Assembly: GCA_902728285.1 (NCBI GenBank)
Contig: CACVBU010000402.1
Span: 851,930-915,929 of the forward strand
Source of the DNA: Clytia hemisphaerica
Lineage: Eukaryota; Cnidaria; Hydrozoa; Leptothecata; Clytiidae
Length of the DNA: 64,000 nucleotides
Reading direction: 5' to 3'
The notes below the pieces were generated by a model. That model did not search any database, was not told the DNA's origin, and saw only the letters and a list, made by a program, of their open reading frames with translations. The position numbers and the translations under genes were made by a program. Shown here one piece after another: positions 1 through 64,000 of the stretch (within the stretch, counting starts at the first letter, position 1; the number at the start of each line of letters is the position of its first letter).

Positions 1-1114
1 TCCAGCCGTAATAAAAAAACATTGAATAAAATGAATATACTTCAAATGTTGATAAATTTGTCTGCAAAATCCTAATATTATAAAATCTTTCTCCTAGAAA
101 TTCGTTAAAATATGATAAAAATGAAAATGCTAGGCTATAATTTGCACACTATACTATTTTCTTCTACGATGCATAAAAAATCAAACCCTATTAAAAATTG
201 ACAGTCAGGAAGTCACAACATTCTGCTTCAGTCTAGTTCAATTGTAGAGCTTGAATTAAATAAGCTGTACACGTCGTGTTATAGGTAATGATGATTATTA
301 CTTAAATATTTTGAAGTTTGTGTTGGCTTTCCTAGTTTGAGACTTCCTTTTTTTTGGGGGGGGGGCATTCTCAAAAATGATCAAAAGGAAGGGGAGGAGG
401 AGAAGGTAAAAAGGGGGAAATGACACAAGGGAGGGGGTAAGAAAATGAGGTCTCCTAATAGGTAGGTAATAAAAAGGGGGAAGTCAAATAGGGATGTATA
501 ATGTCCTATGTTTGAAATAATCAATAAAATAGACATGGTTCAAGAAACTAATAATATATCTGCCTCAGTGTTATTAACAATGATAAATTTAGTATTTGAA
601 AAAAAAAGTTCAATAAATAATCCAAAGCCAAAAATCATTTACATGCATCATCACTTTAACGTCTGAGAATGACAATAGCGGGATTATGTATTGGTGATAT
701 TCTACGGCTACAGTTACAGGGCTACCCATGCAGGTCGTCACCAAAGGCGACATGTTGTTGTCTACTTTGCTCTGTACAGGAAAAACACCAAAACACTGTA
801 TAAGCAAAGTCGACATAATGCCGTACTTCAAATCTCGAGCTTGCTTTCACCCGCCATTACTTGCCTTACTCGCCATTTTCCTCGCCCTGCCTCGCCACTT
901 TAACCGCAGCCGTAGGCGTAGAGAATTCCAGATACATAATCTCGCTAATGTGGGTCCTTTGGTGGTTTAATAGTTAGTATGATTCTCTACTAAAACATTA
1001 TTCTTTGATTAAGTAACCCATTGAATAAACGTTTGTGCAATGACTGTGATAATCATATACCAGAATATTTAAAGAGAGTAATCATTTCCAATCTTCCTCG
1101 TTTCATCCCTATTC
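1..1114. other. gene-free 3' flank of the FITM gene
   Basis: I see no coding exon here. Short open frames exist but have no recognisable domain and no splice context. Positions 351-480 are purine-rich, with a run of G at about 356-366 followed by repeated GGGG/AAGG blocks; this is low-complexity DNA. The region lies downstream of the minus-strand gene at 1115-1975 and may hold its 3' UTR. Confidence 0.5.
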
Positions 1115-1975
1115 CTACGATTCGTGATTCAATTCGGCAATCATCGAAGGTGTGCAAGGAATATATCTGTGGCTAATCTTGAATAGACATTCATAAGCAG
1201 CGTAAAAGCACCCAGCACCCATGGCAAAACCAAGAAGTTTCTGAGACAATGTATGGAAATATAAACAAGTGAAAAATAACATGATTTCCCATAACAACAT
1301 CAATAAAATAAGCATCATGCTGAGTCCTTCGATTAGATTCTCGAAGACCTCTTCACGTATAGGCACACCAAGGACGTACCTGACACCTTTGCCACGTTGT
1401 GGATCGGCAGGTTGAGTGACACCATTATGATTACACGTCACAATATTGGTAGAACAATTTAATTCTTCATTTATGATCATTATACAGAAAGTGAGTAGAA
1501 AACAGTGTCCAGAAATATCAAATCCATTCCAGATGTAATCATTCCGATGGCAGATTTGTTTTGATGATAGCTCACTTCCACCAACACACGTACCAGTTAG
1601 ATTCTCAATAATTTCAAATCCCTTTGTAAAAACAAACCATAACACGGTACAGACTCCAAGCCTAGACAAATGTTTGTAAAATGTACGCCAGTTGTTGACT
1701 TTTTGTTTAATCAGTAGACTTGTGATATAAGCAGAGAGCAAGATGACAGTCCAACCCCAGCCTTTCTTCACAAAATAAACATTGAAAAAATTCTTACTGT
1801 TGGAAAAGTAAGATGCCGGTAGTGGGAAATAGTCATGCAAAAATGAACCAATGACAAAAGTTATCCAAATCAAAGTAAATTTTGTATTTTTACGCATAAT
1901 CAACATGGTTTGTAACGACTGACGATTTGTTGCAACCCATTCGACAAAATCGTTGAATGAAAACATGGTGCTCAA
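1115..1975 (-). CDS. FITM2: FIT family (fat storage-inducing transmembrane) protein
   Basis: This single-exon frame encodes 286 residues. It matches the FIT/FITM family, ER membrane proteins that support lipid droplet formation and act as acyl-CoA diphosphatases. Several hydrophobic segments are visible (about residues 32-48, 72-90, 106-120, 156-170, 218-240, 247-262). The family hallmark SGHCFLL places a histidine at residue 157, and LYFHTLSQK places a second at 241; these correspond to the two catalytic-type histidines of human FIT2 (155 and 214). The spacing between them is longer than in human FIT2 because of a loop at about 172-207. Length is slightly above the usual 260-odd residues. 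The start at 1975 is the first Met; a second Met at residue 4 is possible. The family is clear; FITM1 versus FITM2 is less certain. Confidence 0.88.
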   Translation of the reverse strand: MSTMFSFNDFVEWVATNRQSLQTMLIMRKNTKFTLIWITFVIGSFLHDYFPLPASYFSNSKNFFNVYFVKKGWGWTVILLSAYITSLLIKQKVNNWRTFYKHLSRLGVCTVLWFVFTKGFEIIENLTGTCVGGSELSSKQICHRNDYIWNGFDISGHCFLLTFCIMIINEELNCSTNIVTCNHNGVTQPADPQRGKGVRYVLGVPIREEVFENLIEGLSMMLILLMLLWEIMLFFTCLYFHTLSQKLLGFAMGAGCFYAAYECLFKISHRYIPCTPSMIAELNHES

Positions 1976-2091
1976 AGTATTCTCTCCTAATTTAATTCAC
2001 AATTGTATGATAAATTTAATGCCCTATAAAGAAAAATGTGATTGTTTTTATCTCTTTTATAATCACAAAATAATAACACAGCCTGAATAAA

Positions 2092-2371
2092 TACCGGGTG
2101 CACCACAAAAAATTTCTCTCTTTAAAACTAATTTTCTCGCAATCTAAAAATGTTAAGAGAACCATTCCTATTTCATTTGAAAGAAGCAAAATAAACTTAA
2201 ATTTTGATGGGTCATTCATTAAATTTGATTCATAAGATCAAGAGTTATGCAGAGTTATGCCCAATTGAATAAAAAAGTTACTTTCGGAAAGTGCTCAAAA
2301 ACGTTAAAAATTGACCTATCAAATTAAACAGAAGCATAATTACATGACACATCAGTATTGCGCACCCGGTA
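2092..2371. mobile_element. short foldback element with TACCGGGTGC ends
   Basis: The sequence TACCGGGTGC at 2092-2101 reappears inverted (GCACCCGGTA, with one extra base nearby) at about 2362-2371. The interior is AT-rich with no gene. The short terminal inverted repeat and possible TA flank suggest a decayed MITE, but the evidence is thin. Confidence 0.35.
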
Positions 2372-2601
2372 GAGGGTTTGTTGATTCCAAAAAAATTAAT
2401 TTAAAACTGATCCAAATACTTAATTTAGGAAAAGAAGCAGGCAACATATTATTGCCTTCTCCCAAACAAAGCAAATATCAATAATTGAAATCTGATGACG
2501 TCATTAAAAAATTCATTTTTTCTTATCATGAAATATCTCAGTATTAATAATCAACGTATACCTTGAAATCAGAGTTTTTCAGCGTTCTGAAAAGAAGCAT
2601 T

Positions 2602-2811
2602 GCCGAAAGTTGGTCTAATATGAACATCCCTCATCCTTCTTCAGATATAGCATAGGAATAATATAAAAGTTGGAATCACTGATTGAAAAAAGATTTTTCT
2701 TCTCTGACAACTAAGCAAAGAAAAATAGTTTCGAGCGTTCTATTATCTGCAGCTCTAAGAAAAGGATGTCAAATTAGATGTGGGATGTTGACACTAGACC
2801 AAGTTACAGTA
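2602..2811. mobile_element. decayed Tc1/mariner-type MITE (GTAAGTTGGTC family)
   Basis: The left end reads AAGTTGGTCTAATATGAACA and the right end is its imperfect inverse (TAGACCAAGTTACAGTA). Both ends and the interior (ATAGGAATAAT, AATCACTGAT) match the much better preserved copy at 48371-48596 and the larger relative at 52442-53960. This copy has many substitutions and small indels, so it is an old insertion. Confidence 0.7.
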
Positions 2812-3869
2812 CATCTTTACGTCAGCTTCACCGATTGGTTAATTTCAGAACAGCTTCATGAAAATCATATATAGGCAGATAATTTAAGTTTCTGATGAGG
2901 AAATGTGTTGGAATTTTGATGGCTTGTTGATTTTGTAAAGACAAAGGAAAACAGGTATAGCTTATTCAAACCAAGGACTTGAAGACTTCTTTGTCTTAGT
3001 CAAACTCTGCAACATTGTTAAATTTTGCAGTTTCTCTGCTGCTAAATTTGACAACAATAATTGTCCTTGAATCTCAAACAGAGCCGCAGGGTGTGAAGAA
3101 CAGGGTCTCAAAGCCATGTGCATTTTGTAGGACAACCCAAAAGTAAACTTCCCTACCAAATTTCCACTGAAGATAAAAGGTATTTTCTCAAGCCAGAAAA
3201 TGAAAAGTTCACACACACACAAAATTTCAGACTTAATTTGTAGACTAGAATTTGTAAAATCGCTGGAGAATTTTGGAGGAAAGTATCAAGCAATAGAGTT
3301 CATCTTAAGGAAAACATTGATCGAAAAATCTTATCATTTGATAAAGGATTGCCAAGTTTACAGGCCTTTTTTTAGTCCAAAATTTTCTTACACTGATGTC
3401 AGAAACAATGAATCTCGTCTCAACTAATTTTTAAAGCTTCAATAAGCCAATAAGATTTCACCAATGGATAAAAGAGCTCATTAAAAATGCATGATATATG
3501 AGATTATGAGCATACATACATCGTAACTTTTTAAATCGTAGGGCGAGCTTGGCTACAATAGCATACTTCTCTCTTTACACCTCCATGGTGAGACAGATCT
3601 CTGCCTTAAAAAATTTACAGAAAAAAATTTAAATTTAGCGCTGTCCTCACTTTCTAAATTTAAAACAACAACAAGAATATTGCCTTTTTAGTAAGAAAAT
3701 ATGACCTTTGAAATTTGATTGCTGTATTTTTAACTGACATTTGGAGCTGGGTAATTCAAACTCTTAACCCAAACCATGATATTCATTTCACCTTTAGCAT
3801 ATTAAAGAAAATCATAGCATGGATCTCGATGCTAAGTTTGACAATGCTAAAGTTGCAGAATTTTGCAGC

Positions 3870-3960
3870 TTTTCGATTACGTTCGATTGATGTTCAATTA
3901 TGTTTGATTGATGTTCGATTACGCTCGACTTCGTTCGACGGGTGGTCGATTAAATTAGAT
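3870..3960. repeat. TCGATT-rich degenerate short repeat
   Basis: Six-to-eight-base words such as GTTCGATTGATGTTC and GTTCGATTACG recur several times in about 90 bp. Similar TCGAAT/TCGATT-rich DNA occurs at 11100-11400 and 48800-49110, so this is probably one arm of a dispersed repeat. No coding function is seen. Confidence 0.45.
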
Positions 3961-3998
3961 TCCAAATTACCTCAATTCCTTTCAATTTCGAGCGCCTC

Positions 3999-4051
3999 TT
4001 ATTAGGGAGGTTAAGTATCGATACGATAGATAAATCAACGCAACGAACGGG
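3999..4051. repeat. solitary end of the TA-flanked foldback MITE seen at 63.3 kb
   Basis: The stretch from TTATTAGGGAGG through the ATAGATAAATCA block to ACGAACGG matches the terminal arm of the foldback element at 63311-63613 (there TTATTAGTGAGG through to ACGGACG). Only one arm is present here, and it carries a small duplication (CGATACGATA). Confidence 0.55.
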
Positions 4052-4444
4052 CTTTGACACACAACCTGCAGTAAACATGTGGGCCTGCATGATCTGCATT
4101 TTCTAGAATCCAGGCTACAATGACAGTTAGTCACACTAGGAAATCTAGCTTTCAGAAAAAACAACATCAGTCATCTACAGGATACATTTCAACAACAAGG
4201 ATGAGAGTTACCTGAATCAAGTTTGCAAGACAATATTAATTAAAACTTGAAAGTTGGAAACAAAATAAAACGTGCAGCAGCCAAAATCAACCAACCAAAA
4301 TTTGTCATTCAATTCCCGAGACAGCGCTTCGATTTTTAAGGCCTTGTTTATACGCTAAAGTAAAAACAATTACGCACATGTAAACGGGTCATTGTTTGAG
4401 GTCCGGCAAAATTTCCGGGAGATAGCCTATCCGGCAGTGCGCGG

Positions 4445-5215
4445 ATCTGTATCGCCCAATATCAACAAGTGCTGATGCAGAGGAGCTACAAAAAGACCTA
4501 TCCAATCTAACAAAATGGGAAAATGATTGGCAGATGGAATTCCACCCAGACAAATGTAAGATCCTAACCGTCACTAACAAAAGACTCACTGTTGTAGAAT
4601 CCTACAACATACACAATATCAACCTTGAACTGGTAGAGAAGGCTAAATACCTAGGAGTCACTCTAACTAAACGTCTTACTTGGAACTCTCACATTAATAA
4701 TGTATGTGCAAAAGCCAACGCTGTTCGATTCTTCCTGCAAAGAAACCTTGTTAAAAGCAACTCCGAAACTCGCTTAAAGTGTTACAAAATCTTTATTTGC
4801 CCAATCTAGGAATATGCAAGCACATTTGGGACCCTTCCAATAATAATGCTACGAGATAAAAATCGAAATGGTCCAACGAAAATCGCTGCGATGGATTTAT
4901 AAACTCCTGGGATTATGATGTCAGCCCCTCATTACTAAGAATCAAATCTAATTAAAGTCACTTGAGGATCGTAGGTCAATTGCCAAACTAAAGAGGTGCA
5001 TTCATTTATCACAGGACGAAAGAAATAGATCCAGAAAAATCCCAAAACTCAACGCTGCTCTACCTTACGATCATCCAACCACACGGCAGAAACAGTATAT
5101 ACTCATCATTCTTTCCAAGTTCAATTCGCTTATGGAACCGTCTACCTGATGATATTGTAATATTGTAGAATGTGATAAAATTTGAAGAGAATTATTATCC
5201 CTAATTTTAACGAAT
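4445..5215 (+). pseudogene. 3' fragment of a LINE reverse transcriptase (CR1/jockey-like)
   Basis: The frame from about 4447 to 4809 reads as the segment just downstream of the catalytic YADD box in non-LTR reverse transcriptases: LYRPISTSADAEELQKDL, then WENDWQMEFHPDKCK, AKYLGVTL and TWNSHINNVCAKAN. These are the thumb-proximal motifs usual in CR1/jockey-type elements. The catalytic core upstream is missing. After an in-frame stop at 4807 the similarity continues in other frames (a QRKSLRWIYKLLG-like segment near 4870, SLEDRRSIAKLKR near 4955, DERNRSRK near 5020). It ends with a degraded form of the usual PDDIVN tail near 5145. Multiple frameshifts make it non-functional. The last part overlaps the first copy of the 1.2 kb tandem duplication. 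Confidence 0.8.
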
Positions 5216-6197
5216 TTTAAGAGTTACTTTATAGCCAAATTTAGGTCTTTTTTCTTTCGTTTGAAATACTTTTAGTTTTTCTCGCCATGCATCGTTCTGT
5301 GCGTCTCTATTCTAATCCTTATTCTTTAGTCATAAATCTAATCCTCTGATTTTTAGAACAAAGTTTTACTAATCCAAGTTGTATTTTTTTTTATTACGCA
5401 CGAGCGAGCGCAGCGAGCGAGTGCGATTCTTTTGGCAAAAGCGCGGGAAAAAAAGCTGATATGCAGAGTGAAAAATCGATTTTTTTACCCTTTTTTTTCA
5501 GCCTCGTTTCCAATCAATTTTCGTCGTCGTGTGCAACTGTCTTAAGTCCCAATATGGAGAATTATCGCCTGTACCCGACTGTCTTTGGAAGCATTACGTA
5601 ATGGATTTTTTTCCAAGTCGAGCTCCGCGGGAAAAACAGTAGGGTGTTTTCATACGACGATGATTACGTCATTTCTTCGAGAAACGTCGGTGAAAAATAT
5701 AAGTATTCCTCGATCGAGAACGTCGCTCGGTTCGGAAGCGATTGTTGATCGGACATACTGCCTTTTAACAGTCAAAACAAAGATGGCGGAAAATAAACAA
5801 CTGGTTGCTACCGCTCCTGAATTTGATGTGTTCGTTTGGCTTGGCATGAGAGATTGATGCAATCTCTTCTTGAAAAACAAGGATATTTAATCCGGTCGAT
5901 ATTTGATCAACTTTCACAAAAAACTAACTTCAATTTTGCCGTATTTACACAATTCTACAAGGCAGTTGACTGAATATTTGTGGATAATCTGACATGCTAT
6001 ATTGAAAAATTAAATACTGCGACATCAAAAAAGTTTTGAACTCACTTTGCTTTTTTTATGATGGTCAGATGGTAGATGCGGCACCCAAGGATAATGGTTG
6101 TGGTTGATTGAACTGGTAGGCTTTAATGTAAAAATTTAAACCCAAAGCAAATTTACTGATTGATGATTGTGTTTTAAAAATGCAACGTGGGAAACTT
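4979..6197. repeat. tandem duplication, copy 1 (indel-rich)
   Basis: This 1,219-bp block is repeated at 6198-7447 (1,250 bp). It contains the C-terminal LINE fragment, a GC-richer stretch with GAGCGAGCGCAGCGAGCGAG, and a block around 5640-5860. The two copies match nearly base for base but differ by roughly thirty single-base indels, mostly bases missing from this copy. Substitutions are scarce. The breakpoint sits at the shared AAATTGCCAAACTAAAGA-like sequence. Confidence 0.85.
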
Positions 6198-7447
6198 AAA
6201 TTGCCAAACTAAAGATGGTTGCATTCCATTTATCACAGGACGAAAGAAATAGATCCAGAAAATATCCCAAAAAAGTCAACGCTGCTCTACCTTACGATTC
6301 ATCCAACCACACGGCAGAATACAAGTATATAGCTCATCATTCTTTCCAAGTTCAATTCGCTTATGGAACCGTCTACCTGATGATATTGTAAATATTGTAG
6401 AATGTGATAAATTTGAAGAGAAATTATTATCCCTAAATTTTAACGAATTTTAAGAGTTACTTTATAGCCAAATTTAGGTCTTTTTCTTTCGTTTGAAATA
6501 CTTTTAGTTTTTCTCGCCATGCATCGTTCTGTGCGTCTCTATTCTAATCCTTATTCTTTAGTCATAAATCTTAATCCTCTGATTTTTAGAACAAAGTTTT
6601 TACTAATACCAAGTTGTATTTTTTTTATTACGCACGAGCGAGCGCAGCGAGCGAGTGCGATTCTTTTGGCAAAAGCGCGGGAAAAAAAGCTGATATGCAG
6701 AGTGATAAAATCGATTTTTACCCTTTTTCAGCCTCGTTTCCAATCAGATTTTCGTCGTCGTGTGCAACTGTCTTAAGTCCCAATATGGAGAATTATCGCC
6801 TGTACCCGACTGTCTGTTGGAAGCATTACGTAATGGATTTTTTCCAAGTCGAGCTCCGGCGTGAAAAACAGTAGGGTGTTTTTCATACGACGATGATTAC
6901 GTCATTTCTTCGAGAAACGTCGGTGGAAAATATAAGTATCCTTCTCGATCGAGAAACGTCGCTCGGTTCGGAAGCGTATTGTTGATCGGACCATACTGCC
7001 TTTTAACAGTCAAAACAAAGATGGCGGCAAAAATAAACAACTGGTTGCTACCGCTCCTGAATTTGATGTTTCGTTTGGCTTGGCATGAGAGATTGATGCA
7101 ATCTCTTCTTGAAAAACAGGATATTTTATATCCGGTCGATATTTGATCAACTTTCACAAAAAACTAACTTCAATTTTGCCCGTATATTTACACAAATTCT
7201 AACAAGGCAGTTGACTGAATATTTGTGGATAAATCTGACCATGCTATATTGAAAAATTAAATACTTGCGACATCAAAAAAGTTTGAACTCACTTTGCTTT
7301 TTTTATGATGGTCAGATGGTAGATGCGGCACCCAAGGATATGGTTGTGGTTGGATATGAACTGGTTAGCTTTAATGTAAAAATTTAAACCCAAAGCAAAA
7401 TTTACTGATTGATGATTGATGTTTTAAAAATGCAACGTGGGAAACTT
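6198..7447. repeat. tandem duplication, copy 2 (fuller copy)
   Basis: This is the second copy of the block at 4979-6197, with most single-base gaps filled. The LINE tail is better preserved: WNRLPDDIVNIVECD and KFEEKLLSLNFNEF can be read up to the stop at about 6450, although one frameshift remains upstream. The copy runs directly into the 54-bp minisatellite, and its last bases (GCAACGTGGGAAACTT) are already part of a minisatellite unit. Confidence 0.85.
7021..7146 (+). CDS. candidate 41-residue ORF behind an AAGATGGCGGC start
   Basis: An ATG in the context AAAGATGGCGGC opens a 41-codon frame ending in TGA at 7144-7146. The protein begins MAAKINNWLLPLLNL and has a hydrophobic, Leu-rich first half and a charged second half (HERLMQSLLEKQD). 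The start context matches the consensus in which a YY1 site overlaps the initiation codon of many animal housekeeping genes. In the other copy of the duplication (ATG at 5783) the same frame is broken by a missing base. I do not recognise the protein. It could be the first exon of a displaced gene, a small membrane protein, or chance. Confidence 0.25.
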   Translation: MAAKINNWLLPLLNLMFRLAWHERLMQSLLEKQDILYPVDI

Positions 7448-8560
7448 TTGGTTGTGAATTTGGACATTTTCTTGCACATGCGCGTAAGGGGTCAGTCACA
7501 AATCGATTCTAGGTTAGAAGAACGTCAATTGACGTTTTAAAAGCTGACCCACCCACCCACACCCAAAAACGTCAAACACCTTGATATCCCCGAAAATCGA
7601 TAAAAACTGCCTTCATTGCTGTTTCGTCAGCCATCTTGATTTTCACTACGGCTTGCATAGTTTATATTTGAAAAAAAAAGAAACGGAGATAATTTCTAAA
7701 CTTGTTCACAAAATTCCCGTAATTAATTATCTCCGTAGTATGTAGCGACAGAAAGAACGGCCATCTGCAAAAATTCAAGGACCGTTCGGGCCGTCAAACA
7801 AATAAAGAAAAGACTTAAACATCGGGCCGTTTGTTTTGGTTTTCAAAACAAACGAAGCGATCAAACAGAAACATGGCGAGAAGTAATATTTGGCATGGAA
7901 TGAAAAATCGATGTTTCTGAAAAACGTCAACAACCTTTAACCCACCCACCCATATACGTCAATTGACGTTCTTCTAACTTAAAATCGATTTGTGACTGAC
8001 CCCTAATTAAAATGTGGAAATTTTTGCTGTGAATTTGGACATTTTCTTCTACATGCGTTTTAAACTTGGAAAACTTTTGGTTATGAATTTGGACATTTTC
8101 TTCCACGTGTGTTTAAAACGTGGAAAACTTTTGGTTGTGAATTTGGACAATTTCTTGCACATGCGCGTAATTAAAACGTGGAAACTTTTGCTGTGAATTT
8201 GGACATTTTCTTCCACGTGTATTTTAAACGTGGTAAACCTTTGGTTGTGAATTTGGACATTTTCCTCCACGTGCGCTTAAAACGTGGAAAACTTAATTGG
8301 TTGTGAATTTGGATATTTTCTTCCACATGCGTTTAAAACGTGGAAACTTTTGCTGTGAATTTGGACATTTTCTTTCAAGTGCATTTAAAACGTGGAAATT
8401 TTTGCTGTGAACTTGGACATTTTCTTTCACGTGCTTTTAAAACGTGGAAATTTTTGCTGTGAACTTGGACATTTTCTTCCCCGTGCGTTTAAAATGTGAA
8501 AAATGTTTGTCGTTAACTTGACATTTTATTCCACATGCATTTAAAAAATGTAGAAAAGTT
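7434..8560. repeat. 54-bp minisatellite array
   Basis: About eleven degenerate units of 52-55 bp can be lined up on the core TTGGACATTTTC (at roughly 7461, 8037, 8091, 8144, 8199, 8254, 8309, 8361, 8415 and 8468). Each unit has the form GTGAATTTGGACATTTTC, then TTCCACGTGCG, then TTTAAAACGTGG. CCACGT and ACGTGG within a unit are complementary, so each unit can form a small hairpin and many carry the E-box core CACGTG. The array is split after the first unit by the MITE at 7488-8003. Units decay toward 8560. Confidence 0.9.
7488..8003. mobile_element. PIF/Harbinger-like MITE with TAA target duplication
   Basis: The element begins GGGGTCAGTCACAAATCGAT and ends with the exact inverse ATCGATTTGTGACTGACCCC; the inverted similarity continues through AGAAGAACGTCAATTGACGT for about 50 bp. 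It is flanked by TAA at 7485-7487 and 8004-8006. Removing the element and one TAA restores a normal minisatellite unit: the intact unit at about 8160-8175 reads ATGCGCGTAATTAAAAC. GGG-type ends with a 3-bp TWA duplication are typical of the PIF/Harbinger superfamily. The 516-bp interior has no transposase, so it is non-autonomous. Confidence 0.85.
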
Positions 8561-10626
8561 TGTCAGGCAAAAATAAAAGAAAATGTAGTGTTTCCGGAAT
8601 GCGGGTGTGAAGGAAAAAAGCTTTGATGCGACCGGCCAGAAAAAAAAAATTTATTTGATTTTTTTGATGACTTAAGTAGTATATAAGATCATTGAAATAG
8701 AACTTTAACAAATACTTTTATGTACAAACAGTATGAAGTAAGCCAAGCCCTGAATATACTAATGTATCAACTACTAACTAACAAACAATTCTTGATCTAC
8801 AAGTGGGAATATCTAACCAAACTACTTTTATAGCTTAAATGGTCCAACTTGATTTTTTTTATAAGGAACTATATAGATGAACCCATAGTCTGCGGCCAGA
8901 TCAGAAAATTATTATTTTTCACCCGGTTGGTTTCCAGAAACGCTACATTTTTTTATTTTTGCCTCAATTGAAAATTTTTTCAAGCAATATCCTGGCATGA
9001 AGACTTTTGTTCTTTTTGGAAATTTTGCAAATTATGATTGCCAATTATGTGACATTTTTTGCTTTTGCAGCATGCTTTTGAAAATTACAAAATGCCTTCT
9101 GCTAGGGGAATTTTTTCCTTTTGACGTTCTTTCAGATTATGAAAATGTTTCCCAGTATATATGAGATTTTTTTTTCTTCTTAAAATTGCATTACACTTTT
9201 TTTTATATAAGAACCAGTAAAATTTTTCTGAGCCTCGACTGTTCGTCTTTTTTTTTGCACTTTGAGCTTCCATCATGTTCTTATTAAAAGGATGTAAGTC
9301 AGGTATTTTAGGAATTAAACCCAATTTTTATTACTTTGACCCCTAAATTTATTGAAATTGAGTAGTTTCAGGCTCAGCATTGTTCCTAAATTGTTCTTAG
9401 TTTTTGGCGATTTTGAGCCTTGTTGTTCTTATAAAATTGTTCTTATATTAAAAAAAGTGTATGTTTAAAATTATGAAATTGTTTCCCTGTTTTGAAAGTT
9501 TATTACTTTTTGACATGCATTTCAAAAAATATAACTTTTGGATGCTATAATTTTTTACCTTTTTTCAATATTTTCAATATTTTTCCTTTTCTCCAATATT
9601 TTATATATTAAACCTTTTTTCCAATATTTTATATATGAAAGTATATGCAAAATATTTCATCTATTTTGAAAATATAAATTTTCCTTTGGTTTTCTTATCG
9701 TAATATATATATTCTCAATTTTTGACGAACAAGATCAATTTTTGTAGATATACATTACCCCCTGATTTAAGAAAAAGAGAAAAGAGAAAAAGTATTTTAG
9801 GTTGAAATTTTAAGATATTTGAGTTAAAAAAACTTCAAAAAAGCAGTTTGTTTTGAAAATAGAATATCAACTTTCTTTTGGTTCACCAGAGTTTGTACAT
9901 GTTTAGAATGCAGTGATAGAAATTTTCCTTGCTCTCGTGACGATCATGAAAATTACCAAAAAAGGTTTGTTCACCATGCAAATATCGCGAAAATAGCCCA
10001 AATCATGCCTCGAATTATTTCCCGATCACGCATCACGCAAACGGCTGGGTACAACTTTTTAAAATTGTATCATAGAATGGCTAACTTTCTCATTCCCGGG
10101 AAAACATACCTGCCCCGTCTCCGGGATCTTTTTGCTTCTAGGCGTCTCCGGCTAAAATCGGTGTTGAATCTACTTTTGTGGCGTTTTGGTCCTTTTCGTT
10201 GTACACTAGCAATCGGAAAGTCTCGCTGGGAATAAGGAAGTTTAGCAATCCTACGGTATGTAGTGTAAAAAACCTTTCGCTTGCGAACACGAGATTTTCG
10301 TATCGTGCGTAACCCCTTTTACAATTGATAAATATATATTTTATTTTATACCTTTTTCATATAATCTATACTTATTTATAGTAACGCCTATAACAATTCA
10401 TATCTTTAGTTAAATCCCGAGAAATCACATTCAGCTTCAATATACTACTAGACTTCTCGAATCTGCCTAAATCTAGCTCTTTTTTATCTTAGTCTTTTTG
10501 ATTTTTTGATTTTTTTTGATTTTAGACTTTTTAATTATTGAATAAAGCATATTTTATTTTATTTTATTTATTTATTGATTATTCATTTACTACTTTTTAT
10601 TCGCAATTTAATATTATTATTATTAT

Positions 10627-10666
<40 letters not shown>

Positions 10667-13190
10667 GAAATGTACACTATAGTTGTTTTATAATCTGTAA
10701 ATTACTTAATATTTTTTCATTTATTTATTTTTTTTGTTCCATTAGCGAAAATAACTTGTAAAAAGTTCATGCTAATAAAGAAATAGAAATAGAAATAGAA
10801 ATCTAGGTGGGTTCCGCCTCCCCCGTAGATCTTTTTCTTGGGAAGTTGATCTTCAAATTAGTTTTCAAGGTTGGCTTGGCTCAAATTTTTTCATCTATGG
10901 CTCAAATTTTAGGCAATTTCTCAAAGTTTTTGAAAATGTTAATTTCGTTAAAAAGCGCTGGGTTATTTTTTCATGAATCCCTTTAGAAGTTTTGCGGTGC
11001 ATTTTTTTGCTTGAGAGTCAAGTAAACGATATAGCGCTTTCGCAGCATTAATCTTTGATACGCATTTTGGCAGGACGCTAGTGTGGCTAACTGAATGATT
11101 CATATCATCTCGTTTAACTCTTCAAATGTTGAACAAGAATCAACGTTAATCAACAGAATCAATTAGTCGAACCAGTCGAATGCATAAGCCAACCGAATGT
11201 AGTCAAATCAATCGAATCAATCGAATACATTAGTCAATCGTGAATACAGGCACAAATCGAACGCAATCGAATCAATCAAGAAAATCGCAGTAATATTCGG
11301 TCGGCATTCGATTGCATTCGGCAATCGAATTTCAATCATTCGATTGCGCTCAATTGATTCGGTGTTCGATTGCGTTCGGTTGACATCGTCTGGCTAAAAC
11401 CAATCAAAATTAAAGATAAATGATAATGGACCTTCACAACACCTTTTTCTAAATAAGCCCAATAAGCAGAATTCAACCAAATTTTGTCATAATGAAGAAA
11501 ATGACATATCTGAGTACTCAATCTAGCTAAAAATATATGTTAAAATCTTGCGCAAAATGATATAGCTTCCAGATAGCTCAAACTAGGCCAAAAATCAGCA
11601 GCAGCAGAGTAAAAAAAAAACCTCTTAACTAGCTAGTAGCTAACTTACCAAGTCTGTTGACTTTTAATTCATATCCATATGTTGAAAAAAGGTGTTCAAA
11701 AAATATACAAAATAAATAAATGCAACTGTCAGCATTAGGAGAAAAATAAAATTACGTCAACTGAAAAAATTTCTAAAAACTTTCTAGGACTTTGCTTTAG
11801 TCATGCTAGACCAAGGCACAGTCGGGTTTAGTTTGAGTATACTATGCGATCCATAATAACATATAATGACATCCCTAATAACACCATAAATAATACAAGA
11901 GACTGTTAGACCGAGGCGATAATATGTGGCATAATAGCATCAAGTATATTTAAGTTGAGCCCTACATGTGCACTACTTTTGCCACCATTTTGATCACAAG
12001 TATTTTAAGAAAAGCGCCGATATTTCATTCAACTCGCCGATTTTTCATTCTCGCTCCCACATGCCTAGTCTGATTCGCAGACGTATACTTCCTATAGGTC
12101 TGCTTAATAGTGTATAGATTGGTTTCCCGCTACGATGGCTCTTATGGTGGCCGACTCGTGCTATTTGGCGAGTTGCTAAGTTTTATGGGAACTCGAATGC
12201 GAGTTAAAAGATAAAGCAAAGAAATCAAAGTGAAGACATTCCAGTGTCAGACGGATTCCATTTTGCCACAGGGCACGCCTTTTCGAATGTTTCTTTTATT
12301 TTCGAATGATTTTTTCTATTTTCGAATGTTTTGATATTAGAGCTTTGAGTCAACGAATTTGAATTTCTCAAAAACTTTGAAAGAAAATTTCACTATAACT
12401 ATTTGTTTCTAAAGAACCTCTTCAGGTTAGTTAAATGAGAAATATTGGGTTTTATCAATAAAACTGATTCCAACATTCTTCCCGTCCCTGTCTCAAAGTT
12501 TAACAAAACAAAGAATAACAGAATCTGCTGCTGCATGCAACACTTTTTCAAACAACTTTAAGTAGACACAAAGTAAAAGGAAAGAAGGCTCTCTGGAAAG
12601 AGATAAAGCCACAAAATGATATTACTATTGGATACTTACAACAACAATCTTTCCCTATCATAAGCTTCTAAAATAACCACATACCTGTCAAGATCTGTTA
12701 CTGTATCTTTTCTACATTCGTTCAAAACGAACAAAATGTCCACCAAAACAAATCAAAATTCCACATTATGAGCTTGATAAGAAATGTTCTAGACGGTTAT
12801 TTTTTTCTTGGTACACATATTATATACTCTAAAACTTGTAATTGTATTTAAAAAACTACTTTCGCCTTTAAACAAACTACCCCAAATCAAAAACAAGTAC
12901 TCGAGCTTGACGAAAACCACTTCCCGCTTAGACGGCCATCTTGAATTTGAACAGCGAAAGCTATGCTACTTCGTAACAGGTAGAGTACCTTTGCAAATTA
13001 GCACTCGCCAGCAAAAATAGCCCTCTCGCCGAATTTCGGCGAGAAGCGGCATTTTGTGGGAAAGAAGATTTACCGAGTATTAAGCAGCCTCTATAAGAAA
13101 CTTTTTTCGCTAGAGGATGAGCAGAAGCCTACCACATGCCACAATATATCAATCTTCTTTCTGGCTCTGCTCATAAAGTCAGAGGCTCGG
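8561..13190. other. gene-poor AT-rich intergenic DNA
   Basis: I find no exon I can support. Visible structures are AT-rich low-complexity DNA at 9540-9660 (repeated CAATATTTT), a poly(T) run at about 10630-10663, a (GAAATA)n tail at about 10781-10803 of the kind that ends LINE copies, and TCGAAT-rich DNA at 11100-11400. A perfect 10-bp-arm hairpin lies at 13022-13043 (CTCGCCGAA facing TTCGGCGAG). Confidence 0.5.
11100..11400. repeat. TCGAAT/TCGATT-rich degenerate repeat
   Basis: Words of the type AATCGAATCAATCGAATAC and their complements (CATTCGATTGC, TTCGATTGCGTTCGG) fill 300 bp. The right edge TGTTCGATTGCGTTCGGTTG followed by CGTCTGG resembles TGTTCGATTGACCCCGTCTGG-type DNA at about 50880. 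This suggests a dispersed family whose two halves at 48.8-49.2 and 50.8 kb were separated by a later insertion. Confidence 0.5.
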
Positions 13191-13490
13191 AAAACACGAG
13201 TTAAAAAACACGAGTTAAAAAACACGAGTTACAAAAAACACGAGTTACGTTAAATGTGACGTCATCAATGGGAAATTATGACGTCACTAGTAGATAATTT
13301 AAGTAGATAATTTAACTCGTTGATTTATGGTGCACCTTAATCTTACGAGTTAATTAACTCGTCAATTTGTGGTGCACCATAATCTTACGAGTTAATTAAC
13401 TCGTCAATTTATGGTGCACCTTAATCTTACGAGTTAATTAACTCGCCAATTTATGGTGCACCTTAAATTGACGAGTTAAATTTTCATGAA
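13191..13490. repeat. palindromic ACGAGTT tandem arrays
   Basis: Four copies of a 14-bp unit (AAAAAACACGAGTT) at about 13191-13248 are followed by two CRE-like TGACGTCA sites (about 13258 and 13280). Four copies of a 42-bp unit follow at about 13312-13480 (GGTGCACC at 13329, 13371, 13413 and 13455). Each 42-bp unit contains two perfect palindromes, GGTGCACC and ACGAGTTAATTAACTCGT. The ACGAGTT word is shared by both arrays, so they probably belong to one element. Confidence 0.8.
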
Positions 13491-16205
13491 GTTGAAACCA
13501 AGTTGGTCAAAAATGTAGTGCACTCTATCAAAAGTACACCCTTACTGTACTGCATTTCAAGGGTCTCGAAAAACCTACCGTTGAGGCCGGCACATGCCGT
13601 GGGTTAGACCATAATGACATAAGTGCCCCCCCCCCCCCGGGTCCTGTCCTGATCTACCGGGAGTACCAGGTGTGCCAGAAAAAAGCTACCCTCTTTGATT
13701 TGATATTGTTGGTAGTAGTTGAAAGGATTATCAAAAAAATTATTTCGGAATCGTTCAGAGAAAAGCCTAACATAAAATTTGGTCTATTACTTTTTCATTT
13801 TACTTCATTGGTTCAAAAGTTTTGCCCAAAAAACTGACTGTGGATAGCATGGTGGTCTGGTAGACTGAATGATTGACTAAATCGAGCTATTGCGGTGAAG
13901 AGTAAGTCATAGAAAGGTATCATTTTGTTAGTAGTTTAGAGGTATGCATTATTGTAAAGATAAACATATCTTATATTCAGACTGCAACAGGATTACATAG
14001 ATCTTTAAAAACAACTTGTGTTTGAGGAACAAAACAAAAACTGTATATATAATTAGTCAGGAAACAAACACCTTTTGTACGTATTTTTAAGGAATTTTGG
14101 GCAGGAGGAGGAATACATCTGAAAGGACGGAAAGGGCTTCATTGTAAAATTATTGAAAATCGTTCTGCAATGGATCAGTATTGCCGTGTACGAGCCGTGT
14201 AACGACTCGCAAAACTTACGATATTTACTATCAAAAATTTGACAAAAAATCTTTTTCGCGAGCATGAACTTTCGCGAATCAAGACAATACTTTTGCAGGA
14301 AAATGGCTTATAGAGACTTCCTGGGTTGGGTTGAATGTTTTGACTTATGAGGCTTTGACAGGCTAAATCTTAAATTTAATTTTAAATATTATAAGTGATA
14401 TATTTTCTATTTTGTCAAGAATCTTTCACGAAGATCGCAAAAGTTTTTAAATTTTTTTTCCACCGCGTACGATTTATAATACAGATTGCCCCTTGAAATA
14501 TCCTATGACGTATATACCACTAACAAATATGAGTGTTATTTTGATATGGTTAAAATCGTCGATTGTACCTTTATGACGTACCCTGGACACAATTTCTCGA
14601 TTCCTGCCAATCAAAATTAATTTTATCAAATTTTATTAATAAAAGATGGTGGATAAAATTCGGTCCAGGGTTTACTAAAGTCTGTGTTTGAGTCACGTCC
14701 CTAGGCCCTACCAAACAACTTTTGCAAAATAGATCTTTTCAGAGTTTTTTATTTTTCTAAAAAACGATGCATTGTGGGATTGTTTCGGGAGGATTACAAT
14801 AGAATTCCCTCGAGGAATCCCTAAGAGATTTTTATTGTAATACTCCGATAAGATCTATTATGCGAGGGAGTCCATAAGGAGAAAGAAGAAATAATCAGAG
14901 GAATGTTTTAGTGTATACTTACACGTATTTGTTCAAAGAAAATTTACAATTTATTCTAGTTGTTATGTTTCTAATAAGTAAAATATCCCTCATAATAGAA
15001 ATTGTACTTCTAAAATTTCTCTCTGATCTTGCTAAATGCCTTTAAATATTGAAAGAAGTAATTTTTTTGTAGGCTTACAAAAATAAAATTTGAAGCCTAT
15101 ATGTTCGAGAATCGAATGAGTGTTTTTAAGCTGGTTATCTCTTTGCCAAAAAATCATACTTATTTAGAAACTGATCCATCTGCAAAATGTACAAAAGATT
15201 TAGAGAAAATAGTCCCATAGGTAATGTATAATCCATTGACTAGTAAGAAAACATCATTATACGCTTTTCTAAGTATAGTTCATTACTTGAACTTACTGAG
15301 TTACAAACGAGATGACACAAAACTTGAAGTTTTAGTTAATTCTAGAAGGTTAAGAATCTTTCAAACTTAAAACAGAAGATACTTCTCTTTTCTTTGGATA
15401 TGCTGTGAGGAAAGTGAAAAATATTTGCTACACACAAATGGTTAGCTAAACACTAATATAAATTAATACCAACGGAGGTGAGTTCTCTCTAATAAAATTT
15501 GATTCACGCATAAAAAAAATAATCATAAGAAAAAACCAACATAGGAAAAAAAACGAAAAATGGTTAATATTTACAATCATTGAGTACTCTAGCCTTAGAT
15601 TTTTCCGTTTCCAAGGATCACAGACTGTATTGTATAGAATGATCGAAAGATCTAATTCAAATTTGGCCGTCGAGAGTGAATGATTGTAAACGAAGAGATG
15701 AATGTGGATTTATACTGATATACCGTAATAACCTACAAATTTCCTCTAAAATCAAAAACAAAAAAAAATTTGATAAAAGTAAAATATTCTGAAATTTTTC
15801 TCTTCTTTCTTCATCACTTTATAGTATCCACATAAAATATCTCGTGATAATTTTTCGACTAATTTTTTGTTGAATTCGTGCCAAAAGAGAAGCTTTTCGT
15901 ATTGGAGCATTCCTCTCTTTAGTCCCAAGCCTCCTCATTTTGTAATTTTCATCATTTCATGTTAAATACAGCTATTATTAATTTCATCCAGGTTCTTAAA
16001 TTTTGCAACGAGGGTCCAGCAATATGTCATCATTTTGCCAACAACTCCATCACGTCTTATATTGGTTCACATAAAAATTCTGCAAATTCATTCCTTTGCT
16101 CGCCATGTCATTCTCCAGTGATCAATAAGTTCTCGTTTTCATTGACTTAGTAAGTTAAGGAGAGGATGAAAAAATGCAGCTGATTTATGAATTGAAAAAA
16201 TTTGT
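13491..16205. other. intergenic DNA downstream of the GNB gene
   Basis: No exon is supported. A run of about 14 C lies at 13625-13639. A partial hairpin at about 14788-14852 (GGATTACAATAGA against TTATTGTAATACTCC) may be a small foldback repeat. The 3' UTR of the minus-strand GNB gene should lie just below 16206. Confidence 0.45.
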
Positions 16206-21363
<5,158 letters not shown>

Positions 21364-23321
21364 CTTGTATTATTATTTATTTTGCCTAATATCAAAACGA
21401 ATATCCAAGATAATTAATATCTATTATGAAAATAAAGGCACTCCAAGCTTCATCATAAAAAACCGAAACATTTTCTCAAAAAAACACCATCGCAAACGAA
21501 TATTTTCTTCAGAAAAACAACTTCTCAGCGTAATGTAACATCCAATCTTTCTGTTTATGCCTTCTAAAACACGCTATATATCAAAATAAAACCATAAATA
21601 TATTCTAAACAGACCACTTTTCCCAAGATGGCTATCCTCTTGTCAGGGAGTGTTCGTGAATACTCTACCAAAACATTTTGCGGACGAGCCAATGAAATTA
21701 CCGTATGAAAAAAATACAACTGCCGCGCGAGTTAAAAGTTCGAGTATTTGCTGAATAAGCAAAAAAATCATAACAAAGAAAGTATTCAAGTAGGCGAGTT
21801 GGCGAGTTTTGCGAGTTGACTATCGGTTTGCTGAAAACCCGAAAGAAGCCGAAAAGAAGAATTTTGGAGAGTAGCTGTAATTCGTTTTTTTTCATTCATA
21901 TTTTCCCAGTAGGAAATCACAAGGCTGTTTCTATGAGTTCTCTCCTTGGTATTCAATGAGTATTGTTAGTTTTTTATGCCGTGCATACGTACGATGGCTC
22001 TCTTCTATCTAAGCACTTTTTGTCGTCCGACCCGAGAAATAAAAAACTCTAGAAGTTTTCCGATGAGAGCATTTCACACAAAGTCATCGTAAAATCACAA
22101 TCCATAAAATACTGCGTGTTCTGGCTATAAAACCAACATAGGACTCTAAGAAGAATGTTAGATTCGAAATAAAATTATTTAGGAGAGAAACTGATACAAT
22201 AACAAATGTATGAACAATTAGGGTAAAACCCTTTGCATAGAAAAACTGTGGATGGAACCATAGTCACAAGAAAATGGAGCTATGATGGAACGCCCCCGCG
22301 CGATGGAGATCTTGTCTCTTTCAAATAAATGCCATTCATGGAGGCCTTTCAGCAGTGAGCTTGATGTTGATGACTTCTCAGAACGAATACAGACTTTTTG
22401 TTAAAAAGCAAAACGTTAAAAACGTATTATTATTTTTTTTGCTGACGGCATCATCATGTTTGGAGCAATTGAGAAGTAATAAACAAATAAAATACCAAGA
22501 TTGAGTCATTAAGTAATGCAACTTTTCTGTTTATTAAGCAAGGATGGTAGACAAACAAAGTAAGGAAGAAAACTACTCACATCTGAAAAAGCTTAAAGGG
22601 GAATTTCAATGGTATTTTTTCAATCGCCAAAGTTATGGTCAAGTCAAGGAAGTCAAGTCAAATATAATATTAGAGTTCGTAAATTTATCTTTTTTCCAAA
22701 TAGAAAGATCTCTTTTAGTCAAAAAAATTTATAAAAATGTCTATAAGCTGTATAAAATAAAAATTTACACGGTACAATCTGTGTCCAAAAGATCATCTAC
22801 ACATCTGGTTGTAAAAAACTAATTACTCTGAGTTTTTAATGGGCAATTACAGATTAGCTTTCCGCTTTATATTCCAGGAATTAAGGCTTGGGGACACACG
22901 AGAAGTTTTTTTTGCGTTGGTGCAATGCAACATGCTCCATCCAACCAACACAAGAAAAAAGTGCGTGTCTCATGTGAGTGAGAGTATTCGTGAAAAATTG
23001 GCTTTAATTCAGCGGTTTGCTATACTTTAAAAGTAGAACCGTTTACGTAAATAAGATTTCACGATTTCCGTGATTTTGGCATATTTTCGCAAAAGTTTCT
23101 ACAAAAAAGGTACTGCTACAAACTACTCTGTACAAAAGGAGACATTGAGTTTAGCCAATCAAAAGTGAATTCAAATCAACAATCTCTCAAGAAGAAGAAT
23201 ACTATTTTCTATTATCGACAGTGGTTCAATACTAGTCACAAAACTTGAAAAATTTAGGTTGACACAGATCTATATGGGGAATTTCAAGGAAAATAATACA
23301 CTAAACAATTACATAGAATTG
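21364..23321. other. intergenic region between GNB and ATAD3
   Basis: This 2 kb separates the GNB start codon from the ATAD3 stop codon; both genes are on the minus strand, so it should hold the GNB promoter and the ATAD3 3' UTR. An AAGATGGCT motif at about 21627 resembles a YY1 site on the plus strand. I see no additional exon. Confidence 0.4.
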
Positions 23322-26300
23322 TTAAATTTTAGGGTCTAAATAAGACACATTCTCGGGTGAGTCTTCTTTTAACCATTCTACTTTTTGTTTGTGTTGTGAG
23401 ATCATGTCCTCCACTCGAGCATCCAAAATCTCTCTTGTTAAAATTCCTTCAGCAGAAGCATAGGTGCTGGCCTAAGTATGAAAAACAAAAAATGATATTA
23501 AAATCAATTTATGTAATAGACGTCCGTTACAGTGATAGTAAAGGCGGGAAAATATGACGGCATGGCGTTATGGCGATACGGAAAAATCGGCGGGAGAGTT
23601 TTCGAACTGGCAAACTCTACCGGCTGTAAACTCTTTTCGGCAAAAAGCCCGTTTGCGAATTTTCTTCGGCTTTGGGGCTTATTTCTTAGATAGTGATTTG
23701 TCTTAGACTATAGCATAGTCTATTTATAGAATGGAGCTATTAAAATTGTGTAATTTTCTCAACGGTTAACTAGCAAATTGGCTTGAATTTGAACATTTTC
23801 TAAAAATAGCACAATTTTGGGCATGTCACGATTTAAAGAAACATTCATTAGTTAGACGAAAGAAGAGGTGTTCCGTAAAGTATTTAGAATATATTTACAC
23901 CTTCAATCAGTACTTATTTCCTCCCGTGATCGGAAAGAAAACTTATCATTATGCTATACTTAAAAGCAATCGTTGAGAGTAGTGCTTCAAATTCTTCAAA
24001 AATAAGGAAGTGTATAAAATCCAAGCGGTGATTGAGATTAAGTTCAACAGTGTTATAAATATTCAAATATAATAGACCTTTTCATAAATTACGTCACAAA
24101 CATCACTTGCCTCGTATTCAAACAATTACCATGGTGATATGTCTCTTGAGACATCTAATGTCTTTTTTATGAATAGGAAGTAGTTTTAATAAAATCTGCT
24201 GGGAGTTGATTTACCATGGCAATAATTTCAAAACGAGGCAAGTGATGTGCGTAACGTAATTTATGAAAAGGTCTATCAATACAATAGAGATAAAGTAATC
24301 ATACCTGCCACGCAATACCAAGTTTTGCGATTTCTCTCCCAGATAGACCTTCAGTTCGTTCAGCGATTTCACGGCATTTCGCGGTAAAGTCGAAATCCTC
24401 TACTTTGATTCGTCTGTAATAGAGAATGAATAGTCATTTTCCTTATGAAGTTATTATTTAATTTTACTATTTACTAGAAGTACATACAAATACCGTCACA
24501 GACGGAAATTTCTCCGCGAGCCTTTCGAATTGAAGTCAGAAAGATTTTTGAAGACATTAAATTGTAGATTTTTATAGAACGTTTATTTCACTGAAGATTG
24601 CCAACCTGGATAGCATGACTCAAAACATTTACTCAAACTAGTAGAAGTACATTCATTCAATTATATTGTGATTATATATGGGTAATGGTTTGGTTGTATC
24701 TGTATGGGCAACGAAGGAACACGTTAAAAAACTGAAAACAGCTTCAGCTTAAAGGTTTTGCCTTTAAATAAAAGTTATATCGTTTGCTTACTCGTCAATT
24801 TTAATTTACAAGCTTTTTGATATTGAATTGACACGGATGTGGAGCAGGATTGGTCAGAAAGAGCTTATATCAGCACAATGTAACAATAGGCAGACACTTC
24901 GGTCCTGATCGGAAGTATGTGTCTGATTTGAAACGGGAACACTTATGTAAAAATAAAACCTTTAAAGCACGGGGCTGGTAATGAACATTTGAGGTTGATT
25001 TTTCAATGGGCCATAGCTTAACAATACACTGGTTGCAAAAATAAGGTCAGAAGACAAATTACGCTTTTACTCGAAATTTTTATGTGCTTCTTACATGACA
25101 TTTATTTCTGATTGGTTCGAACTTATTGACACTAATAAAGTTATCAGCTGTAAGTTGTGAAGCAAGTATCATGGGAATAAAATCACATAAACTTTTTCGA
25201 GTAATCACATGTTTTGACTGCATTGATATAATTTAGCAACCCGTGTATTGTTTCGTTTCGTTTCATTTCCAAATGATTTTCAAAATTCAGATATTATGTT
25301 CCTGAAAGATTGAATATTTTTTTCGTCAAGAGAGAAACATGACGAGAAGGAAGAATCGCTTTCGACGGAGAAAAAGAACAAACAAAAAAACTTATTCCAA
25401 AACTTAAAACAGCCCCATCTCAAAGTCCATGGCTGTTTGAAGGAAAGAGGGATATTATTTGGGGGTATATAGGGTAAAGATGGTTTTACCTGAAAGTATA
25501 AATATATTATTTGCGTTATTCATAAAAGAAATCACCTTAAATATTATTTTGAATATTGTTCTGACGGGAGAAAAGAGCGAAAGAAGATATGTCAGTGAAA
25601 CGGAAACTTCAAGATAACCACCCTACTGTCACCCTCAAAGCTTTCAATCAAGATTTGATTTTCCCGTGATTGTTGTTGTTCTTTAAACTTTCATAAAGTA
25701 CTTTTTCATCCCATTCCTAATGTGATCTTTACTTCTGTATGGATGAATATGCAATCTTACTATTTCGAGCATCCATAGCAATTTAATGCAAATATCTAGC
25801 CTTGTTCATAAGACGAACAGTTCTATAAAGATATTCATCCACATAACCCAAGGTCAATCTTGTTGTCAAAGGTTTAACTTATAGAAAAGCTTTCACTTTC
25901 CTAAGCCGATACTTATTTTGAGATTTACCCTTTTGGCCTGACAACGACGATATATAAGATGCAATAACATCACATCGAAGAAATTCAAATGAGAATTTTG
26001 AAATATTGGTGTTGCATAGATTCAGATGGCCAGAAGGATAAATCAAAATATAAAAATAACTGAAGCCCATTTTTGAGTAACAGTAAATACCCTCATAATT
26101 AACCTCGTCATTAAGGATATGTTACTTACTGTGACCTCCAGCCCCGGGTAGCAGCATTCAGGATGTATTCTTCGAAATATCTTCGTACTAATTGTTCTCT
26201 TTCTTCAATGGTTGGTAGGTTGAATTCAACCACTTCGTCTATACGATTGCTTAAAGCCCAATCCAATTGATCGGGCTGATTACTGGCCAAAACCATCATA

Positions 26301-29300
26301 AATCTATGGACAATAGAAGAATACAACAATGCAGTACTTAGAGATAGTTAGGAGTTGTGTTTTTGAGTTTACAACAGCCTTAACAAAAATCATGGAAGTT
26401 GAAAAAAAAAAACAAAAAAAAAGACAGCTGCAAAATACAGAAGTAAGCAAATACCAGGAAACAAAAAGAATCACTATCCTGGCTGAATTGTTTTCCCTTT
26501 TTGGTCCGTAAGACGTGTAAACCTCAAATAAGAAGGTTATCGAAGAAGGTTAAGATCTTCAACATCATCCTCGGGAAAAAGGGGGATGACTCACTTTCTG
26601 GACGATTCACCGGTTCGATATAAGAACGCGTTGAGCGTGCTTCTCAAATCTTCACTGATGTGCTCCGTACTTCTCCGCCGTAAGAAGGCGTCCGCCTCGT
26701 CCACAAATAACAGTAATCTAAACATCAATAATAGATAAATCATTGCACGAGTTGACAATTTTTTTTCCGTTGGTGGTCCTTAAGGTCCCTTGTTAAGCGA
26801 TTTTAATTCGCAGGGCTTTTCCAGGGCAAGGATCAGTTCTAAGATGACTCGCACAAGCCTAAATCATCATCTGAAGCATCTATAAATAAATTTCAAATTT
26901 GACCAATATTGAAGAATAGACTATAGTAATATAGAGTAGCGAGTCAGTTTATTTTTTTTAGCCAAATATGAAATATCGGAAGGACGATACTCTTGTCAGA
27001 ATGTCAAAATTCCACACAAACAGACTTTTGGGATGATAAAGGTCACCAGAAAATGGATTTCCTTTCCAGATGAGATGGAGTTTTCATAAGATACTTTAAT
27101 GATTGGTCATTTGAAGTGATAAAAATGACGCGTTCTTTAGAAAAAGTAACAATATTGTTTTATAATAATGGTTAATGACCCACCAAATCAAATAAGAGCT
27201 TGTAAAACTCCATCTCGTCCCCTCCTTTCTAATTTCTAATTAGATGATATCTTACCCTCGTCTTGAAGTGGATGCCCAATCAAAGATTTTGTGCATAGCA
27301 GTGACACCATCTCGGCCCATTGGCGCGACGTCGCCACCAGTCATAATGGCGTAATCAAGCCCTGAATGGTGAGCCAAGCTCTACATAAAAAGGTGCAAAA
27401 AATATAAACCAAAAGACAATGAAACACTTAAATGATTAACATTATTAACTAAATGGGATTCTTGAGAAGATCAAAATTTTCAACGGCTTTCATCTCAGCT
27501 CTTGACCGGTTATCATCCACCGTTTGGAGCTTAATAATATAGCATTGAGAATAAAAAAACCAAGCCATTATCTTTAAAATGGCTAAATGGTAACTTTCCC
27601 ATTCAAAAGGTACATTTTTGAGCTGTTCCAACACTTCTAATCCATAGCCAAAGATAAGTTTTATTACACATTCCCTTACCTTAGCAAACATGGTTTTTCC
27701 AGTACCAGGGGGACCATACAATAACAAATTCCGATACATTCCATTGTTTGCGCGTGTATTGGCCGTCGATAGGGCAACTTCGTGTAATCTTAAGTTCAAT
27801 TTTGGCTAAAAAACAATCAGACAAAACCAAGTTAATAAAAATTAGGCCAGCTGATTATTAACTAACATTAAAAGATCACCAAAATTTCATGAAAAAAGGT
27901 TTTAGAACAGGGGGGGGGGTCAAGCCTCAGGGTACTAAAGAATAGCCGGTGGGGTGGGTGTTTTTCCAAAAAAAATTTGATAAGTACCCGGGTATTTTTT
28001 TTTTTTTTTTTATTTATTTATTTTTTTTTATTATTATTTTTATTAATTGTATTTCAGGCACTTCCATATATCTCAATGGCTATTCGTCCTATTTATAATA
28101 AGTAAACTAAATAAATAAATAAATTATTATGTAAAAAATTATATATAATTTTCAATTTGCAAAAATATACGTACGACCAAAAGTTGATTCACTCAATTGA
28201 GATCAAAATCATAAATTGAAGCTTGGAAAAATTGTACAACTGCCCTATCTGGGCAAGTTGAAATACAGAGCTATATATCTCTTCAGTGAGGCCTATTCAC
28301 TTCTGAAAGATAAACTCTGCAGGCAAGGCTTTGAACTCGGAGAAATTCTAAATGGTGGAGACTAAGTATAGTATCAGCCAGTATTCATCAGAATTGGATT
28401 GAGAATATGAAATAAATTAAAAACAATAAAATAAAAAATTTATTTTAAACAATAATTATTTGTCGGAACAAAAGAAGAGCAAAAGTAGTGTTGTTGAATG
28501 TGGGATTGATGCTTGAAAATAACCTTGTGAAAAAAAGAAGAAGTGAGATCGTGATCGGCTATTGAAGGTAAAAAAAACTCGATTGCTTGAAAATGGCTAA
28601 ACATGAAGTACTAAAATAATAATTTAATTTGAAATATAGAAAATAAACTATTTATTATCTTATCGACAACTTGGGAGACTAGAGACTTAAAAGAAAATAG
28701 ACAAAACTAGAAGTAAATTGTAGCTTGGATTGGAGAATTGTGGAGATATTTACTTGTTATTGGTTTAGAAGTCTTACTAGTAGTAGTAGTGATTGTTAAA
28801 ATGTCGAATTTGTCGAGTGTCATAAACTAATGTTGCATAATATATATTGCAAGACTAACATCTAATAAATATTTTTTTAAAGAATTGCGAAATTTAATAG
28901 AATCAACCTCTTCCCGAATAACCTTTGGGAGATCATTCAAAAGGCGACTTGCCTTACCAATAAACAGTTTTTCAGATACATTACATACATAATTAGAATC
29001 AATCTCTTCAACATTACGTGTTGGTCTACCAGCAGCTCTCAGATGGAAGCCCTTTAGGTATGATGGGAAATCCTCCAGATGAATCGACTTGTGGGCAAGT
29101 TTTAAGAGTTCGAATTCAACCCGTTGTTGCATTGGTAACCAGCCAAGGTTTATTACATCCTCAGTTGTTGAATACTTTAGCGTTACAAAGGATGCGATTC
29201 GACATAGAAGCTTATCAAGTTTTTTGAATTGATATTGCGGAAGGTTCCAGAATAACGAGCAACAATAGTTGATCCTCGGTAACAATAGTGCTTCTGCGAG

Positions 29301-32300
29301 TTGCTTACGTAAGCGATACGATGCAGTGCGACGAAGGTATCGAAGAACATATAGCTTTGCATATACCGATTTACAAAGTTTGTTGACATGAGCCTCCCAG
29401 TTCAAATTTTCGTCGAACTGAAGACCAAGCAGTTTATATACGGTAACTCTTTCGATCAATTGGTTTGCGTGATGAATATGGAAGGTCGGATGGGTTGGGT
29501 TAGCGAGATCGTGCAGCTTACCCATTCTGGAAGTCGATAAGAGCATGATCTTTGTCTTTTTGTTGTTGAACGCAAGATTGTTTTCGGTCGACCAATCTTT
29601 GAGTTGATCTAGGCGTTGTGTCATTCTGATGATTGCGGCTGGTAGTTCTTTAGGTCTACAATGTTCGTAATTTGTAGTATCGTCAGCATATTGGTTGGTA
29701 CTACCACCCTCGACGTTGTCTTGTAAGTCCACGGTGTATAGATTAAACAAGATCGGTCCGAGGATGGAGCCTTGTGGTACACCAAACTGAACATTGCCTT
29801 GTTCAGACTGCTTGTCGTCGACCTGAACAAATTGCTTGCGATCGCTGAGGTATGATAACATGAGCAACGCGGCCTTGTCGGAGAAGCCGATTTTCCGTAG
29901 TTTGGTTATGAGTGTCTTATAATCAACCGTGTCGAAGGCTTTCGAATAATCAAGAAATGCTGCGAGTGTGATTTCCCCTTTGTTCATTGCACCAACGATA
30001 TCATCTCGAATTTTCATAAGCAACGTTTCGGTCGAGTGACGTTTGCGAAAGCCAGATTGGGTTTGCTTATATATCTGATGTTGGTCAATGTAGTCTACGA
30101 TTTGTTTTGCCATTAAACGTTCAAAAAGTTTGGAGAGTATGGGTAGCACGGTGACAGGTCTGAATTGATCAGGAGTGGTGGATTGTTCTGTTTTCGGAAT
30201 AGGTGTTACTTTGCCGATTTTCCACTGTTGATGAAATGTGTTCTCGGCGATACCAGTGTTGATTATATACGTGAGTGGAGATGCGAGATGATCAGCAATA
30301 GGTTTGATGAGTGAAACTGGAAGATTGTCGTATCCAGAAGAGCAGTCAGTTCGAAGGTTCTTGATTTCTTTGACTACTTGTTCATAAGTGACGGGTTGGA
30401 ATTCGAATTCATGCTCAACATTTATAGCAAGATCTTGAAGAAGGAGCTGGATTTCCTCGATTGAAGTTGGCTGTGATCCAAGGATTCTAGGAGCTGTTGA
30501 AATGTAGTGATCGTTTAGTTCGGAGGGTTGAATATTGATAACACTTTTCTTTGGGTGGAGGATTCGGTGAATAAGCTTCCAGACTTCTTTCGGTTTTTTG
30601 GATGAGAGAAGTTTACGGTAGAAAGTTTTTTTGGTGTGTTTTACCTGTCTTTGGGTACTTTTTGGGTGGGTGGGGAGCCAAGTTTGTTTAATCAAACAAG
30701 TACCCGGGTACTTTTTGGGTGGGTGGGGAGCCAAGTTTGTTTAATCAAACAAGTACCCGGGTACTAATTGGGTGGGTCTTATGTGAATTTTCTTTGTAAA
30801 ATAAGTACTTCGACTCAATTTTGGTGAGTACTGGGGTGAGCAGTTTTATTTTGTTTTCAAGATAATTTAAGGGCTTTGAGACTTAAGTATTGTTAAAAAC
30901 CTGTGACATTTTTATTCCATCATTGGATGGTTAAAAATAAGTTACTTCTAGCATAAAATTTGACACGAAGAACAGATAAAAACATGATTCTGCCATATAA
31001 AAATATTATCGATGAAAAGAAAGTTTTAAATTGTTTTATATTGTTGATGTAATATCAAAACATAAAAAGACCTGCCAAGAAAAAGAAATTTAGGGCAAAG
31101 TTTTGAAGTGAAAGTGAAAGCCAAGGTCCTGTTTTGTTTGTTTTGATCGAGCTCCATCTGAGTGTTTCCCTTTCCTTCTATTCTATTATGTTTTCACGGT
31201 GTCATGTTTTTGGCTTCTTTTATTTCAAAAGCTTTCTTACGTTATTACAGTATAGTTGTGGGTTTACTTCTTTATTCAGCTTTATTAAGCCATTTTTTTT
31301 AGCCATTTTTGTATTATATTATTTTGTTTCTATTTACCACAATAGGTTGCTTGATTGCATGCTTTGACCTGATAATAACTTCTCTAAGACATTCTGGGTG
31401 GGCACTCACAACAAAGCTCAAAGAAGTATAACAAATGGAGTTTAGATTAAAAGTGTTACAGATTCTCGTTTTTAAAGTGAATTTTACTTGGGTCTTTTGC
31501 AACTGGTTATATTTAGTTTATATTAGTTTCTTATTTTATGTTTAGTTTTGCTAATTTACTCTGGTTTATACTTTTTATATTTCCAGATATTTCAGAAACT
31601 AGATCTTTTGTTAAAACTGTTCTAAGATTTTGTAAGATTGTGAAAAAGTGCTTTTACATTGTTTTCATCTGTTTTCATGTTTAAAAAATAAGGCAATCAA
31701 TATACCCGAATGTATTACTGTAAATTACGCCTGGCTTATTAGTTGGGCTAATAGTAAAGGAAAATTAAAATTAACAGTTATAAGGGTGGGTTTAATTTTG
31801 ATGAGTGTAGAATTGAGAAAGATTAATAAGTAATAAATTCATTTTTTGTAGGTATAGGGTCTAAGAAGGAAAAGTCCTTAAGTACCCGGGTACTTTTTGG
31901 GTTGGTATGGGGTCTAGAAGAGAAAAGTCCTTAAGTACCCGGGTACTTTTTGGGTGGGTATAGGGTCTAGAAGGGAAAAGTCATTAAGTACCCGGGTACT
32001 TATTTGGGTGGGTGGTATGAGTCAAAATTTTTTTTAGATAAGTACCCTCTCTAGGCTATGCTTTAGTACCCTGAGGCTTGACCCCCCCCTTTAGAATAGA
32101 ATGAAATAACCCTATAATAAACGCGAACCATATTAAGCTGAAACTAAACTAAATATTTGCTCAAAACAATTTGCCTGTCAAAGCCAGAGAATAAATTGTT
32201 TTAACAAAGACGTTAAAAACTTACTTCTAGAATAATTCCTTTCAGTGCATCTTCAGGCTTGACCAGTAAACGTTTAGCTGCCTGAAAATATGAAGACAAA

Positions 32301-35300
32301 AAATCATGAAATGAGTTCATCAACATTGATTTCCATTTAAATGATAAGCATTTTGAGAAATTCTGCATAGTAAAGTAAGTAAGTAAGTTTGCAACCGCAG
32401 TCGAAGGTGACCCGAACACTCCTTTTTCTCTAGCTGTCTACCCGGAGGTAGGGGAGGGCGCCACTCCTTTCCCTGGATTTTTCCACTAACCCTTGATCCG
32501 TCTTTTTAATTGCTGAGCGTCAAGCAGAGAGGCATCAAGTACCATATTGGAAATCTTTTGTTGTATGACCCGGCTGGAGATCGAACCCATAACCTTGCGC
32601 ACCGTAGCTGGATGCTCTACCTTCATGCTAAGGCCGCTCTGCATATTAGCTCAATGATTAAAACAAGGGGAGAGGGTACTACATTTGGTTTTTTTTATGT
32701 TGGTTAACAAAGGAAAGTAGTCTACAGTATAAAGAAATTCAAACCAAGTAACTTATCTAAAGATGTGTGAGAAATGTGTTTTTTATTAAATATATCTTAT
32801 CACTTTTTCTGATTTAGTAGCACTATGTTTTTACATACGCATGCGCATACTAATGCCAGGCTAGAGCACATACGTGAACGTTTATAAAATATTGCCGACT
32901 CAGCAACGTCGGACTTTTCAATAAAAAAAGCTTTAAAGGGGAACCCTCTAATATTTTTTAGCAAAATATGTAAATTTTAATCTTAAAGGACCCTTTGTAA
33001 ATGGGTGGGCTCTTCCAGAAAATATCCGTACAGGGGGGGGGGGTTGTGGTGGAGGATATATTGTCCGGGGGTAGCGAAAAATCATCAAAATTTGCCTTGT
33101 CCGGGGGTAAATTTGCTCTGTCCGCTGGGGGTAATTTGGGTTGTCCGGGGGGTCAACTGATGCTTATCCGGAGGGTAAATCCGGGGGGGGGGGTGGGGTA
33201 AAACCCGTTTTCCGGGGGGCTAAAAGTCACTTTGTCCGGGGGGTAAATCACTGAAAATTGTTATATCCTCCACCCCCCCCATATTCAAATTTTTTCTGGA
33301 AAAGTCCAATTTATGATTAATTTTCGAGTTATTGGTGAAATTATTGAAATTTACCTTAATAGGATGACGGAGCGTTGTGAACAAGGTAAGTCGTGAAGTA
33401 TCACGAACAAGAGATGGTTTACCAAGGCGTGCCTCAACAAACCTGAAATCATATGTAAGAAGATATTTATAAAATATACAGAACTCGCTCCCAAAGAGAA
33501 ACATATTGTAGTCTGGAAAGAGAGAAAGTTTGAGTATTTTTATAAGTGTCATCATGAACATATAAAAGACTGGACGTCCATTTTCTTTGTATTTTTGTAG
33601 AAAACAGCCACGTTTAAAATCATGGAATGTAACAATGGATTTTGATGATGTACCTCAGGGAAATACTTTGCCAACGACGACAAAACTTCGACAAAAACCT
33701 CAATTGTTCAACTCTTTTTAACTCTTTCATTTACATTATGAGGAAGGTAAGAGATGCAAAATACTTCGTCAACTTGTTAAAACTCCGGCTAATATTTTGG
33801 AAATTTGACTCAAAAGTATGGAATAATCTTTAGAGAGTATGGGATTCAGATAATGATATTCTTATAACACAGCCTCTCAACTTTCACATGCCATTTTTTC
33901 AAAGACATAGGAAATTTTTAAAAAAGTACACGTGCAGTAGAAATTCTGTAGTTGAACGTAGTAAAATATTGATAAAATTTCTTGCCAACTTTTATGAGAA
34001 AGTTTGAGAAGCTTTTTTGTGAAATAAAGTAATTTTCAAGCTGACTTTTGATGAGGTCTTGTTTGATTTAAAGTACAGGCGGTATCGAAGCTTGTTTCAA
34101 TTATTGTTGTATACCAATATAAACATTGTAATAATATTCAAAAATTTACGATGAGAGATTCATAGAGACAAGATAGCCTGTGAATTTGAAAACTATATCA
34201 AACTTAGTTATCATTATGAAAGAATCAGTTTGATATCTTTAAATACCCAGTTTTGCTTATACTCAGATGTTTAAATCGCATAATATTTTGTAGAGAAACT
34301 TTGGAACCTTTTCATTTTCCATTTCTTTTTCAATATACCTTTTCGACCGTGGCCGCCAATTGCCGCGCGGGCATTTTTTTTGTCCGCTTTATCCCACAAA
34401 AAGCACCCCAGTCCTTTTGTGACACATTTTTCTATTGTCTATATGTGCGAAAAAAGGACTGGGACGGTTTTAGTGGGATAAAAATGACCGCGCAGCAATT
34501 GGCGGCTACGGTCGAAAAGGTGTATTCCAAATATAACCTAACCTTGCAGTAACACCAGTGCCCATTTTAGCTGCATAAACACCAACTGCCAGTAGGGATA
34601 ACCCAGCAACCTATAAAACACAATGAAATATCAATACTATAAACAAGTAATGTTATTAGTAATGGCAAGATGTTAATCACAGAAGTATATTTTCCAACAG
34701 CTGAATGCTCGTGATTGGGATTACACGCTTTTTTTTAAGAAACACACTTTTAAGAAACAGGAGGCTCAGAATGCCTAAAAACTAAGAAACATCTAAGAAA
34801 CATGCTGAGGCTGAAAATGAAAAAATGACATTTTTAATTCGTTTTTTTTAAGAACCTTCCAATCAAAACATAGGCTGATTATGTCAAAAAGTTTAGAAAC
34901 ATGTAAGAAACATTTAAGGCCCAAAAGGCTGATTTCTTAAGAAACATTGAGGCTGCTTGGTAAAACTAGTTTCTTAAAAAAAAACAAACGTGTAATTCTT
35001 CATTTCTAGTAAAAATTCTGAAATGAAAATCAAGAAAACTTACTTAAAATAAAATAAAATTTTAAATAAAAACCTTAATAGTATTTGATGAGAATCATAT
35101 TTTAGCTAAATATGTAAATTTTAACTCACTGTGGACGATATTTTATCCCAGTCTGATAAGAAGTTAGTAATTCCAGTTCCTAGGATACTTCCTGCTGTCC
35201 TATAAAGGAATGTTGAACTATGTTTTTGATATACTCTGTGCCTACTTAAAGAGGCCCTCCAGTTTGTTAATTTTTTTAAGTTTTCGCCAACCTCCCTGGA

Positions 35301-38300
35301 CCTCATTGGGACACACCATTAATTGATTTTTGAAAATATTTTCAGCTGTAAAAAGAAGAGTCCGCTATTTTTTTCTCTAAATAGCCTGGGTTTAGTTTAG
35401 AATTACCTTATTTTGGTGTATTTTTAATAAATAATAATAATAATAATAAAGCTTTACAGGTTTGCAGGCCATCGCGAAGACACCATGGGCCTCTATAAAC
35501 CGCTCGTACTTTTTACAATGATCTTTTTGAAATAGAGCTTTTTTCGCGGGCTCCCCCGAACTTTCCATTTTGTGATGTCTCCCTTGATTTTAGCATTCCT
35601 TTTTTTGGCTTCTTTACACCATTCTTTGATCATTTGTCTTTCATTTTTAGAGATACAATATCTAGCCCCTTCTGCAAATAACCCCCCCCCCGTTTATTAG
35701 AATTTAAAGATTTCTCCAAACCCCCTGTTACTTTATTCTGAACACCGCTGTTAAGCACCTGAGAGTAGATAACTGTAAAAAATCAGACTGCAACGAGCAT
35801 CATTGAATACAGATCTTTATGTGTTTTTTTTCAGGTTAGTGAAATTACCTACTTTAAGGATTCCAATACAGTTTCTCTGTGTTCTTTTGCTTGCAGTTTG
35901 ATTTGTTCATTTCTGATGTCTTTGTTTTCTCGCTCAATTGCACCTCTAGACAGCAAAGAAAGAAGAGAAGAATAATAAGCAGATATTCAATAGGTAAAAG
36001 TTGGTTATCGAGATTTATTAACCCGAGGTGATGTAATATTCAACGAGGCAAGGTGAATGCCGAGTTGAATATACATCACCGAGGGTAAATAAATCCAATA
36101 ACCAACGAAAACCTATTGAATATATGTTTTATTATATACCTAGAGGCAAAAACAAAACATAAATTATGTAAATAGTCGAAAGATTCACATAAAACACTCC
36201 CATAATCGAACGTTCGAATGTTTTTCTTTTTTAATGATTTTCTTAATTACTTTGAGTCATAAAATTTGTTCATGAATCGACAACAGATTTATTTGAATGA
36301 ATTACTTTGATAAACAACAAGAGCGACAAAAAGATCAAACGTTGAAAGCAAAATTTGAAAAAAAATCTACCGTGGTATAATAGCCATGGTATATCAGGAA
36401 TTATTTAATGGCTGTTTTTGCCTACAGGTATGTAATAACCATATTTATATCTTGACACAAACATTGATTAAGCCACTATTATTGACAATAAATTTTCAAA
36501 TTTAATTATTTTAAGCATGTGATAAAAGTAAATGAAACATACTGTGCCTTCATTTTAGCGTCTAGCTTCTTCATTTCGTTTGTATGCCTGAGGCTGGCTT
36601 CATGTTCAACCGTAGCTGAAATAAAAAATATATTTTCAGAAAACTCTACGTGATTTCATTCATCTTTAACGGATTCAAACATTAACGACAGAAATCAAAT
36701 CTTGTCACACAACAAGCAAAGGTTGGTCGCTGTTTATATCCTGGTCCTTCCACCCATGGAAAAAAGGTGGTTGAAACGTTTGATCCCTGATCACTGATTC
36801 GATCTTCTAGAGTTACCTGTACGTACCCGTCAACCCATCTTGGGGAAGTTGTTGGCCCAGAACACAACAACTCTCACCATGGGAACCAAACGTCACATTG
36901 CTCAAAAAAAAGATATTTGATATCACAAATCAAATACTATAAAAATCAATGAAAAAGAAACACCAGTTGCAAAAACACCATCAAAAAGTGAACACACGAG
37001 GTTGACAGTGGTAGTCCCCTGTCATAGAAATGCTTACCACGCCCATTGGTTTATCCTTTCGAAGCAACAAAACATCAACTAAACAACATCGACAAACAAC
37101 AAACTTATACAAGCAACTAGTCTACACGTTAGAAGCTCCAGGCTTTTAGGCCTTACTCTTGGTCTATAGGCACTGCTATAGGCGGCCACTAGTAACCCCC
37201 ACCGGGAATTGCTTTAATAGGTTTAAACATAATAGACAACTTTCACAAAAGATGATTATCAATAGAGATTTCAAATAAAAGAATGTTTAATTCACAGCTG
37301 ATTGGCTTCGGTTTTGAAAATCTCTATTGCTTCATTAAAACCTCAGTGCGCAAGCGATTTTTCCGGAGAAATTCAATATTCAAAACAACTTGCAACTACT
37401 TCATTTCATAGATATATTTACATCGCTGATGATTCAGTTCCTCTTCACAAAAATATTCAATCAGGAATTCTCAGTGTTTCTCATTTTGCCAAAAGCTTAG
37501 GGTCCTTCTTTCATTAGATGTTTTAAGGAGATAAAATCAGATCAGACTTAACCCCAAAGATCAAAATTTTTCAAAACAGTGAACAAAATTTTTCTGTCTG
37601 CTCATTAAAACTTGAACAGTTAAACAGTCCTAAAATGAATAAATTTTGCGATTTGTAAAAAGTAAAATGACTGATTTAAGGAAGTTCTTTTAAGCTGAAA
37701 TTTCTCAAGAACAAAATTTCCGTTAAAAGTACAAAAATTCAGGTTAAATACCAAAAAGCACAGAGAAGCATCTGTAATCTAGAAAAGTGCTACCATGTTT
37801 ATACCTCAATACTATTGGTTAAGCTTTGCACCCTTTTGGATCTTTTTTATCTGCAATGATGTTATTTTGAGTTGTAAAACATTAAAACTTTCCAGCAACG
37901 GTAGGTCTGCTTTAACTGACCACACAAAAGGAGCAAAGCATTCAGCTGAATTTTTTCCGACAAAATCTAAATCTAAAAGTGTTTCTTCAAATGAGACTTG
38001 CATCAATGTTGCTGACGATTCAAACAAGCAACAGCCTCCAGAAGTTACAAAGAAGCAACAAACTCACACTTCTATTATGATACTACCAAAGCTGAAATAA
38101 TTTGGTCACTTAAATCTATTATGTCTGGGTTCTGCAATCGCTCTAATGACAAATTATCAGAACTTTTCTCATGCATGTTTCCTGACAGCAATATCGCTAA
38201 ATCATTCAGTCTGTTATATTATTTTTATCCCCACTAGCTGAAAAAGTCCTACTGGGTCTGTGAGAAGGGAGTGTTACTAATTATTATCAACTTTGACATC

Positions 38301-41300
38301 AATGAGAGGCAGGTAGTCATTTGAAAAGTCCATGCATGTGGTTAATCACACTTTAAAAGCTAATTTTTTAGTATTAATAAGGCGTGTGATAAGGTTTTAC
38401 AAATGCTATTGTAGGCAGATGTCACAAAGCTAGTATCATAATAATGATCATAAAGCATTTTATTTGATCTAAGCTAAGATATAGCATTGATAGATTAAAG
38501 AAAGATCATAAAATGTGTTCACCTCTCCTCATTGCTTCTTGTTTTTTGACAGATTCTTCTTGTTTGGCCAAATTGTCTTCATTCATCCTTTGCTAAAAGA
38601 AAATACACTCAATAAATGTTTACTGACATTCACTCCTTGTAAAAATATTATCTAAAAAGGACCAGAATACCAGTAGTTGAATATTTTCAAACCATCTGAA
38701 ATTCAGTAGGGCAGAAACATGTTCTAAATAATTATCAAGAAATAGCAACATAGATTTTCGCCTTCTGTAATGGTTTACCTGTTGTGTTAACTGATCATCA
38801 TATCTTTTGCGGGCTAACTGGTCTTGGAATTGTGCTCTCTAATAAAATAGAAATAAACCAGTATTGCTTGGATGTTGTAACTTAAATTACAAATTCTGTA
38901 GCTCCCTTAAAGAAGCTCAAAGGAAGCATTCCCTAAAATGTATTGAATTTATGATTTTATAGGCAGATCGTATACAATACATGCACCTAAATAAAGAAAA
39001 TTGTAAAAAGAAGACAGTTCGCCTATATAAAAGAATCAAGATGGAATCTAGTTAAAATTGTATGCGAGAGTTCATTAGGAAAACAAGTGATACTTTGATG
39101 GACCTACCTGGATTATGCATTTAACACGTTTATAATTGATATCTACGTGACGTGACCATTAAACAATCATTCAGAACACAAATAGTGACGATCTATTAAA
39201 ATTAGTCGTTTGTTTCTTATAAAAAAACGTTTAGAAACCAAAATTTCATGCTCTTGAAATGTTCTTTCATATTCAAGACTTCGTGAGCAAAAAAACATCT
39301 CCAAAAAATTGAGTAATTTGGCTAAGAACATTGATGTATGCTTATTAATAGTGATTCTTACTGATAAAGATGCTTTTTTTGAGCTGAAAAATTCATTTTT
39401 TACAAAAGTCTGCTTGAGCCATCTTTTATCTACTTTCATACAAAAAATCAGAAAAAAACAATGGTCCAATATTTCACTAAGTCCAAAAAACCCTTTTATG
39501 GCCGTTTTTTAGCTGAACTATACCCCACAATTTTTTTCTCCAAAACTCGGGCTCCGTCACATTGAGGGTTTATAATTATGCATCTTTATGCAAAAAATCG
39601 TAGAAAATGAAAGAGCCAATCAATCGAATACCTAAGTAATTGATAATGTGCTTATAAAAAAATATCGAATTTGGCCAGTTTTTCAATAAAAACATGCCAA
39701 ACAACCAAAATTTTCTGTCTAAACACTCGTGAGAAAAGAAAAACATCTATCTCATAAAAAGATTGAGTAATTTGACTAAGAACATTGATGTATGCTTATT
39801 AATAGTGATTCTTATAGATAAACATGCGTTTTTTGAGCCGTCAAATTTTTTTTGCAAAAATCTGCTTAAGCCATCTTTTACCTATGATGGTACCCTACTT
39901 TTATGCATAAAATTTGAAAAAATTAATGATCCAATTTTTCACAAAGTCCAAAAAACCTGTTTTTTAACCGTTTTTTGGCCCAAATTTGCTCAAAAACATT
40001 TTTTTTCGAAAATCGGGTTCTGTCACATTCAAGGGTTTATAGTTATGCATCTTTGTGTAAAAAAAATCATAAAGAATGAAAGAGCCAATCTCGAGAAAAG
40101 CCAATACCTAAGTAATTGATAATGTGCTTATAAAAAAATATCGAATTTGGCCAGTTTTTCTATAAAAACACGCCAAGCAACCCAAATTTCCTGTCTAAAC
40201 ACACATATTCTTCAAAAGTAAGTCCTCTTGAGCAGAAAAAACATCTATCTCATAAAAAAATTGAGTAATTTGACTAAGAACATTGATGTATGCTTATTAA
40301 TAGTGATTCTTATAGATAAACATGCGTTTTTTGAGCCAACAAAATTTTTTTGCAAAAATCTGCTTGAGCCATCTTATACCTATGATGGTACCCTACTTTC
40401 GTGCAAAAAATCAGAAAAAATTAATGATCCAATTTTTCACAAAGTCCAAAAAAGCCGTTTTTTAGCCGTTTTTTGGCCCAAATTTGCCCCAAAACATTTT
40501 TTTTCGAAAATCAGGTTCTGTCACATTCAAGGGTTTATAGTTATGCATCTTTGTGTAAAAAATCATAAAGAATGAAAGAGCCAATCTCGAGAAAAGCCAA
40601 TACCTAAGTAATTGATAATGTGCTTATAAAAAATATCGAATTTGGCCAGTTTTTCTATAAAAACACGCCAAGCAACCCAAATTTCCTGTCTAAACACACA
40701 TATTCTTCAAAAGTAAGTCCTCTTGAGCAGAAAAAACATCTATCTCATAAAAAAATTGAGTAATTTGACTAAGAACATTGATGTATGCTTATTAATAGTG
40801 ATTCTTATAGATAAACATGCGTTTTTTGAGCCAACAAAATTTTTTTGCAAAAATCTGCTTGAGCCATCTTATACCTATGATGGTACCCTACTTTCGTGCA
40901 AAAAATCAGAAAAAATTAATGATCCAATTTTTCACAAAGTCCAAAAAAGCCGTTTTTTAGCCGTTTTTTGGCCCAAATTTGCCCCAAAACATTTTTTTTC
41001 GAAAATCAGGTTCTGTCACATTCAAGGGTTTATAGTTATGCATCTTTGTGTAAAAAATCATAAAGAATGAAAGAGCCAATCTCGAGAAAAGCCAATACCT
41101 AAGTAATTGATAATGTGCTTATAAAAAAATATCGAATTTGGCCAGTTTTTCTATAAAAACACGCCAAGCAACCCAAATTTCCTGTCTAAACACACAAATT
41201 CTTCAAAAGTAAGCCCTCTTGAGCAGAAAAAACATCTATCTCATAAAAAAATTGAGTAATTTGACTAAGAACATCGATGTATGCTTATTAATAGTGATTC

Positions 41301-44300
41301 TTATAGATAAACATGCGTTTTTTGGGCCAACAAAATTTTTTTGCAAAAATCTGCTTGAACCATCTTATACCTATGATGGTACCCTACTTTCGTGCAAAAA
41401 ATCAGAAAAAATTAATGATCCAATTTTTCACAAAGTCCAAAAAACCTGTTTTTTAGCCGTTTTTTGGCCCAAATTTGCCCCCAAAAATTTTTTTTCGAAA
41501 ATCGGGCTCCGTCACATTTTGGGCATTGCCATTTTGCATCATTGTGCAAAAAATCAGAAAAAACTAATGAGCCAATCTCGAGAAAAGCTGGTAACTAACG
41601 GACGGACAGACGGACAAAGGTTAATTTATAGGACCTCCACCGGGGTAGGTCCAAAAAGTTACCATGACTATAGGGCGACTCCTTTTAAATATCAATTAAG
41701 TATACATTGCTTAGACATATTATGTTGGTTAGGAAATATCAATTAGAAATCAGAAAATAGCTGTATAACATTCATTGGGATTTTCACCAGAACCATTTTC
41801 GAAAGAAAGAACTTTTATTGATCACAGATTTTTCTCTTTACATTTTCGCCTTTGAAATAGAATTGTTAGAAATATAACACAAATTTTTTCAAGCATTTTT
41901 ACCATTGTAAGATACATTCAGTTTCTGAAATTAAATTTATTTGAATACAGGATACAAAAACTAATTCAATTGAAAATCCTAGCACCTCAAAGATGATAGC
42001 AAATATTACAGTATACCTGATTGGCATGTTTGGTCTCTTCTGATAAAGTTTTCCTTCGTTCTTCATGCATCAACCTAGTTTTGTCCAGTTCTAACCTAGC
42101 CATGTTCTGTTCATATTCCTACAAAAAGATCAAAATTGTAATACTTCATAAAAAACATCAACATTCCCTGTCTCATTTGATAAAAGAGAAGATGAAACCT
42201 GTTGTCTGATTTATGATATCCAACTTTCAATTAATTTTGAAAAACAGAAAATTATCTGACAGTCCAAATCATACTTTCAATTCTTTTTGGTGTTCCATTT
42301 GCTTAGTGCTTTCTTGCATTCTAGCCAAATCAAGCGCATCTTTTGCATGTTCTGAAATTGGCAAATAATAAAAAATTTTAGTTTTTAATATGAAATCTAA
42401 ATTGATCCAGCTTTTCAAAATCTAACATTGATTTCAACTAAAATCAGGGGGGGTACAGCCGCAGGGTACTAACCCATAGCCGGGTGGTGGTGTCTAATTT
42501 GGAAATTCAAAAAGTTTAGTACCCGGTACTAATTTTGGGGTGGGGGTGGGTATATCTCCAATTTTAAGTTAGTACCCGGTACCAATTTTAGGGTGGGGTG
42601 GGTATCATTTCAATTTTTCTTCAAGTACTCAGGCCCTGAATATGGTACATTTGTTTAATTTTTTGTCTTCAACTTTCAGGATTTTGATGACAAAAGATTT
42701 CCTTGTTATGGCTTACAGTATCTGACAGTATTGAAAAGTTCCCCCTTCCAATTGAAGGCTTTCCCTGCTTATCAAGTATGTAGGGAAGTTTGGTGGTTGT
42801 TAGTTTCAATAGTTTTCAGAAAAAAGAACTGTTATGTTTCTATCAAGAAAGAATTATTTCATTCAAATTCATGGGTACTTTCCCTACTTTCTAAGAGGAG
42901 AATTTTATGACCACTAAGTTATACAAATATTGAAATAGCTAATGCAAAGAAAGCTATTGTTCAAAATCAGTATTGTTTTAATTAGTGAGAAAGATAGTTC
43001 GTCTTTGATATCTCAAGTTAGAACGAGGTATATGTTTGTCATTGCCTTCTGATGAAAAGAATTACAAGCTGTTGCATCCAAAGTGATACAATCTGTCTTT
43101 TAAACAATAAAATTCTTATCCAAACTGATGATTCTTACAGCCTGGTTTTTGTTAGAGGGGTTAGTTTATCTTAGTTTATTGCAGTTTATATTATACCCTA
43201 TAGCTTATTTCTGTTTATATTTGTTTGTTTGTCTGATTGTTTGTCTGTTTATGACAATTAAGACGGAGGCAAGTCAACTAAGCAAAGCCAACCAGAGCCA
43301 ATAATGCAACTATTTTCTATTTCAACTTCTTTCATAACTACTTCTTGACACAGTTTTGAATAATTTGAATAAATTACCAATCTATTGAAGAAAAAATAAG
43401 GAAATCCATCCAATCCAAGCTTTCATACTATTCTTCAATTTTTATCAACTTGATTTTTACTTCTTTTGATAGATATATACTTTTATTGCCGTTATTACAT
43501 CTATATAATATTTTACTTTTGCCAAGGAATTTCCTTGTTTTACCTTTGTAATTAAAAGTTGTGTTTGATTTAAAGAACTTTTAAGAGGATCTGAGTTAAA
43601 AACATGGTATATACAAGTCATAATAACAACAAAGAGCTTTTGAAAGATTGGGACCATGCTTGGCAAGTTTTAAGGGTGGTGTCTCCTATTTTCCTGGTAA
43701 TTTTAAAGCCGGTACCCGGTACTAAAAAGGGGGTGGGGGTCCCTTTTTCCTTAAAAGAAGTAAGTACCCGATACTAAAAGGGGGGTGGGGGTCCCTTTTT
43801 CCTTAAGAAAAAGTAAGTACCCGGTACTAAAAAGGGGGTGGTGGTACCTAAGACAATTTTTCTTAAAAATCAGGTTAGTACCCTATGGGTTAGTACCCTG
43901 CGGCTGTACCCCCCCCTGCTAAAATACTTCCAGGAATTAAACTAACAAGATTGAAACAATGTGAGAATACAAGTCAAGTAGGAGGTTGATACTGGTTGAC
44001 AAAGAATTTATTTTCATATGCTTTCAATATCTAAGATCAAATCATCATTCATTTAGATACTAACTTGCTCCATCCAGCTGTCTTGCAGCTTTGGCAGCTC
44101 TTTCCAAGCCAGATGGATCAAAATTGGACCAGGCTTTTGGTTTAGAAGATTCTTTGTTATCATTATTATTGTTATTTCCACCAGCACCTCCTGGAGCACC
44201 TAGAAATAAAAAATGAAATATTGATAGGGCAATGACAATTGATAGGACAATGACAATTGATACATCAATTTAAGAATTAAAGTTTGAATAATATATCTTT

Positions 44301-46242
44301 TTAGATTTTCTACACGATCTTTTCAGATTTTCTACTCGATATTTTCCAGACTTTCAAAAGTTTTCCAGCACTTTTTATCAGCTCTTTCTTTTCTTTTTAA
44401 AATGCCTGGTTCTGTATATAGAGAGTTTGAGAATTTACAGGGCTCAAAATAATGGTCGGACATCGGACATTCTCTGACCCAAATAGCTGCATGTCTATGG
44501 TGGCCCATGAGTGCCAAGTTAAATTATTTTGACATTTCTATAAAAAAGATTCAAAATAATTTACTTTTCACATTCATTTTTGCAATAGCTTTTAATTTTA
44601 ATTTTGAACTAAACTTTGATTTCAAAATTGATTTACTTTCTATTTTCGTTTCAAATTTAAAACGGGTTTGTTTTCAAAAACGTTTCCCAACTCAGCCCAT
44701 GGAGGCCTTGTCATTTTAAAATCAATTTTAAACTTTATAAAATGAATTGATCAGACAGCCCATTAAGGCCATTCATATAAATGAGTAAATTTCAACAAAT
44801 AAAGTTTCTTTTGATAATAGAACAAACCAGTTGTTTGTTTTAGGGGGGGGGTCACATTGGGGTTTCCTCGGAGCAAAAAATATTAGCATATGGCCGCAAC
44901 ATGAAAGGGGTTGGAAGTAAATAAAACTTCCCTCCTATTTCCTCTCTCAACATTTTTCCTTTCATGCTTGCATGCTGCATACTAAGAAAAAATTCGACTC
45001 TTTATTTACACATCAAAAAAAAGGCTCTTCATGTTGCCTATATTGTTTGATGAATAATTATGTCTGCAAAAAGAAGTAAATTTTTCAAGACAATACAATA
45101 CCCCCCACCAGCCAAACAAAGAACAATAGAAAGGAAAAGCACTGTGAAGGAGAAAAAATCTCTCATTTATGGTACCATAGAACACTGGAGTAAAGGATAT
45201 CATTTTATACTCTCCTACCCATTTGTAAAAATGTTTGGGGTCTAAGCACTAAGTTGTTTTGGCCTTTGTGGGCCGTGAACTGTCAACAAACCAATAAGTA
45301 ACCATAGTAACTTCAATCTTTTAAGCCTGTAGGGGTCTGGAGGCAAAGCTGTCTTTGGCACTGATGGGCAACATGAGAAAAGTGATTTTAAAAATAAAAA
45401 AACAAAATGCTTTTTAAAATGATATCGAAAAGTAAATGAGAATTAAAACAAAATTTAAATCATTTGTGTATGGCCTTGCTGGGTCGTATTTTAAGTTGTT
45501 TTTAAAGTCATTTTGAAAACGAAATTACTTTTAAATTGATTTTGAAAGGAAAGTAAATTTAAATTGTAAAAGGAAAGTTATTTTCATTTATAAAATCTTT
45601 TTTTTTTTTGAGTTTTTCAATAAAAAATTACTTGGCACTTATGGGCCACCATACACGTCCGACCCAAAAATCATAATTTTCAAGCTAAAGCAACCCTGAT
45701 CAGACATTTTGTCCGAACCACTTGAAATCGTTATTTCGAGCCTCGAATTTACATGTTTAAAAATTTTAGTTGGGATCACAAGATTTAATTTCATGAGTCA
45801 AAAAATTTGGAATTATTTTGGATTTGTTTGTGAATCATCTTTATGAAACATTTGTTTGGATTTGAATCATAAATTCTTGCAAAAATTAATCAGCTTTAAA
45901 AGTAGATAGACTTTAAACTAATTATTTTTCAAAAGTCAAAATATTTCCCTTCACGAAAGACTTCAATCTCCTCTTATCAATTTTATTCATTGCAATTTTC
46001 AATCTTCCGAATCAAAGAAGAATAGTTGGTCTAAAAAGTATGTATAACATGCCAAAGTTTATAACCTATAGACGAGGAAAAATTGTAAAAAGAGATAATG
46101 ACTAATTAAAAAACTAATTAAATTCTACTGAGAAAAGATATAAAAGCTAAATACCTGCACCTGCACCACCACCTTGGGCCATCATTTGTTCAAAGTTTTG
46201 TGGAACAGCTTGTTCCTTATTGACACCAAAGATCCAAGACAT
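23322..46242 (-). CDS. ATAD3A: ATAD3 mitochondrial AAA+ ATPase, eighteen coding exons
   Basis: Exons in transcript order: 46155-46242, 44065-44199, 42275-42351, 42017-42118, 38779-38838, 38523-38592, 36543-36615, 35853-35945, 35130-35199, 34543-34610, 33355-33442, 32225-32281, 27680-27805, 27256-27380, 26595-26717, 26130-26303, 24305-24413 and 23322-23471. They sum to 1,788 nt with all phases consistent: 595 residues, near human ATAD3A (586). ATAD3 is an inner-membrane AAA+ protein that organises nucleoids and membrane contacts. The start [11 protein letters not shown] is family-typical. A proline/glycine-poor linker precedes [17 protein letters not shown] (about 52-68), then a long charged coiled coil (about 70-235). 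A membrane segment lies near 257-278 ([15 protein letters not shown]). Walker A is GPPGTGKT (358-365), Walker [12 protein letters not shown] (412-422), and a sensor region [19 protein letters not shown] follows (about 457-475). The introns carry most of the window's large insertions, yet no exon is damaged. Confidence 0.95.
24072..24276. mobile_element. foldback MITE in ATAD3 intron 16/17 boundary region
   Basis: ATAGACCTTTTCATAAATTA at 24072 is perfectly inverted as TAATTTATGAAAAGGTCTAT ending at 24276. The inverted similarity continues inward through CATCACTTGCCTCG. Total length is 205 bp, with no coding content. It lies about 30 bp from the donor side of the exon at 24305-24413, inside the last intron. 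Confidence 0.8.
27995..30652 (-). mobile_element. 5'-truncated CR1/jockey-like LINE nested in element A
   Basis: The insert reads on the minus strand: its poly(A)/AT-rich tail appears as T-rich DNA at 27995-28050, the 3' UTR runs to 28826 and the coding part reaches the upper border at about 30650. GGGTA flanks it on both sides (27990-27994 and 30653-30657), consistent with a short target duplication. It interrupts a GTACCCGGGTAC repeat of the host element. The endonuclease domain and 5' UTR are absent. Confidence 0.85.
28827..30734 (-). CDS. LINE reverse transcriptase, open over 635 codons, endonuclease missing
   Basis: This frame is a non-LTR reverse transcriptase with all core motifs: a fingers region [18 protein letters not shown] (about 132-149), [17 protein letters not shown] (179-195), motif [13 protein letters not shown] (260-271), [10 protein letters not shown] (318-327) and the catalytic YADD at 349-352. 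The thumb region [17 protein letters not shown] and a C-terminal domain ending in SLAIYIMQH follow. The first 29 or so residues are not LINE: they are translated from the repeat array of the host element, so the true LINE-derived part starts near 30648. An apurinic endonuclease domain, normally upstream, is absent. The unbroken frame indicates a recent insertion. It is in the same orientation as ATAD3, within its intron. Confidence 0.9.
   Translation of the reverse strand: MAPHPPKKYPGTCLIKQTWLPTHPKSTQRQVKHTKKTFYRKLLSSKKPKEVWKLIHRILHPKKSVINIQPSELNDHYISTAPRILGSQPTSIEEIQLLLQDLAINVEHEFEFQPVTYEQVVKEIKNLRTDCSSGYDNLPVSLIKPIADHLASPLTYIINTGIAENTFHQQWKIGKVTPIPKTEQSTTPDQFRPVTVLPILSKLFERLMAKQIVDYIDQHQIYKQTQSGFRKRHSTETLLMKIRDDIVGAMNKGEITLAAFLDYSKAFDTVDYKTLITKLRKIGFSDKAALLMLSYLSDRKQFVQVDDKQSEQGNVQFGVPQGSILGPILFNLYTVDLQDNVEGGSTNQYADDTTNYEHCRPKELPAAIIRMTQRLDQLKDWSTENNLAFNNKKTKIMLLSTSRMGKLHDLANPTHPTFHIHHANQLIERVTVYKLLGLQFDENLNWEAHVNKLCKSVYAKLYVLRYLRRTASYRLRKQLAEALLLPRINYCCSLFWNLPQYQFKKLDKLLCRIASFVTLKYSTTEDVINLGWLPMQQRVEFELLKLAHKSIHLEDFPSYLKGFHLRAAGRPTRNVEEIDSNYVCNVSEKLFIGKASRLLNDLPKVIREEVDSIKFRNSLKKYLLDVSLAIYIMQH
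32371..32640 (-). mobile_element. tRNA-derived SINE
   Basis: On the minus strand the head reads as a tRNA-like sequence: an A-box-like GGTAGAGCATCC at about 32610-32620 and a B-box GGTTCGATCTCC at about 32575-32586, spaced as in a tRNA. The body then runs for about 190 bp and ends in a (CTTA)n tail (TAAGTAAGTAAGT on the plus strand at 32375-32388). It lies in an ATAD3 intron, just past exon 12. Confidence 0.65.
33031..33280. mobile_element. G-rich inverted-repeat element with GTCCGGGGGGTAAA repeats
   Basis: The left end is CA plus twelve or so G, then TTGTGGTGGAGGATATA. The right end is the inverse TATATCCTCCACCCCCCCC. Between them the word TTGTCCGGGGGGTAAAT, with variants, occurs about six times. 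Such G runs on one strand could form G-quadruplexes. No target duplication is recognisable. It ends about 75 bp from the donor of ATAD3 exon 11. Confidence 0.6.
34336..34522. mobile_element. foldback MITE next to an ATAD3 splice donor
   Basis: ACCTTTTCGACCGTGGCCGC at 34337 is inverted at the right (GGCTACGGTCGAAAAGGT, ending about 34521), and complementarity continues through CAATTGCCGCGCGG and TTTATCCCAC. The 187-bp element may be flanked by TA. Its right end is about 20 bp from the end of ATAD3 exon 10 (34543), so it forms the first part of that intron. Confidence 0.8.
35983..36123. mobile_element. 141-bp foldback element in an ATAD3 intron
   Basis: ATATTCAATAGG at 35983 is inverted as CCTATTGAATAT at 36123. 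The arms continue through GTTGGTTAT, ATTTATTAACCC and GGTGATGTAATATTCAACG, so almost the whole sequence can fold into one hairpin with a loop near 36048. It begins about 38 bp upstream of ATAD3 exon 8 (35853-35945) on the transcript. Confidence 0.75.
37862..38226 (+). pseudogene. 5' remnant of a hAT-like transposase gene
   Basis: The plus-strand frame from about 37862 shows [20 protein letters not shown] followed by AKHSAEFF, the zinc-finger-like start (C...GR.AL..H..G.KH) common in one group of hAT-type transposases of fish and invertebrates. After a frame change near 38075 the reading continues as [17 protein letters not shown] and then [19 protein letters not shown], the usual next block of that group. 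It stops at about 38226, and the catalytic domain is absent. The frameshift and truncation make it a pseudogene. It lies antisense in the ATAD3 intron between exons 6 and 7. The family name is from recognised sequence style, not a search. Confidence 0.6.
39099..41653. repeat. array of five ~495-bp units in ATAD3 intron 4
   Basis: The marker TTGATGTATGCTTATTAATA recurs at 39331, 39785, 40283, 40778 and 41274, giving periods of 454, 498, 495 and 495 bp. Units 3 and 4 are almost identical; unit 1 is the most diverged. The last unit ends in GACGGACAGACGGACAAAGG. The block may be bounded by an inverted 10-mer, TGGACCTACC at 39099 and GGTAGGTCCA ending at 41653, which would make it a repeat-filled transposon. 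Open frames of about 115 codons recur in phase with the repeat, but they look like a by-product of AT-rich DNA lacking stops. Confidence 0.85.
42445..43918. mobile_element. element B of the GTAC-palindrome family (7-bp TSD, TAGTACCCGGTACTA arrays)
   Basis: The element begins CAGGGGGGGTACAGCCGCAG plus GGTACTAACCCATAG and ends TTAGTACCCTGCGGCTGTAC plus seven more C and TG. The flanking 7-bp repeat is CTAAAAT (42438-42444 and 43919-43925). TAGTACCCGGTACTA-type palindromes followed by TTTTGGGGTGGG or AAAAGGGGGTGGG occur near the left end (about 42515 and 42570) and the right end (about 43710, 43765 and 43820), all in the same orientation. The interior of about 1 kb has no transposase. It lies in the ATAD3 intron between exons 2 and 3. 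Confidence 0.9.
44498..45651. mobile_element. 1.15 kb TA-flanked element with TGGTGGCCCAT ends
   Basis: TGGTGGCCCATGAGTGCCAA at 44498 is inverted as TTGGCACTTATGGGCCACCA ending at 45651, one mismatch in 20. TA precedes and follows. The interior is AT-rich with no transposase frame, so it is a non-autonomous element, plausibly of Tc1/mariner type. It lies in the first ATAD3 intron. Confidence 0.7.
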
Positions 46243-46839
46243 TTTATTTTGAGTAGTGATCTTAAAGGTATATGAAGATGTGATGAGAACTAAATTTCCT
46301 CTAGCAATATTTTACCAACCTCCAACCTCAGTTTCCAGTAGGAAAGATACTAAACATGTAAGTAAGCCTAGATTTGAAATGGTATTGGATTGCAATCACC
46401 TGACCAAATTCCTTTATGACGTACTGTTTTGAGGAGTTCCCCCTCTTGAAAAGTTCCCTCTCTGGAACTTGCATCAGCCAGCACCAGCTTGCATCAGCCT
46501 GCACCAGGGTTTTTTCTGGTGTCCATCAGTAACATAAATAAAACATGAGCGCAAGTTCTACTTTTCGCCACACTTTGGTCAAAATTGACCATAAATAGCA
46601 TCTTCTGCGTGAATTATCTTGAGTTAGGTAATGAAATCGGCTATATATACCCGTTTAAAAGTCTTCTATTTAGTTTTTCGAGAGCTTTCGAATGGTATAC
46701 TTGATAATGTCTGAAAATGAGTTTGAAATTTTCAAAAAATTTTGCCCTTAGGGTTTTGCCTAGGGAAAAAAGAAATGTCCCAAAAAAGGGATGTTCCACC
46801 AGTGGGATTTTAGGGGAATTTTTCCTGAGGCATAACCAT
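46243..46839. other. ATAD3 upstream flank
   Basis: This stretch contains the presumed 5' UTR and promoter of ATAD3 (minus strand). A small tandem of CATCAGCCAGCACCAGCTTG type lies at about 46470-46515. I see no TATA box that I would trust and no exon. Confidence 0.35.
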
Positions 46840-48790
46840 CCTATAGAGAAGGTCTGGAGAAAGTTTCAGCTAAATCTTATTGAGGACACTTTGAGGAACT
46901 TTGAACCCCCCCCCCGCTGATGAGGCCATTTTTCCCAATTTTTCCCAATTTTGACCAATTTCCGCCAATTTTCCAATTTTTGCCGGCTTTTGACGATGCT
47001 TTGAGGAACTTTGAAGCACCCCCACCTGTGCAGGTGTGTTCCCTCACATCCCCCCTGACCAGCGGGCACCGATTGGACTACCTGGAGCCCCGGCTGGGAC
47101 CTCCAGGGGCCGTCCACGGTGGTACCCAAAGGAGGTCATTTTTTCCAATTTTCAAAAATTTTCAAGCCTTTCCAAGCCTTTTAAAGGCTTCGGAGCACTG
47201 GTGGAGGGTGCTGGCTTTTTGAGAGAGAGCAAGGCAGAGGGTATCCGAAGGGGTCCAAAGTGCTATGGGGGCTGTGGAGGGTTGTAGAGGCCTCAATTGC
47301 TCTCACCGACAATTTTCCTGGTGAGAAAGGGGTGTAGCAGCCTCAATTGAGGAGGTCATTTTTGGAAATTTTTGCCAGCTTTTGACGACACTTTGAGGAA
47401 CTTTGAAGGATCCCCAACGGTGCAGCCGTGTACTTTCACATCTCTTCTGACCAGTGAGCACCAATCAGACCCCCTGGCATATAGACCTAACTCTTCATAC
47501 AAAAATTACGGGAAACGCATATTTGGACTTTGTACCCTATGCTGCACTCGAGCACTTGGGCTAAAATCCCGCAAAGGCGGGACAAAAATCAGTTTTTTGA
47601 AGTTTGCAAAAAAATGCCACATAGAAGATCTTTCAAATTCAGTATAGAGCAGTAAAAAATACAACTTTTCTATTTTTCCTTTTTTTTGCAAAAGTTCTAG
47701 GAATGAAAATAAAGGGATAATGATAATTGAATACTATCCATTGATGACCCACGGCACTATCGTAAAGCTAGAATCGCTTCGCGTACTCTTCGCTTGAGAA
47801 AATGATTGACAGATTGAAGTTTTCCATCCCCGCGGTGCGCGCCGCGCGGGAGCTCGGACGCTCTGCGAGAGTTCTCGGCTCAATCCTCGGACCACGCTAA
47901 AATGGTAGACTGAGCTGTGATAGATCATTTCGATGGAAGTTGTTGGAATGTTTACAAGGCTCTTGACAGAATATTGTTTGTTTTATTGTCAATGATGACA
48001 GTGCCGTTATAAATTTTGTTAGATCTGACAAATTGATGTTTGTAAGTGCACTTTATAGTTTTGATTCCCATTGAAGAATCATATTCTGGTTTTCATGTTA
48101 TTAGATGCTGTTTTAGAGCTTTAGAGCTACACTGCCTGGCACACCGGCTGGGACCCCCAGGGGCCGTCCGCGGTGGTACCCAAAGGAGATCATTTTTTTT
48201 CCAATTTTGACCAATTTTCAAGCCTTTCCGCCTTTTCAAGCCTTTTAAGGACTTCGGATGACTGATGGAGGGTGCTGGCTTAGAGGAAAAGCAAGGCAGA
48301 GGGTATCCGAAGCAGTATGAAGGGCTGTTGAGGGCTGTAGAGGCCTTGATCGGTCCCACCGGGGCTGGTACCGTAAGTTGGTCTAATGTCGACATCCGTC
48401 TTCTAATTTCGACATCCTTCTTTATAGATAGGAATAATAAGAAGGTCGAAATCACTGATAGACTAAAGATTTTTCCTCTCATCGCGCTAATCGAAGTCAA
48501 TCAGCGATTCCGACCTTCCTCAATTTCTATTGTTCCTATCTCTAAAGAAGGGTGTCGAAATTAGAAGACGGATGTCGACATTAGACCAACTTACTGTAAC
48601 TAAAGGAGGTCATTTTTCACAATTTTTGCCGGCTTTTGACAACACTTTGATTGAGGAATTTTGAAGAACCCCCAACAGTGCAGACGTGTACCCTCACATC
48701 CCCCTTACCAGTGGGCACCAATCGGACCCCCTGGGACCTCGGCCGGGACCCCCAGGGGCCGTCCACGGTAATACCCAAAGGAGGTCATTT
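46840..48790. repeat. dispersed/tandem GC-richer repeat with GGGCCGTCCACGGT core
   Basis: A complex unit is repeated in part at about 46880-47290, 47350-47480, 48125-48365 and 48600-48785. Shared landmarks are TTTGAGGAACTTTGAA, ACCAGTGGGCACCAATCGG, CAGGGGCCGTCCACGGT, CCAAAGGAGGTCATTTTTT and GGCAGAGGGTATCCGAAG. Copies are partial and diverged, with the MITE at 48371-48596 inserted in one. Short open frames run through it without any recognisable protein domain. Confidence 0.7.
48371..48596. mobile_element. Tc1/mariner-type MITE, well preserved
   Basis: CCGTAAGTTGGTCTAATGTC at 48371 and the inverse GACATTAGACCAACTTACTG at 48577-48596 form near-perfect inverted repeats of about 70 bp that continue through CTTCTAATTTCGACA and GATAGGAA. 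TA flanks both sides (48369-48370 and 48597-48598). The 226-bp element has no coding capacity. It defines the family found decayed at 2602-2811 and in longer form at 52442-53960. Confidence 0.88.
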
Positions 48791-48799
48791 TTTGTTGCC

Positions 48800-49186
48800 G
48801 AACTTTTTCAAACAAAGTTTTTTGTTGAATTTGTCAAACCTTTCTTGTTCTCGAACTTTATTATCGAACAGAGTTTTTTGTCAAATTTATCGAACATTTC
48901 TCCTTGTCGAACTTTGTCGAACTTTATATGTTTTGTCGAACTTAATCGAATACTCACAATTTTAGCGACTTTTAAAAAGTTTGATTAAAGAATTTAATCA
49001 AACTTTTGTCGTTCGATTAAGTTCGACAAAGTTCGATTAGTTCGGTAATCGAACTGTTCGATTAATTACGTCAAATAAAAAACAAGCAAACCCGGAATGG
49101 CTACCTAAGTTGGAGCAGTTGACAGTATCAATCGAACACAATCGAACACAATTGAATATATATTACCCACCAGGAATCGGCCGTGC
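48800..49186. repeat. TCGAAC-rich degenerate repeat
   Basis: GTCGAACTTTGTCGAACTTT and the complementary GTTCGACAAAGTTCGATTAG lie close together at about 48915 and 49018, so the block can fold on itself. It continues into AATCGAACACAATCGAACAC. Element C1 is inserted at its right side, and the TCGATT-rich DNA resumes at about 50819-50900. Confidence 0.55.
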
Positions 49187-49193
49187 GATTGAG

Positions 49194-50811
49194 CAGGGGG
49201 GGGTATCGAGTCAGTGTACTGGCCCATAGCTGGTGGGGTGGTGTATTTTTTAGGTTAAATTGAGTTAGTACAGTGTACTAAAAGGGTGGTCCTCTGAAAA
49301 AAATACAATGAAAAAGTTAGTACAGTGTACTAAAAGGGTGGTCCTCTGAGAAAAATACAATGAAAAAGTTAGTACAGTGTACTAAAAGGGTGGTCCTCTG
49401 AGAAAAATACAATGAAAAAGTTAGTATACTGTACTAGAAAGGTTGGTGTTCTGAATTGATACACACTGAGAAGTTAGTACATTGTACTAATTTCATGGTA
49501 AAAACACACAAACCCAGTGAATTCCCATGTATATTTGCCCTAATTTGCCAGGTCCAAGCTGGTCCGAGACCTTCAAGTCAAGGCTGGTTAAGCTATACAA
49601 ATTGGTACAGTGATTTTCTCCCAATTTTTCCTGTTTACTTGATTGGATTTGTTTCAGATTCGCAGCATGCGCAAGTGGAGACCGGCCTTAAGTTCAATCT
49701 TGTTTACGTTTTTTTTAAGGCCCTATCTACATTATGGCAACAACAAGAATTTGTGTAAACGTTCGAATCGAAGCTTTCAAGTTTTATTTAAAAAAATCCG
49801 CTCTATTGTTTTATGTTTTTAGTAACCTTGTTGGATTGATGTTAATTGAAAAAAATCTGTATATAAGTGAAATCACCGGGGGGAGGGGGTGAAAACGACC
49901 GTACGTTCGGCCAAAAATCAAGTCTCTAAAATTGGTCCCTTACAGTGCAGGAAAAATTTGGCTGAAAAGCGACCCTTACAGTATAGTGTAATTTTTCGAA
50001 TTTTACCTCAAAATTTGATATTTTTATAAAATTTTACAGGGAAAGCACCTTTTTATATATTTTGTATAATATTACATTTGATAAAAGATTTTCCGTTTCA
50101 GTTTGTGTACAATGTTATTAAGTCTTTTATTTTTATTTTTCAAAAAAGAAAAACTGCTACAGCTTGCCCAGACAATCAGAAATCAAGTCACAAGAAGGGA
50201 AATAACTCAAAGTTGGTTTTGAGTGTTTTGACGTGCTAATTTCAGCTAATTTCACTGTATTTGATTGACTTTGCTTTGTCTGTTTCATTGTTTCAGTGTT
50301 TGTACTATATAAGGATTCAAGTATTTTAATATTCAAATCTTTCCTTTTTTATTTTGGTGCTTTTCTTAGCAAAATGCTTCAAAACCTTTGTATATGCTGG
50401 CAATTAAACTTATCTGGCCAAGAAGAAATTAGAACAGTGCACTCACTATAAGGGGTGGTTTCTAAACTTATCTGATCGAAAAAACAGCTAGTACAGCAGA
50501 GTACAGTGTACTGAAAGGGTGGTAATAAAAATCTAGTTAAAGAAAAACCTCAGTACAGTGTACTAAAAGGGTGGTATCAAAGCTCCGGCTGTGGAAGAAA
50601 GTTAGTACAGTGTACTAAAAGGGTGGTGTCAAAGCCCCGACCGTGAAAAAAAGTTAGTACAGTGTACTGAAAGGGTGGTGTCAAAACCCCGGCAGCGAAA
50701 AAAAGTTAGTACAGTGTACTAAAAAGGGTGGTGGTCTAATTTTTTGGAAAAAAATCCAAAAATCAAGTTAGTACCCTATGGTCCAGTACACTGACTTGGT
50801 ACCCCCCCCTG
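49194..50811. mobile_element. element C1 of the GTAC-palindrome family (7-bp TSD, AGTACAGTGTACT arrays)
   Basis: The element begins CAGGGGGGGGTATCGAGTCA then GTGTACTGGCCCATAG, and ends CTATGGTCCAGTACACTGAC then TTGGTACCCCCCCCTG. The flanking 7-bp repeat is GATTGAG (49187-49193 and 50812-50818). On the left, three near-identical 52-bp units carry GTTAGTACAGTGTACTAAAA plus GGGTGGT, with two degenerate ones following. On the right are about six units with the same palindrome and G block in the same orientation. The interior of about 900 bp is unique, AT-rich and lacks a transposase. Length is 1,618 bp. Confidence 0.92.
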
Positions 50812-52129
50812 GATTGAGATACGATTAGGTATTCAACCACGTTTGATTGGCTGGTTTGATTGCGATTTTTGTTTGAAGTTGTTCGATTGACCCCGTCTGG
50901 ATAAATATAAAAAGAATACACCGTTTAGGAGTGTCGGCTGCGCACGCGTCAATCCAATTTTCCATTGTTTTGATTTTAGCGATCACGGAAAATTCACTCT
51001 CCTCCGTAAAAAAACGGTAGGTAAACATCTGGTTCTCATAAGGAAACATAGCAGAAAAACGGTAGGTAAAGAACTCCTTTTAATCATAACTTCTTTTCCT
51101 CTTGATGAATTTTTGTGAAATTTTCAGGAGAGATTTATAAAATTACCATTGATATCATGTTCAAATATCTAAATCATTCTCTTTAAAGGAGAGAAAAAAA
51201 TTCACAATGTTTACATTCCTCTAACTTTTCACAGTACTAAAGTGCGCATTTTTACCTACCATTTTTACCGGGCCTCTGCAATGGAGTACCGTGAAATGGC
51301 GAGACTCCTAAACGGTGTATTGTTCTGACAGTCTGGACGAAGTGACACAATTCACTACCTCGGTCGCTGGTCTACTACTGCCTGAAAAATTGCCTAAAAT
51401 GCCAAACTTAGAATACGTTATGGCTAACTAAAGGTCTTGAAAACGTCAAAAAATTTTGATGAACATGTACCTACATACCTACCTAAAAAAAGTCCAGAAT
51501 TCTTGCATCATTTGCCCCGCGTGCTTTCCACATGCAATTTCCGCGCCATCTTGTTTGTGTAGCAGTACCGTCACCGGGAAATATTTTGGGGAAGAATTCG
51601 ATCTCAGTTGGACTCACAACGCCACAATTAGATTATACTAAATATTCAGACTTTTCTAATTAAAGTTTTATCGCCAACTCAAAAAATCCTAGAAAGTGAA
51701 CCTTGAATCGTCGCCTCTTGACTTTTTCTAAACACTGGCAAGGAGGAAAAGACAATATTCAGCATATTACGATTCTCTGGAGGTATTTACCTACAATTTC
51801 ACAAACAAACATTTTGTGCGAGAAACTTCAATTCAAGCTTTTAAGTTAACTGCACCGTTGTTTTTATTTTTTATCAGGTATCTATGACACTGAAAATCAA
51901 ATAGAAACTAAAAGCAAATTTTTTCTTTAAAAAATATCTTGATAATATCTTTTATTTTTATTTTTTTTCTTAGTTGAATTGGACTTTGCCAGAAAGACAA
52001 GATATCTTCACCATATTCTGTTTTGGTTACAACACAAAGAAAGCTACAAAAATGTAAGGGCTTCTTAATTTCATTTTTATACCGTTATTATTCATACTTA
52101 AATTTTTGAATCTCTCACTCACACAACAA
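50812..52129. other. intergenic DNA, nothing coding seen
   Basis: No exon is supported. Two short words are repeated: AAAAACGGTAGGTAAA at about 51010 and 51055, and the flanking phrase CACCGTTTAGGAGT at about 50919 is inverted as ACTCCTAAACGGTGTA at about 51304. This suggests a foldback repeat of about 400 bp at 50917-51320. Confidence 0.4.
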
Positions 52130-52438
52130 TGGGTCATTCCAGATAAATTTTATTACCCCCGTCTAACGACGTACATTTTGAAATGTTTTCTAGCTTCAAA
52201 AATAATTTTTTGTTCAGTGGTGGTCCGAAATTCCAATGAAAATCCATGTCTTTTTGCAAAATACGTTGGAAATTCAACTCTTATCTTTTTTGCTGTTTTT
52301 ATTTCAATTGCCTTGGAAATTCATGCATTTTCTTCTCTGGCCTTGGAAATTTTAAATTTTTGGTGAACACCGTTGCCCTCTGAAATTTTGTGTCGTCCGC
52401 CCCCTGTACGTGTTACAGACAAATTCTGGAATGGCCCA
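52130..52438. mobile_element. MITE with TGGGCCATTCCAGA ends
   Basis: TGGGTCATTCCAGATAAATT at 52130 is inverted as AATTCTGGAATGGCCCA ending at 52438. Its terminal sequence matches the element at 20198-20601. The interior has CCTTGGAAATT repeated twice (about 52311 and 52341). It abuts the mariner-type element that starts at 52442. Confidence 0.65.
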
Positions 52439-52441
52439 ATA

Positions 52442-53960
52442 CCGTAAGTTGGTCCAATTTTGACAACAACCCACGGCATGGCCCGAGCATAATGTTTGGG
52501 GCCTCTTGATTGATACTTTTTTTAAATGGCCCGCGCGTGGCGCAGTTTCGTACCATGTTCAGGCCAGATTTTCGAAAACTTGCTACGCTCGCGCGTGTAA
52601 TTTCAGGACCCAATATTTTTATTTTAAATTCCTTATTTTAGCAAAGAAATTTAAAAATCTTCATCTTTATTCAAATATATATTGTTCAAATATAAAAGTT
52701 AATCATCTATTTTCCAATTAAGTTAGGAAAATTATTAAAAAGTTAATCATTTGAATCTTACATAATATGGTCTTCTTTTTATTCTTTATCCCGTTCCCTT
52801 TTCTTGTGGTCTTCCCCTATTCGAAGCAGAATTTTTCTGGATCGTTTTTTTTACTGTTATACAACTTTGTGAATCAAACTGGTATTTGGAACTTTGAATT
52901 TGTTTAATGAAAATATTTAACAATGGATGATGATAAACCAGGAAAGGTAAATAAAATTAAATTCAATTGTAAATGGCCCGAACATGGTCCGAACATGTTC
53001 GGGTCATGCCGTGGGTCGTTGTTGACATCCCTCTTCTAATTTCGATCACCCTTCTTTAAAGATAGGAATAATAGGAAGGTCAGAATCACTGATGGACTAG
53101 ATTTTTTTCTCTCTCAGATCGATAAGCAAAGAAAATTAGTTCAATCAGGTTCAATGTGTCAGTCAGTTAGTGAAAGTACCTCGATTTCAAGCATGGTCAA
53201 AGTTCACAGTAAGAACGACTTTCTTTTTTATTACGGAAACCAAATGAGTGAGAACAAAGTCAAAACCTAAAAGTCAGTGCTCTGTGGTTGTGAAGTAGTT
53301 TACAAAATTATTAAGATAAAAAAAATGACATAGTACTTTTAAACAACTTTTTTCAAAATCATTTTTTGAAGCTTCTTCGTAGGAGAATGTGTCTTTCCAT
53401 AAGGAATTTTGTAACACTTCATGGCAGATTAATAAGACAATCAGTTGGGTGTTTAAGATAAAAACGGCAATTATTGCTCTTTTCGGCAATTATTGCCGAA
53501 AACAACAATTTTTTCAACAATGAAATGCTGAATCAGCAAAATGTGTTGTCCTTTTAAGGGCAAAGATGTCAGAGGTGTTTGAAAATAGTAAAATTGCTTT
53601 GAGAAAAAGGTTTTTCAGGATTTTTAAAAGTGATTTTTTCATGGACAATAGGAAAACGAAAGCTTCTTCGTTTTAGTTTTCGCATTTATGGGGAAGAATA
53701 AAACTTTTAGAAAATGTTTATTCAATATGAGGATTCCCATTTCCGTAAAATCGCAATTCCCCATGGCTGCAAAATGGTGTCTATGGGTAATTCTTTTGTT
53801 CCTTTGCTATTTTCTTTTGTTCTATGTGACATAAAGAAGCTTCACAAACCGAAGTACTTCCACTAACTGTCAGTGATTCTGACCTTCCTATTATTTCTAT
53901 ATCTAAAAAAGGGTGTCGAAATTAGAAGAGGGATGTCGCTAGTAGTAGACCAACTTATGG
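52442..53960. mobile_element. long Tc1/mariner-type non-autonomous element with a nested insert
   Basis: CCGTAAGTTGGTCCAATTTT at 52442 and the inverse TAGTAGACCAACTTATGG at 53960 are flanked by TA (52440-52441 and 53961-53962). After the nested insert the left arm resumes with GACATCCCTCTTCTAATTTC, TAGGAATAATAGGAAGGTCA and AATCACTGATGG. These match the right arm inverted, giving terminal repeats of about 110 bp. The central part of about 740 bp is not coding. Confidence 0.82.
52464..53021. mobile_element. nested element with CAACAACCCACGGCATG ends
   Basis: CAACAACCCACGGCATGGCC at 52464 is inverted as CATGCCGTGGGTCGTTG ending at 53021, one mismatch in 17, continuing through CCCGARCAT. TTGA flanks it (52460-52463 and 53022-53025; the duplication may be 5 bp, TTGAC). 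Excising it and one flank copy restores the continuous left arm of the host MITE. The interior of 558 bp is AT-rich and non-coding. Confidence 0.85.
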
Positions 53961-54049
53961 TACAACATACGATCAATAACTTTTTCCAATCAATGACCAT
54001 TTGTTAACCAATCGATGGATTGGAAGCGAAAAGAAGCGGCGAAAGAAAA

Positions 54050-54262
54050 GGCGCTGTGGTATAGTGGTCATTGACCTTGGTTGCTGCACAGGCAACTGAG
54101 GTTCGATTCCCAGTCGCAGCCTTTCACTTGGCAAGTAAATGAACCTTCACCCGGGTCAACCCATGCCATGTGAAGAGAATTGGGTACTCAGTGTAAGGTG
54201 CTGGCGGCGCTCTTTGAAGCATCTATAGTTGCGAAACTCAACCAAATAGAATAGAAAAAAAA
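54050..54262 (+). mobile_element. tRNA-derived SINE
   Basis: The head GGCGCTGTGGTATAGTGGTC has a pol III A-box (TGGTATAGTGG), and GAGGTTCGATTCCCAGTC, 40 bp on, is a B-box in tRNA-like context; the two ends of the tRNA-like part (GGCGCTG and CGCAGCC) roughly pair. A tRNA-unrelated body follows (TTTCACTTGGCAAGTAAATG onward) and an A-rich tail closes it at about 54262. This is a SINE and not a tRNA gene, because the anticodon arm is disrupted. Confidence 0.75.
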
Positions 54263-55193
54263 GATGTCATTGACCACATTCCTGGAATTTTCAAATGAAG
54301 CAGCCTGAAAATGCTACGAAAAAATTATTTAATGGTGGAAGGAAAGTGAACAAATATCATATCAATATCATTCTTGCAGCTACAAGGTTTGAACATGAGA
54401 AATTGGCAAAAATCATTCCGTTTTTTCCATGTCTTTATAATAATTCCTTGGATTGAGATGTTTTGTGATGTTTTACATGTTATTCAAGTAGGTTAAAACA
54501 AATTACACAACCCCACCACCTCAATCACTATCTAACCAAACCGTATCCACTTTGTTAATCTGGTTATCAAAATCTTTAAAAAGCATTCAAGCTCTATCAG
54601 AAAGATTTTCCCCTGCAATGTCTCATATTGTATCACTTTTATATCAGCTGACTTTCACATGTATGCTCCATATCTGCAACTGGTGTGATTTCAATTTAAC
54701 TTTCCTAGTTAACTTGATTCTTAGGCTGTTCCTTATAAAAATCCTTATGGGTGTCATAAAACAATTTTCAATTTCTTTTCAAAAGTGATTGATTCAAGGG
54801 TACATTTTAGATATAGCACATGTTCACACTAGGTATTTAAAAAGATAATGTTTTATAAATATGAAGACTTTTAAGGGCTGAATGCTCAATGATTCCTTGG
54901 CCATGCTAATTAAATCTGTTTACTGGTTATAATGGAATAGGTTATGTATCATGTTGAAATTTAATTTTTTATGGTCTGATTCTTTATCTTTTAAGAAAAA
55001 TCAAAAATCAATTTTACTTTAAAGTTAAACTTAAGATTTTTCAAACTCGAAATTATGCATCAGGCTGACTTAAAACACTCTTTATCTAGTGACTCAGAAA
55101 GAAGAATGTTTTTTGGAATAACCTTATTTTAATGATTTTGTACTACTGTAATACAGATTAAATATTGTATCAAATAATCTCTAACACTTTCAG
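54263..55193. other. gap between the SINE and the candidate VAMP 5' exon
   Basis: I see no repeat structure and no exon that I can defend. The stretch is AT-rich. If the exon at 55194-55232 is real, the first VAMP exon and promoter should lie here or further upstream. Confidence 0.35.
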
Positions 55194-55232
55194 GTCCTAC
55201 GAATCAACACCAATCAGTAACTCTCCTTCACC
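55194..55232 (+). CDS. candidate upstream coding exon of the VAMP gene
   Basis: A 39-nt stretch between a good acceptor (ACACTTTCAG) and a GTATGG donor has exactly the phase (one base plus twelve codons plus two bases) needed to join the exon at 58915. It would encode SYESTPISNSPSP in front of [11 protein letters not shown] low-complexity Ser/Pro-rich N terminus is normal for synaptobrevins, whose N termini are not conserved. However, the family usually has Arg before LQQ and this join gives Pro, and I cannot find a convincing ATG exon upstream. Confidence 0.3.
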
Positions 55233-55321
55233 GTATGGGTAACTAATTTACTAAACACTGAGTTGAATCAGAACTAACAAAGTACATTTCAAGTTTACAA
55301 TAAAGAACTTGCTAATAATTA

Positions 55322-55393
55322 GATATAATTAACACTATAGATATGATTAACACTAAAGATACAATTAACACTATAGATACAATTAACACTATG
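55322..55393. repeat. 18-bp tandem repeat, four units
   Basis: AGATATAATTAACACTAT and three close variants stand head to tail. Nothing suggests a function. It would lie in a VAMP intron if the exon at 55194-55232 is real. Confidence 0.75.
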
Positions 55394-55864
55394 ATTATTG
55401 ACATTTAAATATTAAAACGGAACTTTAAATAACCAACCAACCTCCCCTAATGGCATTACTAAAATCTCAGACATATTTTAGGACTAAAATAATTGTCCTT
55501 GATTCATTGAACCATAACCCAATTTTAAAAATAGGTATGTTGATAAGTATGCAGGCCATTTTTCATGCCCTTTAAGCGTCTGATTATCAGACGCTGCCCC
55601 TCTTGAAATTACTAGAATATTGGTAAAAGCAGCCTTTTTAATGGAAAAACACTGGAACAAGCACTCTTTTTGGCCACCAACGGACGCTGCCTTACCTTTC
55701 TAAAATATGGCCTGGTATGTACACATGTTTTAGCCGATCTTGAACCTAATTTTGCTCTGATTCTCTCAAAAAGGAAACTTGAATATAAAACCCTGCACAG
55801 GTATTAACAGTAAGGGTTCTACTTTTTAAATCGAGGAATTGCATGTCTTCAAAAAGTTCTTTAA

Positions 55865-56550
55865 CCTTTCCGCCCCGAAAGACGTATCTGATACGTTCAC
55901 CATACGTTCCGAAAGACGTATCTGATACGTTTTTAAGGTAACCTTTATATTTGGTCGGATTACGCCCCAACCGTCAGAGGTACGGTAAAACCGATTAAAA
56001 AATCGGAATCAGCGTGAAATTTCAGATAAGAAACAATCAGGGTTTGTTTTGCTATGACGCAACATTTTTCAAAAATAGAAATGGTAGACCAAGCTGTGTT
56101 GCGTGATTTTGTGAAACTGGAGGAGGCAGAAAGTTAGCTATGAAAGTAAGGGTTTATAAAAGTGTTTTAGAGTTTTATTTGGCTTTTCAAAAGTATGGAA
56201 TTGTATTACCTAACTATAAAGAAACCTTCTAAAGAAAAAAGTAAGTGTTTTTATCAATTTTTCAGTTCTCTATAATTTTTTGAAGTTTTGCACCAAAAAA
56301 TGACTTTTTCGCGACATTGTTTTTTCATATACCTTTTGTTTGGCTTCATAATTTCTGTCCAAAACAGTTTGAAGTACTCAGTTAAACATATTTAGAAAGG
56401 GGAAAGGTAGGGCTTTCCAAAAATATAAGGGTTTTTTTCTGAAGTTAATTTTTCAAAAAGTTATAACGGTTATCGTGAAAATTGCATTTTCATCAAAAAA
56501 CGTTGCGCGCAGACGGGCTGAAGATATAAAAATGTTGCGCGCTGGAAAGG
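55865..56550. mobile_element. piggyBac-type MITE with TTAA target duplication
   Basis: CCTTTCCGCCCCGAAAG at 55865 is matched inverted at the right by GCGCGCTGGAAAGG ending at 56550. Both sides carry TTAA (55861-55864 and 56551-56554), the signature target of piggyBac-like elements. Near the left end the word AAAGACGTATCTGATACGTT is present twice (about 55877 and 55911); it is itself a palindrome around ACGTATCTGATACGT. No transposase is present in the 686 bp. Confidence 0.7.
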
Positions 56551-56774
56551 TTAAATGTGAAAGAATCTTGATTTGGTTGGAATAGTTACATAACATGGAA
56601 AAGATTGAAGACAGTATATGACGAAAATTCTTAGTACATAAAGTTTTTAAACAATAATACTTTTGAAAAATATGTTCTCTCTGAGATTTTAGTAATGGGG
56701 TAACCTTTAACATTTACTCGGCTTAAACATACATTTTTTAACAGAACACAATATTTTGAAGATTATCATCAAGT

Positions 56775-58390
56775 CAGGGGGGGGTATCGAGTCAGTGTAC
56801 TGGCCCATAGCTGGTGGGGTGGTGTATTTTTTAGGTTAAATTGAGTTAGTACAGTGTACTAAAAGGGTGGTCCTCTGAAAAAAATACAATGAAAAAGTTA
56901 GTACAGTGTACTAAAAGGGTGGTCCTCTGAGAAAAATACAATGAAAAAGTTAGTACAGTGTACTAAAAGGGTGGTCCTCTGAGAAAAATACAATGAAAAA
57001 GTTAGTATACTGTACTAGAAAGGTTGGTGTTCTGAATTGATACACACTGAGAAGTTAGTACATTGTACTAATTTCATGGTAAAAACACACAAACCCAGTG
57101 AATTCCCATGTATATTTGCCCTAATTTGCCAGGTCCAAGCTGGTCCGAGACCTTCAAGTCAAGGCTGGTTAAGCTATACAAATTGGTACAGTGATTTTCT
57201 CCCAATTTTTCCTGTTTACTTGATTGGATTTGTTTCAGATTCGCAGCATGCGCAAGTGGAGACCGGCCTTAAGTTCAATCTTGTTTACGTTTTTTTTAAG
57301 GCCCTATCTACATTATGGCAACAACAAGAATTTGTGTAAACGTTCGAATCGAAGCTTTCAAGTTTTATTTAAAAAAATCCGCTCTATTGTTTTATGTTTT
57401 TAGTAACCTTGTTGGATTGATGTTAATTGAAAAAAATCTGTATATAAGTGAAATCACCGGGGGGAGGGGGTGAAAACGACCGTACGTTCGGCCAAAAATC
57501 AAGTCTCTAAAATTGGTCCCTTACAGTGCAGGAAAATTTGGCTGAAAAGCGACCCTTACAGTATAGTGTAATTTTTCGAATTTTACCTCAAAATTTGATA
57601 TTTTTATAAAATTTTACAGGGAAAGCACTTTTTATATATTTTGTATAATATTACATTTGATAAAAGATTTTCCGTTTCAGTTTGTGTACAATGTTATTAA
57701 GTCTTTTATTTTTATTTTTCAAAAAAGAAAAACTGCTACAGCTTGCCCAGACAATCAGAAATCAAGTCACAAGAAGGGAAATAACTCAAAGTTGGTTTTG
57801 AGTGTTTTGACGTGCTAATTTCAGCTAATTTCACTGTATTTGATTGACTTTGCTTTGTCTGTTTCATTGTTTCAGTGTTTGTACTATATAAGGATTCAAG
57901 TATTTTAATATTCAAATCTTTCCTTTTTTATTTTGGTGCTTTTCTTAGCAAAATGCTTCAAAACCTTTGTATATGCTGGCAATTAAACTTATCTGGCCAA
58001 GAAGAAATTAGAACAGTGCACTCACTATAAGGGGTGGTTTCTAAACTTATCTGATCGAAAAAACAGCTAGTACAGCAGAGTACAGTGTACTGAAAGGGTG
58101 GTAATAAAAATCTAGTTAAAGAAAAACCTCAGTACAGTGTACTAAAAGGGTGGTATCAAAGCTCCGGCTGTGGAAGAAAGTTAGTACAGTGTACTAAAAG
58201 GGTGGTGTCAAAGCCCCGACCGTGAAAAAAAGTTAGTACAGTGTACTGAAAGGGTGGTGTCAAAACCCCGGCAGCGAAAAAAAGTTAGTACAGTGTACTA
58301 AAAAGGGTGGTGGTCTAATTTTTTGGAAAAAAATCCAAAAATCAAGTTAGTACCCTATGGTCCAGTACACTGACTTGGTACCCCCCCCTG
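56775..58390. mobile_element. element C2 of the GTAC-palindrome family, near-identical to C1
   Basis: The same ends, arrays and interior as C1 (49194-50811) are present. The 7-bp target duplication is different, ATCAAGT (56768-56774 and 58391-58397), proving an independent insertion. Length is 1,616 bp. In the parts I compared, the only differences from C1 are two missing bases in homopolymers (near 57533 and 57627). It lies upstream of the VAMP exon at 58915. Confidence 0.93.
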
Positions 58391-58914
58391 ATCAAGTCCT
58401 TGTAGCAATAATGAACGGTGAAATTTTATTGTAATCAGGAAATTTTACATGATATTTATAATAATGGGTCTTTATAATTGACCTTTTATTTAATTTTACT
58501 GATAACCAAACCAATTAACTGACACAACTTCAACATAAAACACACATAGTTGGACCCTTGACAAACCCTTTTCAACAATTTTCTTGCTTCTGTAGGTCGA
58601 GTGAAAAGACCCCCATCACTGGCGACAACAAGTAAGACTTCTATTTTGATATTAGGCAAGACCAATTTGATTAGTTGTTTTATGGGCCGGACCCGCCCAG
58701 AAATTCCAAAAATAAAAATAAAAATCGACTGACCGACCCTCTTTTTTGGGTAGCTTGGCCCCCAAAACAACAAATTAAATTGGCCTCGTCTTACAGCTAC
58801 TTTTTTGTTTAATTCCTAATCAGTGATAAATTTACCACTAGCATTTTTCTCATGTGGGCAGATCTCGTCTTGCAACTATTACTTCTTTATGACTGAACTT
58901 TATTTTCTGTTCAG
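58391..58914. other. VAMP intron or 5' flank, nothing else seen
   Basis: This stretch between element C2 and the VAMP exon has no repeat structure that I recognise. A minus-strand open frame of 95 codons (58486-58773) has no recognisable domain, and I do not consider it a gene. Confidence 0.4.
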
Positions 58915-59616
58915 GTTGCAGCAAACACAAAAGCAAGTTGACCAGGTTTGTTTTACTAATTTGTTTTTCCGTTTTGATTGACTAGAAAGGCATAAGTTCA
59001 TTGAACAAATTTTTCTTAGTTATTTTCTGAATTGAAAAAACTTTTGATTTGAATGAAAAAGACTTTCATACAACAGTGCTTTTAATCTAGGACTACAAAG
59101 TCTAGCCGAAAACCAATGATGTATGCTTTTATATTCTAGGTTGTTGATATAATGCGACAAAACATGGACAAAGTTTTGGAAAGAGATTCTAAATTATCAG
59201 AACTGGACAACCGTGCTGATGCTCTACAAGCAGGAGCTTCACAGTTCGAAACAAATGCTGGTAAATTAAAAAGGAAAATGTGGTGGCAGAATTGTAAAGT
59301 ATGCTTGCTCTCTTTAAATATTCGTCCATTTGTACCTATATGCCACTTTTATGGTCTCAGTGGTATCCTACACATTCTAAATCTAAAATCAAGTAAAAAG
59401 AACAATTCTTTTTCCAGAATTTCTCAATCAAAGAAAAACTGCTATTTTTTTAAGACACCTGTTTGAAAAGACTTGTTGTTATGTTCTAAGGCAAAATAAA
59501 GTACTAGAAAAAGTAATGAATAGAATCGCTCAATCATCATTTACTCTTTCTTTTAGATGTGGATTATTCTCATTGTTGTAATTCTGGTTATCATTGCAAT
59601 TATAGTCAGTAAGTAA
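58915..59616 (+). CDS. VAMP3: VAMP/synaptobrevin R-SNARE (VAMP1/2/3 type), 5' end uncertain
   Basis: Three exons are clear: 58915-58945, 59140-59298 and 59557-59616 (stop TAA). They encode [10 protein letters not shown], then [20 protein letters not shown] with [17 protein letters not shown] and [12 protein letters not shown], then [19 protein letters not shown]. This is the whole SNARE motif with the central zero-layer Arg in VLERD, the basic juxtamembrane KLKRKMWW, and a C-terminal membrane anchor with a 2-residue lumenal tail. Exon borders around VVDIM and MW match vertebrate VAMP3. The protein drives vesicle fusion with syntaxin and SNAP-25 partners. The first coding exon with the ATG is not securely found; a candidate lies at 55194-55232. 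VAMP1, 2 and 3 cannot be told apart in invertebrates. Confidence 0.9.
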
Positions 59617-63273
<3,657 letters not shown>

Positions 63274-63310
63274 TAGGATGAAACTTTCCCTATTCATTTC
63301 TCACTTATTA

Positions 63311-63613
63311 GTGAGGTTAAGTATCGATAGATAAATCACGACGACGGACGAATTTTCTCTAGCCCTCATTCGCGCCACAGCACTTTTTTACAGGCTGATC
63401 GGAAAGCAAGCTAGACTTATCCCGTGTATTATATCTGCTTTGCTTCTAGAACGGAAAATCAAGCAGAAATTCGTTCTGGAAGCAAAGTTGACATCATTGC
63501 GGGGTAAGTCTAGCTTGCTTTCCGATCAGCCTGTAGAAAAGTGCCGTGGCAAGAATGAGGGCTAGAGAAAATTCGTCCGTCGTCGTGATTTATCTATCAA
63601 TACTTAACCTCAC
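63311..63613. mobile_element. long-arm foldback MITE, TA-flanked, in a spermidine synthase intron
   Basis: GTGAGGTTAAGTATCGATAG at 63311 is inverted as CTATCAATACTTAACCTCAC ending at 63613, and TA stands on both sides (63309-63310 and 63614-63615). Pairing continues inward through ACGACGACGGACGAATTTTC, GGCTGATCGGAAAGCAAGCT and even the central GCTTTGCTTCTAGAACG. Nearly the entire 303 bp can form one hairpin with arms of about 140 bp. A lone arm of this family lies at 3999-4051. Confidence 0.88.
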
Positions 63614-63615
63614 TA

Positions 63616-64000
63616 TTGGGTATTGAACAAGAACAGTCAATTAGAGGGATCCAGTACCGCCATCACGGGGTGGGGGTGGTTAGTGAAAATAACCTCACTT
63701 CCACGAAACGGAAAGTAGTAATAAATTGTGCTTTAAAGTTCTTTAAACAAAGTAATCGAAAAGGTCACCTTAATAAGTCTTTCCTATTAACAAATATGAA
63801 CTTGAAAATTGAAAATTATTCCCCCCTATCAAAAGGTTTTCTCGTTTACATAGACCAGCGTCCGAGATTCAGAAAATACCTTAAAAATGGTTTTCGTAGG
63901 GCACTGCTTAGATCAGGGCAAATTTTTTATATTATGCTCCTAATCAGGGTGTAGAATTGACAAAAAAAAATTGCCCTTCGAATCTCCTGCAGTTTTCGAG
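63616..64000. other. end of window, intronic DNA
   Basis: This lies in the spermidine synthase gene after exon 2. An open frame of 112 codons (63616-63954, +) starts immediately beside the foldback element and has no recognisable domain or splice context; I do not call it a gene. No third exon is seen before 64000. Confidence 0.4.

Follow-up and report, generated by a model that had tools for sequence, protein, structure and literature searches.

Our data support the existence of several related subfamilies of non-autonomous DNA transposons in the hydrozoan Clytia hemisphaerica, which share inverted termini and a 7-bp target duplication. Four such elements, carrying arrays of a GTAC-N3/4-GTAC palindrome that point in one direction, lie in the 64,000-nucleotide stretch of DNA analyzed here (contig CACVBU010000402.1, positions 851,930 to 915,929; hereafter the window). 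We consider it likely, at a probability of roughly 75%, that the elements are cut-and-paste transposons mobilized in trans by a DDE-type transposase and that the palindromes are putative dimer sites.

Results

Element A spans positions 27908..32089 (forward strand) and is flanked by an exact duplication of TTTAGAA (27901-27907 and 32090-32096). Its left terminal inverted repeat, taken up to the motif ATAG, covers 27908..27945 on the forward strand and the right one 32056..32089 on the reverse strand; beyond the G run, a computed comparison of the left with the right terminus shows agreement at 26/27 positions. The right terminus reads CCCCCCCC directly followed by TTTAGAA, i.e. its TG is missing. 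A 5'-truncated LINE with a reverse transcriptase (27995..30652, reverse strand, limits read by eye; Pfam RVT_1, E 5.2e-28) is nested in A. It entered at the first left palindrome (27984-27994), which it splits, and GGGTA, also read by eye, flanks it on both sides. This LINE is not a component of element A, which is 4.2 kb long because of the insertion and measures about 1.5 kb without it. Besides the split palindrome at 27984, the left array (30700..30764, forward strand) holds palindromes GTACCCGGGTAC at 30700 and 30753; the right array (31882..31999, forward strand) holds three palindromes GTACCCGGGTAC at a pitch of 53 bp. Right of the LINE the longest open frame of A comprises 86 amino acids.

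Element B (42445..43918, forward strand, 1474 bp) has the exact duplication CTAAAAT (42438-42444 and 43919-43925) and terminal repeats at about 42445-42479 and 43883-43918, which beyond the G run share 26 of 27 positions. Two palindromes GTACCCGGTAC at a pitch of 53 bp make up the left array (42519..42582, forward strand), while the right array (43712..43827, forward strand), oriented as the left one, contains palindromes at 43712 and 43817 and a changed unit, GTACCCGATAC, near 43764. The longest open frame in B is 83 amino acids long.

Element C1 (49194..50811, forward strand, 1618 bp) is flanked by an exact duplication of GATTGAG, and its terminal repeats (about 49194-49229 and 50776-50811) match at 23 of the 27 positions that follow the G run. 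The left array (49268..49487, forward strand) consists of five units with GTACAGTGTAC, the last two of them changed; the right array (50501..50719, forward strand) consists of five palindromes GTACAGTGTAC at a pitch of exactly 52 bp and in the same orientation. The longest open frame reaches 106 amino acids. Element C2 (56775..58390, forward strand, 1616 bp, exact duplication ATCAAGT), with palindromes at 56849-57068 and 58080-58298, is identical to C1 over 1618 bp apart from two single-base indels. Insertion sites and duplications of the two copies are different, which together with their near-identity points to recent movement of C. For the same reason C1 and C2 represent two independent insertions, yet a single witness for the motif.

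In all four elements the left termini read CAGGGGGGG(G)... and the right termini the inverse. Direct re-reading of the DNA returned the coordinates, ends and duplications given in an earlier note on this window. The common architecture described there is indeed shared, with the exception of the right end of A and of its LINE-inflated length. The window also encodes a FIT protein (Pfam), and six-frame peptides recognized by eye resemble the beta subunit of a G protein and an ATAD3-like protein, in keeping with an animal host.

All 27 GTAC-N3/4-GTAC palindromes of the window fall within the four elements (27/27), and 50 dinucleotide-preserving shuffles of the window contained a mean of 0.42 and a maximum of 2. 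When the 56 left-like ends of the window were paired with its 38 right-like ends and flanking repeats of 6 to 10 bp were sought, 7-bp repeats emerged for B, C1 and C2 and for one pair inside a GC-rich repeat (47-49 kb), and none longer than 7 bp. A is absent from this pairing because its right end lacks the TG.

The genome-wide search for the ends, which the earlier note had proposed, was conducted on the 417-Mb assembly (951 contigs) to which the window belongs. The strict end pattern gave 230+238 = 468 matches and the reversed control 0+0. Counts for five of the six end types are 68 ends for A, 36 left ends for B, 134 ends for C, 22 for F and 58 for G. An exact 7-bp duplication flanks 20 of 23 two-ended copies, with 20 different sequences, and no exact duplication of another length occurs among the 23, which supports the claimed 7-bp length. 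This set is made up of the four window elements, L093, L094, L095, L099 (a 286-bp copy with duplication GATATAT), L103, copies on C16 and C40, and 12 distinct two-ended copies from 30 genome loci, 10 of which show exactly 7 bp when lengths of 3 to 12 are tested. Loci L037, L041, L045 and L048 were excluded, since their repeats had served to locate the far end. The misses are L033 and L040, each with agreement at 6 of 7 positions, and L094, which shows no match. Full-length or near-full-length C copies are 85 to 100% identical to C1 (40 of 722 candidates scored), and old and new copies of the C family stand side by side in the genome. Inverted termini, a duplication of fixed length, many copies and the absence of a transposase gene, the marks of a non-autonomous cut-and-paste DNA transposon, are thus all found.

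The array unit is laid out as palindrome, short A/T run, GGGTGG and spacer. Mean pairwise identities between units, calculated from 5 (A), 5 (B) and 10 (C) units and excluding the LINE-split unit of A, amount to 1.00 (A), 0.91 (B) and 0.96 (C) for the palindrome and 0.77, 0.77 and 0.66 for the tail. For the spacer they amount to 0.33, 0.40 and 0.42, values that exaggerate its divergence because the comparison is ungapped and adjacent units at the same end are in places almost the same, as in the first three units of the left C array; differences lie between the two ends and between subfamilies. The pitch is 52 or 53 bp in 40 of 46 adjacent spacings and 105 bp in three more (C1 and C2 both counted), which corresponds to about five turns of B-DNA. 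That length is kept while spacer letters change suggests selection on the pitch.

The earlier note had also reported arrays of the same orientation despite inverted termini, and this was borne out: among recognized units, none of 13 elements mixes directions, and in 11 of the 13 the units occupy the left as well as the right half and all point the same way. Recognized units are confined to one half in A, because of the LINE, and are likewise found in one half only in L046. Array length varies between copies.

The base preceding GTAC in the terminal motif tracks the palindrome core, as became clear when core and terminal motif were compared across subfamilies (49 distinct ends). Inward of CAGGGTACT ends we counted 34 cores of the GG type, inward of CAGTGTACT ends 48 cores of the TA type, and none crossed (34:0 and 48:0); 10 cores are mixed, and at 11 ends the adjoining 330 bp are free of palindromes. 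Among the individual loci, L098 is a B-like end carrying CAGTGTACT (T-type) with a mixed core, and L044 has one core with the opposite central base. G-type copies possess the family ends and duplication but no GTAC-N3/4-GTAC palindrome (five elements compared). Copies within a subfamily are related, and the counts therefore rest on few independent changes. The split by terminal base and core is strong as a description and weak as statistics.

Profile searches of the same genome gave 150 matches to the P transposase (PF21787, from 247 candidates), 110 to KDZ, 99 to the hAT dimerization domain, one to the BED finger and 142 to THAP. The positions of these 502 family matches were compared by script, with a limit of 12 kb, to 339 distinct listed ends, which represent 100 of the 468 overall matches, 100/134 of C, 36/36 of B-left, 68/68 of A, 58/58 of G and 22/22 of F, type E being left out. 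The long, transposase-encoding relative with the same ends that the earlier note had suggested looking for did not appear: no transposase gene lies between matching ends among the 339 distinct listed ends. Four family matches fall inside the 12-kb limit, namely one P match, one hAT match and two THAP matches. The P gene (L093) was rejected as an autonomous copy, as it is split by a G-type copy (TATTAAA), i.e. by a nested insertion; the hAT gene (L103) was rejected likewise, with a B copy (GACTCGC) inserted in or beside it. Of the THAP matches, one (C628) is 2.6 kb beyond an F end and the other (C662) is 11.6 kb away from an A element; both are located outside the elements. None of the 99 hAT dimerization matches is located between matching ends among the 339, and none of the 110 KDZ matches comes as close as 12 kb to any of these ends.

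Of the 150 P loci, 36 were inspected, 30 of them together with flanks of about 1.5 kb and six as regions of 8 kb. They revealed no GTAC-N3/4-GTAC array and no pair of CAGGGG ends flanked by a 7-bp repeat; solitary CAGGGG runs are present at L075 (at the locus edge), L089 and L091. A search for the termini belonging to the L103 hAT gene and to the six 8-kb P loci yielded weak candidates or none, and two KDZ regions of 7 kb contain no GTAC array. Widely spaced ends on C523 and C553 proved to be C copies carrying insertions, and the middle 3,000 bases of a 5.2-kb A copy on C564 hold repeats and no frame above 83 amino acids; other widely spaced pairs are found on C751 (2.8 kb) and C177 (2.6 kb). 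No transposase was recognized by eye in the open frames at the unusual ends L096-L100, and with C as a DNA query none of the 40 candidates scored, out of 722, was a copy split by a long central stretch. When translated, the interiors of A, B and C and of three copies from the genome gave strong matches to transposase loci only at L093 and L103, among the matches listed, where a copy has inserted, and a few to other loci at E 0.006-0.04, again among the matches listed. A pattern scan of IMG/VR returned 26 contigs with a single match each, which we take as chance.

Discussion

The terminal sequence, together with published 7-bp hAT families, makes a hAT transposase with a 7-bp duplication our first choice of superfamily, although it is a guess with slightly less than an even chance. 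CAGNG-type ends are common in hAT elements. CAGGG stands at both termini of B, C1 and C2 and is of this hAT-like type, a weak criterion. hAT duplications measure 8 bp, or 5-7 bp in hAT5-hAT7, and the elements agree in length with hAT7 and not with the more common 8-bp form. Their 7-mers do not clearly display the hAT target pattern nTnnnnAn, and only one BED finger was matched in the genome; both observations count against hAT. "hAT with 7-bp TSD" serves as an example query in a Repbase paper (PMC4455052), where family membership calls for matching termini over positions 1-11 and a duplication of equal length, and hAT families with 7-bp duplications from rust fungi were named hAT7 (PMC12730594). 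Resembling our elements in the duplication, hAT7 elements differ in being fungal and encoding a hAT transposase, many also TET/JBP, and the available text mentions no palindrome array; that the published families cluster with hAT elements of fungi and plants again counts against this choice (PMC12730594). The earlier view of 7 bp as uncommon was overstated, given that hAT7, Galileo and Kyakuja make 7-bp duplications and Dada makes duplications of 6-7 bp (PMC12730594, PMC4168063, PMC3706591).

A P-superfamily transposase of the Galileo kind is an unlikely mobilizer, albeit one for which enzymes abound in this genome (150 PF21787 and 142 THAP matches). Galileo of Drosophila typically makes a 7-bp duplication, the length seen here (PMC4168063), has many non-autonomous copies and carries several THAP binding sites in the tandem repeats of its ends, similar to the candidate sites of our elements (PMC3688188). 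Its inverted repeats, however, are long, about 0.76 kb and up, whereas the elements' own ends are short; its target consensus GTATTAC is not seen in the 20 duplications, and the THAP site is not described as a palindrome in the available text of these sources (PMC4168063, PMC3688188). Neither arrays nor paired ends were found at the 36 P loci inspected, and the sole P gene near a listed end is the one split by a G-type copy, which also speaks against P. We give a similarly small share to another or a new superfamily.

A KDZ transposase of the Kyakuja kind is less probable still. Laccaria Kyakuja families share the 7-bp duplications and the 5'-CA..TG-3' termini, but are reported without terminal inverted repeats (PMC12730594), which the elements possess (23-26 of 27 positions). 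KDZ domains are frequent in the genome (110 matches); the two regions examined were free of arrays and no match is close to a listed end. Dada resembles the elements in its 6-7-bp duplication and short subterminal inverted repeats and differs in having no terminal inverted repeats and inserting in small RNA genes (PMC3706591); it was rejected, as our elements have inverted repeats and 20 different duplications (no fixed site), and no tRNA gene was found in the window. Tm1/Phantom (Mutator) has tandem repeats inside its ends and MITE-like copies, but 9-bp duplications, 14-bp units inside the inverted repeats and other termini (PMC3169594), and Mutator/Phantom was dismissed because it needs about 8-10 bp of target duplication, against the 7 bp seen here.

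The hAT elements that carry subterminal repeats, Hermes among them, differ from the elements described here in their 8-bp duplications and short asymmetric motifs. What Hermes offers for comparison with the candidate sites is the binding of subterminal DNA by several transposase protomers, in a multi-domain manner within an octamer (PMC10368747). Our literature searches brought up no family in which palindromes are arrayed in one direction at a 52-bp phase and agree in their core with the terminal motif, and literature queries with the palindromes or ends as letters matched two papers whose titles are unrelated. Judged against published descriptions, 7-bp duplications and tandem binding sites at the ends are known, and the phased arrays may be new.

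In the mechanism we propose from these sequences, a DDE-type transposase would make a 7-bp staggered cut in the target and move the elements in trans. The arrays fit a role as transposase-binding sites: each palindrome may be a dimer site for the DNA-binding domain of the enzyme, and the terminal CAGNGTACT would carry a half-site matching the palindrome. A pitch of five turns would set the dimers on one helix face, and a multimeric transposase, as in Hermes, could form together with the terminal half-site a complex picking out these ends. Several transposase-binding sites per end have precedents in Hermes (PMC10368747) and Galileo (PMC3688188). A change in DNA-binding specificity may underlie the division into GGGTAC subfamilies (A, B, E/F) and GTGTAC subfamilies (C, G). 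Given the near-symmetry of the palindromes, binding need not depend on which way an array points, and the shared orientation may reflect tandem duplication of units and copying from end to end.

A bolder version, to which we assign a low probability, is an undescribed lineage of 7-bp-cutting transposases that would read orientation-locked, phased palindromic dimer sites, the subfamilies recording a stepwise, concerted change from GGGTAC to GTGTAC. Slightly less plausible yet is the notion that the arrays are satellite-like passengers grown by slippage or unequal exchange. Near-identical adjacent units at C left indicate that units do duplicate, and copies do differ in array length, but drift would preserve neither palindrome nor pitch while the spacer varies between ends and subfamilies, nor would it make the terminal motif follow the core. 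We therefore prefer trans-mobilized elements with palindromic dimer sites.

Many DNA transposons have few, loosely arranged internal binding sites. In the elements of C. hemisphaerica the candidate sites are arrayed regularly and in phase with the helix, and core and terminal motif change together between subfamilies within one genome. The set may thus represent a natural experiment in which the specificity of a transposase and that of its ends change jointly. With the near-identity of C1 and C2 indicating recent mobility, the system should be testable given the enzyme.

Other repeats and host genes in the window

In the end-pairing scan of the window, the sole 7-bp pair of transposon-like ends additional to those of B, C1 and C2 originates from GC-rich direct repeats (GGACCCCCAGGGGCCGTCC...) at 47051-48793. 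A tandem array of about five units of ~495 bp occupies 39303-41598, some of them 98-100% identical across 300 bp, and ends with a 177-aa open frame containing NGRTDGQ. At 5249-7340 one stretch is directly repeated at an offset of about 1.23-1.25 kb, with 87-100% identity in blocks. The short tandem arrays at 8004-8560 and 13312-13479, in which the repeat unit measures roughly 52-56 bp in the first and 42 bp in the second, contain no GTAC-N3/4-GTAC palindromes. A 116-bp inverted repeat at 63309-63615, whose arms are 95% complementary and lie 75 bp apart, is possibly a small foldback element. Pieces of host genes are located on the minus strand at 1115-1996, 16209-19361 and 26129-26347; a FIT protein was identified among them by a Pfam match, and exons recognised by eye resemble those of a G-protein beta subunit and also of an ATAD3-like protein.

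Copies and transposase genes elsewhere in the genome

Among the 40 of 722 candidates scored, many copies of the C element break at one internal place (query position 811-846) with extra sequence in between, which suggests that C occurs as two length variants. Two left ends of B, 4.6 kb apart and in the same direction (G000:C915:548863 and 553436), possibly represent a tandem pair. Two copies of the transposon set lie in or beside transposase genes, namely a G-type copy with a P transposase gene (L093, 1979-2722) and a B copy with a hAT transposase gene (L103, 282-1875, reverse strand). A head-to-tail row of six near-identical P-type transposase fragments, spaced about 2.75-2.79 kb and each carrying two TAA stops, was observed at G000:C870:32974-47261. 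The copy at locus L098 is a hybrid, in which a B-like end bears the C-type CAGTGTACT motif together with the palindrome cores GTACCTTGTAC and GTACCAGGTAC. It may be an intermediate between the two recognition classes, GGGTAC and GTGTAC.
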